The notes under the pieces are model-generated. The model worked only from the letters and a program-made list of their open reading frames with translations, ran no database searches and was not told where the DNA came from. Below, one piece after another: positions 1 to 64,000 of a DNA stretch of 64,000 nucleotides. Every line of letters begins with the position of its first letter. The stretch's first letter is position 1. Origin of the DNA: Streptomyces sp. NBC_01268 (lineage in GTDB: Bacteria > Actinomycetota > Actinomycetes > Streptomycetales > Streptomycetaceae). The position numbers and the translations under genes are program-made. The DNA lies in assembly GCF_036240795.1 (NCBI RefSeq), contig NZ_CP108454.1, positions 4,898,001 through 4,962,000 of the forward strand. Direction: 5' to 3'.

Positions 1-302
1 CCTTCCCGATGGCCGCCTCCCTCTACGCCGAGCCCCAGCTCAAGCGCCGCCACGAGGAGGGCATGCGCGAGCTCGGCACCGGCCCCCACAAGCCGATCGA
101 GGGCCTCGCCGCGTATCTGCGCGCCGAGCGGCAGCACGGCAGGATCAGCGCCGACGCCGACCCCGAGGCCGCCGCGGCCCTGCTGCTCGGCGCCTGCGTG
201 CAGCGCTGCTTCGCCTGGGAGATGGCCCCGGACGGTCCGCCGCAGTCCCTCGACGCCTTCGCCCGCTCGATCGCCCGCACCCTGATGCGCGGCCTCAGCT
301 AG
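1..302 (+). CDS. TetR-family regulator, C-terminal part (cut by window start)
   Basis: The reading frame is open from the first bases of the window to TAG at 300-302, so the 5' end, including the DNA-binding HTH, lies outside. The visible ~98 residues are helical, with an EAAAALLLGACVQRCFAWE stretch and a closing ARSIARTLMRGL helix. This resembles the ligand-binding/dimerisation half of TetR-type repressors. The last 8 bases overlap the convergent adenosine deaminase gene. The family assignment rests on this C-terminal pattern only. Confidence 0.6.
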   Translation, partial: FPMAASLYAEPQLKRRHEEGMRELGTGPHKPIEGLAAYLRAERQHGRISADADPEAAAALLLGACVQRCFAWEMAPDGPPQSLDAFARSIARTLMRGLS

Positions 303-1326
303 CCGGCGCCGCCAGCCAGGCGTCGATCCCCGCGAGCAGCCGCCGCCGTTCGTCCTCCGGGGCCGCCGAGCCCCGTACGGACTGGCGCGCCAGCTCGGCC
401 AGCTCCGGGTCCGTGAAGCCGTGGTGGACGCGGGCGAACTCGTACTGCGCCGCCAGCCGCGAGCCGAACAGCAGCGGGTCGTCCGCGCCGAGCGCCATCG
501 GCACCCCCGCGTCGAACAGCGTGCGCAGCGGCACGTCCTCCGGCTTCTCGTACACGCCGAGCGCCACGTTGGACGCCGGGCACACCTCGCAGGTCACCCC
601 TCGCTCGGCCAGCCTGCGCAGCAGCCGCGGGTCCTCGGCCGCCCGGACGCCGTGGCCGACCCGGGCCGCCCGCAGGTCGTCCAGGCAGTCCCGTACGGAC
701 GAGGGGCCGGTCAGCTCGCCGCCGTGCGGGGCCGCGAGCAGACCGCCCTCGCGCGCGATGGCGAAGGCCCGGTCGAAGTCGCGGGCCATGCCCCGCCGCT
801 CGTCGTTGGAGAGCCCGAAGCCGACCACGCCCCGGTCCGCGTACCGCACCGCCAGCCGGGCCAGCGTGCGCGCCTCCAGGGGGTGCTTCATCCGGTTCGC
901 CGCGACCAGCACCCGCATCCCGAGCCCGGTCTCCCGCGCGGCCGACTCCACGGAGTCCAGGATGATCTCCATGGCGGGGATCAGACCGCCGAGCAGCGGC
1001 GCGTACGAGGTGGGGTCGACCTGGATCTCCAGCCAGCCCGAGCCGTCCCGGACGTCCTCCTGGGCCGCCTCGCGCACCAGCCGCTGGATGTCCTCGGGCT
1101 CGCGCAGGCAGGAGCGGGCGAGGTCGTAGAGCCGCTGGAAGCGGAACCAGCCGCGCTCGTCGGTGGCCCGCAGCTTGGGCGGCGTCCCGCTCTTGAGCGC
1201 CTCGGGGAGATGCACCCCGTACTTGTCGGCCAGTTCGATCAGGGTCGAGGGCCGCATCGAACCCGTGAAGTGCAGGTGCAGATGGGCCTTGGGGAGGGTG
1301 GCGAGGTCGCGGTAAACGTGCTCCAT
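295..1326 (-). CDS. add: adenosine deaminase
   Basis: Predicted purine-salvage enzyme (343 aa) that hydrolyses adenosine or deoxyadenosine to inosine and ammonia using zinc. The HLHLHFTGS motif close to the N-terminus gives the two metal-binding His of the amidohydrolase barrel. A later PHGGE motif supplies His and the catalytic Glu, GHGVR follows, and ALGADDP carries the C-terminal metal-binding Asp. I chose ATG at 1326 over a GTG 18 bases upstream because AGGA sits at the right spacing before ATG, inside the longer frame. Related aminodeoxyfutalosine deaminases share these motifs, so the exact substrate is less certain than the family. It converges with the TetR gene. Confidence 0.85.
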   Translation of the reverse strand: MEHVYRDLATLPKAHLHLHFTGSMRPSTLIELADKYGVHLPEALKSGTPPKLRATDERGWFRFQRLYDLARSCLREPEDIQRLVREAAQEDVRDGSGWLEIQVDPTSYAPLLGGLIPAMEIILDSVESAARETGLGMRVLVAANRMKHPLEARTLARLAVRYADRGVVGFGLSNDERRGMARDFDRAFAIAREGGLLAAPHGGELTGPSSVRDCLDDLRAARVGHGVRAAEDPRLLRRLAERGVTCEVCPASNVALGVYEKPEDVPLRTLFDAGVPMALGADDPLLFGSRLAAQYEFARVHHGFTDPELAELARQSVRGSAAPEDERRRLLAGIDAWLAAPAS

Positions 1327-1395
1327 CGACTGATCCTGCCGCACCCGAATGGACGAAGACAGTCCCTTTCCCCGATCGGGACCTTGATAGAACGC

Positions 1396-1432
1396 AAAAA
1401 CGGGCCCCCGGTTCAGGAGAACCGGGGGCCCG
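1396..1432 (-). terminator. intrinsic terminator of the aminotransferase gene
   Basis: A perfect 13-bp stem pairs 1401-1413 with 1420-1432 around a 6-base loop. On the - strand it is followed directly by five T (plus-strand A at 1396-1400). It lies about 50 bases beyond the stop codon of the aminotransferase and is a textbook rho-independent terminator in that direction. Confidence 0.93.
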
Positions 1433-1485
1433 CAGTGCTCGTATCACCCAGGAACGTTACTAGGTGGGTGCGAGGTCGGTCGCGG

Positions 1486-2712
1486 TCAGTCGCGCGCCTC
1501 GGCGAGCAGCTTCTGGAGCCGGGACACGCCCTCCACCAGGTCCTCGTCACCGAGCGCGTACGACAGGCGCAGGTAGCCCGGCGTGCCGAAGGCCTCGCCC
1601 GGGACGACCGCGACCTCGGCCTCGTCCAGGATCAGCGCGGCCAGCTCGACCGAGCTCTGCGGGCGCTTGCCGCGGATCTCCCTGCCGAGCAGCGCCTTCA
1701 CCGACGGGTACGCGTAGAACGCGCCCTCCGGCGTCGGGCAGTACACGCCCTCGATCTCGTTGAGCATCCGCACGATGGTCTGGCGGCGCCGGTCGAAGGC
1801 GGTGCGCATCTCGGCGACCGCGTCCAGGTTCCCGGAGACGGCGGCGAGCGCGGCGGCCTGGGCCACGTTGCTCACGTTGGAGGTGGCGTGCGACTGCAGG
1901 TTGGTCGCGGCCTTCACGACGTCCGTCGGGCCGACGATCCAGCCCACCCGCCAGCCGGTCATCGCGTAGGTCTTGGCGACACCGTTGACCACGATGCACT
2001 TGTCGCGCAGCTCGGGCAGGATCGCCGGCAGCGAGGTGAACTTCGCGTCGCCGTAGACCAGGTGCTCGTAGATCTCGTCGGTGAGGACCCACAGGCCGTG
2101 CTCGACGGCCCAGCGGCCGATCGCCTCGGCGTCGGACTCGCTGTAGACCGCGCCCGTCGGGTTCGAGGGGGAGACGAAGAGGACGACCTTGGTCCGCTCC
2201 GTGCGCGCCGCCTCCAACTGCTCCACCGAGACCCGGTAGCCGGTGGTCTCGTCGGCCACGACCTCCACCGGGACGCCACCGGCGAGGCGGATCGACTCGG
2301 GGTACGTCGTCCAGTACGGGGCCGGGACGATGACCTCGTCGCCCGGGTCGAGGATCGCGGCGAAGGCCTCGTAGATCGCCTGCTTGCCGCCGTTGGTCAC
2401 CAGGACCTGGGAGGCGTCGACCTCGTAGCCGGAGTCGCGCAGGGTCTTCGCGGCGATCGCGGCCTTCAGCTCGGGCAGGCCGCCGGCCGGCGTGTAGCGG
2501 TGGAACTTCGGGTTCTTGCAGGCCTCGACGGCCGCCTCGACGATGTAGTCCGGCGTCGGGAAGTCGGGCTCACCCGCGCCGAAACCGATGACCGGGCGCC
2601 CGGCGGCCTTGAGGGCCTTGGCCTTGGCGTCGACGGCGAGGGTCGCGGACTCGGAGATCGCACCGATCCGGGCGGAGACCCGGCGCTCGGTGGGAGGGGT
2701 AGCAGCGCTCAT
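1486..2712 (-). CDS. aspC: pyridoxal-phosphate aspartate aminotransferase (class I)
   Basis: Predicted cytosolic transaminase (408 aa) that exchanges the amino group between aspartate and 2-oxoglutarate. Fold-type I features are visible in order: GAGEPDF near residue 50, [22 protein letters not shown] with the cofactor-contacting Asn, LTDEIYEHL with the Asp that pairs with the pyridine nitrogen, and [15 protein letters not shown] with the Schiff-base Lys. RLSYAL near the C-terminus includes the carboxylate-binding Arg. The frame also allows ATG at 2721, three codons earlier; ATG 2712 begins the sequence I remember for Streptomyces AspC. It precedes tRNA-Trp and secE divergently, as in other Streptomyces. 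Substrate preference among subgroup Ib aminotransferases is inferred. Confidence 0.92.
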
Positions 2713-2950
2713 GCGGCCCATGGTCCCAGACCCCGAACGGGCCCGGCACACAGGTTTCACGGAGCGGACAGGAACGGTCAATCCCGGTCGTACTCGCCGT
2801 TCCCCAGGGGATCTTGAGGGGTCCGGAACGGGCCGTACGCAGGTCGGAGCCGTTTCTGTTCGACGCGGGGCCCCATCACCACGTACACTCACTGCTCGTT
2901 GGCCCGCACCGACCACATCTCACGATGCGGTAGGTTGGGGGACACCACAA

Positions 2951-3023
2951 AGGGTCGTAGCTCAATTGGTAGAGCACCGGTCTCCAAAACCGGCGGTTGG
3001 GGGTTCAAGTCCCTCCGGCCCTG
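2951..3023 (+). tRNA. tRNA-Trp (CCA anticodon)
   Basis: A 73-base cloverleaf. The acceptor stem pairs 2951-2957 with 3016-3022 (one G-U) and G3023 is the discriminator. The anticodon CCA is at 2984-2986, and GGTTCAAGT forms the T-loop arm. The 3' CCA is not encoded. Placement just upstream of secE is the usual actinobacterial arrangement. Confidence 0.97.
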
Positions 3024-3137
3024 CTACACACACCGCCAGGCTGTGTGCGCATGTTGTTGTACGTACTTCATTGCACCGCCGTGCGGCTCCACCCATCCGG
3101 GCGCGGCACGGCCAGACCCGGAATCAGGTGAAAGATC

Positions 3138-3422
3138 GTGACGGACGCCGTAGGCTCCATCGACATGCCTGATGCCGAAGACGCTGCTCCGGAGTCGAAG
3201 AAGGCCCGCAAGGGCGGCAAGCGCGGAAAGAAGGGCCCTCTGGGCCGCCTCGCGCTGTTCTACCGCCAGGTCGTCGCGGAACTCCGCAAGGTCGTCTGGC
3301 CCACGCGAAGCCAGCTCTCGACGTACACCACTGTGGTGATTGTCTTCGTTGTCATCATGATCGGCCTCGTGACCGTGATTGACTATGGCTTCCAGGAAGC
3401 AGTCAAGTACGTCTTCGGCTGA
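3138..3422 (+). CDS. secE: preprotein translocase subunit SecE
   Basis: Small membrane subunit (94 aa) of the SecYEG translocon, which clamps the two halves of SecY. A hydrophilic, Lys-rich N-terminus is followed by the conserved amphipathic segment [17 protein letters not shown] (about residues 43-60) and one transmembrane helix of Val/Ile residues (about 64-84). The GTG start follows AGGTGAAAGATC. The gene lies 44 bases upstream of nusG; the secE-nusG pair is universal in bacteria. Confidence 0.97.
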
Positions 3423-3466
3423 CTTTTTGTTCCACCCCATCTGTATCGCAGGAAGAAGCAGCCACC

Positions 3467-4402
3467 GTGTCTGACGCGAACCTGAACGACGCCTTCGAGT
3501 CCGAGTCCGTCGAGGACGAGCAGGACATCGTCGAGGCGGCCGACGAGGACCAGGCCGACGCTGCTGACGCCGAGGCCGGCCAGGCCGCCGAGGAGGCCGC
3601 GCTCCACGCCGAGGCCGCCGACTCCGATGACTCCGACGACGACGAGTCCGAGGACGTCGAAGAGGCCGCCGACGAGGACGCCGCAGAGGAGTCCGACGAG
3701 GACGCCGAAGAGGCCGCCGAGGACGAGGGCGACGACTCGGAGGACGAGGACGTCGAGGCCGAGGAGGCCGAGCCCGCCGCTCCGGTCGACCCCATCGCCG
3801 CGCTCCGCGAGGAGCTGCGCACCCTGCCCGGCGAGTGGTACGTCATCCACACCTACGCGGGCTACGAGAAGCGCGTCAAGGCCAACCTCGAGCAGCGTGC
3901 CGTCTCGCTGAACGTCGAGGAGTTCATCTACCAGGCCGAGGTGCCCGAGGAAGAGATCGTCCAGATCAAGAACGGCGAGCGCAAGAACGTCCGGCAGAAC
4001 AAGCTGCCCGGTTACGTTCTCGTCCGCATGGATCTGACGAACGAGTCCTGGGGCGTCGTCCGCAACACGCCGGGCGTCACCGGCTTCGTGGGCAACGCCT
4101 ACGACCCGTACCCGCTGACCCTGGACGAGATCGTCAAGATGCTCGCCCCGGAGGCCGAGGAGAAGGCCGCCCGCGAGGCCGCCGAGGCCGAGGGCAAGCC
4201 GGCTCCGGCCCGCAAGGTCACCGTCGAGGTCCTGGACTTCGAGGTGGGCGACTCGGTCACCGTCACCGACGGCCCCTTCGCGACCCTCCAGGCCACGATC
4301 AACGAGATCAACGCCGACTCGAAGAAGGTCAAGGGCCTCGTCGAGATCTTCGGTCGCGAGACCCCGGTCGAGCTCAGCTTCGACCAGATCCAGAAGAACT
4401 GA
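3467..4402 (+). CDS. nusG: transcription elongation/termination factor NusG with long acidic N-terminus
   Basis: NusG (311 aa) binds RNA polymerase, modulates pausing and Rho termination, and couples transcription to ribosomes. The first ~110 residues are almost entirely Asp, Glu, Ala and Ser and look disordered. The NGN domain follows, with [21 protein letters not shown] and the later PGYVLVRM and [11 protein letters not shown] motifs. The C-terminal KOW domain (about 255-311) reads [15 protein letters not shown]. The acidic extension explains the extra length over the ~180 aa E. coli protein; a shorter acidic leader is usual in actinobacteria. GTG start. Confidence 0.96.
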
Positions 4403-4420
4403 TCTACACAGGTTTCCGAC

Positions 4421-4465
4421 CAGGTCAGAGTGGCTCTCAGAGCCGCTCTGACCTGCTCGGTTTTT
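4421..4465 (+). terminator. terminator after nusG
   Basis: A 10-bp perfect outer stem pairs 4421-4430 with 4446-4455, with an inner GGCT/AGCC stem. It is followed by CTCGG and five T ending at 4465. It separates secE-nusG from the L11 operon. Confidence 0.93.
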
Positions 4466-4562
4466 AGCCGCACGTCTATACCCGTTATCGTTGTGCGGTA
4501 TGCCTCCGTCCGGAGACCGGACGGAACGGCTGAAAACTCTCACTAGGACCCGGAGAGAGCAC

Positions 4563-4997
4563 ATGCCTCCCAAGAAGAAGAAGATCACGGGGCTTATCAA
4601 GCTCCAGATCAACGCTGGTGCGGCCAACCCGGCCCCGCCGGTCGGCCCCGCGCTCGGTCAGCACGGCGTCAACATCATGGAGTTCTGCAAGGCCTACAAC
4701 GCCGCGACCGAGTCGCAGCGTGGCATGGTCGTGCCGGTGGAGATCACGGTCTACGAGGACCGTTCCTTCACCTTCATCACCAAGACTCCGCCGGCTGCCA
4801 AGCTGATCCTCAAGGCCGCGGGTGTGGACAAGGGCTCCGGCGAGCCGCACAAGACCAAGGTCGCGAAGCTCACGGCCGCCCAGGTCCGCGAGATCGCCAC
4901 GGTCAAGCTGCCCGACCTGAACGCCAACGACCTGGACGCCGCGTCGAAGATCATCGCCGGCACCGCCCGTTCCATGGGCATCACGGTCGAGGGCTGA
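4563..4997 (+). CDS. rplK: 50S ribosomal protein L11
   Basis: L11 (144 aa) binds the GTPase-associated region of 23S rRNA with L10 and is needed for factor binding and for RelA stimulation. The N-terminal domain carries the proline-rich [20 protein letters not shown] segment and the C-terminal rRNA-binding domain carries [11 protein letters not shown] 4563 follows GGAGAGAGCAC and starts the universal MPPKKKK sequence; the frame is open further upstream but without a ribosome binding site. It is cotranscribed with rplA. Confidence 0.97.
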
Positions 4998-5075
4998 CCA
5001 GCCCCGTAAGTCCCCAGTGGTAGGGCCTGCGCCGGCCCGCACCACGACTCCCCCCTGAAACACACAGGAGCAGAA

Positions 5076-5804
5076 GTGAAGCGCAGCAAGTCTCTCCGCG
5101 CTGCGGACAGCAAGATCGACCGGGAGAAGCTCTACGCCCCGCTCGAGGCCGTCCGTATTGCCAAGGAGACCTCCACCACGAAGTTCGACGCCACCGTCGA
5201 GGTCGCCTTCCGCCTGGGTGTCGACCCGCGCAAGGCCGACCAGATGGTCCGTGGCACCGTGAACCTTCCGCACGGCACCGGCAAGACCGCCCGGGTCCTG
5301 GTCTTCGCGACCGGTGACCGTGCCGAGGCCGCGATCGCCGCTGGCGCCGACATCGTCGGCTCCGACGAGCTCATCGACGAGATCTCCAAGGGCAACCGCC
5401 TGAACGAGTTCGACGCCGTGGTGGCCACCCCGGACCTCATGGGCAAGGTCGGCCGCCTCGGCCGCGTCCTCGGCCCGCGTGGTCTGATGCCGAACCCGAA
5501 GACGGGCACCGTCACCCCCGACGTGGCGAAGGCCGTCAACGAGATCAAGGGCGGCAAGATCGAGTTCCGCGTCGACAAGCACTCGAACCTGCACTTCATC
5601 ATCGGCAAGGTGTCGTTCGACGACGCGCAGCTGGTGGAGAACTACGGTGCGGCCCTGGAGGAGATCCTCCGTCTGAAGCCGTCCGCCGCCAAGGGTCGCT
5701 ACATCAAGAAGGCCGCCATCGCCACCACGATGGGCCCCGGCATTCCGGTCGACTCGAACCGCACCCGCAACCTCCTCGTCGAGGAGGACCCGGCCGCGGT
5801 CTGA
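5076..5804 (+). CDS. rplA: 50S ribosomal protein L1
   Basis: L1 (242 aa) forms the mobile L1 stalk at the tRNA exit site. In many bacteria it represses its own L11-L1 mRNA. The family signature [22 protein letters not shown] is at about residues 128-150, followed by [13 protein letters not shown] 5076 follows AGGAG. A strong terminator comes 24 bases after the stop. Confidence 0.97.
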
Positions 5805-5827
5805 GTCCTCTGACTCAAGCGTCCTGA

Positions 5828-5869
5828 AACCGCCCCCCACGGCTCGCGAGAGCCGTGGGGGGCGGTTTT
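5828..5869 (+). terminator. terminator of the L11-L1 operon
   Basis: An 18-bp perfect stem pairs 5828-5845 with 5850-5867 around a GCGA loop, with T residues from 5866 to 5869. It should insulate rplKA from the lipoprotein gene. Confidence 0.94.
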
Positions 5870-5956
5870 CTCGTACCGGGGATGTCGGCCCCGTGCGTTA
5901 CGGTGCTGGGGACTACAAGTTTTGCGAACACATTAACGATCAAGGGGTGGGGACGC

Positions 5957-6892
5957 ATGAGCATGTCCGCATGGAAGCGCGCGGGCGTCTCGGTGGCGGC
6001 CGTGGCGGTCATCGCCGGTGTGGCCGGTTGTCAGGACGGGGACGGCAAGGCGGCGGGCGCGAGCTCCGAGAAGCACCAGGCCGGCCAGACGCGGGACGAG
6101 ATGACCAAGGTCATCCAGGCCGCCTACCGCAAGACCGCGGACGCCAACTCCGCGAAGGTCAAGATGACCATGGACATGAAGATGCCGGCCGCCCCCGCGG
6201 ACTCCGGCACCATGGAGATGACCGGCATCCAGTCGTGGAACCCGGCCGCCATGGACATCACCATGACGGGCTCCGCGCTCACCGCCGCCGACCCGGGGGC
6301 TCCCAAGGAGTCCCGCATGATCATGCTCGACCAGGTCATGTACGTCGACATGGGCGCCAAGCAGGCCGCCGAGATGGACGGCAAGCGCTGGATGAAGCTG
6401 GACCTCAAGGCCGCGGCCGAGGCCTCCGGCGACCCGGCCGCGCAGAAGCAGATGACCGGCGGCCTGGAGAACATGAACCAGGACCCGGCGCAGCAGCTCG
6501 CCCTGCTCCTGGAGTCCCCGAACCTGAAGCACATCGGCTCGGAGAAGATCAACGGCGGCGACACCGAGCACTACAAGGGCACGCTCACGTTCGAGCAGAT
6601 GCTGAACGCGAACAAGCAGTCCGAGGCGCTCACCGCCAAGGAGCGGGACCAGCTCGTGGCCAACATGAAGAAGATCGGCATGAAGGGCTACGAGACCGAG
6701 GTCTGGGTCAACAAGGACGGTTACCCGGCCCGGATGGTCGTCGACATGACGATGGCCCAGGGCACGATGAAGATGCGCGCCGACTACACGGACTACGGCG
6801 CCAAGGCGACCGTCCAGGCCCCGCCGGCCAAGGACACCTTCGACCTCTTCGAGATGCTCAAGGGCCTCAAGGGCGGCGCCCCCCAGGGCTGA
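5957..6892 (+). CDS. secreted lipoprotein, LppX/LprAFG-like
   Basis: A 311-aa protein with a short basic N-terminus, a hydrophobic segment and the lipobox VAGC (Cys at about residue 25), so it should be lipid-anchored outside the membrane. The body alternates beta strands rich in Met and Lys (KMTMDMKMP, GTMEMTGIQSW, GGDTEHYKGTLTFEQML), as in the mycobacterial LppX/LprG half-barrel family that carries lipids. That similarity is by pattern only. Streptomyces usually have one or two such lipoproteins between rplA and rplJ. ATG 5957 sits behind GGGGTGGGGA; upstream frame extension has no ribosome binding site. Confidence 0.75.
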   Translation: MSMSAWKRAGVSVAAVAVIAGVAGCQDGDGKAAGASSEKHQAGQTRDEMTKVIQAAYRKTADANSAKVKMTMDMKMPAAPADSGTMEMTGIQSWNPAAMDITMTGSALTAADPGAPKESRMIMLDQVMYVDMGAKQAAEMDGKRWMKLDLKAAAEASGDPAAQKQMTGGLENMNQDPAQQLALLLESPNLKHIGSEKINGGDTEHYKGTLTFEQMLNANKQSEALTAKERDQLVANMKKIGMKGYETEVWVNKDGYPARMVVDMTMAQGTMKMRADYTDYGAKATVQAPPAKDTFDLFEMLKGLKGGAPQG

Positions 6893-6930
6893 TTTGCCCC
6901 GGACCGGTCCCGTCACGTACTCTTCCACAG

Positions 6931-7088
6931 AAGCCAAAGACCGCTGGTCGTCGCTGCGCCCCTATAGGTGCGGTGGCCGAAGGATTCGCTGAGTGGCGAA
7001 CGACCCGCGCAGGTGACTGTGGATGAGTTCCTGGATTTCGATCCGGTCGAGCTGAGCCCCGTGCGCCTGCGCCCGGGGCGTTCTGTTT
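6931..7088 (+). ncRNA. L10-type ribosomal protein leader with attenuator
   Basis: The 247-base region before rplJ contains GACCGCTGGTC, GTGGCCGAAGGATTCGCTGAG and CGCGCAGGTGACTGTGG, which resemble the L10 leader that binds L10-(L12)4. It is followed by a GCCCCG/CGGGGC hairpin (7056-7061 with 7074-7079) and a T-rich tail at 7081-7088. This suggests autogenous control by premature termination. The match to the Rfam family is from memory of conserved blocks and was not computed. Confidence 0.6.
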
Positions 7089-7139
7089 TGTTCAGCCCCT
7101 TCCGTGCGGTCACATCACCCGGAAGGAGGCCGACGCTCT

Positions 7140-7670
7140 ATGGCAAGGCCCGACAAGGCTGCCTCGGTGGCCGAGCTCGCGGACCAGTTCCGTGGCTCGA
7201 ACGCCGCTGTGCTGACCGAGTACCGGGGTCTCACCGTTGCGCAGCTCAAGACGCTGCGTCGTTCGCTCGGTGAGAACGCCCAGTACGCCGTGGTGAAGAA
7301 CACGCTGACCAAGATTGCGGCCAACGAGGCCGGGATCACCGCACTGGACGAGCACTTCGCTGGTCCGACCGCGGTCGCCTTCGTCACCGGTGACCCGGTG
7401 GAGTCGGCGAAGGCTCTGCGTGACTTCGCCAAGGAGAACCCGAACCTCATCATCAAGGCTGGTGTCCTTGACGGTAAGGCTCTCTCCGCCGACGAGATCA
7501 AGAAGCTCGCGGACCTCGAGTCCCGCGAGGTTCTGCTCAGCAAGCTGGCCGGCGCCTTCAAGGGCAAGCAGTCTCAGGCTGCTTCGCTCTTCCAGGCTCT
7601 GCCGTCGAAGTTCGTCCGCACCGCGGAAGCGCTTCGCGTCAAGCTCGCCGAGCAGGGCGGTGCCGAGTAA
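7140..7670 (+). CDS. rplJ: 50S ribosomal protein L10
   Basis: L10 (176 aa) anchors L7/L12 dimers to the ribosome stalk and, with them, is expected to bind the leader upstream. Visible marks are [20 protein letters not shown] near the N-terminus, KNTLTKIA, and the C-terminal Ala/Leu-rich helix that docks L7/L12. ATG 7140 follows AAGGAGG. An in-frame upstream ATG at 7104 lacks a ribosome binding site and would add a non-conserved leader. Confidence 0.97.
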
Positions 7671-7780
7671 TTCGGCTCGCGCAATGATCCGCTCACGCAC
7701 GTGAGCGGGTCGCAGCGGGCCGTTACGCCCGCCTTTACATACATCCGGCACCTGCCGAATTAGTGGAAGGATCGCCCATC

Positions 7781-8167
7781 ATGGCGAAGCTCTCTCAGGA
7801 CGACCTCCTCGCCCAGTTCGAGGAGATGACCCTCATCGAGCTCTCCGAGTTCGTGAAGGCCTTCGAGGAGAAGTTCGACGTCACCGCCGCCGCGGCCGTC
7901 GCCGTTGCCGGCCCCGCCGTGGGTGGTGGCGACGCTGGCGCCCAGGCCGAGGAGCAGGACGAGTTCGACGTCATCCTCGAGGGTGCCGGCGACAAGAAGA
8001 TCCAGGTCATCAAGGTCGTGCGCGAGCTCACCTCCCTGGGCCTCAAGGAGGCCAAGGACCTCGTCGACGGCACCCCGAAGCCGGTCCTCGAGAAGGTCGC
8101 GAAGGAGGCCGCCGAGAAGGCTGCCGAGTCCCTCAAGGCCGCCGGCGCCTCCGTCACGGTCAAGTAA
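7781..8167 (+). CDS. rplL: 50S ribosomal protein L7/L12
   Basis: L7/L12 (128 aa) is the multicopy stalk protein that recruits translational GTPases. The N-terminal dimerisation helices ([18 protein letters not shown]) lead through an Ala/Gly hinge (about residues 38-55) to the C-terminal domain with [23 protein letters not shown] 7781 is preceded by GGAAGG. A hairpin follows in the gap before rpoB. Confidence 0.97.
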
Positions 8168-8218
8168 GGCCGTTTCGGCTCGCTGAGCTGACTCCTGCCC
8201 CCGTGTAACGCGGAGGCA

Positions 8219-8256
8219 CCGAAGGGCGATCATCCATCTGGGTGGTCGCCTTTCGG
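8219..8256 (+). terminator. hairpin between rplL and rpoB
   Basis: A 17-bp stem (8219-8235 with 8240-8256, three wobble pairs, ATCT loop) has little T-run. It probably acts as a partial terminator or processing site that lowers rpoB transcription relative to rplJL. The stem resembles the one after rpoC (CCGAAGGGCG at the start of both). Confidence 0.75.
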
Positions 8257-8504
8257 CGTTCCCTGAGACCGCGTGGCGGCGGTCGTCCGGGCCTCCGGAT
8301 GCGGAGTATGGTGATCTTCGCCGTGCGCCGCGCAGGGGCGGGGGCCTTGACGAACCGCACGCAGCGCGCAATTCTCAGGACGCGTCGTCACAACGATCCG
8401 TTTCCGAGGCATGGATCGGCGACCGAACGGGCAGTATCGAGGTGCGCCACACGGCGCGAGGTACCGCGGAGTTGAGAACAACGAGGGTTGCGAAGAACTC
8501 GCCC

Positions 8505-8533
8505 TGGACATCAGTGGGCCAACTGGCTACACT
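8505..8533 (+). promoter_or_regulatory. candidate rpoBC promoter
   Basis: The 547-base gap between rplL and rpoB holds no gene. TGGACA at 8505-8510 and TACACT at 8528-8533 are spaced by 17 bases, a good match to the HrdB (sigma-70-like) consensus. It would leave a ~175-base leader before the rpoB start. Confidence 0.6.
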
Positions 8534-8714
8534 GTCCCTTTGCGCTGCCTGTTAACTGCCCCCTGCCCGTCACCAGGGGCATCCCCTCGCAACCGCTTCG
8601 CTGGTCGACCCACTCTGACCTGGCCTTTCAGCCACATCGGGAAACGTCTTCCAACAAGCCCCGCTAGGGACCGGTACGCGCGTAGTGAGTCCGAGCCCTC
8701 GGAAGGACCCCCTC

Positions 8715-11700
8715 TTGGCCGCCTCGCGCAACGCCTCGACCAATACGAACAACGGCGCCAGCACCGCCCCGCTGCGCATCTCCTTTGCAAAGATCAAGGA
8801 GCCCCTCGAGGTTCCGAACCTTCTCGCGCTCCAGACCGAGAGCTTCGACTGGCTGCTCGGCAATGCCGCCTGGAAGGCTCGCGTCGAGGCCGCTCTCGAG
8901 TCGGGACGGGACGTCCCCACGAAGTCCGGCCTGGAGGAGATCTTCGAGGAGATCTCCCCGATCGAGGACTTCTCCGGGTCGATGTCGCTGACGTTCCGCG
9001 ACCACCGCTTCGAGCCGCCGAAGAACTCGATCGACGAGTGCAAGGACCGTGACTTCACCTACGGTGCCCCGCTCTTCGTGACCGCCGAGTTCACGAACAA
9101 CGAGACCGGCGAGATCAAGTCCCAGACGGTCTTCATGGGCGACTTCCCGCTCATGACCAGCAAGGGCACCTTCGTCATCAACGGCACCGAGCGTGTCGTC
9201 GTGTCGCAGCTCGTCCGTTCCCCCGGTGTCTACTTCGACTCCTCCATCGACAAGACGTCCGACAAGGACATCTTCTCCGCCAAGATCATCCCGTCCCGGG
9301 GTGCCTGGCTGGAGATGGAGATCGACAAGCGCGACATGGTCGGCGTCCGCATCGACCGCAAGCGCAAGCAGTCCGTCACCGTCCTGCTCAAGGCGCTCGG
9401 CTGGACCACCGAGCAGATCCTGCAGGAGTTCGGCGAGTACGAGTCCATGCGCGCCACCCTGGAGAAGGACCACACCCAGGGTCAGGACGACGCGCTGCTC
9501 GACATCTACCGCAAGCTGCGCCCGGGCGAGCCGCCGACCCGCGAGGCCGCTCAGACGCTGCTCGAGAACCTGTACTTCAACCCGAAGCGCTACGACCTCG
9601 CGAAGGTCGGCCGCTACAAGGTCAACAAGAAGCTGGGTGCGGACGAGCCGCTGAGCGCGGGCGTCCTCACCACCGACGACGTCATCGCCACGATCAAGTA
9701 CCTGGTCAAGCTCCACGCGGGCGAGACCGAGACGATCGGCGCGAGCGGCACGGAGATCGTCGTCGAGCCCGACGACATCGACCACTTCGGCAACCGTCGT
9801 CTGCGCAACGTCGGCGAGCTCATCCAGAACCAGGTCCGCACGGGTCTGGCTCGTATGGAGCGCGTCGTGCGTGAGCGCATGACCACCCAGGACGTCGAGG
9901 CGATCACGCCGCAGACCCTGATCAACATCCGGCCGGTCGTCGCCTCCATCAAGGAGTTCTTCGGCACCAGCCAGCTGTCGCAGTTCATGGACCAGAACAA
10001 CCCGCTGTCCGGGCTGACGCACAAGCGTCGTCTGTCCGCGCTCGGCCCGGGTGGTCTGTCCCGTGAGCGGGCCGGCTTCGAGGTCCGAGACGTGCACCCG
10101 TCCCACTACGGACGCATGTGCCCGATCGAGACCCCCGAAGGCCCGAACATCGGTCTGATCGGTTCGCTCGCCTCGTACGGCCGGATCAACCCCTTCGGCT
10201 TCATCGAGACGCCGTACCGCAAGGTCGTCGACGGCCAGGTCACCGACGAGGTCGACTACGTCACCGCCGACGAGGAGGACCGCTTCGTCATCGCCCAGGC
10301 GAACGCGACCCTGAACGACGAGCTCCAGTTCACCGAGCCTCGCGTCCTGGTCCGTAAGCGTGGCGGCGAGGTCGACTACGTCCTCCCGGCGGACGTGGAC
10401 TACATGGACGTCTCGCCGCGCCAGATGGTGTCGGTCGCGACCGCGATGATCCCGTTCCTCGAGCACGACGACGCCAACCGTGCCCTCATGGGCGCGAACA
10501 TGATGCGTCAGGCCGTCCCGCTGATTAAGTCGGAGGCCCCGCTCGTCGGCACCGGCATGGAGTACCGCTGCGCCACCGACGCCGGCGACGTGCTCAAGGC
10601 CGAGAAGGACGGTGTCGTCCAGGAGCTGTCGGCCGACTACATCACGGTCGCCAACGACGACGGCACGTACATCACGTACCGCCTGCACAAGTTCTCCCGC
10701 TCGAACCAGGGCACCTCGGTCAACCAGAAGGTCGTCGTCAACGAGGGCGACCGGGTCATCGAGGGCCAGGTGCTGGCCGACGGTCCCGCCACCGAAGACG
10801 GCGAGATGGCGCTCGGCAAGAACCTGCTCGTGGCGTTCATGCCGTGGGAGGGCCACAACTACGAGGACGCGATCATCCTGTCGCAGCGCCTCGTGCAGGA
10901 CGACGTCCTCTCCTCGATCCACATCGAGGAGCACGAGGTCGACGCCCGTGACACCAAGCTGGGCCCCGAGGAGATCACCCGGGACATCCCGAACGTCTCC
11001 GAGGAGGTCCTCGCCGACCTCGACGAGCGCGGCATCATCCGCATCGGTGCGGACGTCGTCGCCGGCGACATCCTCGTCGGCAAGGTCACGCCCAAGGGCG
11101 AGACCGAGCTGACCCCCGAGGAGCGGCTGCTCCGCGCGATCTTCGGTGAGAAGGCCCGCGAGGTGCGTGACACCTCGCTGAAGGTCCCGCACGGCGAGAT
11201 CGGCAAGGTCATCGGCGTCCGCGTCTTCGACCGCGAGGAGGGCGACGAGCTTCCTCCGGGCGTGAACCAGCTGGTCCGCGTCTACGTCGCCCAGAAGCGC
11301 AAGATCACCGACGGTGACAAGCTGGCCGGCCGTCACGGCAACAAGGGTGTCATCTCCAAGATCCTTCCGATCGAGGACATGCCGTTCCTCGAGGACGGAA
11401 CGCCGGTCGACATCATCCTCAACCCGCTCGGTGTGCCGTCCCGAATGAACCCGGGACAGGTCCTGGAGATCCACCTCGGCTGGCTCGCCAGCCGCGGCTG
11501 GGACGTCTCCGGTCTCGCCGAGGAGTGGGCGCAGCGCCTGCAGGCCATCGGTGCCGACCAGGTCGCCCCCGGCACCAACGTCGCCACCCCGGTCTTCGAC
11601 GGTGCGCGTGAGGACGAGCTCGCGGGTCTGCTCCAGCACACCATCCCGAACCGCGACGGCGAGCGCATGGTGCTCCCGACCGGTAAGGCGCGCCTGTTCG

Positions 11701-12197
11701 ACGGCCGCTCCGGCGAGCCGTTCCCGGACCCGATCTCGGTCGGGTACATGTACATCCTCAAGCTGCACCACCTGGTCGACGACAAGCTGCACGCCCGGTC
11801 GACCGGCCCGTACTCGATGATCACCCAGCAGCCGCTGGGTGGTAAGGCCCAGTTCGGTGGCCAGCGCTTCGGTGAGATGGAGGTGTGGGCGCTGGAGGCT
11901 TATGGCGCCGCGTACGCCCTCCAGGAGCTGCTGACGATCAAGTCCGACGACGTGACCGGCCGCGTGAAGGTCTACGAGGCCATCGTCAAGGGCGAGAACA
12001 TCCCTGAGCCCGGCATCCCCGAGTCCTTCAAGGTGCTCATCAAGGAGATGCAGTCCCTGTGCCTCAACGTGGAGGTGCTGTCCTCGGACGGCATGTCCAT
12101 CGAGATGCGCGACACCGACGAGGACGTCTTCCGCGCAGCGGAGGAGCTCGGCATCGACCTGTCCCGGCGCGAGCCGAGCAGCGTCGAAGAGGTCTGA
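8715..12197 (+). CDS. rpoB: RNA polymerase beta subunit
   Basis: Catalytic-core subunit (1160 aa). The rifampicin-binding region reads [21 protein letters not shown] then [17 protein letters not shown], the wild-type pattern, so no rifampicin-resistance change is visible there. [27 protein letters not shown] and the closing LCLNVEVLS are further family blocks. The start is TTG 8715, giving AASRNAS after Met, preceded by GGAAGGA at optimal spacing. The frame is open 30 bases further upstream but without a ribosome binding site. It is followed by rpoC after 107 bases. Confidence 0.98.
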
Positions 12198-12304
12198 CGG
12201 GAGTTCGGTCGGGGACTCGGCGAAACGCCGCTGAGTCCCCGGCCGGCCCCAAGACCCCCGTATCAGACCCACAGCCTTACAACCCTGAGAGGGATTGACG
12301 CATA

Positions 12305-16204
<3,900 letters not shown>

Positions 16205-16217
16205 GCGAGTCGCTTGA

Positions 16218-16257
16218 CCGAAGGGCGGTCACCCCGAGAGGGGTGGCCGCCCTTCGG
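16218..16257. terminator. terminator after rpoC
   Basis: An 18-bp stem (16218-16235 with 16240-16257, GAGA loop) lies 13 bases after the rpoC stop and 19 bases before the convergent XhlA-like gene. Its symmetry suits termination from both sides, marking the left boundary of the accessory island. Confidence 0.88.
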
Positions 16258-16275
16258 CGTTCGCCCCCGGAGGGG

Positions 16276-16539
16276 TCAGCGCGCGGTCAGCTCCCAGGCC
16301 GTCACGGCGACCGTGGCCACCGCGGCGAGGGCGCCGATGCTGGCGAGCGGCCAGCGGGCGCGCTCCAGGGCGTCGAGCCGCGCCTCGTGGTCGGCGAGCT
16401 GCTTGTCGGTCTGGTCGCTGCGCTGGACCAGCAGGGCGAGCGAGCCGTCGACGCGGGCGAAGCCGGCCTCCAGCGTGCCGCGCAGCCGTTCCAGTTCGAG
16501 CGCGACGGCGACCGGATCGTTCGGGTCAGACTCGGTCAT
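16276..16539 (-). CDS. XhlA-like coiled-coil membrane protein of the lysis cassette
   Basis: An 87-aa protein. Residues about 10-58 are a charged helix with heptad-like pattern (LERLRGTLEAGFARVDGSL through DHEARLDALERAR). One transmembrane segment, PLASIGALAAVATVAVTAW, is at the C-terminus. This is the layout of haemolysin XhlA-type proteins that accompany phage holins and endolysins. It overlaps the holin gene by 14 bases, so they are translationally coupled. It is the last gene of the tail operon. The family is inferred from topology and context, not a specific motif. Confidence 0.6.
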   Translation of the reverse strand: MTESDPNDPVAVALELERLRGTLEAGFARVDGSLALLVQRSDQTDKQLADHEARLDALERARWPLASIGALAAVATVAVTAWELTAR

Positions 16540-16837
16540 CGGCCGCCTCCGGAAGGGCTTCCGGGCGGACCTCCGGGTCGGCCACGGGCGCGAGCTCGTG
16601 GACCGGGGCGAGCTCCTGGGCCGGCGCCGGGTCGACGCGCAGCCAGGACGGCAGCAGCGCCTGGAGCACCGGGTAGGCCATCACCCGGGTGAGGGCGCCG
16701 GCCACGGCCAGGGCCGCCGCGACCCAGGGGAGGGTCGCGGGGATGCCGGAGGCGTCGACCAGGGCCGGCAGCACCACGGCGATGCCGACGGCGGTCTGCA
16801 GCACGGTGCGGACCGTGCGCTTGGCGGCTTCGGACAT
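16526..16837 (-). CDS. holin-like membrane protein
   Basis: A 103-aa protein beginning MSEAAKRTVRTVLQTAVGIA. It has two hydrophobic segments, about residues 12-28 and 35-62, then a Pro/Glu/Ala-rich polar tail of ~35 residues. This two-helix plan and the KRTVRTVLQ N-terminus are typical of actinophage holins placed next to an amidase. ATG 16837 follows AAGGAGAACCACCC. It would permeabilise the membrane so that the amidase reaches the wall and particles are released. Confidence 0.72.
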   Translation of the reverse strand: MSEAAKRTVRTVLQTAVGIAVVLPALVDASGIPATLPWVAAALAVAGALTRVMAYPVLQALLPSWLRVDPAPAQELAPVHELAPVADPEVRPEALPEAADDRV

Positions 16838-16875
16838 GGGTGGTTCTCCTTGCGTGGGGGTTCGGTGCGGGGGGC

Positions 16876-17784
16876 TTACTGGACGAAGGGGACCTTCAGC
16901 GCGTTCCAGGAGGCGCGGCCCGGCCAGCCGTCGGCGTCGGTGCCGGAGAAGCCCAGCTTCCGCTGCCAGGCGGCGTACGACCGGCGGTCGGCCTCGGACC
17001 AGCGCGGGCTCGGGCCGACCTGGTAGCGGCCGCAGCCCTCGGCGGTCAGCCGGCGGCCCATCGCGGTGACGACGGGGGAGCTGGGGGTGGTCCTGAAGAA
17101 GGCGGTCCCGGGGAACGGCTGGTAGCGCGGGGCGGCCGGCTTGGGGGCGGTGGGCTTGGCGGCCGGGGCGGAGCCGAGCCGCTTCTGGACCCGCTCGCGC
17201 ATGCCCGGCATGCCGAAGCCGCGCGGGTCGTTCTTCCAGTCGGACCACTCGGAGTGGCCGATCACGGACTTGGCGCCCCAGTCGTGGGCGCGGCACAGGG
17301 CGGCGGACACCCGCTCGATGGCGTCGAGCTGGGCGGGCGGCCACGGGTCGCTGCCGTTGCCGAGGTTGATGCACTCGAAGCCGTAGAAGCGGGAGTTGCC
17401 GTCGACGGCGCCGGCGCTGCCCTGGTGTTCGCGCGGGCCGGGCGGGCGGTCCCCGTAGGTCTCGGTGATCACGGCCTGGAGGACGGACGGGTCGCCGCCG
17501 CCGGCGTGGTTGGCGCGGCCGCTCGCGACCAGGTGGACCGAGCCGTCCTTGGCGATCACTCCGTGGCAGAGCGGCCCGGGCAGGCCGGCGTAGCCGTCGT
17601 AGCAGAGCGCGACGGTGTTCTCCGTGCCGGCGGAGACGGTGTGGTGGATCATCACGCCGGTCACGGGGCCCCAGGCGCCGTGGCCGTTGCGGTTGTGGGT
17701 GCGCCAGCCGTCGTGCTCGACGACGGTGACGCCTTCGGCGCGGAGCGCCGCGACGAAGCGGTCCGCGGACAGGGGAGTGGCCAT
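16876..17784 (-). CDS. N-acetylmuramoyl-L-alanine amidase (endolysin) with C-terminal binding domain
   Basis: A 302-aa cytosolic lysin without a signal peptide. The Amidase_2/PGRP fold shows MIHHTVSAG (zinc His), RANHAGGGD, YGFECINLG, and SVIGHSEWSDWKNDPRGF (second zinc His). A Pro/Ala linker at about residues 205-220 leads to a C-terminal domain (SEADRRSYAAWQRKLGFSG to DADGWPGRASWNALK) of the type found in peptidoglycan-binding Streptomyces phage lysins. It cleaves the MurNAc-L-Ala bond and, with the holin, should lyse the producer. ATG 17784 follows GGAGGACACAG. A terminator hairpin lies just upstream of its ribosome binding site. Confidence 0.9.
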   Translation of the reverse strand: MATPLSADRFVAALRAEGVTVVEHDGWRTHNRNGHGAWGPVTGVMIHHTVSAGTENTVALCYDGYAGLPGPLCHGVIAKDGSVHLVASGRANHAGGGDPSVLQAVITETYGDRPPGPREHQGSAGAVDGNSRFYGFECINLGNGSDPWPPAQLDAIERVSAALCRAHDWGAKSVIGHSEWSDWKNDPRGFGMPGMRERVQKRLGSAPAAKPTAPKPAAPRYQPFPGTAFFRTTPSSPVVTAMGRRLTAEGCGRYQVGPSPRWSEADRRSYAAWQRKLGFSGTDADGWPGRASWNALKVPFVQ

Positions 17785-17804
17785 CTGTGTCCTCCGGGCA
17801 TGCG

Positions 17805-17830
17805 AAAACCCCGGCCGGATCGGCACGGGG
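17805..17830 (-). terminator. terminator/attenuator ahead of the lysis genes
   Basis: On the - strand, CCCCG and CGGGG (17826-17830 with 17809-17813) enclose GCCG/CGGC. The stem is followed by TTTT at 17805-17808. It lies between the last tail gene and the amidase, so read-through would control lysis-gene expression. Confidence 0.75.
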
Positions 17831-17869
17831 CGTGGGACGTACGGGGGCGGGCGGGGCGGCCCGCCGGGG

Positions 17870-18250
17870 TTACGGGGCCGGGGCGGGGGCCGGCGGCGCC
17901 CAGGTGGCGCAGAGCGCGGCGTAGGCGGCGCGACGGTTGTCGAAGTCGGCGAGCGCCGTGGCGACGGCCCGCTGCACGGCCGTCGGGTCGGGGACGGCCG
18001 GGTTGCCGTCCTGGGCGGTGACGACGACGAGGGCGCTGCCGCGCAGGACGGCGTCGCCCGCGCCGTTCTCGCTGAACGTGGCCGAGACCTGGACCGACGG
18101 GTACTGGCCGGTGACCGGGTCGCGGTCGAGGGTGCCGCCGAAGGAGTTGTCGTAGACGCGGATGTCGAGGGTGTGGCCGTTCTCGGTCACACGGGCGCGG
18201 CCCGCGTAGTCGATGGCCACGCCCCACGGCTGGGTGGGGTCGATGTTCAT
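17870..18250 (-). CDS. small tail-operon protein of unknown function
   Basis: A 126-aa protein. Residues 1-70 look beta-rich (GHTLDIRVYDNSFGG, YPSVQVSATFSENG) and residues 88-118 helical, ending in a Pro/Ala tail. There are no membrane or catalytic motifs. ATG 18250 follows GAGGAGCACCC. Its position between the tail-tip genes and the lysis cassette suggests a minor tail or fibre-accessory role, but I do not recognise the family. Confidence 0.6.
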   Translation of the reverse strand: MNIDPTQPWGVAIDYAGRARVTENGHTLDIRVYDNSFGGTLDRDPVTGQYPSVQVSATFSENGAGDAVLRGSALVVVTAQDGNPAVPDPTAVQRAVATALADFDNRRAAYAALCATWAPPAPAPAP

Positions 18251-18280
18251 GGGTGCTCCTCTTGCTCCTGGACGGGCCGG

Positions 18281-18844
18281 TCAGCTCTGGGTGCCGTAGA
18301 TGAGGACGGGCTGGGCGTAGACGGTGCCGCCGGAGGCCAGGGCCTGGATCTCGATCTTCATGGTCTGGCTGAACCGGGTCTTGAAGTCGCCGGGCAGCAG
18401 GCCGGTGTAGTCGTAGGTGGTGCCGGCCGTGACGGTGGGGCCGAACTGCACGTCGTCGACCATGACCCGGACCTGGCCGGTGGCGCCGGTACCGGCCGCG
18501 GTGCTCAGCGAGATGCGCATCTTCGGCTGCCAGATCGGGTTGAAGGACCGGGCGATGGTGGTGAAGGAGCCGTTGGCGGTCTGCGGCCAGCGGGTCGTGC
18601 TGGTGTCCTTCGGCGGCATCAGCGCGAGCCAGGGCCGGGCGAGGCCGCCGGTCACGATGTCGTCCGAGAAGATCTCGTGGACGTACCCGTCGTACATCCG
18701 GATCACCGGCCGGGTGGGCACGGTGTTCGGGTCGGGGCGGATCTCGTTGAGCGGCGGCCGGGTGTTGACGGCGGTGGACAGTGCCTTCAGCCGGCGCTCC
18801 ATCTGGTTGAGCCGGTCGATGATGTCCTCGGGCAGCTGGGGCAT
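18281..18844 (-). CDS. minor tail protein with N-terminal coiled coil
   Basis: A 187-aa protein. It starts with a short coiled coil (LPEDIIDRLNQMERRLKALS, residues about 4-23), then beta-rich sequence with GTTYDYTGLLPGDFK and VYAQPVLIYG. Proteins with an ERRLKAL helix followed by a beta domain are common at the tail tips of actinophages. The start codon overlaps the upstream stop (TGATG), so translation is coupled to the Gp37-like gene. It is likely a structural tip or adhesin component. Confidence 0.6.
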   Translation of the reverse strand: MPQLPEDIIDRLNQMERRLKALSTAVNTRPPLNEIRPDPNTVPTRPVIRMYDGYVHEIFSDDIVTGGLARPWLALMPPKDTSTTRWPQTANGSFTTIARSFNPIWQPKMRISLSTAAGTGATGQVRVMVDDVQFGPTVTAGTTYDYTGLLPGDFKTRFSQTMKIEIQALASGGTVYAQPVLIYGTQS

Positions 18845-19941
18845 CAGGCCTCCTCGAGGTAGAGCTCGGCGGTGTCGGGGCGGCCCCGCTCCGGGGGCGT
18901 GACCTTGACGCCGATGATGCGGTAGCGGGCGTCGAGGCCGGTGGAGAACCACTCGTCGGTGATCCGGATGCGGGCCACCCGACCGAGCAGCGCCGGCGGG
19001 ACGATCCCGCCGAGGTGGATGCTGACCTCGGGGATCAGGACGGCGCCGCGGGCCTCGGCGAGTTCGGCTGCGGCCACCTGGTTGAGGGTGAGCTGGTCAC
19101 CGATCTCGTTGTGGTCCGAGGACAGGTCGATCTTCGGCCAGCCGTCGACGAGCAGTCCGGTGTCGACCTGCTCGGCGGAGAACAGCGGCCGGGACTCGGC
19201 GCCGGCGTTGGAGTTCACCGAGGCGCCGCGGGCCATCGCGGTGGTGCCGCCGCGCGTCGCGTCGTACGGGAAGGAGTACGACAGGATGACGCCGGGCCGG
19301 TCGAAGAGCAGGTCGGTGGCGCCGGTACGGATCTTGGTCGAGCCGAGCCGGAGTTGCCGGACGCGCTTGCCGTCCTCCGGGTCCCGGTAGACCAGGATCT
19401 GGTACTCGAAGCCGTTCTGGAGGTCGGCGAGCTGGCTCAGGGCGTCCTGGTAGACGGTCTCGTCGCCGAGGCGGTAGTTGACCGTCCGCTTGATGTCGGA
19501 GGTCTCCTCGCCCATGGTGAGCGTGAAGCAGCCCGGGCCCTTGGTGAGCTCGGTCCACAGCTTGCGGGCGATCTCCAGCTGGTCGGTGTCCGTGAACGCG
19601 AGGTCGGTGCGGATGCGGCGGCGGGCCGCGTACGAGTCGAAGGTGGCGGCCTGCAGGGACAGGGTGAGCACCCCGCGCCCGCTGGACTGGAGCGTGGTGG
19701 TCCAGATGATGCCGCCCCACCACAGGTCGCCGCCGCGCTCCAGGTAGATCGCGGTGCGGCCCTCGCGGACCTTCTTGACCCGCTCGGCGATCTCCTGGTT
19801 GGGGATCGGGATGGTGCCGGACAGCGAGCCGGCCTTGCCGATGTAGTCGTCGAAGGAGACGTCGCGCAGCGGCAGGATGTCGATGGTCTGGTCGGTGATC
19901 AGGTCGCAGAAGATGGCCCGGTAGGGCGTGTCGAGTGCCAT
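18844..19941 (-). CDS. siphovirus Gp37-like tail-tip/baseplate protein
   Basis: A 365-aa protein predicted to sit below the distal tail protein. Early blocks are AIFCDLITDQTIDILPL and GSLSGTIPIPN, then ERGGDLWWGGIIWTTTL, which recalls the gp27-like hub fold of phage tail-associated proteins. Later AARRRIRTDLAF and the C-terminal RIRITDEWFSTGLDARYRI match the pattern of the ReqiPepy6 Gp37-like family, as I recall it. ATG 19941 follows AAGGAGG with 6-base spacing; the GTG one codon earlier is too close. No peptidase domain is visible. Confidence 0.72.
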   Translation of the reverse strand: MALDTPYRAIFCDLITDQTIDILPLRDVSFDDYIGKAGSLSGTIPIPNQEIAERVKKVREGRTAIYLERGGDLWWGGIIWTTTLQSSGRGVLTLSLQAATFDSYAARRRIRTDLAFTDTDQLEIARKLWTELTKGPGCFTLTMGEETSDIKRTVNYRLGDETVYQDALSQLADLQNGFEYQILVYRDPEDGKRVRQLRLGSTKIRTGATDLLFDRPGVILSYSFPYDATRGGTTAMARGASVNSNAGAESRPLFSAEQVDTGLLVDGWPKIDLSSDHNEIGDQLTLNQVAAAELAEARGAVLIPEVSIHLGGIVPPALLGRVARIRITDEWFSTGLDARYRIIGVKVTPPERGRPDTAELYLEEA

Positions 19942-19952
19942 CACGGGCCTCC

Positions 19953-21092
19953 TTACAGGACGTAGGTGGCGGAGACGCGGATGTTGCGTCCGCCGGCCAG
20001 CTGGCCGTTGGGGGACCAGGTGCGCAGGTCGATCTGCCCGTTGGTGTTGATGTTGGCGCCGCCCGAGCCGAAGCCGTCACAGGCGACGGCCTCGAAGGAG
20101 ATGGTGGGGCGCCAGCCGGCGGGCAGGGTGCACAGCGGCTCGTCGCTGATCTGGCCGGTGTTGTCGGCGGTGACGGTGGAGCCGGTGCGGGTGACGGTGA
20201 CGGTCATGGTGCACAGACCGCTCTTGGTCCTGCGGGCGAAGAACGAGACCACGCCCCAGTTGGGGAGCGGGGTGACCCCGCTGGTGGCGGTCTCGTTCTC
20301 GAGCGGCGGCTGGTAGTTCGCCCACGAGGTGCCGTTCCAGCGCTGGAGGTTGCCGACGTTGTCGCGGTACTGGCCGGTGTAGGAGCCGGTCGAGACGGTG
20401 CCGCTGGGGGCGACGCCGCCGATCTCCTTCGGGTAGGCGACCCAGGAGGTGCCGTCCCAGCGCTGGAGGAAGTGGGCGTTGTCGTTGTCCTGGTACTGGC
20501 CCGGGTAGGAGCCGGCCAGGCCCGCGTTGTTGTAGACGGGCAGGATGCCGCCGGACGAGACGGTCGTCTGGCGCAGGTCGGTGGCGGCGCCGCCGACCCA
20601 GTCGATGCCGCCGGTGCCGGCGGAGGCGCCCTTCTTGACCAGGACGGAGAACAGGACCAGCGAGCGCGCCGGGGCGGTCGGCAGGACCGGGACGGCCGCC
20701 GGCTGGCCCTTGATGATCTCGATGCCGGCCGTGTACTTGCCGAGGGCGTCGACGTCGTTGTCGTACACCCGCACGACGACCAGGTCGAGCCGCGGGTTGA
20801 GCGGGTCGCCGTCGCCGAAGGTGATGACGACGTCCTCGTCGAGGGCGACCGGGTAGGCGCCGTCGGTGTTGCCGCCCTGGATGACGGCCTTGCCGTGGTA
20901 GACGATGGCCGTCATCGGGCCGTTGGAGCCCATCCAGAGGCCGCCGACGCGGAACTTGCCGTCGTACGTGCCGGGCAGGACGCCCGACCGTACGCCGAGC
21001 GGGTTGACGGGGGTGGTGGCGCCGATGGCGGTGACGCGGGTGTTCTGACGGGTCTGACCGGTGGGCAGCAGCCAGCCGGAGCGTACGGGCAT
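19953..21092 (-). CDS. tail fibre/receptor-binding protein, paralogue A
   Basis: A 379-aa protein and first of three tandem paralogues. The shared N-terminal segment (WLLPTGQTRQNTRVT, residues 7-21) and a beta-rich region to ~190 probably attach it to the particle. Two copies of a G-S-Y-x-G-Q-Y-x-D ... LQRWxGTSW repeat follow at about 194-217 and 236-257. The last ~115 residues are unique, with LPAGWRPTISFEAVA and Gly/Asn-rich strands resembling phage fibre tips. This divergent tip is the candidate receptor-binding part. ATG 21092 follows GAGGAGAGATCC. Confidence 0.75.
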   Translation of the reverse strand: MPVRSGWLLPTGQTRQNTRVTAIGATTPVNPLGVRSGVLPGTYDGKFRVGGLWMGSNGPMTAIVYHGKAVIQGGNTDGAYPVALDEDVVITFGDGDPLNPRLDLVVVRVYDNDVDALGKYTAGIEIIKGQPAAVPVLPTAPARSLVLFSVLVKKGASAGTGGIDWVGGAATDLRQTTVSSGGILPVYNNAGLAGSYPGQYQDNDNAHFLQRWDGTSWVAYPKEIGGVAPSGTVSTGSYTGQYRDNVGNLQRWNGTSWANYQPPLENETATSGVTPLPNWGVVSFFARRTKSGLCTMTVTVTRTGSTVTADNTGQISDEPLCTLPAGWRPTISFEAVACDGFGSGGANINTNGQIDLRTWSPNGQLAGGRNIRVSATYVL

Positions 21093-21125
21093 GGATCTCT
21101 CCTCGGGAGGGGGCGGGCGGGCGGC

Positions 21126-22343
21126 TCAGTACTGCGGGGTGACCTGGATGTACGAGTTGTCGAACCAGGCCCGCACGTTCGCGTTGGAGGTCCGGAAGTA
21201 CGCGGTGACCGTGTAGGTCTGACCCGGGGTCAGGGCGTAGAGGCGCTGGATGGTCCCGACCGACTGGGCGTCCGTCGGGTCGGCGGACTTGGACGACATC
21301 GCGGCCAGTTCGTCCTCCACCTCGCGGACCACGGTGGCGCCCTGGGTGATCCGCACGCACATGAAGGCCGAGCTGGCGATGCCCGTGGTGCCGCTGGCCA
21401 GGCTGAGCTCCATCCGGGAGCCGAAGCTGAGGATGGCCTGCTTGGACTCGGGGGCGACGAAGCTCACCGCGAGCGGGTTCTCGGCCCGCTCGACGAGCGC
21501 GTTCACGTACGTCGTCGAGACCGTGTAGCCCGCGTCCAGCGAGTCGTTGAAGTACGGGCCGGGGTACGCCGGCGCCCACGCCGAGCCGGTCCAGCGCTGC
21601 AGCGGGCCGTCGGCGACGGCGCGGTACTGCCCGTTGTAGGTGCCGGCGCTCGCGGCGGGCACGGAGCTCGGCACGATGCCGCCGATGGCCTGCGGGTACG
21701 CGACCCACTTGCCGCCGTCCCAGCGCTGGAGCTGGTCGTTCGCGGTGTCCTGGTACTGGCCCGGGTAGGCGCCCGGCAGCACCGGGCCCTCGACCGGGAG
21801 GATGCCGCCGACCGCGACGACCGGGGTGCGCAGGTCCTTCAGGGCGCTGTTCCACGGGATGCCGCCGTTGCCCGCGCTGGCGCCGGCCGGGACGGTCACC
21901 TCGTACAGCGGCAGGCTGCGCGGCGGGGCGACCGGGGCCTTCGGGGTCTGCTCGGCGACGCCCTGGATGACCTCGATCCTGGCCTCGTTGCGGGTGGAGC
22001 CGTCGTAGAGGTTGTCGTAGATCTTCAGGACGACCAGGTCGATGCGCCCGTACTGGGCGTTGCCCACGGCGAAGGTGACCTGCTCGGCGGCGGGCAGGGT
22101 GACCGGGTAGACGCCCTGGGAGATGTCTCCCTGGATGACGGCCCGGCCCTCGGAGACGGTCGCGGCCATGGCGGACGCGTTCGTCATCCAGAAGCCGGAG
22201 AGGCGCCACTGGCCTCCGTAGGAGCCCGGCAGGATGCCCGAGCGCACCTGTACGGGGTTGATCATCGTGGTCGGCGTCTGGGTGAGCCGGGTGTCCTCGC
22301 GGGTCTGGCCGGTCTCGGCGACCCAGCTGCTGCGCAGGTTCAT
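21126..22343 (-). CDS. tail fibre/receptor-binding protein, paralogue B
   Basis: A 405-aa protein. It shares the N-terminal SWVAETGQTREDTRLTQ segment and two GQY ... LQRWxG repeats with its neighbours. Its C-terminal ~140 residues are unrelated to theirs: a beta-sandwich-like sequence with a YALTPGQTYTVTAYFRTSN stretch that resembles carbohydrate-binding modules. I chose ATG 22343 (preceded by GGAGAACCCC) over ATG 22355, which has no ribosome binding site. The carbohydrate-binding idea is inference from pattern. Confidence 0.75.
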   Translation of the reverse strand: MNLRSSWVAETGQTREDTRLTQTPTTMINPVQVRSGILPGSYGGQWRLSGFWMTNASAMAATVSEGRAVIQGDISQGVYPVTLPAAEQVTFAVGNAQYGRIDLVVLKIYDNLYDGSTRNEARIEVIQGVAEQTPKAPVAPPRSLPLYEVTVPAGASAGNGGIPWNSALKDLRTPVVAVGGILPVEGPVLPGAYPGQYQDTANDQLQRWDGGKWVAYPQAIGGIVPSSVPAASAGTYNGQYRAVADGPLQRWTGSAWAPAYPGPYFNDSLDAGYTVSTTYVNALVERAENPLAVSFVAPESKQAILSFGSRMELSLASGTTGIASSAFMCVRITQGATVVREVEDELAAMSSKSADPTDAQSVGTIQRLYALTPGQTYTVTAYFRTSNANVRAWFDNSYIQVTPQY

Positions 22344-22380
22344 GGGGTTCTCCATTCCAGGAGGGGCGGGGGAGCGGGGG

Positions 22381-23580
22381 TCAGGACTTGAGCCACTCGG
22401 CGGTGAGGGTGCAGGCGTAGCCGGAGCCGCCGAGCGTCTTGATCGGCGCGGTGTGGCTGTGGTAGCCGGCGAGCTGCAGGGTGTCGCCGGCGACGAGCCG
22501 CATCACGCCCGTGCCGCCGACGGAGATGGCGCCGTTGCCGGCGGGGACGAGCCAGGTCGTACGGGACTGGCCGACGCCGCTGACCACGATGCGGGCGCCG
22601 CGCATGCCGGTCTGGGCGTCGTTGGCCCAGGTGGCCTGGCCGGAGACGCGCCACCAGCCGGTGCGCGGCACGACGTAGGTGCTGGTCCCGTTCCAGCCGC
22701 GGCCGTCGTCGACCTCGACGGTCGGCAGGGTGAGCACGGTCCAGACGTTGGGCGGGACGGTCTGCTGCTCGCCGGACAGCCACTGCGTGACGCCGAGCAG
22801 GACCTTCGAGGTGCCCTCGGCGTACTGCCAGTTGGTGCCGTCCCAGCGCTGCAGGATCCCGGCGTTGTCCCGGTACTGGCCGATGTAGCTGCCGGTGGAC
22901 ACCAGGGAGCCGGGCGCGATGCCGCCGTTGGCCCGGGGGTAGGAGACCCAGGTCGAGCCGTCCCAGCGCTGGAGCATGCCGCTCGTGTCGCGGTACTGGC
23001 CGACGTACGCGCCCTTGAAGCCGCTCGTCGGCAGGATGCCGCCGAGCGCCACCACGGGCCAGTGCTGGGTGGTGACGCCGCCGGTGGTCCAGGCGATGCC
23101 GCCGGTGCCGGCCGAGGTGCCCTTCGGCACCCGGACCGTGTAGAGCTGCTGGGTGCTGCCGGGGCCGCTCGCCGGGGCGACCGGCTGGGCCGCCGGCGTG
23201 CCCTTGACCAGGCGGACGACGGCGTCGGTGACGCCGGTCTTGTCGTAGGCGTCGTCGATGACGGCCAGTTCGATCAGGTCGATCCGGTCGTACTGCGGAT
23301 CGCCGTCGGGGACGGTGATCGTCTCCGGGGAGATCGCGGCGACCAGGTAGGCGCCCTGACGGGTCTCGTCGCCCTGGATGATCGCCCGGCCGGTGCCGAT
23401 GGCGCACTGCATGGCGGACGTCGCGGTCAGCACGAAGCCGCCCGGCACGATGCCCTGCCGGGAGCGGAGCGGAGTCTCCTCGGGGCTCTGGCCGCTCGGG
23501 GTGAGCAGGGCGGCCAGGGTGAGACGGGTGTCCTCGCGGGTCTGGCCCGTGGGCTGGAGCCAGGCGGCCCGTACGGTCAT
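22381..23580 (-). CDS. tail fibre/receptor-binding protein, paralogue C with C1q-like tip
   Basis: A 399-aa protein. It has the same N-terminus (AAWLQPTGQTREDTRLT) and two GQYRD ... LQRWDGT repeats in the middle. The C-terminal ~140 residues (TVEVDDGRGWNGTSTYVVP to GGSGYACTLTAEW) have the GWWRVSGQATWAND and GDTLQLAGYHSH pattern of C1q/TNF-like jelly rolls, which form trimeric tips on many phage fibres. ATG 23580 follows AGAGGTGAACC. It is the fibre gene nearest the distal tail gene. Confidence 0.78.
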   Translation of the reverse strand: MTVRAAWLQPTGQTREDTRLTLAALLTPSGQSPEETPLRSRQGIVPGGFVLTATSAMQCAIGTGRAIIQGDETRQGAYLVAAISPETITVPDGDPQYDRIDLIELAVIDDAYDKTGVTDAVVRLVKGTPAAQPVAPASGPGSTQQLYTVRVPKGTSAGTGGIAWTTGGVTTQHWPVVALGGILPTSGFKGAYVGQYRDTSGMLQRWDGSTWVSYPRANGGIAPGSLVSTGSYIGQYRDNAGILQRWDGTNWQYAEGTSKVLLGVTQWLSGEQQTVPPNVWTVLTLPTVEVDDGRGWNGTSTYVVPRTGWWRVSGQATWANDAQTGMRGARIVVSGVGQSRTTWLVPAGNGAISVGGTGVMRLVAGDTLQLAGYHSHTAPIKTLGGSGYACTLTAEWLKS

Positions 23581-23619
23581 GGTTCACCTCTTTCTACGGG
23601 GTGGGTCACAGGCCTTCGG

Positions 23620-24543
23620 TCACCACTCGGCGCTGCGCCAGCGGACCGTCATCAGGGCCTCGGGAGTGGCCGCGTCGGGCCGGAACGCCAGTTCGGTGCG
23701 GCCGGGTTCGAGGAGGAACAGCTCCTCGGGGCTGGAGTCGGCCATGGCGGTGTGACGGCGGGACGCGGTGTTGTTGAGCATCACGGTGCCGTTGGCGGTG
23801 TCGACGACGAGCTCGTCGCCGGCGGCCAGGTCGATCGCGTACCGCAGGCGGCGCCGGCTGACCCGCTCGGTGACGGTCGGCATGGAGCACGGGCCGCGGA
23901 AGACGATCACCGGGTGGGTCGCGGCGGAGCCGGTGTTCACGGCGACGGCGTCACCGGTGGACTTGGCCTCGCCCCAGCTGAGCGGCCACGTCAGCGGCCA
24001 GACCAGGCCCGATTCCGGCTGCGGCGGGGTGGTGGAGGCGGACTGCTCGTCGACGGCGTAGCGGCGCGGGTCGGTGGCGAGCCACTGGATCGACATCTTG
24101 GAGCTGCCCTGGGTGGCGAAGCCCTGGTCGGCGGGGACCACGCGCTGGGCGATCCGGGCGCGGACGGAGAGCATCTCGCCGTGCAGCCGGACGGTGAGCC
24201 AGCGCTCCTCGTCGAGCAGGGCGAGCGCCTGGCGCAGGGCGCGGACGGCCTCGCCGGCCTGGTTCCACTCCGGCATCAGGACGATCGTGCCGCCGATCTT
24301 GCGCGGCTTGGCGTAGCGGGAGCCGGGCCAGGCACCGTGCGAGGTGGGCCGGTCGGCGTCGGAGGAGTCGTACTCGGGCAGGTCCTCCCAGCCCTGGAGT
24401 CCGCTGCGGTCGACGGCGAACGGCGTACCGGGCCCGATGAGCAGCCCGGCCCACTGCAGCTGCCCGTCCTGGGTGATCAGCGAGCCGGGCGCGAGGTCGG
24501 CGGTGAAGTTGCTTCCGGCATAGGGGGCGGTGGTCTCGGCCAT
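23620..24543 (-). CDS. distal tail protein (Dit-like)
   Basis: A 307-aa protein. It carries LQWAGLLIGPGTPFAVDRSGLQGWEDLPEYDSSDADRPTSHG style sequence near residues 29-70, followed by GGTIVLMPEWNQ and MSIQWLATDPRRYA, the actinophage form of the Dit/siphovirus tail component. A C-terminal beta domain (NTGSAATHPVIVFRGPC) matches the galectin-like half. Dit forms the hexameric ring joining the tube to tip and fibre proteins. Its place between tape measures and fibres is canonical. Confidence 0.85.
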   Translation of the reverse strand: MAETTAPYAGSNFTADLAPGSLITQDGQLQWAGLLIGPGTPFAVDRSGLQGWEDLPEYDSSDADRPTSHGAWPGSRYAKPRKIGGTIVLMPEWNQAGEAVRALRQALALLDEERWLTVRLHGEMLSVRARIAQRVVPADQGFATQGSSKMSIQWLATDPRRYAVDEQSASTTPPQPESGLVWPLTWPLSWGEAKSTGDAVAVNTGSAATHPVIVFRGPCSMPTVTERVSRRRLRYAIDLAAGDELVVDTANGTVMLNNTASRRHTAMADSSPEELFLLEPGRTELAFRPDAATPEALMTVRWRSAEW

Positions 24544-24588
24544 GAGGCCGTCACCTCACTTCTGAGGGGTGTCGGGTGGGTGGGGGCG

Positions 24589-25845
24589 TCAGGCGTGGGC
24601 GGCCATGAGGAAGAGCAGGTCCTCGGCGGTCGACCGGGGGCCGGCGCTCGGGTCCTCGTGGAAGTCCCGGATCCGGTGCGGCGGTTGCGGCGGCTCGGTG
24701 AGCGCCGGGACCGTGCGGGACTCCAGGACGGTGAGCGGGTCGATGCGGGGCGCGGTGTCGGAGCCGGGGAAGACGACGCCGCCTTCGGCGAGCATCGGGA
24801 TCTTGGGGATGTCGACGCCGAAGTGCTTGCCGAGGAAGTCGAAGCTCAGCTTGTTGAGGCCGTCGATGATCCAGTTGGCGAAGGCGATGAGGCCCTTGAT
24901 GGGCCCCGTCACCACGCCGCTGACCGAGGTCAGCGCGCCCTTGATGAGCTCGCCGAAGCCGCGCATGGCCCCGCCGACGGCGGTGTTCGCGGAGCGGAAG
25001 AAGCCCGGGACCTGCTCGGTGAAGAAGGACAGCATCGGCTGGATGGCGCTGCGGATCCCGCCCATGGCGCCGGAGGCGATGCCGCGGAGGGCGGCGGACG
25101 AGGACGAGACGGAGGAACCGGTGCCGGAGAAACCGCCGACGGCTGCGCCGATGACGGTCAGGGCGGCGGTGATGACCGTGAGGTAGCCCTGGAAGTACGT
25201 CATGACGGCGTCGCCGAGGAACTCCATGACCGGCTGGAGGTACTTCCAGATCGACTCGAAGCCCTTGAACACCTGCTCCATGACCTGCTCGATGATGCGC
25301 TGTCCGGCCTCGCTGTTCATCGCGTACTCGATGAGCCAGGCGGCGACCGGGAGCAGGATGCCGATGAGGAAGCCGAGCGGGTTGGCCCGCATGGCGACGT
25401 TGACGGCCATCATGACGACGGAGGCGACGGTCATGACCATGCCGAACTTGTCCATCAGCTTGGTGATGATGTCGGTGACGGGGAGCAGCGGCACCAGGAT
25501 GGTGAGGATCCCGCCGAGGCCCTTGCTGAGCTTGCCGAAGGCTCCCTTGGCCTTGCCCGCCTTGTCGCCGAAGGACTTGACGCCGCGGGGGGCGGTGGTG
25601 CGGCCGATCTTGGTGGTGGAGGTGGCGGTGGTGGTGGCGTCGGCGCGGAAGCGCCCCAGTGCGCCGCCGGCTCCCTGGGCTTCGGTGGTGAGGCGGCGGA
25701 CCTTGCCCGACGCGTCCCGGAAGCTCTGCGCCTGCCGACGCAGGGTCGAGACGGCCTGCCGGAGGTTTCCGCTGACCGTCTGGAGCGCGGGCGTGACGGG
25801 CCCGAGCAGGTTGGTCAGGGGCAGGGTCGCCATGACCGCGGTCAT
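24589..25845 (-). CDS. tape-measure-like protein, second copy
   Basis: A 418-aa protein. The N-terminus is Gln/Arg/Thr-rich and helical. A hydrophobic core with several predicted membrane-active helices (about 108-190) includes GILTILVPLLPV and VVMMAVNVAM. Gly-rich sequence and a C-terminal FGVDIPKIPMLAEGGVVFPG block with RSTAEDLLFLMA follow. The block and the ending recur in the neighbouring upstream gene, so the two are paralogues. It overlaps that gene by 4 bases (ATGA). An alternative start is ATG 25833. Tape-measure helices set tail length and can line a membrane channel. Confidence 0.75.
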   Translation of the reverse strand: MTAVMATLPLTNLLGPVTPALQTVSGNLRQAVSTLRRQAQSFRDASGKVRRLTTEAQGAGGALGRFRADATTTATSTTKIGRTTAPRGVKSFGDKAGKAKGAFGKLSKGLGGILTILVPLLPVTDIITKLMDKFGMVMTVASVVMMAVNVAMRANPLGFLIGILLPVAAWLIEYAMNSEAGQRIIEQVMEQVFKGFESIWKYLQPVMEFLGDAVMTYFQGYLTVITAALTVIGAAVGGFSGTGSSVSSSSAALRGIASGAMGGIRSAIQPMLSFFTEQVPGFFRSANTAVGGAMRGFGELIKGALTSVSGVVTGPIKGLIAFANWIIDGLNKLSFDFLGKHFGVDIPKIPMLAEGGVVFPGSDTAPRIDPLTVLESRTVPALTEPPQPPHRIRDFHEDPSAGPRSTAEDLLFLMAAHA

Positions 25846-27044
25846 CCGCGCGCCTTGGCCAGGTACATCAGCGCGTCCGCGGTGGACTGCGGGTCGCTGT
25901 TACGGGCCGCGTGGTAGTTCTCGATGTGCAGCCCGACGCCGCCGCCCCGGCCCGACTGCAGCTGTGCCGACATCCGCGCCCGGCGCGCGGTCATCGCGAG
26001 CAGCCGGTCCAGCTTGGAGAGCGGGAGCACGGCCTCGGCCTCGCCCGCCTCGGCGATGATCGCGGGGACACCACCGGCGCGCGGCATGACGACACCACCG
26101 GTGGCCAGCATCGGGATGGTGGGGACGCTGACGCCGAAGGTCTTGCCGCCGACGATCGGCACCCAGCCCGGGACGCTGACCTTGACCCGGTTGACGGCGC
26201 CGATCAGGCGGTTGATCAGGCCGATGATGGAGTTGATCGGGCCGGAGACGCCGCTCTTGATGCCGTTGAACGCCCGGGACGCGATGTCCTTGAGGCCGTT
26301 CCAGATGGACGACATCTTGTCCTTGACGGCCTGGAAGGCGCTGGGGATCGCGCTCTTGATCCAGTTGACCACCGGGGTGATGACGGCCTTGATGCCGTTC
26401 CAGACGGTGCTGATGACCGTCTTGATCGCCTTCATCACGGTGGTGATGACGGTCTTCCAGATGTTCACGTAGGTCTTGACGACGGTGGCGACCGCCTTGA
26501 CCACGGTCGAGATGGAGCTCTTGATGGCGTTCCAGACCGTCTTGATCAGCGCGCCCGCGTTCTTCATGATCGGGCCGATGGCCTTCATGACGGCGCTGAT
26601 GACGACCTTGATGGCGTCGAACGCCTTCTTCATGATCGTCTGCATGGTCTTCGAGCGGGACGCCATCTCGACGATCTTCTCGATGAGCGGCATGAACAGC
26701 TCGATCAGACGGGCCAGGAAGTTGCCCTTCATGGACTTGTTGAGCTTGTCCTGGCCCTTGGCGGCCTTCCCCGCGCCGGACTCGTACTTGCCCAGCTTGC
26801 CGCCGGCGGACTGGCCGGTCTGACCCGCCTTGGCCATCGAGCGCTCGGCCTGGTCGGAAGCCGTCTTGAGGCTCTTGAGCTGAGAGGTGGTCGACTGGGC
26901 ACTGGTCTTGAGCTGCTTGACGCCGTTCGAGGCGGAGGTGGAGCCGCTGGCGACGCGGGTGACGGCCTGCGCGCTCTGCTGGGCGTTGTTCTTGAGGTTC
27001 TTCAGGGCCGATGACGTGCCGGTGAGGGCTTTGGCGAGAGACAT
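25842..27044 (-). CDS. tape-measure protein, first copy
   Basis: A 400-aa protein. Residues 1-105 are Ala/Ser/Lys/Gln-rich coiled coil. About 108-270 is a run of amphipathic repeats built on VWNAIKxxI and VVKAV units, typical of tape measures. The C-terminal part has WVPIVGGKTFGVSVPTIPML, ATGGVVMPRAGGVPAIIAEAG, and a PQSTADALMYLAKA end. It is far shorter than the 800-2000 aa tape measures of most siphophages. ATG 27044 follows AGGTGAACC. Confidence 0.85.
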   Translation of the reverse strand: MSLAKALTGTSSALKNLKNNAQQSAQAVTRVASGSTSASNGVKQLKTSAQSTTSQLKSLKTASDQAERSMAKAGQTGQSAGGKLGKYESGAGKAAKGQDKLNKSMKGNFLARLIELFMPLIEKIVEMASRSKTMQTIMKKAFDAIKVVISAVMKAIGPIMKNAGALIKTVWNAIKSSISTVVKAVATVVKTYVNIWKTVITTVMKAIKTVISTVWNGIKAVITPVVNWIKSAIPSAFQAVKDKMSSIWNGLKDIASRAFNGIKSGVSGPINSIIGLINRLIGAVNRVKVSVPGWVPIVGGKTFGVSVPTIPMLATGGVVMPRAGGVPAIIAEAGEAEAVLPLSKLDRLLAMTARRARMSAQLQSGRGGGVGLHIENYHAARNSDPQSTADALMYLAKARG

Positions 27045-27100
27045 GGTTCACCTGGTTTCGGTAGGACGGCGAACGGACGGTGTGGCTGCGGAAGCGGGTG

Positions 27101-27820
27101 TCAGGCTTCTTGGGCGGCTTGCCTGAGCGCGGTCCGCAGCGAGTTGACGTCCTTCGTGGTCGCCTTCGCGGCCGTCTTGAACCGGTTCTTCGCGCGCTCC
27201 TCCTTGCGGCCGTACAGCTGTGCCTTGCGCATGAAGGTGCGCGCCTTCTTCTCGATCCGGGCCGCGGACTTCGTGATGTCCTTGAGCGCGTCGCGGGCCT
27301 TCTTCTCCTCCGCCCGGGCCTGGCGGGCCTTCTCCTTGACCTTGGCCAGCCACTCGTCGGATTCCTTGCCCTGGCGGTGGCGCTTCTCGGCGAAGGGGAC
27401 GCGGGCTTCGGCGTCCTGGCGCCTGGACACGGCGTTCTTGTACGCGTCCTGGGCGGCGGTGACCTTGTCGAGGCGCCGCTTCACCTTGGCGTGCCGGCGG
27501 TTCAGCTTGCGCTGGAACTTCTCCATCTTGAGCTGGAAGTGCTTGGCCGGGTCGGCCAGCTTCCAGCCCCTGATCTGGCGCCCCATCACGGTGAGGCCCT
27601 TTTCGTCGATCTTGATGGCGGCGTAGCCGAGCGAGGCCACCGTCAGACCGGCGAACTCCATTTTCAGGAGCGTGATGTCGGCCTTCATGCCCGAGACGGT
27701 GCTCGAGAGGTTGACCGCGGTCTTCTTGGTCTCGGTGTAGTCCTTCTGGAGGTCGAGCCACGGGGGCGCCTTGACCAGCGCTCCTGAGATGTCCTGGATG
27801 GGATCGGGAACGGTTCCCAT
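27101..27820 (-). CDS. basic coiled-coil tail-operon protein
   Basis: A 239-aa protein. After a neutral N-terminus (APPWLDLQKDYTETKKTAVN) and a possible hydrophobic stretch (about 54-70), residues ~90-235 are almost continuous Lys/Arg/Glu/Ala helix (KFQRKLNRRHAKVKRRLDK, RKAQLYGRKEERAKNRFK). It sits where a tape measure would begin and could be a separate N-terminal tape-measure section or a tail-core protein. ATG 27820 follows GAGGACACCC. I do not recognise a named family. Confidence 0.62.
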   Translation of the reverse strand: MGTVPDPIQDISGALVKAPPWLDLQKDYTETKKTAVNLSSTVSGMKADITLLKMEFAGLTVASLGYAAIKIDEKGLTVMGRQIRGWKLADPAKHFQLKMEKFQRKLNRRHAKVKRRLDKVTAAQDAYKNAVSRRQDAEARVPFAEKRHRQGKESDEWLAKVKEKARQARAEEKKARDALKDITKSAARIEKKARTFMRKAQLYGRKEERAKNRFKTAAKATTKDVNSLRTALRQAAQEA

Positions 27821-27869
27821 GGGTGTCCTCGATTCGGGAGGTCGTGCCGCGGCGCACCCGGAAACGCCT

Positions 27870-27901
27870 GAGCCGCCTGTCCCCGGCGGGGGAGGCGGCT
27901 C
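27870..27901. terminator. hairpin between the 63-aa gene and the coiled-coil gene
   Basis: GAGCCGCCT (27870-27878) pairs with AGGCGGCTC (27893-27901), with an inner CCCC/GGGG pair. There is no T-run. It may reduce read-through or protect the downstream mRNA. Confidence 0.5.
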
Positions 27902-27951
27902 GTGTGCGTGGGCGGCGGGTTGATCCCGCCGGCGAGGGCGTGGCGTGGGTG

Positions 27952-28143
27952 TCAGCGGCGGCGGAGTTCGGCCAGGGCGTCGTTCCAGCCGGCCGTGTAG
28001 GCGCGGGTCTCGCGAGCCGCGACCTCTGCGTCGAGGGTGGCGAGCAGTGCGCGCTTGTCGAGGGGACCGGGGCCTTGGAGCAACGCGTTGAGCCTGTCGT
28101 GGAGCGTGCTCCCTGCGCGGCTTCCCCCGGTCTGAGACGTCAT
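27952..28143 (-). CDS. 63-aa protein heading the second tail transcription unit
   Basis: A small helical protein. The C-terminal half reads LDAEVAARETRAYTAGWNDALAELRRR. ATG 28143 is preceded by GGAGGGCAGGGCACC, and a candidate promoter lies 40-70 bases upstream. The ETxxxTAGWxxA motif reappears in the divergent gene at 28393, so the two proteins may be related or interact. The function is unknown; a regulatory or assembly role is possible. Confidence 0.55.
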   Translation of the reverse strand: MTSQTGGSRAGSTLHDRLNALLQGPGPLDKRALLATLDAEVAARETRAYTAGWNDALAELRRR

Positions 28144-28182
28144 GGTGCCCTGCCCTCCGGTGATCGAACTACTGTGCGATGC

Positions 28183-28212
28183 ATTGTCGAACGAAAGTTC
28201 GAACTTTGTCGA
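28183..28212 (-). promoter_or_regulatory. candidate promoter with embedded palindrome, tape-measure/fibre/lysis unit
   Basis: Reading the - strand, TCGACA (28212-28207) and GACAAT (28188-28183) are 18 bases apart. The 14-bp perfect palindrome AAAGTTCGAACTTT (28194-28207) fills the spacer. TCGAAC also occurs at 28164-28169, 28188-28193 and 28199-28204. This is the layout of a repressor operator over a promoter. The rest of the 249-base divergent gap (28144-28392) shows no gene. Confidence 0.5.
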
Positions 28213-28392
28213 GCCTGAAACGCCCGGCGCGGCGTCTTCCACCGGGGTCGCCTCAGAACGGTCCTGATCGGAGCCAGTGTTCGAGCCGGGGTACTCTGGA
28301 TGGCGCGTTCCCCGAACCTGACACAGTCGGGGGACGGCGGGGCGCGAGGGGCGCGCGGGGACCCCAGGGGGCTTGGAAGGCAGTGCTGACGC

Positions 28393-29157
28393 ATGGACAC
28401 GGAGCCGGGAGCTAGCCGGCGGGAACGGGCCGTCGACTGGCTCGAGTCCCACCCGGATCTGCCCCATCTGTTCGCACGTCTCGCGGAACTGGTCCATGTC
28501 ACCGGCTACGCCCCGGAGGACCTCGTCGTCCTGCCCCGCTCCGAAGTGGACCGCCGCGAGACCGCAGGCTTCACCGCCGGATGGGCCGAGGCCGTCTCCG
28601 ACGAACTGCCGCGCATCCGCAGGGAGTACGAGAAGCGCGTCGCCGACGCCTACGCGCAGGGACAGGGCGACGCGCGTGGTATACGCCGCCCCCAGCGACG
28701 GTCGGACACGCCCCAGGACGGCGCCCGGGTCATCGCGCTGCCCTTCGCCCGGCTCCTGGAACCCCCGGCCGTCGTGGTCCAGGCCGAGGAACGGGTCCGC
28801 AGGGAGCGGGAGTTGTTCGAACAGAGCCCCGAGCCGGAGCACGAGCCCGTTCATGAGCGGGAGCCCGACCCGACGCCGGAGCCCGACCTCCTGGTGACGG
28901 CTCAGGAGAGCCGTACGCGCAGGAACGCCCAGCCGGTACGGAAGGTGGTACGCGGCAAGGGCGGCCGCCCGATCGTGCCTCCCCTCGCCGGCGTACCCGT
29001 GCAGAGCGGAACGGGTGGTGAACGTCGGGACCCGGAGCCGGCCGAGCCGGACGCGGCGGCGGGCAAGGGGCGGCGTCTCTCCGACCGGGCCAGAGCCCTG
29101 GAGAAGGGAATGGCCGCGGAGCGAGCACAGGAAGCGCCCCCGGAGCCCGTTCCCTGA
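28393..29157 (+). CDS. hypothetical protein, the only + strand gene inside the tail cluster
   Basis: A 254-aa protein. Residues 1-90 look folded and helical (ERAVDWLESHPDLPHLFARL, then RRETAGFTAGWAEAVSDELP). From ~100 on it is Arg/Glu/Pro-rich and probably disordered, with several EPEHEP-like runs. Its TAGW motif is shared with the divergent 63-aa protein. The ATG is preceded by an in-frame stop two codons upstream and a distant GGAAGG, so the start is fixed but weakly translated. It separates the chaperone genes from the tape measures. No known family is recognised. Confidence 0.6.
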   Translation: MDTEPGASRRERAVDWLESHPDLPHLFARLAELVHVTGYAPEDLVVLPRSEVDRRETAGFTAGWAEAVSDELPRIRREYEKRVADAYAQGQGDARGIRRPQRRSDTPQDGARVIALPFARLLEPPAVVVQAEERVRRERELFEQSPEPEHEPVHEREPDPTPEPDLLVTAQESRTRRNAQPVRKVVRGKGGRPIVPPLAGVPVQSGTGGERRDPEPAEPDAAAGKGRRLSDRARALEKGMAAERAQEAPPEPVP

Positions 29158-29177
29158 CGGGAACGGGCTCCGGGGGC
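29136..29177. terminator. 19-bp hairpin terminator between convergent genes
   Basis: A perfect 19-bp stem (29136-29154 with 29159-29177) has the loop TGAC, and the TGA in it is the stop codon of the + strand gene. It faces the end of the GT chaperone reading frame on the other strand, so it can terminate both transcripts. It splits the tail cluster into two transcription units. Confidence 0.82.
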
Positions 29178-29193
29178 CGTGGGGGAGGCGGGG

Positions 29194-29903
29194 TCAGCCG
29201 AAGAAGCGGGCGAGGGTACCCAGGGACACCGCCTCGACGGCGCTCTCCTCCGTGGAGTCCTCGTCCTGCTCCTCCTCGTCCTCGTCCTCGTCGGAGTCGC
29301 CCGGACGAGGAATGGGCTGCGGGGGCTCGGGCTGTTCGCCGTCCTCGTCCGCGTTGACGGCGGCGAACATCCAGTTGGCGACGGCCAGATGGTCCACCGC
29401 GGCCGCCAGCAGGTGGTCGGTGACCGACCAGTCCGCGGCCTCGCCGTGCAACTCCCGCTGCACGGCGCTGTCGGCCGGCAGATGTGTGATCAGCGCGGCG
29501 ACGCGCCGACTGGAGAGATCACCGCGGTACCAATCGAGGAGATCGGTGCCGTAGTAGCGGAGGAAGTCCGCCTCAAGGGCCTCGGCGTGTTCGTCGACGA
29601 ACTCGACGAGGCTCAGTCTTCCCCCAGGCCGAGCCCGGTCTCCTCGCCGTAGGCCTCAAGGATCGCGGCGATGTCCTGCATCGTCACGTCGTGCTGTTCG
29701 AAGCGGGCGAACTGCGCCCCACCCATCAGGAGCGAGAGCAGACCGTCCACGTCGTTGTCGTCCAGCTTGCTCAGCTTCTTGGCGGTCGCGCGGGAGAGCT
29801 CGGTCGGGAGCGTGAAGGACTCGCCGTCCAGCTCGAAGGACCAGTCGTGGCCGGAGACCTCCAGGCGCTGGGCGCGAGCGGCGTTGACGTCGAAACGGGC
29901 CAT
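29194..29903 (-). CDS. tail assembly chaperone GT, made by -1 ribosomal frameshift
   Basis: Predicted fusion of ~236 aa. The ribosome starts at 29903, reads G for ~94 codons, slips back one base at GGGGGAA (29625-29619), and continues in the second frame to 29194. The extension begins RLSLVEFVDEHAEALEADFL, includes LRYYGTDLLDWYRGDLSSRRV and WSVTDHLLAAAVDHL, and ends with an acidic DEDEDEEEQDED tract. From the stop at 29656-29658 to the slip and well beyond it, the second frame has no ATG, GTG or TTG; the first GTG is deep inside at 29463. Independent initiation is therefore unlikely. By analogy with lambda G/GT it should coat the tape measure and recruit tube subunits. Confidence 0.85.
29613..29903 (-). 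CDS. tail assembly chaperone G
   Basis: A 96-aa protein that begins MARFDVNAARAQRLEVSGHD and has the DWSFELDGESFTLPTEL and DVDGLLSLLMGGAQFARF blocks seen in actinophage tail assembly chaperones. ATG 29903 follows AAGGAGTACGCACACC. It lies between the major tail protein and the tape measures, the conserved position. Its stop codon (29613-29615) comes two codons after the slippery site, so most ribosomes make G and a minority make GT. Confidence 0.85.
   Translation of the reverse strand: MARFDVNAARAQRLEVSGHDWSFELDGESFTLPTELSRATAKKLSKLDDNDVDGLLSLLMGGAQFARFEQHDVTMQDIAAILEAYGEETGLGLGED
29619..29625 (-). promoter_or_regulatory. programmed -1 frameshift slippery site
   Basis: On the - strand the codons are CTG GGG GAA GAC TGA. 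The heptamer GGGGGAA fits X-XXY-YYZ: the P-site tRNA re-pairs on GGG fully and the A-site tRNA re-pairs on GGA only partly. The -1 frame it enters is exactly the one that stays open to 29194. Confidence 0.8.
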
Positions 29904-29956
29904 GGTGTGCGTACTCCTTGTTCGCGTGGTTCGCGTGGGTGAAGAGCAGAAGGGGC

Positions 29957-29987
29957 GGGGCGGGACGGCGCGTGGCCGTCCCGCCCC
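29957..29987. terminator. hairpin between major tail protein and chaperone genes
   Basis: A perfect 13-bp GC stem (29957-29969 with 29975-29987) has a 5-base loop in the 106-base gap, without a T-run. It may attenuate transcription so that the abundant tube protein is made in excess over the chaperones, or stabilise the tube mRNA 3' end. Confidence 0.6.
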
Positions 29988-30009
29988 GGGTGGGGAGTGA
30001 TCCGCCGGA

Positions 30010-30612
30010 TCAGACCGTCGCGGAGTACTGGTCGTCCTTCATCAGGAAGGACGCCAGCGGCTTGCCGTCACCGTTCGACATCGCCGTGAAGGTCACGCCC
30101 AGCTGGGACGCGGCCTTGCGGTTGAGCTTGATGTCGTCGGTGGCGGTCACCTGGCCGCGCGGGATGATGAAGCGGTAGGTGACGGCGGTGGTGCCGCCGG
30201 CCTTCACGTCGGTGAACTCCAGGCCGAGGGCGCGGACGTCCGCGAACGGACGCTCGGCGATCTCGTACTTGTAGGTGCCGGTCGCCGGCGCCGGGTCGGC
30301 GTCGACCTTGCCGCCGCCCATGAAGAACGGCAGCGTGTCCTCGTTGAACTGGAGCAGCGAGAACTTCAGGGACAGGTCACGGGCCGAGTAGATGTAGTGG
30401 ACCGGGGAGACCGACTGCCACGAGTCGATGGCCTCCAGCTTGTCCTTCTTCGAGAACGTGACGCCGTCGCCGGTGGTGAAGCCGAGGTTGGTCCAGGACG
30501 ACCAGTCGGCGACCGCGTCGGCGCCGAAGTTGGGCGCGGCCGTGCCGACCTTGGCGACGTAGAGCTTGCCGCTGCCGGCGACGCGGATCTCGGCAGAGTT
30601 GTTTCCAGCCAT
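30010..30612 (-). CDS. major tail (tube) protein
   Basis: A 200-aa protein. It has the actinophage tube-protein pattern GSGKLYVAKVGTAAPNFGAD, followed by WTNLGFTTGDGVTFSKK, then FSLLQFNEDTLPFFMGGGKV, and a C-terminal RFIIPRGQVTATDDIKLNRK with AASQLGVTFTAM. Hexamers of this protein stack to form the non-contractile tube. AAGGAGAAACACCACC precedes ATG 30612. No sheath gene is next to it, which argues for a siphovirus-type rather than contractile particle. Confidence 0.9.
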   Translation of the reverse strand: MAGNNSAEIRVAGSGKLYVAKVGTAAPNFGADAVADWSSWTNLGFTTGDGVTFSKKDKLEAIDSWQSVSPVHYIYSARDLSLKFSLLQFNEDTLPFFMGGGKVDADPAPATGTYKYEIAERPFADVRALGLEFTDVKAGGTTAVTYRFIIPRGQVTATDDIKLNRKAASQLGVTFTAMSNGDGKPLASFLMKDDQYSATV

Positions 30613-30691
30613 GGTGGTGTTTCTCCTTGGATACAGAGGGGGTGGGGTCGCCGCCCCGGCGGCCGGGGGATTCCGGCTCCGGGTACGGCAA

Positions 30692-30720
30692 AGGCCCCGC
30701 TGGACGGTCCGGCGGGGCCT
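30692..30720. terminator. hairpin between tail terminator and tube genes
   Basis: AGGCCCCGC (30692-30700) pairs with GCGGGGCCT (30712-30720). On the - strand the stem is followed by TTTGCC. It lies in the 169-base gap before the tube gene and may act as a partial terminator. Confidence 0.55.
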
Positions 30721-30781
30721 GGTCTGGGGCGAGCGGCCGCAAGGGCCCTCGGGGGCGGGGCGTCGAGGAGACCGCTGGGGT

Positions 30782-31189
30782 CTACAGGACGTCCAGGGAG
30801 AGGCGGATCACGCAGAGGTAGCGGTTCGCGCCCCGGTAGAGGTAGTCGGGCATCCAGCGCGGCCCGTCCTCCTCCTCCACGTCGCTGACGTAGGTCACGC
30901 CGAGCTGCTTGCCGATGGTGGCGAGCAGCGCCCGGCGGGCCGCGTTGGCGGTGACGTGGGCCGCGGTCTTGTTCGGGCCGTAGACCTCGAACTCGATGAG
31001 CGGCTTGTCGACGTGCAGGTCGCCGATCCAGGCGCCGCCGCGGCGGTTGACCAGGACGGCGTTCTGCGTGCCGTCGAAACCGGCGGGCGCCTGGGCGGCG
31101 ACCGTGACGCCGGCGAGCGCCGGGTCGGCCTTGAGGACGTCGACGACCAGCTTCTCGACGTCCGGGAACGCACTCGGGGGAGTGGTCAT
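30782..31189 (-). CDS. tail terminator / tail completion protein
   Basis: A 135-aa protein. It starts MTTPPSAFPDVEKLVVDVLK and continues with TQNAVLVNRRGGAWIGDLHVD, KPLIEFEVYGPNKTAAHVTA and a closing YRGANRYLCVIRLSL, the pattern of siphovirus tail terminators (lambda gpU-like) found directly before the tube gene. It would cap the tube once its length is set; in a headless particle it forms the free top end. ATG 31189 follows GAGGAGAACCGTC. It is the first gene of the tail operon, whereas a complete phage would have connector and head genes upstream. Confidence 0.82.
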   Translation of the reverse strand: MTTPPSAFPDVEKLVVDVLKADPALAGVTVAAQAPAGFDGTQNAVLVNRRGGAWIGDLHVDKPLIEFEVYGPNKTAAHVTANAARRALLATIGKQLGVTYVSDVEEEDGPRWMPDYLYRGANRYLCVIRLSLDVL

Positions 31190-31350
31190 GACGGTTCTCC
31201 TCGGAGAAGGGGATGGGGTGGGGCGGGCGGTGCGCGGGTGCCGCCCGGGGCGCTCGACGCGGGGAAGGGGGCGGGGGCGCGGAGCGCTCCCGGACGGCGA
31301 ACGGCGGAGGCCGCGTCCCGTCCTGCGGGCGCAGCTCCGCCGCTGCACCA

Positions 31351-31379
31351 ACTGTGACAGAGAGCGTGCGCGCACGCAA
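31351..31379 (-). promoter_or_regulatory. candidate tail-operon promoter with TTGCGTGC operator
   Basis: Reading the - strand, TTGCGT (31379-31374) and CACAGT (31356-31351) are spaced 17 bases. The -35 overlaps a perfect 14-bp palindrome, GCGTGCGCGCACGC (31364-31377), and the half-site TTGCGTGC is shared with the regulator region near 33.8 kb. The rest of the 305-base divergent gap (31190-31494) shows no gene. Confidence 0.6.
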
Positions 31380-31494
31380 CTAGTTCGGTGATCCCCTTCG
31401 GGATTCCCTGGGGAGGGGGCTGCTGTACGGCGCTGACCTGCGGTTTCGTCTCGGCGGTAGGTTGGCCCGGTCTTCCCCGAACAAGGAGCCGCCC

Positions 31495-32328
31495 GTGCCC
31501 ACCGCCCGCCGCCCCCGTCTCCTCTACGTCAGCGACCTCGCCTACCCGGCCCGCGGTCGCCGCTACTGCGACGAGGACATCGACCTCACCGCCCGGCTCC
31601 GCGCGGAGTTCGACCTCGCCGTCTGCCACCCGCGGGACGCCGCCGCCCTCATGGACGCCTTCGACGCCGTCGTCGTCCGCAACAGCGGGCCCGTGCTGCA
31701 CTACCAGGAGGCGTACGACGCCTTCCGCGCCCGCGCGGCGGAGCTGGGCACCCGCGTCTACAACCCGCTGCACGGACGGGGCGACATGGCCGGCAAGCAG
31801 TACCTCCTCGACCTCACCGCCGCCGGGCTGCCCGTCATCCCCACCGTCGACCGCGCCCAGGACCTCGAACGGCTGCCCGCCGCCGACACGTACGCGGTCA
31901 AGCCCAAGGCCGGGGCCGACTCCATAGGGCTGCGCTTCCTCCCGTACGAGGAGCTCGGCGGACTCGCGTACGGCGAGGGGCTCCTGGTCCAGCCGCGGAT
32001 CGACTTCCGGTACGAGGTGTCCTTCTACTTCGTCGACGACCGCTTCCAGTACGCCCTGTACGCCCCCGACCCGGAGAAGCGCTGGGAGCTGGAGCCGTAC
32101 GAGGCCGACGAGGCCGACCTGCGGTTCGCCCGCCGGTTCGTCGACTGGAACACCCTCGACCACGGCATCCAGCGCGTCGACGCCTGCCGCACCCGCGAGG
32201 GCGAGCTGCTCCTCGTCGAGCTGGAGGACCTCAACCCGTACCTCTCCCTCGACCTCGTACCGGAGGCCGCGCGCGAGCGCTTCGTGGCCGCCATGGCGGA
32301 GTCGCTGCACGCCTTCCTCGCCGCGTAG
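31495..32328 (+). CDS. ATP-grasp-like protein
   Basis: A 277-aa protein with the layout of a small ATP-grasp ligase. There is an N-terminal Rossmann-like part (RPRLLYVSDLAYPARGRRYC, AVVVRNSGP), then DMAGKQYLLDLTAAGLPVIPT, TYAVKPKAGADSIG (ATP-binding Lys), and LLLVELEDLNPYLSL supplying the Mg-binding Glu and Asn. Glutathione synthetase and RimK are structural relatives; the substrate is unknown. GTG 31495 is preceded by AAGGAGCCGCCC. It sits divergently from the tail operon and ends in a bidirectional terminator. Whether it is cargo or an older resident of the locus is unclear. Confidence 0.75.
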   Translation: MPTARRPRLLYVSDLAYPARGRRYCDEDIDLTARLRAEFDLAVCHPRDAAALMDAFDAVVVRNSGPVLHYQEAYDAFRARAAELGTRVYNPLHGRGDMAGKQYLLDLTAAGLPVIPTVDRAQDLERLPAADTYAVKPKAGADSIGLRFLPYEELGGLAYGEGLLVQPRIDFRYEVSFYFVDDRFQYALYAPDPEKRWELEPYEADEADLRFARRFVDWNTLDHGIQRVDACRTREGELLLVELEDLNPYLSLDLVPEAARERFVAAMAESLHAFLAA

Positions 32329-32352
32329 GGACAGGCGCAGGGAACGCCGGAA

Positions 32353-32398
32353 CGCCGAAGCGCCCCGTGTCTCGGGTGAGACGCGGGGCGCTTCGGCG
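32353..32398. terminator. bidirectional terminator
   Basis: A 21-bp stem (32353-32373 with 32378-32398, one wobble pair, loop GGGT) sits between the convergent ATP-grasp and HTH genes. Confidence 0.88.
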
Positions 32399-32410
32399 GA
32401 TCCGGGGGCT

Positions 32411-32620
32411 TCAGGCGGTGCGCGGGCGGCGGCGGGCCGTTCGTTCGGCGGCGAAGACGTCCTCCAGGCGGAACAGCTGCGCCCGGCCGGCCTTGCCCGC
32501 GGCCCGCAGGTGGCCCAGCTGGACCCACTTGCGGATCGTCGCCGGGGCGACCCCCGCCTCCACGGCGGCGAGCGGGCCCGGGATCAGCGCCGGCAGGGAA
32601 AGCGCGGTCGAGCTCAGCAT
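32411..32620 (-). CDS. small excisionase/MerR-like HTH protein
   Basis: A 69-aa protein. The winged-HTH pattern is AAVEAGVAPATIRKWVQLGH, then LRAAGKAGRAQLFRLEDVFA, as in excisionases and phage AlpA-like regulators. ATG 32620 follows AAGGAGACCAC and overlaps the upstream stop by 7 bases. With no integrase present, a role as a transcription factor for the island is more likely than excision. It may be a leftover of the ancestral phage. Confidence 0.78.
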   Translation of the reverse strand: MLSSTALSLPALIPGPLAAVEAGVAPATIRKWVQLGHLRAAGKAGRAQLFRLEDVFAAERTARRRPRTA

Positions 32621-33357
32621 GTGGTCTCCTTCGTGTCGTCCATCGCCGCTTCGATCTCGTCCGTGCGTGCACCCGACGCGTCCGCGAGCTCCGCCCACTC
32701 GTCCTCCGGCCACAGGTGCCGGTAGGCCGGGTCGTCCTGGCAGCCGCAGGCCTCGTCCGTGCACAGGCAGGCCGGGTTCACGCACAGCACCGCCCGCCGG
32801 TCCGGGAAGGCCCGCAGCGACACCGAGTCGCACCAGGGGCAGCGGCCCGACACCCGTACGACCGTCTCCGCGTCGCCCAGCGTCCGCGCGCAGCGGCGGG
32901 CCATCCGGCGGATCTCGTCCCGCACGTGCCGGGCCAGCACCGGGTGGGCGGCGATCGTGTCGAGCGTCCCGGTGACCCGGCGCAGCCGCTCCACCACGCC
33001 CGCCCGCCGCGGCCGCGGCAGTCCGAGCCGGGCGCAGACCGCCTCCTCCAGCTCCACCACGCCGTCGGTGATGTCACGGATCGCGTCGGAGATGTGCAGC
33101 CGGATCGGGGCCGCGCCGTGGCCCGGTACGGACAGGCCGTGCCGCTGTTCGAGCAGCAGTGCCTCGCGGCGCTCCGCGCGGATCAGCTCGTCCCGCCCGG
33201 GGTGGGGGGCGGTGGGCGCGGTCCCGGCGGGGGAGCGGCGGCCGGGGGCGAGCTCCTCGGCGAGCTCGGGGAACTGGCGGGCGAGGGAGGCGGTCCAGAG
33301 CACGATGTCCCGCACCACCCGCTCGTCGGCGGGGCCGGCGTCCACGTGCTCAGCCAC
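32614..33357 (-). CDS. zinc-ribbon-like protein of the regulatory cluster
   Basis: A 247-aa protein. The N-terminal and middle parts are helical and Arg/Glu-rich, with SDAIRDITDGVVELEEAVCARL. The C-terminus has two Cys clusters (GRCPWCDS, then CVNPACLCTDEACGCQD) that could bind metal, followed by HLWPEDEWAELA. GTG 33357 is preceded by GGAGG at 5-base spacing and overlaps the WhiB-like stop by 8 bases. It is in one transcription unit with the WhiB-like and HTH genes. The exact function is unknown. Confidence 0.65.
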   Translation of the reverse strand: MAEHVDAGPADERVVRDIVLWTASLARQFPELAEELAPGRRSPAGTAPTAPHPGRDELIRAERREALLLEQRHGLSVPGHGAAPIRLHISDAIRDITDGVVELEEAVCARLGLPRPRRAGVVERLRRVTGTLDTIAAHPVLARHVRDEIRRMARRCARTLGDAETVVRVSGRCPWCDSVSLRAFPDRRAVLCVNPACLCTDEACGCQDDPAYRHLWPEDEWAELADASGARTDEIEAAMDDTKETTC

Positions 33358-33697
33358 GGTCGCCTCCGGCGAGGGCGGCGCCCGCGGCGTCCAGGGCGGC
33401 GTGATCGGCGAGGGCGTGGTCCGCGGACGGCTCGGCGGTGTCCGCCGGGGCCGGCTCGCCGCGGCGGCGGCGGGGCTTGACCGGGCGTCCGTTGCGCCAC
33501 AGGCGGCCGGCGCAGACGCCGTCGAACCAGCTCTCGGCGGGGGCGACGGCCGTCTCGCACTCGCGGCGGACGGGGCAGGCGGCGCAGGCACGCAGGGCCG
33601 GGGCCGCCTCTTTGCCGCGGCGCGAGAACACGACGGACGGGGAGAGGCCGGCACACGCGGCGGCGGCCTGCCAGGGGGAGGAGTCGTACTGGTGCAA
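33350..33697 (-). CDS. WhiB-like (Wbl) iron-sulfur regulator, divergent
   Basis: A 115-aa protein. Residues about 8-60 contain WQAAAACAGLSPSVVF and RACAACPVRREC, giving the Wbl pattern of one Cys, then C-x2-C-x5-C, which binds a [4Fe-4S] cluster. The usual G-[VI]-W-G-G turn is replaced by DGVCAGRLW, and a basic RNGRPVKPRRRR patch follows. Wbl proteins act with the housekeeping sigma factor and are common in actinophages. TTG 33697 is chosen because GGAGAACCTCC precedes it; the longer frame to 33814 lacks a clear ribosome binding site. The start is moderately certain. Confidence 0.75.
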   Translation of the reverse strand: MHQYDSSPWQAAAACAGLSPSVVFSRRGKEAAPALRACAACPVRRECETAVAPAESWFDGVCAGRLWRNGRPVKPRRRRGEPAPADTAEPSADHALADHAALDAAGAALAGGDRG

Positions 33698-33785
33698 GGA
33701 GGTTCTCCACGTTCCGGGGCCCCGTACGCCCCTGGGGCCGGTGTGGCCCGTGGGACTCAGGAGGCCGACGAGTGCGGCGGCGAGA

Positions 33786-33814
33786 ACACTGACATGTTGC
33801 GTGCGAGCTCGCAA
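33786..33814 (-). promoter_or_regulatory. candidate promoter and operator for the WhiB-like unit
   Basis: On the - strand, TTGCGA (33814-33809) and CAGTGT (33791-33786) are spaced 17 bases. The spacer includes most of a perfect 12-bp palindrome, TGCGAGCTCGCA (33802-33813), and a plus-strand TTGCGTGC half-site is at 33797-33804. The layout mirrors the tail-operon promoter at 31351-31379. Confidence 0.52.
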
Positions 33815-33851
33815 CTACCTTTGTGAGGGCCCCTTCACCGGTTCGACACGA

Positions 33852-33899
33852 TTGCGTGCCCGAAAGCACGTAATTCCGTGCGCGCAAGCACGCTAAAGT
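33852..33899 (+). promoter_or_regulatory. tandem operator sites before the XRE regulator
   Basis: Two similar inverted repeats lie 22 bases apart: TTGCGTGC-N6-GCACGTAA (33852-33873) and TTCCGTGC-N6-GCACGCTA (33874-33895). They are followed by a possible -10, TAAAGT (33894-33899). They end ~43 bases before the regulator start and are likely autoregulatory sites. Confidence 0.6.
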
Positions 33900-33941
33900 A
33901 AGGGGCCCGAAGGGTGGGGGAGTTAAGGGAGCGGTACACAC

Positions 33942-34391
33942 ATGAGCACTCAAGGGCTCGACGAGTTCGCAGGCTGGGTCGAGAGACTGATGCGAGCGCG
34001 CGGCTACGACATCGACAGCCCCCGCGGCGGAGGGAAGTCCCGGATCGCGGACGAGGCCGGAGTGCACCGTGCCGCCGTGACGCGACTGCTGCAGCGGCAG
34101 AGCATGCCCGACCTGGAGACCATGCGCAGGATCGCCCCGCTCCTCGGGGTCTCGGTCCGCGACATGCTCATCCGGTCCGGCCGGGTGACCCCGGAGGAGC
34201 TGCCGCTCGCGGAGGACCTCCTGGCGCCGGGCGACTGGCAGCCGACCATGGAGGACTTCGCGCGCTGGCTCGGCGTCCCCGACGAGCGGATGGACGTCTT
34301 CGTGAAGGTCGTCACGCAGTTCCTGGAGCCCGGGGCGGAGGGTTCCGACGCCCGCGCGGCGGGCGAGCCCCGCCGTGCCGCCCAGGACTGA
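33942..34391 (+). CDS. XRE/Cro-type transcriptional regulator
   Basis: A 149-aa protein. The HTH spans about residues 28-75: KSRIADEAGVHRAAVTRLLQ with RQSMPDLETMRRIAPLLGVS following, then VRDMLIRSG. The C-terminal half (LAPGDWQPTMEDFARWLGVP) is a short second domain with no peptidase motif, so it is not a LexA/CI-type cleavable repressor. ATG 33942 is preceded by GGGAG. It is the best candidate for the protein that binds the TTGCGTGC sites and holds the tail cluster off or switches it on. Confidence 0.85.
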   Translation: MSTQGLDEFAGWVERLMRARGYDIDSPRGGGKSRIADEAGVHRAAVTRLLQRQSMPDLETMRRIAPLLGVSVRDMLIRSGRVTPEELPLAEDLLAPGDWQPTMEDFARWLGVPDERMDVFVKVVTQFLEPGAEGSDARAAGEPRRAAQD

Positions 34392-34630
34392 CCCGCGCGC
34401 CCACCGCCTCGCCGCGCCGCCTTGCCCGTCCGGGTGACGTTCTCCCGCGTCGCCCGGACCGGCCTGCGCGTGGGCATTTGTTTTGACCGGAGTCCATGCG
34501 ATAGGTACGCTCATGCCTTGTGCCTGGGGTGTGCCCGGACTCGTGTGCGTGTCTTCCGCCGCAGACTGAGTCCGAAGCCGGCCGCCGCAATCCGCGCTCC
34601 TCTCCGCCTCTGGCGGGGGGTTCGCAGGAT

Positions 34631-34658
34631 TCGACACACCCGACCGCGTGGGTCGGAG
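34631..34658 (+). promoter_or_regulatory. conserved leader element upstream of rpsL
   Basis: In the 314-base leader between the XRE gene and rpsL, 34632-34658 differ at one base from 45674-45700 upstream of rpsJ. The element contains a hairpin, CCGACC/GGTCGG (34640-34645 with 34651-34656). It lies 50 bases before the rpsL start. No other gene is visible in the leader. Confidence 0.6.
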
Positions 34659-34705
34659 ATGTTCCAGGTTAGTTTTACCGACGGCACACAGAAACCGGAG
34701 AAGTA

Positions 34706-35077
34706 GTGCCTACGATCCAGCAGCTGGTCCGTAAGGGCCGGCAGGACAAGGTCGAGAAGAACAAGACGCCCGCACTCGAGGGTTCCCCTCAGCGCCGCGG
34801 CGTCTGCACGCGTGTGTTCACGACCACCCCGAAGAAGCCGAACTCGGCCCTCCGTAAGGTCGCGCGTGTGCGTCTGACCTCGGGCATCGAGGTCACGGCC
34901 TACATCCCGGGTGAGGGCCACAACCTGCAGGAGCACTCGATCGTGCTCGTTCGCGGTGGCCGTGTGAAGGACCTGCCGGGTGTTCGTTACAAGATCATCC
35001 GTGGTTCCCTCGACACGCAGGGCGTCAAGAACCGTAAGCAGGCTCGCAGCCGCTACGGCGCCAAGAAGGAGAAGTAA
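34706..35077 (+). CDS. rpsL: 30S ribosomal protein S12
   Basis: S12 (123 aa) shapes the decoding centre. [18 protein letters not shown] holds the conserved Lys that mutates in streptomycin resistance, and [16 protein letters not shown] holds the second such Lys; both are wild type. GTG start after GGAG. First gene of the str operon. Confidence 0.98.
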
Positions 35078-35079
35078 GA

Positions 35080-35550
35080 ATGCCTCGTAAGGGCCCCGCC
35101 CCGAAGCGCCCGGTCATCATCGACCCGGTCTACAGCTCTCCTCTTGTCACCTCGCTGATCAACAAGATCCTGCTGGACGGCAAGCGTTCCACCGCCGAGC
35201 GCATCGTCTACGGCGCCATGGAGGGCCTCCGCGAGAAGACCGGTGCTGACCCGGTCGTCACGCTGAAGCGCGCTCTCGAGAACGTCAAGCCGTCCCTCGA
35301 GGTCAAGTCCCGCCGTGTCGGTGGCGCCACCTACCAGGTGCCGATCGAGGTCAAGCCCGGTCGCGCGTCCACCCTGGCGCTGCGCTGGCTGGTCGGCTAC
35401 TCCCGCGCCCGTCGCGAGAAGACCATGACCGAGCGCCTCATGAACGAGCTCCTCGACGCCTCGAACGGCCTCGGTGCTGCGGTCAAGAAGCGCGAGGACA
35501 CGCACAAGATGGCCGAGTCCAACAAGGCCTTCGCGCACTACCGCTGGTAG
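35080..35550 (+). CDS. rpsG: 30S ribosomal protein S7
   Basis: S7 (156 aa) initiates assembly of the 30S head and often represses the str operon. It begins [10 protein letters not shown] and has [20 protein letters not shown] and NKAFAHYRW at the end. It starts 2 bases after the rpsL stop. Confidence 0.98.
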
Positions 35551-35589
35551 TCGCAACCCACATCGAGACCGAGAGAAGACTGAGCCGAT

Positions 35590-37716
<2,127 letters not shown>

Positions 37717-37864
37717 CTCTCCCGAGTGCACGCTTTAGGCTTGACACCGTACGCCGGGGCTCGGACTTCGAACCCGAAGGAAGTCCCCGGCGGACGGCAT
37801 CCCAGCAAAGATCACCTGGCGCCGTTGAGTAAGGCGTACAGAACCACTCCACAGGAGGACCCCA

Positions 37865-39058
<1,194 letters not shown>

Positions 39059-39108
39059 GTTCTCACGAACTTCGGTGGTTTGACCTGGTAGCTCGACAGA
39101 GCTGCTTG

Positions 39109-39146
39109 GAAGGGCCCCGCACCGCTTCGGCGGCGCGGGGCCCTTC
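39109..39146 (+). terminator. terminator after tuf
   Basis: A perfect 12-bp stem, GAAGGGCCCCGC (39109-39120), pairs with 39135-39146 around a CG-rich loop. It ends the str operon. Confidence 0.9.
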
Positions 39147-39238
39147 TGCGTGCCCACCCCGGTGGCAACCGCAAACCTGACGTCCCGTAGCATGCGCCGG
39201 TCAGCCGTGTCATGGGCACAAACAGGGGTGGAGACGAC

Positions 39239-41893
39239 TTGAGTTCGGGACGTGGAGTACGTCGCAGACAGAACAAGCGGGTACGCCGTACGGCGATCGC
39301 GGCGGGTCTCGCCGCGGCGACGGTGCTGGGATTCCAGGCCGCCGCGAACGGCGCGGTGTTCGGCGAGGAGGGCCCCACGCCCAACCCGCCCAGCGTCTAC
39401 AGCGCCACGGGGGAGGAGACCGGACCCGTCAAGAGCGAGGTCCAGAAGCTGGCCCTGACCGACAAGGGCCACGGCGAAGCCGTCCTGTCCCAGCGTGACA
39501 CCCAGCGCTTCGGCCTCCTCGGCGTGTCCTGGACGGACCCCGAGGCGAAGATCAAGGGCAAGATCCAGGCCCGCTCCCGTGACGCCGAGACCGGCGCGTG
39601 GACCGAGTGGATGGACCTGGAGCCCTACCCGGCACTGCTCGACGGCAAGCGGGCCGGTGCCCGCGGCTCCACCGAGCCGATCTGGGTCGGCGCCTCCGAC
39701 GGCGCCGAGGTGCGGGTCACCGACGGTGCCGCCAGCGGTGTCCTCCCGGCCGGCCTCCGGCTGGACCTGGTCGACCCCGGTGCGCCCGCCAAGGCCGCCG
39801 CAGGCGACCTGAACGCGGAGACCGCGGCCTTCAAGGCCGACGTCCCGCCGACCCCGACCGGCCCCGAGTCGACGGCCCCGCGGCCGACGATCGTCAGCCG
39901 CGCCGAGTGGGGCGCCGACGAGTCCCTGAACAACGAGGGCCCGATCTACCTGCCCGGCGGGAAGATCAAGGCCGCGTTCGTGCACCACACGACGGACGCG
40001 GACTACGACTGCGCCCAGTCCGCCGCCCTGGTCAGGGCGATCCACGTCTACCACGTGAAGACCAACGGCTGGCGCGACCTCGGCTACAACTTCCTCGTCG
40101 ACAAGTGCGGCACGATCTTCGAGGGCCGCCAGGGCGGCGTCGACCAGCCGGTCCTGGGCGCGCACACCTACGGCTGGAACTCCGAGTCGACCAGCGTGTC
40201 CATCATGGGCAACTACACCGACAAGGCCGCGCCGCAGGCCGCGCTGATCTCGGCCTCCAAGGTCATCGCGTACAAGCTGGGCCAGTACGGCGTCGACCCG
40301 GCCGGCAAGGCCACGCTGACCGCCGGTGCCACGCAGAACAACTTCTTCGGCGACAAGTTCACCGTCGGCCAGACGTACACCTTCGACGCCGTCTCCGGGC
40401 ACCGCAACGGCTTCAACACCGAGTGCCCCGGCACCATGCTGTACCCGCAGCTGCCGCAGATCCGGGCGTACGCCACCGGTTCCCTCGCCAACCTCAAGGT
40501 CGACTCGCTCACCGGGGGTGCCACCCCGGTCGGCAGCGGCTACGAGACCCCCGGACCGGTCACCGTGAACTGGTCCACCAGCACCGCGCCGAACAGCCTC
40601 ATCAGCAAGTTCGAGGTCCTCGTCGACGGTCAGGTCGCCACCACGAGCTGGGGTCACATCCGCAGCTCCGCGGTGAACGTCAGCGGCTACGGCGACCACA
40701 GCGTCGCCGTCCGCGGTACGCACACCTCCGGCAAGGTCACGACCTCCGCGCCGGTCACCGTGACGGTGCCCGGGCCGAAGACCTACAAGCCGCTCACGCC
40801 CACCCGCCTGATGGACACCCGCTCCGGCCTCGGTGTGCCGAAGGCCAAGGTCGGTCCGGCAGGCGAGGTCACCCTGCAGGTCGCCGGCCAGGGCGGCGTC
40901 CCGGCCACCGGCGCCGGCGCCGTCGTGCTCAACGTGACCGCGACCGGTCCGACCGCGACCAGCTTCGTCTCCGTGTACCCGAACGGGACGGCCCGCACCA
41001 GCGCGTCGAACCTGAACTTCACCGCGGGCAAGACGATCCCGAACCTGGTCGTCGTGCCCGTCGTCGACGGCAAGGTGAAGTTCTACAACCACGCCGGATC
41101 GGTCGACCTGATCGCCGACGTCACCGGCTACTACGCCAAGGACACCAGCGGCTCGACCCACGTGAACCTCGGCCCGCTGCGGCTGATGGACACGCGTGCC
41201 GGGACCGGCGTCGCGAAGGCGAAGGTCGGCGCGGACAGCACGGTCGACCTCCAGGTCGCCGGCGTCAGCGGCGTCCCGGCCGACAAGGTCACCGCCGTGG
41301 TCCTGAACGTGACCGCGACCAACCCCACCGCGGGCAGCTTCGTGTCGGTCTTCCCGCACGGCACCGCCCGCACCAGCGCGTCGAACCTGAACTTCACCGC
41401 CGGCCAGACGATCCCGAACCTCGTGGTCGTCCCCGTCGTCGACGGCAAGGTCAGCTTCTACAACAAGTCCGGCTCGGTGGACCTGCTCGCCGACATCACG
41501 GGCTACTTCACGTCCGAGAACACCGGCGCCTCGCACATCAACCTGGGACCGAAGCGCCTGATGGACACCCGCTCCGGCCTCGGTGTCCGCAAGGGCGCCA
41601 TCGGCGCGGACAGCTTCGTCACGCTCGACGTGGCGGGCGTGCAGGGCGTCCCGGCGACCGGCGTCACGGCCGTCGTCCTCAACGTGACGGCGACCAACCC
41701 GACCTCGGGCAGCTTCGTCTCCGTCTACCCGGACGGCACCACCCGCACCAGCGCGTCGAACCTGAACTTCACCTCCGGCCTGACCATCCCCAACCTGGTG
41801 GTCGTGCCGGTCGTCAACGGCAAGGTGAACTTCTACAACAGGTCCGGCTCGGTCGACCTGCTCGCCGACATCACGGGTTACTTCACCAAGTGA
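39239..41893 (+). CDS. secreted PGRP/amidase-like protein with three C-terminal repeats
   Basis: A 884-aa protein exported by a basic N-terminus ([10 protein letters not shown]) and a hydrophobic Ala-rich segment. The Amidase_2/PGRP domain at about residues 220-400 has [49 protein letters not shown]-like [10 protein letters not shown] and [13 protein letters not shown] linker domain follows, then three ~125-aa repeats, each starting RLMDTRxGxGV and containing [20 protein letters not shown] and VDLxADxTGY. Such repeats are common on secreted Streptomyces wall proteins. I prefer the TTG start (GGAG five bases before) to ATG 39212, which has no ribosome binding site. It may bind or cut peptidoglycan; the substrate is unproven. 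Confidence 0.8.
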
Positions 41894-41912
41894 CCTGAGA
41901 ACGGCTCGCGTC

Positions 41913-41946
41913 GAGGGCCCGTCTCCCTGCGGGGAGGCGGGCCCTC
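41913..41946. terminator. terminator between convergent genes
   Basis: GAGGGCCCG (41913-41921) pairs with CGGGCCCTC (41938-41946), with inner CTCCC/GGGAG. It lies between the PGRP-like gene and the convergent deacetylase gene. Confidence 0.88.
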
Positions 41947-41953
41947 GGCGTTC

Positions 41954-43945
41954 CTACGGGCGCCACGCCCAGGGCCGCGCATCCGCCCCGAGGCCGACCA
42001 CCGCCCCCGCGTGCGGCACCGCGTCGCCGACCGGCACGGGTCCTCCCGTACGGGTGTACGGACGCCCCGCGCGGTACAGCTGGACCCGGTGGCCCTGGTC
42101 CCGGCCCACGAGCACCGGGCGGCCGTCGGGGCCGGGCGCTGCGGACAGCAGGCCGTAGCCGTCGAAGGCGGGGGCGGTGCCGGTCGTCGTGCGCAGCCGG
42201 GCCTCCGCCGGGCGCCGGTAGAAGACCTGGACGCCGCCCGGGGCCGGGACCGCGGCGACCGGGTCGCCGGCGAGCGGGAGCGGGGCCCCGGGGGAGCCGT
42301 CGACCCAGTGCCGTACCGCGTCCCGGCCGGCCGCCAGGACGTGCACCCGGCCGTCGGCGCCGGTCAGCGCGGTCAGACCGTCCTGGAGCTCGCCCTGCGC
42401 CGGGAGCGCCCGCCACGGGCCCCAGGAGCCGTCGGCGTCCCGTACCCGGGTGGAGACGCCCTGGTCGGCGTCGCGCACGAAGAGGTGGACCCGCCCGTCG
42501 GGCGCCGTGACGGCCACCGGCGCGCCGATCCGGCGCCCGCGGTCGTCGCCGCGCTCCGGGTTGCCGAGGCCCCGCCAGGCGAGGAACGGGCCACCGGGGG
42601 AGCGCTGCTCCAGGACCACCAGCTCGCGCCGGTTCGGGCCGCCGCGGCCCGCGAGGGCGGCGAAGCGCACCCCGAAGAGCAGCACCCGGCCGTCGCGGAG
42701 CACCGTCCGGGCCAGCGCGGGCGCCAGCGGGCCGCCGCCCAGGTCCTCGGGGGCGCCGAAGCGGCCGGAGCCGGGGGCCGTCTCGCGCCAGCGGACCGCG
42801 CGCAGCCCGAGCACGCCGTACGCGGCGAGCCGGCCGTCCGGCTCGGTGGCGACGGCGGGCGCCGGGGCGGGCCAGCGGTAGTGGGTGGAGCGCACCCAGC
42901 CCTTCTTGTTGGTGAGGGGCCGGTCGCCGCCGACGCCGTAGTCGCCGCAGCCGGAGGGGTTGCCGCACTCCCATGAGGGGTCGCCGCCGTAGGGGGCGAG
43001 GTGGCCGGCCTTCTCGGCGAGGACCTGAGGCGGGAGGTTCTTGGGCCAGTGCCGGTTGTAGTAGCCGCGGAAGGCGGTGACGGTGAACGCGGGGACGGGC
43101 CCGCCGCCGGCGGTGGCGTCGGCGACCCGGCGCAGCAGCGCCGCCCAGGTGAAGCAGGCGACGGCGGTGTGGTCGCCGTGGTCGGAGTAGCCGGGCTGCT
43201 CGCTGTCCCGCCTGCGGGTGGCCTCGGTGCTGTGCTGAAGGTCCGGGTCCGGGTCGAGGGTGTGCACGACGGTGGGCCGGTACGTGGCGAGGAGCCCGGC
43301 GAGGACCTCGGTCAGGCCGTCGTGGTCGTAGCGGTCGGCGCGGGTCACGGGGGAGTCCGCGGACAGGTGGGTGCGCAGTTCCAGGGCGCGGTCCTCCCAC
43401 AGGGAGGGGAGCGCCATGGAGCGGCGGGAGGTGTGCATGGGGAGGTTGAGGAAGAGCAGCTCCACCCGGCGCCCGCCGTGCACGAGCGTGTCGGCCTCGG
43501 CCTGCCGTCCGCCCGCGAGAGAGAAGATTCGTTTCTTCCACGGGGCGAACCGGTCCGCGCCGAGCGCTTCCGCGTACGCCTGCCGTAGGCCCTGGTGGCG
43601 GGCGGAGGAGTAGGCGGCCCGGTCGGGGGGCGTCTCGGGCATGCCCTTGATCCGGTTGACGCCGGTGTGCTCGCCCGCCGTGACGTACACGGAGACGAGC
43701 GGGACCCCGGCGTCGAGCAGCCGCTGGGTGTCGGGGTTCATGAAGTACAGGTCGTCGTCCGGGTGCGCGGCGAACTGCATCAGCAGCGCCCTGCCGTCCC
43801 GCGCGGCCACCGGCAGACCCGGCTTCGGATCCGCGCTCGGCCCGACGCGGGGCCGCGGCGGTACGGAACACCCGGCGGCGGTCGCGGCGGCGACCGCGGC
43901 CGCTCCCGCGAGAACACTGCGCCGCGCCACTCTTCTGCTGTCCAC
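41954..43945 (-). CDS. PIG-L-type deacetylase-like lipoprotein with C-terminal propeller
   Basis: A 663-aa protein. It has a Tat-like N-terminus (DSRRVARRSVLAGAAAVAAA) and the lipobox TAAGC. The deacetylase domain has MQFAAHPDDDLYFMNP (zinc AHPDD motif) and YSDHGDHTAVA (third zinc His), as in GlcNAc-PI or mycothiol-type de-N-acetylases. From about residue 360 on it is repetitive, with GRVHLFVRDADQG and GRVHVLAAGRDA blades suggesting a beta-propeller. I favour GTG 43945 (GGGGGA upstream, normal Tat length); ATG 43993 would add 16 residues but lacks a ribosome binding site. The substrate is unknown. Confidence 0.8.
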   Translation of the reverse strand: MDSRRVARRSVLAGAAAVAAATAAGCSVPPRPRVGPSADPKPGLPVAARDGRALLMQFAAHPDDDLYFMNPDTQRLLDAGVPLVSVYVTAGEHTGVNRIKGMPETPPDRAAYSSARHQGLRQAYAEALGADRFAPWKKRIFSLAGGRQAEADTLVHGGRRVELLFLNLPMHTSRRSMALPSLWEDRALELRTHLSADSPVTRADRYDHDGLTEVLAGLLATYRPTVVHTLDPDPDLQHSTEATRRRDSEQPGYSDHGDHTAVACFTWAALLRRVADATAGGGPVPAFTVTAFRGYYNRHWPKNLPPQVLAEKAGHLAPYGGDPSWECGNPSGCGDYGVGGDRPLTNKKGWVRSTHYRWPAPAPAVATEPDGRLAAYGVLGLRAVRWRETAPGSGRFGAPEDLGGGPLAPALARTVLRDGRVLLFGVRFAALAGRGGPNRRELVVLEQRSPGGPFLAWRGLGNPERGDDRGRRIGAPVAVTAPDGRVHLFVRDADQGVSTRVRDADGSWGPWRALPAQGELQDGLTALTGADGRVHVLAAGRDAVRHWVDGSPGAPLPLAGDPVAAVPAPGGVQVFYRRPAEARLRTTTGTAPAFDGYGLLSAAPGPDGRPVLVGRDQGHRVQLYRAGRPYTRTGGPVPVGDAVPHAGAVVGLGADARPWAWRP

Positions 43946-44152
43946 CGGTCGTACGTCCCCCGTGCGTCGTGCTGCGTACTGGCCTCGTGCCATCTGATGA
44001 GACGGTCATACGATCGCCCGGGTTCAACGGTAAGCCGCCGTGCGCGGTCACGAACTGATCAAGAGGCCCTGACCAGGCTTTTCCGCCCGTCCGGAGACGT
44101 GAGAACGTCCGGATCGCAGGATGAGACGCAGCAGCACCCGGGGTGGGACAGC

Positions 44153-45319
44153 ATGAGTGAGAAGCCGTCGGTCTCCGACGAGGAATGGGCCTCGTTCGTC
44201 GAGGCCGCGCGCGAGCAGGGGCTCGGCACGGAGGAACAGGAGAAGCTCCTGAAGAAGGCCAGGCCGCCGAAGCGGTCGAAGCCGCCCAAGGCGCCGAAGC
44301 CGCCGAAGCGCCAGGAGCCCGCGGGCTGGCGCACCGGGCCCGCCTGGCAGGAGATGAACGGCACCGCCCGCCGCCGGGGCCGGGCCAAGGCCGCGCTCGG
44401 GATCACCCTGGTCGCCGCCCTCGCCCTGGTCGCCGTACGCCCCCAGCTGCTGACCGACCACCTTCCCGAGGGCGTGACGTCCGCGCTGCCGTCCAGCTGG
44501 ACCGACCGCCCCGAGGACACCACCCCGCTCGCCGCCGAGACGGCCCGCCCGACCGCGGCGCCGGACGCGGTGGACCCGCACCGCCCGACCCTGAAGGAGC
44601 CCTTCAAGGGCTCCCCGGCGTTGCGCTGGGCCGACGGGGCGGCGGGGATCGAGCTGCCGCCGGCGAAGGCGGTGGGCTGGATGTCGAAGGAGCAGGCCGC
44701 GACCGCCCTGAAGCGCTCCAAGGCCTTCCTGGTCGCGGCGAACCTGGACCCGGCGGTCCTCAGGGGCGGCAGGCCCGCCGACGCGCTGGCGCTGGTCGAG
44801 CCGACGCAGCCGGCCCGCAAGCAGCTGGAGGGCTGGCTGGCCCGGCCGACGAAGGAGACCGACCCCACGGCGGTCTTCAGCCGCTTCTCCCCGTCCGAGG
44901 TCAAGTTGGTCGGCACGGTCGTGAAGACCCGGGGCCGGATGACGATGGAGGCCGGCGAGGGGGAGCAGAAGGGCGCGGTGCTCGTCCACGTCGACTACAG
45001 CTTCGTCTACCCGCTGGTGCAGGTCAGGCCCGGAGCCGACGAGGTCACCCGCACGATCGTCCGGCGCGAGATGGTCTTCGGCTTCTACGACTCGACGCGG
45101 TACCGCGTCACCCAGGGCAAGCTCTCCCTGCACCGCTGGAGCTCCGACGTCGGCAACAGCTCCTGCGAGCGCGACGGCGACGGCTTCTACCACCCGGCCT
45201 TCCAGGGGGACCCTGCCACCACCGAGCCCGGCACCGCGGGCCCGGAGATCGACCCGTACGACCGCACCAAGGGCCTCGACCAGCGCCCGAAGGAGTGCGG
45301 CACGGTCTCCCGCGTCTGA
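44153..45319 (+). CDS. single-pass membrane protein of unknown function
   Basis: A 388-aa protein. The cytoplasmic N-terminus is acidic then Lys/Pro-rich (ARPPKRSKPPKAPKPPK). One transmembrane helix at about residues 86-103 (ALGITLVAALALVAV) is followed by a ~280-aa extracellular domain. That domain includes HRPTLKEPFKGSPALRWADG and REMVFGFYDSTRYRVTQGK, with two late Cys. The same architecture occurs in Streptomyces near the ribosomal region. No catalytic motif is seen. ATG 44153 is preceded by GGGGTGGGACAGC. Confidence 0.75.
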   Translation: MSEKPSVSDEEWASFVEAAREQGLGTEEQEKLLKKARPPKRSKPPKAPKPPKRQEPAGWRTGPAWQEMNGTARRRGRAKAALGITLVAALALVAVRPQLLTDHLPEGVTSALPSSWTDRPEDTTPLAAETARPTAAPDAVDPHRPTLKEPFKGSPALRWADGAAGIELPPAKAVGWMSKEQAATALKRSKAFLVAANLDPAVLRGGRPADALALVEPTQPARKQLEGWLARPTKETDPTAVFSRFSPSEVKLVGTVVKTRGRMTMEAGEGEQKGAVLVHVDYSFVYPLVQVRPGADEVTRTIVRREMVFGFYDSTRYRVTQGKLSLHRWSSDVGNSSCERDGDGFYHPAFQGDPATTEPGTAGPEIDPYDRTKGLDQRPKECGTVSRV

Positions 45320-45374
45320 ACCGCGGCACCGTCGCCCCTCCCGGGGGCGCGACCCACCCGTCGTGCCCCTGCGT

Positions 45375-45401
45375 GTACCCCGACGTGACGTGGGGTACAG
45401 T
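45375..45401 (+). promoter_or_regulatory. inverted repeat with -10-like sequence upstream of the S10 operon
   Basis: GTACCCC (45375-45381) and GGGGTAC (45392-45398) are separated by 10 bases, and TACAGT (45396-45401) could be a -10. It sits in the 460-base gap before rpsJ, which holds no gene. Confidence 0.4.
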
Positions 45402-45673
45402 CTTCGCCGCCGATTGGCGGCGGGATGGCCGCGTATGGCAGACTGTCGGGGTTGCTCGGTTGAGTGCCGATGCTGCGCGCCTCCCGCCGGGAGGACCGGA
45501 AGCGAGTCCCACAGTACTCGTCGCCCCCCAGGGGCGGACGTACGGGAATCTTTCGGGAAGTGTCAGCGGGGCCTCTACCAGGCACCCGGTGGGTGTTCCA
45601 CCCCCGTCTCGCGGTCCATGGCCCGCACCCCCTTGGTTGGGAATTCCTCAGGGAATTCTTCGTAGAGGGAGTG

Positions 45674-45700
45674 CGACACGCCCGACCGCGTGGGTCGGAG
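45674..45700 (+). promoter_or_regulatory. conserved leader element upstream of rpsJ
   Basis: This 27-base block matches the rpsL leader at 34632-34658 in 26 of 27 positions, including the CCGACC/GGTCGG hairpin. It lies ~80 bases before rpsJ. It is likely a transcribed leader structure shared by two ribosomal operons. Confidence 0.6.
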
Positions 45701-45779
45701 GAGGAGCGGTGTTCTCGACAGAGGACGCAGCCGCCCGGGTTCCAGAGCGTTACGACAGAGACAGGACTACGAAGTAGCC

Positions 45780-46088
45780 ATGGCGGGACAGAAGATCCGC
45801 ATCCGGCTCAAGGCCTACGACCACGAGGTCATCGACTCCTCGGCGAAGAAGATCGTCGAGACGGTGACGCGCACTGGTGCGTCGGTCGCGGGCCCGGTGC
45901 CGCTGCCCACTGAGAAGAACGTGTACTGCGTCATCAAGTCGCCGCACAAGTACAAGGACTCGCGCGAGCACTTCGAGATGCGCACGCACAAGCGCCTCAT
46001 CGACATCCTCGACCCCACGCCGAAGACGGTCGACTCGCTCATGCGTCTCGACCTGCCGGCTGGCGTCGACATCGAGATCAAGCTCTGA
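45780..46088 (+). CDS. rpsJ: 30S ribosomal protein S10 / NusE
   Basis: S10 (102 aa) is part of the 30S head and, as NusE, binds the NusG KOW domain. It reads [19 protein letters not shown] and [10 protein letters not shown]. First gene of the S10 operon. ATG 45780 gives the family length; upstream in-frame sequence is not conserved. Confidence 0.97.
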
Positions 46089-46101
46089 GGTGACGCGCGA
46101 G

Positions 46102-46746
46102 ATGGCTAAGAACATCAAGGGCATCCTGGGCGAGAAGCTCGGCATGACGCAGGTCTGGGACGAGAACAACCGGGTCGTCCCGGTGACCGTCGTCAAGGCC
46201 GGCCCGAATGTCGTGACCCAGGTCCGTACGAACGACAACGACGGCTACGAGTCGGTCCAGATCGCCTTCGGCGAGATCGACCCGCGCAAGGTGAACAAGC
46301 CCCTCAAGGGTCACTTCGCCAAGGCCGATGTCACCCCGCGCCGCCACCTGGTGGAGCTCCGTACCGCTGACGCCTCCGAGTACACGCTCGGCCAGGAGAT
46401 CACCGCTGAGCTCTTCGAGGCCGGCGTGAAGGTCGACGTCACCGGTAAGAGCAAGGGCAAGGGCTTTGCCGGTGTCATGAAGCGCCACAACTTCCGTGGT
46501 GGCAAGGCTTCTCACGGTGCCCACCGCGTGCACCGTAAGCCTGGTTCGATCGGTGGCTGCGCCACCCCGGGCCGCGTCTTCAAGGGCATGCGCATGGCCG
46601 GCCGTATGGGCAACGAGCGCGTGACCACCCAGAACCTGACCGTCCACGCCGTTGACGCGGAAAAGGGACTGCTGCTCATCAAGGGCGCCGTTCCCGGCCC
46701 GAACGGTGGCCTCGTCCTGGTCCGCACCGCGGCCAAGGGGGTTTGA
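46102..46746 (+). CDS. rplC: 50S ribosomal protein L3
   Basis: L3 (214 aa) is an early 50S assembly protein near the peptidyl transferase centre. It has [13 protein letters not shown] and the central loop [23 protein letters not shown] 46102 follows GAGGTGACGCGCGAG; the upstream frame overlaps rpsJ. Confidence 0.97.
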
Positions 46747-46753
46747 GGAACCG

Positions 46754-47404
46754 ATGAGCACCATTGACATCCTGTCGCCCTCCGGCGACAAGGCCGGCAC
46801 CGTCGAGCTCCCCGCGGAGATCTTCGGCGCCAAGGTCAGCGTCCCGCTGATCCACCAGGTCGTCGTTGCGCAGCTGGCCGCGGCCCGTCAGGGCACGCAC
46901 AAGGTCAAGACGCGTGGCGAGGTCCGTGGTGGTGGCCGCAAGCCGTACCGCCAGAAGGGCACCGGCCGCGCCCGTCAGGGCTCGACCCGCGCGCCGCAGT
47001 TCGCCGGTGGTGGCGTCGTGCACGGTCCCGTGCCGCGTGACTACTCGCAGCGGACTCCGAAGAAGATGAAGGCCGCCGCCCTCCGCGGTGCCCTCTCGGA
47101 CCGCGCGAACCACTCCCGCATCCACGTCGTCACCGACGTGGTCGAGGGTGGCATCTCCACCAAGGCCGCGAAGACGCTGTTCGGCAAGATCTCGGAGCGC
47201 AAGAACCTGCTCCTGGTCGTCGAGCGCTCCGACGAGGCCGCGTGGCTGTCCGCCCGCAACCTGCCCCAGGTGCACATCCTGGAGCCGGGCCAGCTCAACA
47301 CGTACGACGTGATCGTCTCCGACGACGTGGTCTTCACCAAGGCCGCCTTCGAGTCCTTCGTGTCTGGCCCCCAGACCGCTGAGACCGAAGGGAGCGACGC
47401 CTGA
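46754..47404 (+). CDS. rplD: 50S ribosomal protein L4
   Basis: L4 (216 aa) lines the exit tunnel; in E. coli it also represses the S10 operon. The tunnel loop [19 protein letters not shown] is intact at about residues 56-80. It starts 7 bases after the rplC stop, and its own stop overlaps rplW. Confidence 0.97.
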
Positions 47405-47727
47405 TGACTGAGGCCGTCGTCACCAGCAAGACCTTCTCGGACCCGCGCGACATTCTCGTCAAGCCGGTCGTCTCGGAGAAGAGCTACGCTCTGCTGGACG
47501 AGAACAAGTACACGTTCATCGTCGCGCCTGGCTCCAACAAGACCCAGATCAAGCAGGCCGTCGAGGCGGTCTTCTCGGTCAAGGTCACCGGGGTCAACAC
47601 GATCAACCGCCAGGGTAAGCGCAAGCGCACCAAGGCCGGTTTCGGCAAGCGCAAGGACACCAAGCGCGCCATCGTGACCCTTGCTGAGGGCAACCGTATC
47701 GACATCTTCGGCGGTCCGACCGCCTAA
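47404..47727 (+). CDS. rplW: 50S ribosomal protein L23
   Basis: L23 (107 aa) sits at the tunnel exit and binds SRP and trigger factor. It has [17 protein letters not shown] and [24 protein letters not shown] 47404 overlaps the rplD stop, indicating coupling. Confidence 0.97.
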
Positions 47728-47767
47728 GGGCGGTCTGGATCGTCCGGAATCGGACGAGGACTGAGAA

Positions 47768-48604
47768 ATGGGAATCCGCAAGTACAAGCCGACTACGCCG
47801 GGCCGTCGTGGCTCCTCCGTAGCCGACTTCGTCGAGATCACGCGGTCCACGCCGGAGAAGTCGCTGGTTCGCCCCCTGCACAGCAAGGGCGGCCGTAACA
47901 ACACCGGTCGGATCACCGTTCGCCACCAGGGTGGTGGACACAAGCGCGCCTACCGTCTGATCGACTTCCGTCGTCACGACAAGGACGGCGTGCCGGCCAA
48001 GGTCGCGCACATCGAGTACGACCCCAACCGCACCGCGCGCATCGCGCTGCTCCACTACGCGGACGGCGAGAAGCGCTACATCATCGCCCCCAAGGGTCTG
48101 ACGCAGGGTGACCGCGTCGAGAACGGCCCGGGCGCGGACATCAAGCCCGGTAACAACCTGGCCCTCCGCAACATCCCGGTCGGTACCACGATCCACGCGA
48201 TCGAGCTCCGCCCCGGTGGCGGCGCCAAGTTCGCGCGTTCCGCTGGTGCCTCCGTGCAGCTGCTGGCGAAGGAGGGCACGATGGCCCACCTTCGTATGCC
48301 GTCCGGTGAGATCCGTCTCGTCGACGCCCGCTGCCGCGCCACCATCGGCGAGGTCGGCAACGCCGAGCAGTCGAACATCAACTGGGGTAAGGCCGGCCGT
48401 AAGCGCTGGCTGGGCGTTCGCCCGACCGTCCGCGGTGTGGCGATGAACCCGGTTGACCACCCGCACGGTGGTGGTGAGGGCAAGACCTCCGGTGGTCGCC
48501 ACCCGGTCTCCCCGTGGGGTCAGAAGGAGGGTCGTACTCGTTCGCCGAAGAAGGCTTCGAACAAGTACATCGTCCGCCGCCGCAAGACGAACAAGAAGCG
48601 CTAG
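47768..48604 (+). CDS. rplB: 50S ribosomal protein L2
   Basis: L2 (278 aa) is the most conserved 50S protein and is needed for subunit joining. It has [29 protein letters not shown] and the C-terminal [14 protein letters not shown] with the conserved His. Confidence 0.98.
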
Positions 48605-48616
48605 GAGCGGGTTTAG

Positions 48617-48898
48617 ATGCCGCGCAGTCTCAAGAAGGGACCCTTCGTCGACGGCCACCTCGTCAAGAAGGTGGACGCCCAGAACGAAGCCGGTACCAAG
48701 AACGTCATCAAGACCTGGTCCCGTCGCTCGATGATCATCCCGGCCATGCTCGGCCACACGATCGCGGTGCACAACGGCAAGACCCACATTCCGGTGTTTG
48801 TCACCGAGTCGATGGTCGGCCACAAGCTCGGCGAGTTCTCGCCGACGCGCACCTTCCGGGGTCACGTGAAGGACGACCGGAAGTCGAAGCGCCGCTAG
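48617..48898 (+). CDS. rpsS: 30S ribosomal protein S19
   Basis: S19 (93 aa) is part of the 30S head next to S13. It begins [12 protein letters not shown] and contains [16 protein letters not shown]. It is 12 bases after rplB. Confidence 0.97.
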
Positions 48899-48940
48899 TA
48901 GCGGGGTGGAATGACCATGACAGACACTGGAAGGACAACC

Positions 48941-49288
48941 ATGGAAGCCAGGGCCCAGGCGCGGTACATCCGCGTCACGCCCATGAAGGCCCGCCGCGTG
49001 GTGGACCTTATCCGTGGCATGGACGCCACGGAGGCTCAGGCGGTCCTGCGTTTCGCCCCGCAGGCCGCGAGCGTGCCGGTTGGCAAGGTGCTGGACAGCG
49101 CCATCGCCAACGCCGCGCACAACTACGACCACACTGACGCCTCTTCGCTGGTCATCAGCGAGGCGTACGTGGATGAGGGCCCGACCCTGAAGCGGTTCCG
49201 TCCGCGTGCTCAGGGCCGTGCCTACCGGATCCGTAAGCGGACCAGCCACATCACCGTGGTCGTCAGCAGCAAGGAAGGAACCCGGTAA
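48941..49288 (+). CDS. rplV: 50S ribosomal protein L22
   Basis: L22 (115 aa) reaches into the exit tunnel with its beta hairpin. It begins [20 protein letters not shown] and has [22 protein letters not shown] chose ATG 48941, preceded by GGAAGGACAACC. An in-frame ATG at 48911 would add [10 protein letters not shown], which may also be used. The end overlaps rpsC by one base. Confidence 0.93.
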
Positions 49289-50121
49289 TGGGCCAGAAGG
49301 TTAACCCGCATGGGTTCCGGCTCGGCATCACCACGGACTTCAAGTCCCGGTGGTACGCCGACAAGCTGTACAAGGACTACGTCAAGGAAGACGTCGCCAT
49401 CCGTCGGATGCTGACGTCCGGCATGGAGCGCGCCGGCATCTCGAAGGTTGAGATCGAGCGCACCCGTGACCGCGTCCGCGTGGACATCCACACGGCTCGC
49501 CCGGGCATTGTCATCGGTCGCCGCGGCGCCGAGGCCGACAAGATCCGTGGCCAGCTGGAGAAGCTGACCGGCAAGCAGGTTCAGCTCAACATCCTCGAGG
49601 TCAAGAACCCCGAGATGGACGCTCAGCTGGTGGCCCAGGCCGTCGCCGAGCAGCTGTCCTCCCGCGTCTCCTTCCGTCGCGCCATGCGTAAGAGCATGCA
49701 GGGCACGATGAAGGCCGGCGCCAAGGGCATCAAGATCCAGTGTGGTGGCCGTCTCGGCGGCGCCGAGATGTCCCGCTCGGAGTTCTACCGCGAGGGCCGT
49801 GTGCCCCTGCACACGCTCCGCGCGAACGTCGACTACGGCTTCTTCGAGGCCAAGACGACCTTCGGCCGCATCGGTGTGAAGGTCTGGATCTACAAGGGCG
49901 ACGTCAAGAACATCGCCGAGGTCCGCGCCGAGAACGCTGCTGCCCGCGCTGGCAACCGCCCGGCCCGTGGCGGCGCTGACCGTCCGGCCGGCCGCGGTGG
50001 TCGCGGTGGCGAGCGTGGCGGTCGCGGCCGCAAGCCGCAGCAGGCTCAGGCTGCCGAGGCCCCCAAGGCCGACGCTCCCGCCGCCGCTCCGGCTGCTGAG
50101 AGCACCGGAACGGAGGCCTGA
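49288..50121 (+). CDS. rpsC: 30S ribosomal protein S3 with RG-rich tail
   Basis: S3 (277 aa) lines the mRNA entry channel. It has [15 protein letters not shown], the KH-domain [12 protein letters not shown] and [13 protein letters not shown]. The last ~60 residues are Arg/Gly- and then Ala/Pro-rich ([14 protein letters not shown]), longer than in E. coli and disordered. The start is coupled to rplV. Confidence 0.97.
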
Positions 50122-50126
50122 CCGAA

Positions 50127-50546
50127 ATGCTGATCCCCCGTAGGGTCAAGCACCGCAAGCAGCACCACCCGAAGCGCTCTGGTATGAGCAAGGGTGGCAC
50201 GCAGGTTGCGTTCGGCGAGTACGGCATTCAGGCCCTCACGCCGGCGTACGTGACCAACCGTCAGATCGAGGCCGCGCGTATCGCGATGACCCGCCACATC
50301 AAGCGTGGCGGCAAGGTCTGGATCAACATCTACCCGGACCGCCCGCTCACGAAGAAGCCTGCCGAGACCCGCATGGGTTCCGGTAAGGGTTCGCCGGAGT
50401 GGTGGATCGCGAACGTCAAGCCCGGTCGGGTGATGTTCGAGCTGTCCTACCCGAACGAGAAGATCGCGCGTGAGGCTCTGACTCGTGCGGCTCACAAGCT
50501 GCCGATGAAGTGCAAGATCGTTAAGCGCGAGGCAGGTGAGCTGTGA
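50127..50546 (+). CDS. rplP: 50S ribosomal protein L16
   Basis: L16 (139 aa) helps position tRNA in the A and P sites. It has [19 protein letters not shown] and [19 protein letters not shown]. Confidence 0.97.
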
Positions 50547-50770
50547 TGTCGGCCGGTACCAAGGCGTCCGAGCTGCGCGAGCTGGGCAACGAGGAGCTTG
50601 TCGCCAAGCTCCGCGAGGCCAAGGAAGAGCTGTTCAACCTCCGCTTCCAGGCGGCGACGGGTCAGCTCGAGAACCACGGCCGGCTCAAGTCCGTCCGTAA
50701 GGACATCGCCCGGATCTACACCCTGATGCGCGAGCGTGAGCTGGGCATCGAGACGGTGGAGAACGTCTGA
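50546..50770 (+). CDS. rpmC: 50S ribosomal protein L29
   Basis: L29 (74 aa) sits at the tunnel exit beside L23. It is a two-helix protein with [18 protein letters not shown] and [17 protein letters not shown] 50546 overlaps the rplP stop. Confidence 0.96.
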
Positions 50771-51051
50771 TGAGCGAGAACAACGTGACTGAGAAGACCG
50801 AGCGCAACGCTCGCAAGGTCCGCGAGGGCCTCGTCGTCAGCGACAAGATGGACAAGACCGTCGTCGTCGCTGTCGAGGACCGCGTCAAGCACGCGCTGTA
50901 CGGCAAGGTCATCCGCCGTACGAACAAGCTCAAGGCTCACGACGAGCAGAACGCTGCGGGCGTCGGCGACCGTGTCCTCCTCATGGAGACGCGCAAGCTG
51001 TCCGCCTCGAAGCACTGGCGCGTCATCGAGATCCTCGAGAAGGCCAAGTAA
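50770..51051 (+). CDS. rpsQ: 30S ribosomal protein S17
   Basis: S17 (93 aa) is an OB-fold protein of the 30S body. It has [23 protein letters not shown] overlaps the rpmC stop. A 112-base gap with large hairpins follows. Confidence 0.97.
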
Positions 51052-51054
51052 GCA

Positions 51055-51135
51055 CCTGAGGATTCCCTCAGGTTCGTTCCGCCAGGCTCCGCTGGGGGCC
51101 GAGGCGCTCTGACCGAGCGCCGTGGCCCCCGGCGG
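51055..51135 (+). promoter_or_regulatory. two hairpins between rpsQ and rplN
   Basis: A small stem, CCTGAGG/CCTCAGG (51055-51061 with 51066-51072), is followed by a long composite stem. In it 51089-51100 pairs with 51124-51135 and inner GGCGCTC/GAGCGCC (51103-51109 with 51115-51121). Genes around it are tightly packed, so this looks like an RNA control or processing element separating the S10 and spc operons. Confidence 0.6.
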
Positions 51136-51163
51136 GGAACCGGCAGACAATCAGGAGATAGAC

Positions 51164-51532
51164 GTGATCCAGCAGGAGTCGCGACTGCGTGTCGCCGACA
51201 ACACTGGTGCCAAGGAGATCCTTTGCATCCGTGTTCTCGGTGGCTCGGGTCGCCGCTACGCGGGCATCGGTGACGTCATCGTCGCCACCGTCAAGGACGC
51301 GATCCCCGGTGGCAACGTGAAGAAGGGTGACGTCGTCAAGGCGGTCATCGTTCGCACCGTCAAGGAGCGCCGCCGCCAGGACGGCTCGTACATCCGCTTC
51401 GACGAGAACGCCGCCGTCATTCTGAAGAACGACGGCGACCCTCGCGGCACCCGTATCTTCGGCCCGGTGGGCCGTGAGCTGCGCGAGAAGAAGTTCATGA
51501 AGATCATCTCGCTCGCGCCGGAGGTGCTGTAA
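51164..51532 (+). CDS. rplN: 50S ribosomal protein L14
   Basis: L14 (122 aa) contacts 16S rRNA at an intersubunit bridge. It begins [23 protein letters not shown] 51164 follows CAGGAG; upstream frame sequence is not conserved. First gene of the spc operon. Confidence 0.97.
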
Positions 51533-51534
51533 GC

Positions 51535-51846
51535 ATGAAGATCAAGAAGGGCGACCTGGTCCAGGTCATCACCGGTAAGGACAAGGGCAAGCAGGGCAAG
51601 GTCATCACGGCCTTCCCTACTGAGAACCGTGTCCTGGTCGAGGGTGTCAACCGGGTCAAGAAGCACACCAAGGCCGGCCCCTCGCAGGCCGGCGGCATCG
51701 TGACGACCGAGGCTCCGGTCCACGTCTCCAACGTCCAGCTGGTCGTGGAGAAGGACGGCAAGAAGGTCGTCACGCGTGTCGGTTACCGCTTCGACGACGA
51801 GGGCAACAAGATCCGCGTTGCCAAGCGGACGGGTGAGGACATCTGA
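51535..51846 (+). CDS. rplX: 50S ribosomal protein L24
   Basis: L24 (103 aa) is an early assembly protein with a KOW motif: [20 protein letters not shown]. It starts 2 bases after rplN. Confidence 0.97.
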
Positions 51847-52400
51847 TGGCTACCACCACTCCGCGTCTCAAGACGAAGTACCGCGAGGAGATCGCGGGCA
51901 AGCTGCACGACGAGTTCAAGTACGAGAACGTCATGCAGATCCCCGGCCTCGTGAAGATCGTGGTCAACATGGGTGTCGGCGACGCCGCCCGTGACTCGAA
52001 GCTCATGGACGGTGCCGTCCGTGACCTGACCACCATCACCGGTCAGAAGCCGGCCGTCACCAAGGCCCGCAAGTCCATCGCGCAGTTCAAGCTGCGCGAG
52101 GGTCAGCCGATCGGTGCGCACGTCACCCTCCGTGGCGACCGCATGTGGGAGTTCCTGGACCGCACCCTGTCGCTCGCGCTTCCGCGCATCCGCGACTTCC
52201 GCGGCCTGTCCCCGAAGCAGTTCGACGGCCGTGGCAACTACACCTTCGGTCTCACGGAGCAGGTCATGTTCCACGAGATCGACCAGGACAAGATCGACCG
52301 TACCCGGGGTATGGACATCACCGTGGTCACCACGGCGACCAACGACGACGAGGGCCGCGCGCTTCTCCGTCACCTCGGCTTCCCGTTCAAGGAGGCGTAA
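51846..52400 (+). CDS. rplE: 50S ribosomal protein L5
   Basis: L5 (184 aa) binds 5S rRNA and bridges to S13. It has [15 protein letters not shown] and [22 protein letters not shown] overlaps the rplX stop. Confidence 0.97.
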
Positions 52401-52405
52401 GCGAG

Positions 52406-52591
52406 ATGGCGAAGAAGGCTCTCATCGCGAAGGCTGCCCGCAAGCCCAAGTTCGGTGTGCGGGGCTACACCCGCTGCCAGCGCTGCGGTCGCCCTCACTC
52501 CGTGTACCGCAAGTTCGGCCTGTGCCGCGTGTGCCTTCGTGAGATGGCTCACCGTGGCGAGCTGCCGGGCGTGACCAAGAGCTCCTGGTAA
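52406..52591 (+). CDS. rpsN: 30S ribosomal protein S14, zinc-binding type
   Basis: S14 (61 aa) is the short zinc type, with [20 protein letters not shown] giving two CxxC pairs. Streptomyces often keep a second, zinc-free S14 elsewhere, repressed by Zur; only the zinc type is visible here. ATG 52406 follows AAGGAGGCG at the end of rplE. Confidence 0.97.
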
Positions 52592-52814
52592 TTCCCCTTC
52601 GCCCTTTGGGCGTTGGTGAATGACCGGAGTCTCTCGGTAAGCACTGGGTTGGCGGCCGTCCAGCCCCGCATGGCTTAGGCTAGTGGGGTTGGGCGTCCGC
52701 CGCCCGTACGACTTACTACGCCGTAGGTCCCCGCGCCGCACCCGTCCCGCCCCTGTGTGGGGAGAGGGATGGCGCATACAGGAAACCCCGGCGAGAGAGG
52801 CCGAAGGCCAATTC

Positions 52815-53213
52815 ATGACCATGACTGATCCGATCGCGGACATGCTGACTCGTCTGCGTAACGCGAACTCGGCATACCACGACTCCGTGACGATGCCGCA
52901 CAGCAAGATCAAGTCTCACATCGCGGAAATCCTCCAGCAGGAGGGCTTCATCACGGGCTGGAAGGTCGAGGACGCCGAGGTCGGCAAGAACCTCGTCCTC
53001 GAGCTCAAGTTCGGTCCGAACCGTGAGCGCTCCATCGCGGGCATCAAGCGGATCTCGAAGCCCGGCCTCCGGGTTTACGCGAAGTCCACCAACCTGCCGA
53101 AGGTTCTCGGCGGCCTGGGCGTGGCGATCATCTCCACGTCCCACGGTCTCCTGACCGGCCAGCAGGCAGGCAAGAAGGGCGTAGGTGGGGAAGTCCTCGC
53201 CTACGTCTGGTAG
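52815..53213 (+). CDS. rpsH: 30S ribosomal protein S8
   Basis: S8 (132 aa) organises the 30S central domain and in E. coli represses the spc operon. It reads [16 protein letters not shown] and ends [13 protein letters not shown] ... GEVLAYVW. The 223-base gap before it, unusual inside this operon, could hold a promoter or leader, but I see no clear motif. Confidence 0.97.
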
Positions 53214-53234
53214 TCGGGAACGGAGGAATAGCTA

Positions 53235-53774
53235 ATGTCGCGTATTGGCAAGCTGCCTATCCAGGTTCCCGCCGGCGTGGACGTCACCATCGAGGGCCGC
53301 ACGGTCACGGTGAAGGGTTCCAAGGGCACCCTGAGCCACACCGTCGCCGCGCCGATCGAGATCGTTAAGGGCGAGGACGGCGTTCTCAACGTCACCCGTC
53401 CGAACGACGAGCGTCAGAACAAGGCCCTCCACGGCCTGTCCCGCACGCTGGTGGCCAACATGATCACCGGTGTGACCCAGGGTTACGTCAAGGCGCTCGA
53501 GATCAGCGGTGTCGGTTACCGCGTGGCCGCGAAGGGCTCCGGTCTGGAGTTCCAGCTCGGCTACAGCCACCCGATCATGATCGAGGCGCCCGAGGGCATC
53601 TCGTTCAAGGTCGAGTCGCCGACCAAGTTCGCGGTCGAGGGCATCGACAAGCAGAAGGTCGGCGAGGTCGCCGCCAACATCCGCAAGCTGCGCAAGCCCG
53701 ACCCGTACAAGGCCAAGGGCGTCAAGTACGCGGGCGAGGTCATCCGCCGCAAGGTCGGAAAGGCTGGTAAGTAA
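53235..53774 (+). CDS. rplF: 50S ribosomal protein L6
   Basis: L6 (179 aa) lies near the sarcin-ricin loop. It has [17 protein letters not shown] and [16 protein letters not shown]. Confidence 0.97.
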
Positions 53775-53777
53775 GCC

Positions 53778-54161
53778 ATGGCATACGGTGTGAAGATCGC
53801 CAAGGGCGACGCTTACAAGCGCGCTGCCAAGGCGCGCCGTCACCTGCGCATCCGCAAGCACGTGTCGGGTACGGCGGAGCGTCCGCGCCTCGTCGTGACG
53901 CGTTCCAACCGCGGTATCACCGCTCAGGTCATCGACGACCTCAAGGGTCACACCCTTGCGTCCGCGTCGAACCTGGACGCGTCGATCCGTGGCGGCGAGG
54001 GTGACAAGTCCGCGCAGGCCAAGCAGGTCGGCGCCCTGGTCGCTGAGCGCGCCAAGGCCGCCGGTGTCGAGACCGTCGTGTTCGACCGTGGTGGCAACAG
54101 GTACGCCGGGCGCATTGCCGCTCTGGCTGACGCCGCCCGCGAAGCCGGGCTGAAGTTCTAA
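53778..54161 (+). CDS. rplR: 50S ribosomal protein L18
   Basis: L18 (127 aa) binds 5S rRNA. It has [19 protein letters not shown] and [20 protein letters not shown]. It starts 3 bases after rplF. Confidence 0.97.
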
Positions 54162-54206
54162 GCCCCGGTTCCGGGACTAACGGACGTAACAGAGAGAGGT
54201 AATCCA

Positions 54207-54809
54207 ATGGCTGGACCCCAGCGCCGCGGAAGCGGTGCCGGTGGCGGCGAGCGGCGGGACCGGAAGGGCCGCGACGGTGGCGCTGCCGCCGAGAAGACCG
54301 CGTACGTTGAGCGCGTTGTCGCGATCAACCGCGTCGCCAAGGTAGTCAAGGGTGGTCGCCGCTTCAGCTTCACCGCGCTGGTCGTGGTGGGCGACGGTGA
54401 CGGCACCGTGGGTGTCGGTTACGGCAAGGCCAAGGAGGTGCCGGCCGCCATCGCCAAGGGTGTTGAGGAGGCCAAGAAGCACTTCTTCAAGGTCCCCCGT
54501 ATCCAGGGCACCATCCCGCACCCGATCCAGGGCGAGAAGGCTGCGGGCGTCGTCCTGCTCAAGCCGGCTTCCCCCGGTACCGGTGTTATCGCCGGTGGCC
54601 CGGTGCGTGCCGTGCTCGAGTGCGCCGGCGTGCACGACATCCTGTCGAAGTCGCTCGGCTCCGACAACGCGATCAACATCGTGCACGCGACCGTGGCGGC
54701 CCTCAAGGGCCTGCAGCGTCCCGAGGAGATCGCGGCTCGCCGTGGTCTGCCCCTCGAGGACGTCGCCCCCGCGGCTCTGCTTCGTGCGCGTGCCGGGGCG
54801 GGTGCGTAA
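54207..54809 (+). CDS. rpsE: 30S ribosomal protein S5
   Basis: S5 (200 aa) acts in decoding accuracy and mRNA unwinding. It has [19 protein letters not shown] and [20 protein letters not shown]. The N-terminus carries a Gly/Arg-rich extension ([20 protein letters not shown]). Confidence 0.97.
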
Positions 54810-54991
54810 TGGCCCGCCTCAAGATCACGCAGACGAAGTCGTACATCGGCAGCAAGCAGAACCACCGCGACACCCTGCGTTCGCTCGGGCTCAAGCGCCT
54901 GAACGACGTGGTTGTCAAGGAGGACCGCCCCGAGTTCCGCGGCATGGTGCACACCGTCCGCCACCTCGTGACGGTCGAGGAGGTTGACTGA
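54809..54991 (+). CDS. rpmD: 50S ribosomal protein L30
   Basis: L30 (60 aa) begins [16 protein letters not shown] and has [13 protein letters not shown]. Its ATG overlaps the rpsE stop. Confidence 0.97.
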
Positions 54992-54992
54992 C

Positions 54993-55448
54993 ATGGCGGA
55001 GAGCAACCCGCTGAAGGCCCACAACCTCCGTCCCGCCCCCGGCGCCAAGACCGCGAAGACCCGTGTGGGTCGTGGTGAGGCGTCGAAGGGTAAGACGGCC
55101 GGTCGTGGTACCAAGGGCACCAAGGCCCGTTACCAGGTTCCGGAGCGCTTCGAGGGTGGCCAGATGCCCCTCCACATGCGTCTCCCGAAGCTCAAGGGCT
55201 TCAAGAACCCGTTCCGCACCGAGTACCAGGTCGTGAACCTGGACAAGCTGGCCGCGCTCTACCCGCAGGGTGGCGAGGTCACGGTGGCCGATCTGGTCGC
55301 CAAGGGTGCGGTTCGTAAGAACCAGCTCGTCAAGGTGCTCGGCGCCGGCGAGGTCTCCGTGGCGCTGCAGGTGACGGTCGACGCCGTCTCCGGCTCCGCC
55401 AAGGAGAAGATCGCCGCTGCCGGCGGCACTGTCACCGAGCTCGTCTGA
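54993..55448 (+). CDS. rplO: 50S ribosomal protein L15
   Basis: L15 (151 aa) is a late 50S assembly protein. It has the Gly/Lys-rich [20 protein letters not shown] followed by [21 protein letters not shown] 54993 follows GAGGAGGTTGACTGAC; an in-frame ATG nine bases upstream is unlikely. Confidence 0.97.
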
Positions 55449-55473
55449 GACGACTCGATGGCCTGAACATCCG

Positions 55474-55508
55474 ACCGGGGATGCCTCCCAAAAGGGGCAT
55501 CCCCGGTT
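55474..55508 (+). terminator. terminator between rplO and secY
   Basis: A 12-bp stem (55474-55485 with 55496-55507) has a CCCAAAAGGG-type loop. It is followed by only a short T/G tract, so it is probably partial. secY likely has its own promoter in the remaining ~150 bases. Confidence 0.75.
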
Positions 55509-55662
55509 GGTCGTTCCTAGGGGGCCATAGTCGCCGGTAAGGTGGCGTCCACTGTCCTAGAGTGCGTGCGGTATGCCCGCGTGTTCTCCGGACGGATTCA
55601 TATTCGTCGAACCTCAAGACCGTCACCTCTGACGCACGTGCGCGGGGGTCGCAGGAGGCACC

Positions 55663-56982
55663 GTGCTCACCGCGTTCGCCCGGGCGTTCAAGACGCCCGA
55701 CCTGCGCAAGAAGCTGCTCTTCACGCTGGGCATCATCGTGCTGTACCGCCTCGGGGCACACATCCCCGTGCCGGGCGTCAGCTACGAGGCCGTGCAGCAG
55801 TGTGTGGACCAGGCGAAGCAGGGCAACAACAGCCTGTTCGGTTTGGTCAACATGTTCAGTGGCGGGGCGCTGCTGCAGATCACCATCTTCGCGCTCGGCA
55901 TCATGCCGTACATCACGGCGAGCATCATCCTGCAGCTGCTGACCGTCGTCATCCCGCGCCTGGAAGCCCTCAAGAAGGAGGGGCAGTCCGGCACCGCCAA
56001 GATCACGCAGTACACGCGTTATCTGACGGTCGCCCTCGCCATCCTCCAGGGCACCGGCCTCGTCGCAACGGCTCGGACGGGCGCGCTCTTCAGCGGCTGC
56101 TCCGTCGCGAACCAGGTCGTCCCCGACCAGTCGATCTTCACTACCGCCACCATGGTCATCACGATGACCGCCGGTACCGGTGTGGTCATGTGGCTCGGTG
56201 AGCTCATCACCGACCGCGGCATCGGCAACGGCATGTCCATCCTGATGTTCATCTCGATCGCCGCCGGCTTCCCCGGCGCCCTCTGGGCCATCAAGGAGAG
56301 CGGCAAGCTGGCCAAGGGCTGGATCGAGTTCGGCACCGTCATCGTCATCGGCTTCGTCATGGTGGCCCTCGTCGTCTTCGTCGAGCAGGCCCAGCGCCGC
56401 ATCCCGGTGCAGTACGCGAAGCGCATGATCGGCCGAAGGTCGTACGGCGGTACGTCCACTTACATCCCGCTCAAGGTGAACCAGGCAGGTGTGATTCCTG
56501 TCATCTTCGCCTCGTCGCTGCTCTACATCCCGGCGCTGGTCGCGCAGTTCTCGAACTCGACCGCCGGGTGGAAGACCTGGATCGAAGCCCACTTCGTCAA
56601 GGGTGACCACCCCTACTACATCGCCGCGTACTTCCTCCTGATCGTGTTCTTCGCCTTCTTCTACGTGGCGATCTCGTTCAACCCCGAGGAAGTTGCCGAC
56701 AACATGAAGAAGTATGGTGGCTTCATCCCGGGTATCCGGGCCGGTCGTCCTACTGCCGAGTACCTGAGCTACGTGCTCAACAGGATCACTTGGCCGGGCT
56801 CGCTGTATCTGGGTCTGATCGCTCTTGTGCCGACGATGGCGTTGGCAGGCTTCGGTGGCGCCAATGCCAACTTCCCGTTCGGCGGGACGAGCATCCTCAT
56901 CATCGTGGGTGTGGGTCTTGAGACCGTGAAGCAGATCGAGAGCCAGCTCCAGCAGCGCAATTACGAAGGGTTCCTCCGCTGA
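55663..56982 (+). CDS. secY: preprotein translocase subunit SecY
   Basis: SecY (439 aa) is the ten-helix channel for secretion. It begins MLTAFARAFKTPDLRKKLLF, and GRRSYGGTSTYIPLKVNQAG plus GFIPGIRAGRPTAEYL are the conserved cytoplasmic loops. GTG start. The stop overlaps adk. Confidence 0.97.
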   Translation: MLTAFARAFKTPDLRKKLLFTLGIIVLYRLGAHIPVPGVSYEAVQQCVDQAKQGNNSLFGLVNMFSGGALLQITIFALGIMPYITASIILQLLTVVIPRLEALKKEGQSGTAKITQYTRYLTVALAILQGTGLVATARTGALFSGCSVANQVVPDQSIFTTATMVITMTAGTGVVMWLGELITDRGIGNGMSILMFISIAAGFPGALWAIKESGKLAKGWIEFGTVIVIGFVMVALVVFVEQAQRRIPVQYAKRMIGRRSYGGTSTYIPLKVNQAGVIPVIFASSLLYIPALVAQFSNSTAGWKTWIEAHFVKGDHPYYIAAYFLLIVFFAFFYVAISFNPEEVADNMKKYGGFIPGIRAGRPTAEYLSYVLNRITWPGSLYLGLIALVPTMALAGFGGANANFPFGGTSILIIVGVGLETVKQIESQLQQRNYEGFLR

Positions 56983-57629
56983 TGCGAATCGTCCTCGTCG
57001 GACCGCCCGGGGCCGGCAAGGGAACGCAGGCCGCGTTCCTTGCCAAGAACCTGGACATCCCGCACATCTCCACGGGTGACCTGTTCCGTGCCAACATCTC
57101 GCAGGGCACCGAGCTGGGCCTGAAGGCGAAGGCGTTCATGGACGCCGGCGACCTCGTCCCGGACGAGGTGACCATCGGGATGGCCAAGGACCGCATGGAG
57201 CAGGACGACGCCGTGAACGGCTTCCTGCTCGACGGGTTCCCGCGCAACGTGGCCCAGGCCGAGGCTCTGGACGCTGTCCTCAAGACCGAGGACATGCAGC
57301 TGGACGCGGTCCTGGACCTGGAGGTCCCCGAGGACGAGGTCGTGAAGCGGATCGCGGGTCGCCGCATCTGCCGCAACGACTCTTCGCACGTGTTCCACGT
57401 GTCGTACAACGCTCCCCAGTCCGAGGGCGTCTGCGACGTCTGCGGCGGCGAGCTGTACCAGCGCGACGACGACTCCGAGGAGACCGTCCGGCGGCGCCTG
57501 GAGGTCTACCACACGCAGACCGAGCCGATCATCGACTACTACCGTGCGCAGGACCTGGTCGTGACGATCTCCGCGCTCGGCAAGGTGGACGAGGTCACGG
57601 GGCGTGCGATGGAAGCGCTGAAGAAGTAA
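56982..57629 (+). CDS. adk: adenylate kinase
   Basis: Adk (215 aa) converts AMP and ATP to two ADP. The P-loop is GPPGAGKGTQ, the AMP site has HISTGDLFR and LLDGFPRN, and the LID shows GRRICRNDSSHVFHV then CDVCGGELYQRDDD. The LID keeps three of four Cys positions of the zinc-binding type, so zinc binding is possible but not assured. ATG overlaps the secY stop. Confidence 0.96.
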   Translation: MRIVLVGPPGAGKGTQAAFLAKNLDIPHISTGDLFRANISQGTELGLKAKAFMDAGDLVPDEVTIGMAKDRMEQDDAVNGFLLDGFPRNVAQAEALDAVLKTEDMQLDAVLDLEVPEDEVVKRIAGRRICRNDSSHVFHVSYNAPQSEGVCDVCGGELYQRDDDSEETVRRRLEVYHTQTEPIIDYYRAQDLVVTISALGKVDEVTGRAMEALKK

Positions 57630-57735
57630 CCCACGGTTCGTCCGATACGGCCGCGGTGCCCGTCAGGGGCGCCGCGGCCGTATCGTTGTTCTGTCCCGTA
57701 CACACGCAGTACTCGCAAGGAAGGCCCCCGTCACG

Positions 57736-58587
57736 ATGGTGCAGATCAAGACCCCCGAGCAGATCGCGAAGATGCGCGAGGCGGGGCTGGTCGTCGCGGC
57801 CATCCACGCGGCCACCCGCGAGGCGGCGGTGCCCGGTGCGACCACCCGCGACCTGGACGAGGTCGCCCGCAAGGTGATCGCCGACCACGGCGCCAAGTCG
57901 AACTTCCTGGGGTACGGCGGCTTCCCCGCGACGATCTGCACCTCGGTCAACGAGGTCGTCGTCCACGGCATCCCCGACGAGAAGACCGTCCTGAAGGACG
58001 GCGACATCATCTCGATCGACGCCGGCGCGATCATCGACGGCTGGCACGGCGACGCGGCCTACACCGCCTTCGTGGGCACCGGGCACGCGCCCGAGCTGGT
58101 CGAGCTCTCCCGGGTGACCGAGGAGTCGATGTGGGCCGGCATCGCGGCCATGAAGCTGGGCAACCGGCTCGTCGACATCTCCAAGGCGATCGAGACGTAC
58201 ATCAAGCGTCAGCCGCGGCCGGCCGTCGGCGACCACAGCCTCGGCCGCTACGGGATCATCGAGGACTACGGCGGCCACGGCATCGGCACCGAGATGCACA
58301 TGGACCCGCACCTGCTGAACTACGTGGCCCGCAAGCGCGGCAAGGGCCCGAAGCTGGTCCCCGGCCTCTGCCTGGCGATCGAGCCGATGGTCTCCCTCGG
58401 CACCCCGCAGACCGAGGTCCTCTCCGACGACTGGACGGTCATCACGACCGACGGCACCTGGTCCTCGCACTGGGAGCACTCGATCGCCCTGACCGAGGAG
58501 GGCCCGCTGGTCCTCACGGCGGTCGACGGCGGCAAGGCGAAGCTGGCGGAGCTGGGCGTCGTCGCGGCGCCGGATCCGCTGGCGTAG
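57736..58587 (+). CDS. map: methionine aminopeptidase, type I
   Basis: MetAP (283 aa) removes the initiator Met. Metal ligands are visible: the Asp in SIDAGAI, the Asp in GWHGDAAYT, His in GHGIGTEMH, Glu in AIEPMVS and Glu in SHWEHSIALTE. TTG or ATG starts are possible nearby; ATG 57736 follows GGAAGGCCCCCGTCACG. Its last 60 bases are repeated 208 bases downstream. Confidence 0.95.
   Translation: MVQIKTPEQIAKMREAGLVVAAIHAATREAAVPGATTRDLDEVARKVIADHGAKSNFLGYGGFPATICTSVNEVVVHGIPDEKTVLKDGDIISIDAGAIIDGWHGDAAYTAFVGTGHAPELVELSRVTEESMWAGIAAMKLGNRLVDISKAIETYIKRQPRPAVGDHSLGRYGIIEDYGGHGIGTEMHMDPHLLNYVARKRGKGPKLVPGLCLAIEPMVSLGTPQTEVLSDDWTVITTDGTWSSHWEHSIALTEEGPLVLTAVDGGKAKLAELGVVAAPDPLA
58528..58587 (+). 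repeat. direct repeat, copy 1 (3' end of map)
   Basis: This 60-base stretch, the end of map including the stop, matches 58736-58795 at 58 of 60 positions. The first difference is T58544 versus C58752; the second is T58585 versus C58793, which turns TAG into CAG in the copy. Confidence 0.9.
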
Positions 58588-58735
58588 CGGAGCTCCGGTC
58601 CTGGTCGCCCGGCGGCACCACTGCCCGGGGTCCGGCCGTGGCCGTGGCCGGCGGACGGAGTCCGACGCAGCCGGCCGAAGCATGTGAGGCGCCCCAGGCG
58701 CCGAGCCCGCGAGGGCGGCGTGCGGCAGGACCGTC

Positions 58736-58795
58736 GGCGGCAAGGCGAAGCCGGCGGAGCTGGGCGTCGTCGCGGCGCCGGATCCGCTGGCGCAG
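58736..58795 (+). repeat. direct repeat, copy 2 (duplicated map 3' end)
   Basis: Second copy of the map 3' end, followed by TAG (58796-58798). The 380-base gap from map to infA otherwise holds GC-rich sequence with several short palindromes, such as GGCGCC, and no gene. The arrangement fits a ~208-base tandem duplication or an insertion that copied the gene end. Confidence 0.9.
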
Positions 58796-58967
58796 TAGGG
58801 CGGGGGCGCTTCGAGCGCCCCTGCGTAACGATCTTCTACGGTGGGCACACTTCCCGGATTCGTCTTTTGGAAAGCCCTGACGTAGACTGATGCGTCGGCT
58901 CTCGTGTACCCGTGTGTCCGCACCCGGTGCGAGAGTCGATCAAGGTAGCCGATTCGAAAGGCGAAGC

Positions 58968-59189
58968 GTGGCCAAGAAGCAAGGTGCCATCGAAATCGAG
59001 GGCACCGTGATCGAGTCCCTGCCGAACGCCATGTTCAAGGTGGAACTCCAGAACGGTCACAAGGTCCTCGCGCACATCTCCGGCAAGATGCGGATGCACT
59101 ACATCCGAATCCTTCCGGACGACCGGGTCGTCGTGGAGCTGTCTCCGTACGACCTGACGCGTGGCCGGATCGTCTACCGGTACAAGTAG
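58968..59189 (+). CDS. infA: translation initiation factor IF-1
   Basis: IF-1 (73 aa) blocks the A site during initiation. It reads [20 protein letters not shown] and [23 protein letters not shown] 58968 is preceded by GAAAGGCGAAGC. Confidence 0.97.
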
Positions 59190-59253
59190 ATCTTGCCCGC
59201 ACCCGCGCGCCCCGCGCGGGTCGTGAGCACTGACCCGGAGAACCTCACATCCC

Positions 59254-59367
59254 ATGAAGGTCAAGCCGAGCGTCAAGAAGATCTGCGACAAGTGCAAGGT
59301 GATCCGCCGCCACGGCCGGGTCATGGTCATCTGCGACAACCTGCGCCACAAGCAGCGCCAGGGCTGA
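59254..59367 (+). CDS. rpmJ: 50S ribosomal protein L36
   Basis: L36 (37 aa) reads [20 protein letters not shown] and ends NLRHKQRQG. Cys at 11, 14 and 27 plus His 32 form its zinc site, so this is the zinc type. ATG 59254 lies 64 bases after infA, with GGAG 12 bases before. Confidence 0.96.
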
Positions 59368-59573
59368 CGCACGCCGACCGACCTGCATTTCGCAGTCTTC
59401 GCGCGACGCATAGCAACACGTACATACGCAGAGCCCGTCGGGCCGTGATCGCACGGTTGACGACACCTCCGGCGGGGGCCGGGGACCCGGTTCGTACCAC
59501 TTCCCTGGAAACAGGGCGGTCGGCGGTCGGGAGCGGTTCTGCAGCAGACCCCCGAGAACACAGGAGCCATTGA

Positions 59574-59954
59574 ATGGCACGCGTTTCCGGTGTTGACATC
59601 CCGCGCGAAAAGCGCGTGGTGGTCGCACTCACCTACGTCTTCGGCATCGGGCGTACCCGGTCCGAGGAGATTCTCGCCGCGACCGGCGTGAACCCGTCCA
59701 CCCGTGTCCGCGACCTTGCCGAGGAAGACCTCGTCAAGATCCGCGAGTACGTGGACGCCAACCTCCAGACCGAGGGTGACCTCCGTCGCGAGATCGCCGC
59801 CGACATCCGCCGCAAGGTCGAGATCGGCTGCTACCAGGGCCTGCGCCACCGTCGTGGCCTGCCCGTCCGCGGCCAGCGCACCAGCACGAACGCTCGTACC
59901 CGCAAGGGCCCGCGTCGCGCCATCGCCGGCAAGAAGAAGCCGGGCAAGAAGTAG
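59574..59954 (+). CDS. rpsM: 30S ribosomal protein S13
   Basis: S13 (126 aa) contacts the P-site tRNA and L5. It has [20 protein letters not shown] and [20 protein letters not shown]. First gene of the alpha operon; a 206-base leader precedes it. Confidence 0.97.
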
Positions 59955-60020
59955 TCCTCAGCGGACGCTTGACCAAGCGGTCTTCGCTGTAGGACCGACC
60001 ACCTCCCGTAGGAGTAAGAG

Positions 60021-60425
60021 ATGCCCCCCAAGGGTCGTCAGGGCGCTGCCAAGAAGGTGCGCCGCAAGGAAAAGAAGAACGTCGCTCACGGGCACGCTCA
60101 CATCAAGAGCACGTTCAACAACACGATCGTCTCGATCACGGACCCGTCCGGCAACGTGATCTCCTGGGCCTCCGCCGGCCACGTCGGCTTCAAGGGCTCG
60201 CGCAAGTCCACCCCCTTCGCCGCGCAGATGGCCGCCGAGTCGGCCGCCCGCCGCGCGCAGGAGCACGGCATGCGCAAGGTCGACGTCTTCGTCAAGGGTC
60301 CCGGCTCCGGCCGTGAGACCGCGATCCGCTCCCTCCAGGCCACGGGCCTCGAGGTCGGTTCGATCCAGGACGTCACCCCCACCCCGCACAACGGCTGCCG
60401 TCCGCCGAAGCGCCGCCGCGTCTGA
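60021..60425 (+). CDS. rpsK: 30S ribosomal protein S11
   Basis: S11 (134 aa) lies on the 30S platform. It has [20 protein letters not shown] and [20 protein letters not shown], and ends PPKRRRV. Confidence 0.97.
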
Positions 60426-60564
60426 CGCAGCGACGCCTGTGCGTCTTTGAGTGTCCGGGCGGTACGACCCCGTATGGGGACGTGCCGCCCGTACCCTTGG
60501 CTGTACCTCGCAGTACCTGTCGGGCGTCAAATAGTGGGCGTCCACAAACGAAGGAAACGAAGAC

Positions 60565-61587
60565 ATGCTTATCGCTCAGCGTCCTTCGCTGACCGAAGAG
60601 GTCGTCGACGAGTTCCGCTCCCGGTTCGTCATCGAGCCGCTGGAGCCGGGCTTCGGCTACACCCTCGGCAACTCCCTCCGCCGCACCCTCCTCTCGTCGA
60701 TCCCCGGCGCTGCTGTCACCAGCATCCGCATCGACGGTGTCCTGCACGAGTTCACCACCGTGCCGGGCGTCAAGGAGGACGTCACCGACCTCATCCTGAA
60801 CATCAAGCAGCTGGTCGTCTCCTCGGAGCACGACGAGCCGGTCGTGATGTACCTGCGCAAGCAGGGTCCGGGTCTGGTCACCGCCGCCGACATCGCGCCC
60901 CCGGCCGGTGTCGAGGTGCACAACCCCGACCTCGTCCTCGCCACGCTCAACGGCAAGGGCAAGCTGGAGATGGAGCTGACCGTCGAGCGCGGTCGCGGCT
61001 ACGTCTCCGCCGTGCAGAACAAGCAGGTGGGCCAGGAGATCGGCCGTATCCCGGTCGACTCCATCTACTCGCCGGTGCTCAAGGTCACGTACAAGGTCGA
61101 GGCGACCCGTGTCGAGCAGCGCACCGACTTCGACAAGCTGATCGTCGACGTCGAGACCAAGCAGGCCATGCGCCCGCGTGACGCCATGGCGTCCGCCGGC
61201 AAGACCCTGGTCGAGCTGTTCGGTCTGGCGCGCGAGCTCAACATCGACGCCGAGGGCATCGACATGGGCCCGTCCCCCACGGACGCCGCCCTCGCCGCCG
61301 ACCTCGCGCTGCCGATCGAGGAGCTCGAGCTCACCGTTCGTTCGTACAACTGCCTCAAGCGCGAGGGCATCCACTCCGTGGGTGAGCTCGTGGCGCGTTC
61401 CGAGGCCGACCTGCTCGACATCCGCAACTTCGGTGCGAAGTCGATCGACGAGGTCAAGGCGAAGCTGGCCGGCATGGGCCTGGCCCTCAAGGACAGCCCG
61501 CCCGGATTCGACCCGACCGCCGCCGCCGACGCCTTCGGCGCCGACGACGACGCGGACGCCGGTTTCGTCGAGACCGAGCAGTACTGA
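60565..61587 (+). CDS. rpoA: RNA polymerase alpha subunit
   Basis: Alpha (340 aa) nucleates polymerase assembly and binds activators. The N-terminal domain has [20 protein letters not shown]. The C-terminal domain has [20 protein letters not shown] and [19 protein letters not shown]. An acidic tail ([15 protein letters not shown]) ends it. A 139-base gap to rpsK holds no gene. Confidence 0.98.
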
Positions 61588-61658
61588 GAGCTCGGACCTC
61601 ACGGTCCGTACTCGGGTGCGGGAGCGCTGTGCTCGATCGCGCAGCTCCCCGCGCCCCT

Positions 61659-61689
61659 TCCGGACTCGCCCCTTCGGGGCTTGTCCGGA
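61659..61689 (+). terminator. hairpin between rpoA and rplQ
   Basis: TCCGGAC (61659-61665) pairs with GTCCGGA (61683-61689) and encloses GCCCC/GGGGC. No T-run follows. It probably tunes rplQ relative to rpoA. Confidence 0.6.
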
Positions 61690-61767
61690 TCTCCGACAGG
61701 CGACCGCCTGCTCGGATACTGACCCCGGTACCTCACACGGCCGGGGCAGACACCTAGGAGAATCACC

Positions 61768-62232
61768 ATGCCGCGTCCCGCGAAGGGTGCCCGCCTCGGC
61801 GGTTCCGCCGCTCACGAGAAGCTGCTGCTCGCCAACCTGGCGAAGTCGCTGTTCGAGCACGGCCGCATCACGACGACCGAGGCCAAGGCCCGTCGCCTGC
61901 GTCCCGTCGCCGAGCGCCTCATCACCAAGGCGAAGAAGGGCGACATCCACAACCGTCGCCTGGTGCTGCAGACGATCACCGACAAGGGCATCGTCCACAC
62001 CCTCTTCACCGAGATCGCCCCGCGCTACTCGGAGCGTCCGGGTGGTTACACCCGTATCACCAAGATCGGCAACCGTCGTGGCGACAACGCCCCGATGGCC
62101 GTGATCGAGCTGGTCGAGGGCGAGATCGCCAAGAAGGCGACCGTCGCCGAGGCCGAGGCCGCCACCAAGCGTGCCGTCAAGGAGGCCGACGAGGCCGCCG
62201 AGGTCAAGACCGAGGACGCCCAGGACGCCTGA
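61768..62232 (+). CDS. rplQ: 50S ribosomal protein L17
   Basis: L17 (154 aa) begins [20 protein letters not shown] and has [20 protein letters not shown] ~35-residue Glu/Ala/Lys tail ([20 protein letters not shown]) extends it beyond the E. coli length. Last gene of the alpha operon proper. Confidence 0.97.
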
Positions 62233-62254
62233 GCGTTCTGAACGATCTCGTGTG

Positions 62255-62284
62255 CGGGCCCGCACCCCTCGGGGTGCGGGCCCG
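62255..62284 (+). terminator. terminator after rplQ
   Basis: A 14-base arm (62255-62268) is the exact complement of 62271-62284, giving a very stable stem. truA begins ~35 bases later, so some read-through is likely. Confidence 0.85.
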
Positions 62285-62318
62285 TTCCGCGCGTACAGGC
62301 ATGGAGAGGATGAGGCGC

Positions 62319-63176
62319 GTGAGCGACGACGTGCAGCCCGGTTTCGTACGGGTACGGCTGGACCTTTCGTACGACGGCAAGGACTTCTCCGGTTGGGCCA
62401 AGCAGGCCCAGGGGCAGCGCACCGTGCAGGGCGACATCGAGGACGCCCTGAAGACGGTCACCCGCTCCAAGGAGACGTACGAGCTCACCGTCGCCGGCCG
62501 CACCGACGCCGGTGTGCACGCCCGCGGCCAGGTCGCCCACGTCGATCTGCCCGTCGCCCTGTGGGAGGAGCACCACGACAAGCTGCTGCGGCGGCTCGCG
62601 GGGCGCCTCTCGCACGACGTGCGGGTGTGGCGGCTGACCGAGGCCCCGGAGGGCTTCAACGCGCGCTTCTCGGCGATCTGGCGCCGCTACGCCTACCGCG
62701 TCACCGACAACCCCGGCGGCGTCGACCCGCTGCTGCGCGGACACGTCCTGTGGCACGACTGGGCCCTCGACATGGACGCCATGAACGCCGCCGCCGAGCG
62801 GCTCGTCGGCGAGCACGACTTCGCCGCCTACTGCAAGCGGCGGGAGGGCGCCACCACCATCCGCACGCTCCAGGAGCTGCGCTGGGAGCGGCGCCCGGAC
62901 GGTGTGCTGGAGGCCACGGTCAAGGCCGACGCCTTCTGCCACAACATGGTCCGGTCGCTGGTCGGCGCGCTGCTCTTCGTGGGCGACGGGCACCGGCCGG
63001 TGGAGTGGCCCGGCAAGGTGCTCGCCGCGGGTGTGCGGGACTCGGCCGTGCACGTCGTACGGCCGCACGGCCTCACCCTCGAAGAGGTCGGCTACCCCGC
63101 CGACGACCAGCTCGCCGCCCGCAACAAGGAGGCGCGCAACAAGCGCTCACTCCCGGGGAGCGCCGGCTGCTGCTGA
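62319..63176 (+). CDS. truA: tRNA pseudouridine synthase A
   Basis: TruA (285 aa) makes pseudouridine at tRNA positions 38-40. The catalytic Asp is in [29 protein letters not shown] near the start and [17 protein letters not shown] near the end are family blocks. GTG 62319 is preferred because GGAGAGG lies at proper spacing and it begins [18 protein letters not shown] 62301 or 62310 are alternatives. Its last 30 bases overlap the convergent gene. Confidence 0.94.
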
Positions 63177-64000
63177 GGCCTGGGCGCGGCCCCGGGCGTA
63201 GATCTGGTTGAACGCGAAGGTGCCCAGGTCGTCGGCGGTCTGGAAGACCGCCTTGTCGCCCGTGGTGACCTTGGTGCCGTTGGTGAAGCCGGTCTGGGTG
63301 AGGTAGACGTACCGGCCGACCGAGTTGGTGCGGCGCAGGCAGACCGTCTGGTGGCAGAAGTCGCCGACGCCGGCGCCGGTGAGCGGCGCGATGCCGCCGC
63401 CCGCCTGCTTCTTCGCCTTGAGCGCCTGGTCGTCGGTGGGGAAGACGGCCACCCCGACGGTGACGGCGACGCCGTCCTTCACGTACGTGGCGCGGATCAC
63501 CCGGGTGCAGCCGTTGGCCTTCAGGACGGAGCCGAGGCCGCCCTGGGTGACGGCGGCGCAGTTCGTCGTCGAGGCGGTCGCGCCCTTCTGGTAGGGGCGC
63601 CCGTTCATGGTCAGCTTCTTGCCCGGGAAGAGGCCCTCGGCGCTCAGCGGCGCCTTGTCCTTCTTCGCGTCGGTGAGGAAGTCCATCGGGTTCGGCGGAG
63701 GCAGCGGGGCGACCGAGGAGAAGGTCGGCGCCGGGCTGGCGGAGTCCGTGGGGGCGGCCGAGCCGGTCGGGGTGGGCCCGCCGTTCTTGGCCTCGTCGTT
63801 GCTCTTGTTGGTGAGCACGACGGCGGTGGCGACGACCGCGCCCACGGCGAGCACCGCGAGGACGCCGCCGCCGATGACCAGGCCGCGCTTGCGCTTGTTA
63901 CGGGCGGCCGAGGCCTCCGCGAGGGCGCCCCAGTCCGGGGTGTGCCCGGGCTGCGCCCCCGGGAAGGGGTTCGGCTGCGTCGGGCCGGCCTGCCCAGGCC
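63147..64000 (-). CDS. membrane-anchored secreted protein (cut by window end)
   Basis: The frame stays open to the window edge, so the start lies beyond it. From the N-terminal side: a Pro/Gly-rich cytoplasmic part ([12 protein letters not shown]), a basic RNKRKRG stop, one transmembrane helix ([21 protein letters not shown]), a Pro/Ser/Thr linker, then a ~150-aa extracellular domain with four Cys ([30 protein letters not shown]). Proteins of this build next to truA are typical of Streptomyces; the function is unknown. Confidence 0.75.

Follow-up and report, generated by a model that had tools for sequence, protein, structure and literature searches.

In Streptomyces sp. NBC_01268, whose 8.5-Mb genome is contained in one contig and is 100% complete, a cluster of phage tail genes is located between rpoC and rpsL in the window (the whole stretch of 64,000 nucleotides that was analysed). 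The tail genes are all on the minus strand, running from a first start codon at 31189 to a final stop codon at 16276, and encode an intact siphovirus tail: terminator, tube, G and T chaperones, two paralogous tape measures, Dit, three fibre-like proteins and hub. The cluster also encodes an amidase and, at the position of a holin and XhlA, two small proteins. The features of the locus, from the regulators to the last tail operon gene, are the following:

33942..34391, plus strand: XRE-type regulator, predicted repressor (phrog_3949, 8e-12)
33350..33697, minus strand: WhiB-like regulator (PF02467, 2.1e-7)
32614..33357, minus strand: 247-aa conserved protein that co-travels with the tail cluster (genome co-occurrence)
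32411..32620, minus strand: small HTH protein (HTH_17, under the curated cut-off)
31495..32328, plus strand: 277-aa protein, ATP-grasp-like by eye, passenger of S. venezuelae-type loci (close loci only; no Pfam match)
31364..31381, minus strand: palindromic operator preceding the tail operon, predicted to bind the XRE repressor (motif)
30782..31189, minus strand: tail terminator, first gene of the tail operon (phrog_123, 1.2e-20 on a longer frame; ATG start at 31189)
30010..30612, minus strand: tail tube protein (PF25681, 9.7e-56)
29613..29903, minus strand: tail chaperone G, with a GGGGGAA run at its end (phrog_10551, 2e-25)
29194..29655, minus strand: T frame, -1 relative to G, open from 29655 back into the end of G (phrog_1326, 2e-14)
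28393..29157, plus strand: p254, divergent 254-aa gene of low complexity (family conservation, alignment)
28187..28202, no strand assigned: LexA (SOS) box, perfect TCGAAC-N4-GTTCGA match (motif; position conserved)
28164..28179, no strand assigned: second LexA box, one mismatch, same form in several close relatives (motif)
27952..28143, minus strand: sm63, 63-aa gene behind the LexA boxes (family F13, 54 members in loci)
27101..27820, minus strand: 239-aa coiled-coil protein with a hydrophobic stretch (by eye), at a variable position before the tape measures
25842..27044, minus strand: tape measure A (phrog_1535, 1.4e-24)
24589..25845, minus strand: tape measure B (phrog_3981, 3.3e-27)
23620..24543, minus strand: distal tail protein Dit (phrog_5577, 1.2e-82; PF22768, 3e-9)
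22381..23580, minus strand: fibre-like protein A, predicted C-terminal C1q/TNF-type jelly roll (phrog_3398, 8e-51; model; Foldseek)
21126..22355, minus strand: fibre-like protein B (phrog_3398, 6.7e-57)
19953..21092, minus strand: fibre-like protein C (phrog_3398, 2.4e-62)
18844..19941, minus strand: tail hub or minor tail protein (phrog_1885, 4.3e-60)
18281..18844, minus strand: small phage-family protein, probably tail (phrog_9849, 'unknown function', 4.7e-29)
17870..18250, minus strand: 126-aa protein (open frame)
16876..17826, minus strand: N-acetylmuramoyl-L-alanine amidase, endolysin (PF01510, 1.8e-22; phrog_880, 4.2e-77; true start may be 17784)
16526..16837, minus strand: holin-like small membrane protein (phrog_4316, 2.2e-23; named by position and hydrophobicity)
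16276..16539, minus strand: XhlA-like 87-aa protein (phrog_5225, 3.2e-29)

The original prediction had described a complete but headless siphovirus tail cluster with the tail terminator as the first gene of the operon. Gene starts and stops and the PHROG and Pfam matches agree with this description and its exact coordinates. The tail genes of its list stand, but two genes inside the cluster (28393-29157 on the plus strand and 27952-28143 on the minus strand) and the LexA boxes had been overlooked. The complete non-contractile tail gene set of an F-type tailocin is present, as judged from PHROG and Pfam profiles, open frames and the heptamer at the end of G. None of the tail genes of the window is broken, their frames being all intact according to a gene caller trained partly on these same genes, and the inactivated tail genes that would speak against the prediction were not encountered there. 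Some products lack profile matches. p254, whose family comprises 42 gene calls including the window copy, matches nothing in Pfam or PHROG; neither does the 239-aa coiled-coil protein, the proteins of relatives at the same position being different, nor the 126-aa protein, which has relatives in 10 of the 40 genomic stretches compared. A tRNA-Ala call at 17289-17365, within the amidase gene and on the opposite strand, was set aside as spurious.

Tape measures A and B are paralogues (23% over 441 columns, 2e-29). Among 120 loci, many of them cut, two tape genes were called in 75, one in 31 and none in 14. The GGGGGAA heptamer is present in 100 of 102 distinct G genes, and a G-T chaperone fusion by -1 frameshift is predicted. 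The reading of three proteins as fibres fits their position, their collinearity with phage and the predicted fold, but PHROG names for this family are of the head type. For instance, phrog_3398, which matches the N-terminus common to the three proteins (8e-51 to 2e-62), is a 'virion structural protein' of the head and packaging category, and weaker matches were obtained with phrog_9534 ('head protein', 5e-7) and phrog_13989 (7e-8). Because of these names, the fibre assignment is based on the three former lines of evidence. The model of fibre-like protein A (pLDDT 78) has the predicted jelly roll at its C-terminus. The N-termini of the three paralogues are 45-50% identical and the C-termini 25-28%, and only fibre B has a strongly variable C-terminus among six orthologues.

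The lysis cassette of an F-type tailocin is also present, the amidase being recognised by PF01510. The labels holin and XhlA proposed for the two small proteins are compatible with their position and hydrophobicity, but no library family confirms either of them: both proteins lack Pfam matches and their PHROG families, phrog_4316 and phrog_5225, are of 'unknown function'.

No head, sheath or integrase gene had been seen at the locus, and the PHROG and Pfam scan led to the same result. None of the families matched by cluster proteins is named as a sheath, capsid, portal, terminase or integrase, no head-completion gene is found among the profile matches of the cluster, and no integration or replication gene was detected among the cluster and regulator proteins scanned between rpoC and rpsL. 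Head genes elsewhere in the genome, which would also weaken the prediction, were searched for with six capsid, portal and terminase families (PF03864, PF04860, PF05065, PF03354, phrog_104 and phrog_9), each of which gave 0 matches in the whole genome of NBC_01268. In a control set of 14 genomes, PF03864 was matched in 2, PF04860, PF05065 and phrog_9 in 4 each, and PF03354 in 3; phrog_104 was matched in none of the 14 but in all four prophage-bearing Streptomyces genomes of a further control. In two distant prophages of the genus, L061 and L063, the profile method detects portal and major head proteins, and in L061 also TerL and scaffold.

Three kinds of element were rejected on these grounds: a temperate prophage (no head or packaging families in the genome, no integrase among the products scanned from rpoC to rpsL), a gene transfer agent (capsid, portal and terminase families unmatched in the genome) and a contractile injection system or eCIS (no contractile sheath match among cluster proteins). 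Capsid-forming satellites that borrow tails are known. With this precedent, and with a tail terminator that has been retained, the tails might complete the heads of capsid-making satellites or of other phages. The six unmatched families and the lack of a head-completion gene among the cluster matches make such a donor role very improbable.

From dit to xhlA the cluster is collinear with genes of the S. venezuelae phage Ididsumtinwong, an Austintatiousvirus (35-75% identity), both sharing the order Dit, fibre, hub, phrog_9849, amidase and two small proteins. The XhlA-like protein is 75% identical to gene 23 of this phage and the XRE regulator is related to a phage protein annotated as 'hypothetical' (27%, 1e-15). 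Collinearity and the related regulator point to a phage origin. However, Ididsumtinwong possesses terminase, portal, MuF, capsid and serine integrase genes, a single fibre gene and a single 805-aa tape measure, and its tube is not detectably similar to that of the cluster. The tube matches 29 records of the phage collection, the best identity being 30.8% among 20 of the 29 listed. Plasmid records yielded 2 distant ones. Megablast with the whole cluster recovered only stretches of 1-2% in 8 phage records. Among viral contigs (IMG/VR), 136 pattern matches included 0 relatives of the tube, the patterns being of a kind that misses distant relatives. A live phage lineage with this tube was rejected on these results.

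An orthologous tube (at least 45% identity) is present in 42 of 246 genomes of the genus, NBC_01268 included, and 29 more genomes hold weaker matches only. The original prediction had proposed looking for the same cluster between rpoC and rpsL in other Streptomyces, and it was found in many species. Among named loci with full flank, rpsL is beside the cluster in 58 of 65. In 18 of 35 orthologous stretches rpoC or rpsL is visible, the remaining ones being elsewhere or cut; these stretches represent 35 of the 41 other orthologue genomes (G024, G081, G116, G119, G201 and G242 were left out), and 80 of 126 genome-contig relatives were taken in, some genomes occurring in both sets. The 247-aa gene was found, among the matches listed, in 35 of the 42 tube-bearing genomes and in 3 of the other 204 (E < 1e-30, which kept 38 of 41 genomes listed; regulator co-occurrence, p = 6e-32). 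Median dN/dS is 0.11-0.44 for xhlA, tube, Dit, term, G and tape A; it is 0.43 for ami, 0.62 for hub and 0.76 for phrog_9849 (n=2 each), 0.56 for T, 0.65-0.73 for fibres A and B, 0.90 for tape B and 1.4 for fibre C (n=3).

These data bear on the possibility of a decaying prophage remnant that lost its head recently and is now functionless. Decayed copies do exist: L067, next to rpoC, retains xhlA and hol together with shortened ami, tube and term, and the tube is split in two pieces in G008 and G224. The clear relationship of the distal genes to phage genes would also be expected of a remnant. However, the frames of the window are intact, dN/dS is well under 1 for much of the core, promoter motifs and the heptamer are conserved, the viral contigs yielded no tube relative, and the orthologous tube in many genomes together with the position beside rpsL argues against recent decay. 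Absence from all other strains, which had been named as a sign of such decay, is ruled out by the orthologous clusters at the same site, and recent prophage decay was discarded on the basis of conservation, selection and intact frames. A functionless remnant is therefore improbable.

DNA-damage control is a usual trait of tailocins. The two LexA boxes sit inside the cluster, in the divergent promoter region between p254 and sm63. Allowing one mismatch at most, a box is found in 47 of 48 distinct sm63 upstreams and in 0 base shuffles, close relatives being counted singly so that these are not independent events. No box was found upstream of tube, G, dit, hub, ami, xhlA, hth69, rpsL or fusA, but 3 of 85 xre upstreams and 1 of 103 term upstreams carry one as well. 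Other cluster designs have the box in front of term (20 of 61 loci listed), and in several loci none was seen. In the close clade, the palindrome of the XRE type precedes term in 26 of 26 upstream regions and xre in 23 of 24, the counts being 0 of 26 for tube, G and dit, and 0 of 23 for rpsL. The cluster is predicted to be under LexA control.

According to the available passages of Stratton et al. 2022 (PMC9380542), LexA binds a 'predicted prophage cluster' of S. venezuelae (vnz_21525-21550), in which three genes are induced 190- to 526-fold by mitomycin C. These genes bear no other names than 'phage tail fiber' and 'hypothetical' and rank with the LexA targets that mitomycin induces most; they are filed as prophage and are not recognised in those passages as a headless tail or tailocin. 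Each of the two published SOS-box 14-mers occurs once among 70 loci, both in the orthologous locus L031, which we infer to be the S. venezuelae cluster. Distances to the L031 start codons deviate from print (184 found and 174 printed for Dit, the other pair differing by at most 18), one printed box falls inside tmpB, and the 3' half of both 14-mers is a poor match to the consensus. For recA, the SOS box given in the same source has an identical copy in the NBC_01268 genome. In the accessible text of an actinobacterial prophage survey (PMC10023795), a prophage remnant resembling phage Chymera is reported for S. venezuelae, and tailocin, headless or rpoC are not mentioned; this remnant may be the same tail cluster, the amidase of the window being 56% identical to that of Chymera. 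No title or abstract retrieved in searches of open-licence PMC papers (preprints being outside the scope) describes the rpoC-rpsL locus as a tailocin.

A tailocin is the likeliest function of the rpoC-rpsL tail cluster, known here from its genes. The original interpretation in this sense is supported by the lack of head families, the intact tail genes and the recurrence of the cluster at this site in many species, and the LexA boxes together with the published data on the probable S. venezuelae orthologue add predicted DNA-damage control to the case. On the other side stand the decayed copies, the loci in which no box was seen, the imperfect agreement with the printed S. venezuelae boxes, the higher dN/dS values, the head-type PHROG names, a strongly variable C-terminus in fibre B only, and an occurrence limited to 42 of the 246 genomes sampled. 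The cluster is probably a domesticated, LexA-controlled F-type tailocin, which damage would trigger; the producer hypha would lyse, and its tails would kill related bacteria. The XRE protein would hold term, tube, G and T as well as its own operon, and LexA would hold the genes from sm63 to xhlA. RecA-driven loss of LexA would free the latter block directly and the former through a further step. The G-T chaperone would arise by the -1 frameshift, two short tape measures would set a short tail and three jelly-roll fibres would choose the target; the amidase and the holin-like protein would open the producer cell, and the released tails would kill by membrane depolarisation.

The tails could instead serve the producer, in programmed hyphal death or development, as the contractile injection systems of S. 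coelicolor do. In favour of this, the gene of a WhiB-like regulator lies upstream, cell death in Streptomyces involves contractile phage-tail systems, mitomycin inhibits sporulation of S. venezuelae in the passages available (PMC9380542), and four relatives located upstream of the SOS polymerase gene dnaE2 have no amidase, hol or xhlA match. However, the rpoC-rpsL type retains the amidase cassette at the end of the operon, and triplicated fibre genes with diverged C-termini fit receptor choice on other cells, so that a function for the producer itself appears unlikely.

Streptomyces are studied for small-molecule antibiotics, and a conserved, damage-triggered protein weapon would, if true, constitute a second arm of competition. 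The model species S. venezuelae apparently has the cluster too, and the proposal could be directly tested in a laboratory strain; it would also account for the LexA targets of this species that are highly induced by mitomycin yet filed as prophage. A broader proposal has, in our view, even chances: an old Streptomyces family of F-type tailocins in the LexA regulon, in which SOS control was kept while the box moved between genes, with a dnaE2-linked second branch devoid of these lysis genes, would make DNA-damaged hyphae a genus-wide weapon and be the first tailocin family of Actinobacteria. F-type tailocins would reach this group, the novelties being paired tape measures, triple fibres, internal LexA boxes and the dnaE2-linked branch.

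F-pyocins and Listeria monocins have the gene content of a headless siphovirus-type tail. Rhizoviticin of Allorhizobium has genes for tail and lysis but none for a head, and UV increases their expression, according to the text available (PMC10811719); F-type tailocins are known in Gram-positives, as stated in the part consulted of a 2024 review (PMC12090994). The Streptomyces cluster, recognised so far at the gene level, shares the headless siphovirus-type tail with these three systems. In contrast to them, it belongs to another host phylum, lies between housekeeping genes with no integration or replication gene recognised, and has internal LexA boxes, a pair of paralogous tape measures and three genes of the fibre type. 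The contractile injection systems of Streptomyces (eCIS/SLP), present in 94 of 116 complete genomes in the portion available of another report (PMC8910223), are likewise derived from phage tails and common in the genus, but they are contractile, whereas the tail cluster lacks a sheath match and has a siphovirus tube, Dit and an amidase.

Starting with the tail terminator at 31189 and closing with an XhlA-like gene of 87 aa at 16276, the genes form one minus-strand set with the following flanks:

12305-16204, plus strand, rpoC, its 3' end adjoining the XhlA-like end of the cluster
34706-35077, plus strand, rpsL, on the other flank of the cluster

In profile searches, proteins of the cluster match the core components of a siphovirus tail and an amidase. 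Among the proteins of the cluster and its regulators, none is named as sheath, capsid, portal, terminase or integrase. Coordinates, profile matches and flanking genes thus bear out the headless tail cluster of the original prediction. Third-position GC is 0.91-0.99 in the 16 listed minus-strand frames, and a codon-usage gene caller, trained partly on those frames, chooses identical ones. A tRNA-Ala called by ARAGORN at window positions 17289-17365 lies on the opposite strand within the amidase gene and is probably spurious.

The genome as a whole gives no match to six capsid, portal and terminase families either: in the single contig of 8,505,003 bases, PF03864, PF04860, PF05065, PF03354, phrog_9 and phrog_104 each score 0/1, control genomes being positive. 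Two loci with distant tube relatives, L061 (33%) and L063 (28%), serve as a positive control: they are located in prophages, and the identical search names a portal and a major head protein in both, as well as a terminase and a scaffold in L061. According to our own clustering, the head-protein families of these prophages occur at 4/120 loci, all of them prophages (L061-L064); the profile search covered part of the relatives' other genes.

The T frame is at -1 relative to G and open back into the end of G, where 100 of the 102 distinct G genes have the heptamer GGGGGAA, a usual slippery site. Both features make a lambda-type frameshift very probable, in agreement with the G/GT chaperones predicted. 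The two tape measures, A and B, are paralogous (23% over 441 columns, 2e-29). Two tape genes are called in 75 of 120 loci, one in 31 and none in 14, many loci being cut; among the 75, 62 have an A of 390-405 aa and a B of 405-435 aa. The gene before tape A (window 27101-27820, same position in relatives) is highly variable. Genes at this position encode coiled-coil proteins with a hydrophobic stretch, with collagen-like repeats in one relative (L098), and the product is a candidate pore or tape component.

The three fibre-like proteins have similar N-termini (45-50%) and divergent C-terminal parts (25-28%), a strongly variable C-terminus being found only in fibre B (six orthologues compared). 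In the structure model of fibre A (mean pLDDT 78, pTM 0.45), the C-terminal end is a C1q/TNF-type jelly roll. Its Foldseek matches are C1q heads (TM to target about 0.8) and, at lower strength, spike and receptor-binding proteins of phages. The prediction of three fibres is thus favoured by the jelly roll predicted in A and weakened by the head-type names that PHROGs gives to the family.

A tube match at E <= 1e-3 is present in 71/246 genomes of the genus, and orthologues (45% identity, a cut-off set by us) in 42/246, own genome included. Neighbourhoods were taken from 35 of the 41 other orthologue genomes, plus five distant loci; rpoC or rpsL is within the stretch in 18 of the 35 orthologous loci. 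Scanning named genomes yielded 126 relatives, 80 of which were analysed. As expected if the same cluster lay between rpoC and rpsL in other Streptomyces, rpsL is present in 58/65 named loci with a full upstream flank, 2.4-6.8 kb from the terminator. Order-wide, 82/293 genomes have tube matches, just two of these outside the genus. A 247-aa upstream gene is found in 35/42 tube-bearing genomes versus 3/204 others. Tube distances correlate with fusA distances (rho 0.54, 56 loci, 0/500 permutations), which agrees with long residence and is still compatible with exchange within the genus. The cluster is not a relic private to one strain.

Variants of the locus exist. L067 is a remnant at the same site, comprising rpoC, xhlA, hol, a shortened amidase, tube and terminator, and then xre, the XRE-type regulator gene. 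In some species the stretch between rpsL and the tail regulators holds glycosyltransferase and mannosyltransferase-like genes (in L112 at 4279-6842, likewise in similar loci), which may serve as receptor or self-protection genes. A compact form (for example in L051, which lies beside rpoC, and also in L045, L048, L050, L054-L056, L058 and L069) retains the front genes, the amidase end and most of the regulators; it has a single tape measure, and its tip proteins are different. L069 has its tail operon in reverse orientation with respect to the regulators and rpoC.

Median dN/dS values (Nei-Gojobori, up to 27 relatives; dS is probably underestimated owing to high codon bias) are 0.13 for the small HTH gene hth69 and 0.20 for xre. 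Those of the tail front are 0.35 (tube), 0.37 (terminator), 0.44 (G) and 0.56 (T), followed by 0.35 for Dit, 0.44 for tape A and 0.90 for tape B. Values of 0.11 (xhlA), 0.43 (amidase), 0.62 (hub) and 0.76 (phrog_9849) come from n = 2 each; fibres A and B show 0.65-0.73, and fibre C 1.4 (n = 3, probably partly paralogues).

Two genes inside the cluster that were absent from the original list, p254 (254 aa, plus strand) and sm63 (63 aa, minus strand), flank two LexA boxes:

28187-28202, LexA box between p254 and sm63, perfect consensus
28164-28179, second LexA box between p254 and sm63, one mismatch

Two such matches were reached in 3/100 window shuffles. Among distinct 250-bp sm63 upstreams of relatives, 47/48 have a box with no more than one mismatch (base shuffles, 0), in a region that also belongs to p254 in 22/35. 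By this criterion, xre and the terminator have boxes in 3/85 and 1/103 upstreams, and relatives' upstreams of tube, G, Dit, hub, amidase, xhlA, hth69, rpsL and fusA have none. Loci of other design carry the box elsewhere. It precedes the tail terminator in 20 of 61 listed, usually beside a small divergent gene, F25, which by eye shares with sm63 a short motif around GW; a few have it close to xre and others after T, and several loci show no box. L046, L047, L059 and L070 carry a tail operon with no lysis-gene matches. It lies upstream of, and on the same strand as, two polymerase genes (the SOS mutasome), one of them encoding a DnaE2-like polymerase, and is separated from them by one gene of about 57 aa. 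Profile matches identifying the two polymerase genes come from L046 alone. Just before dnaE2, 4/4 have a LexA-like box that departs from the consensus at one or two positions. A palindromic operator precedes the terminator in 26/26 close relatives and xre in 23/24, and none is found at their control genes.

Stratton et al. 2022 (PMC9380542) give three S. venezuelae genes of a 'predicted prophage cluster' as mitomycin C-induced LexA targets: vnz_21525 ('phage tail fiber'; 526-fold), vnz_21545 and vnz_21550 (190-fold). The two SOS-box 14-mers given there occur once each among 70 loci, both in L031: one between sm63 and p254, the other within the last part of tape B, with 184 bases to the Dit start, against 174 in print. 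From these matches we infer that L031 would be the S. venezuelae cluster. For recA, the SOS box in the same paper is identical in our genome and three relatives, which makes it likely that our strain reads the same LexA code; it does not single out the genome of L031. Taken together, this is a real and intact cluster that lacks head genes, is conserved and is predicted to be under SOS control; as judged from its genes, an F-type tailocin is its best explanation, and probably the right one.

A phage of S. venezuelae, Ididsumtinwong, is partly collinear with the cluster. Collinearity extends over the Dit, fibre, hub, phrog_9849, amidase, holin-like and XhlA-like proteins, at 35-75% identity, and the XRE protein resembles a protein of that phage (27%). 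Its tape measure resembles tape A over the last 32 residues only, and its tube is unrelated by BLAST to that of the cluster; given the latter, either the cluster is a mosaic or its front half has diverged. The cluster would likely have arisen from an Ididsumtinwong-like phage that lost its head and integrase, its tape measure being doubled and its fibre tripled. Unlike the cluster, Ididsumtinwong itself has terminase, portal, capsid and serine integrase, and it carries a single fibre gene and a single tape measure of 805 aa, whereas the cluster has three and two.
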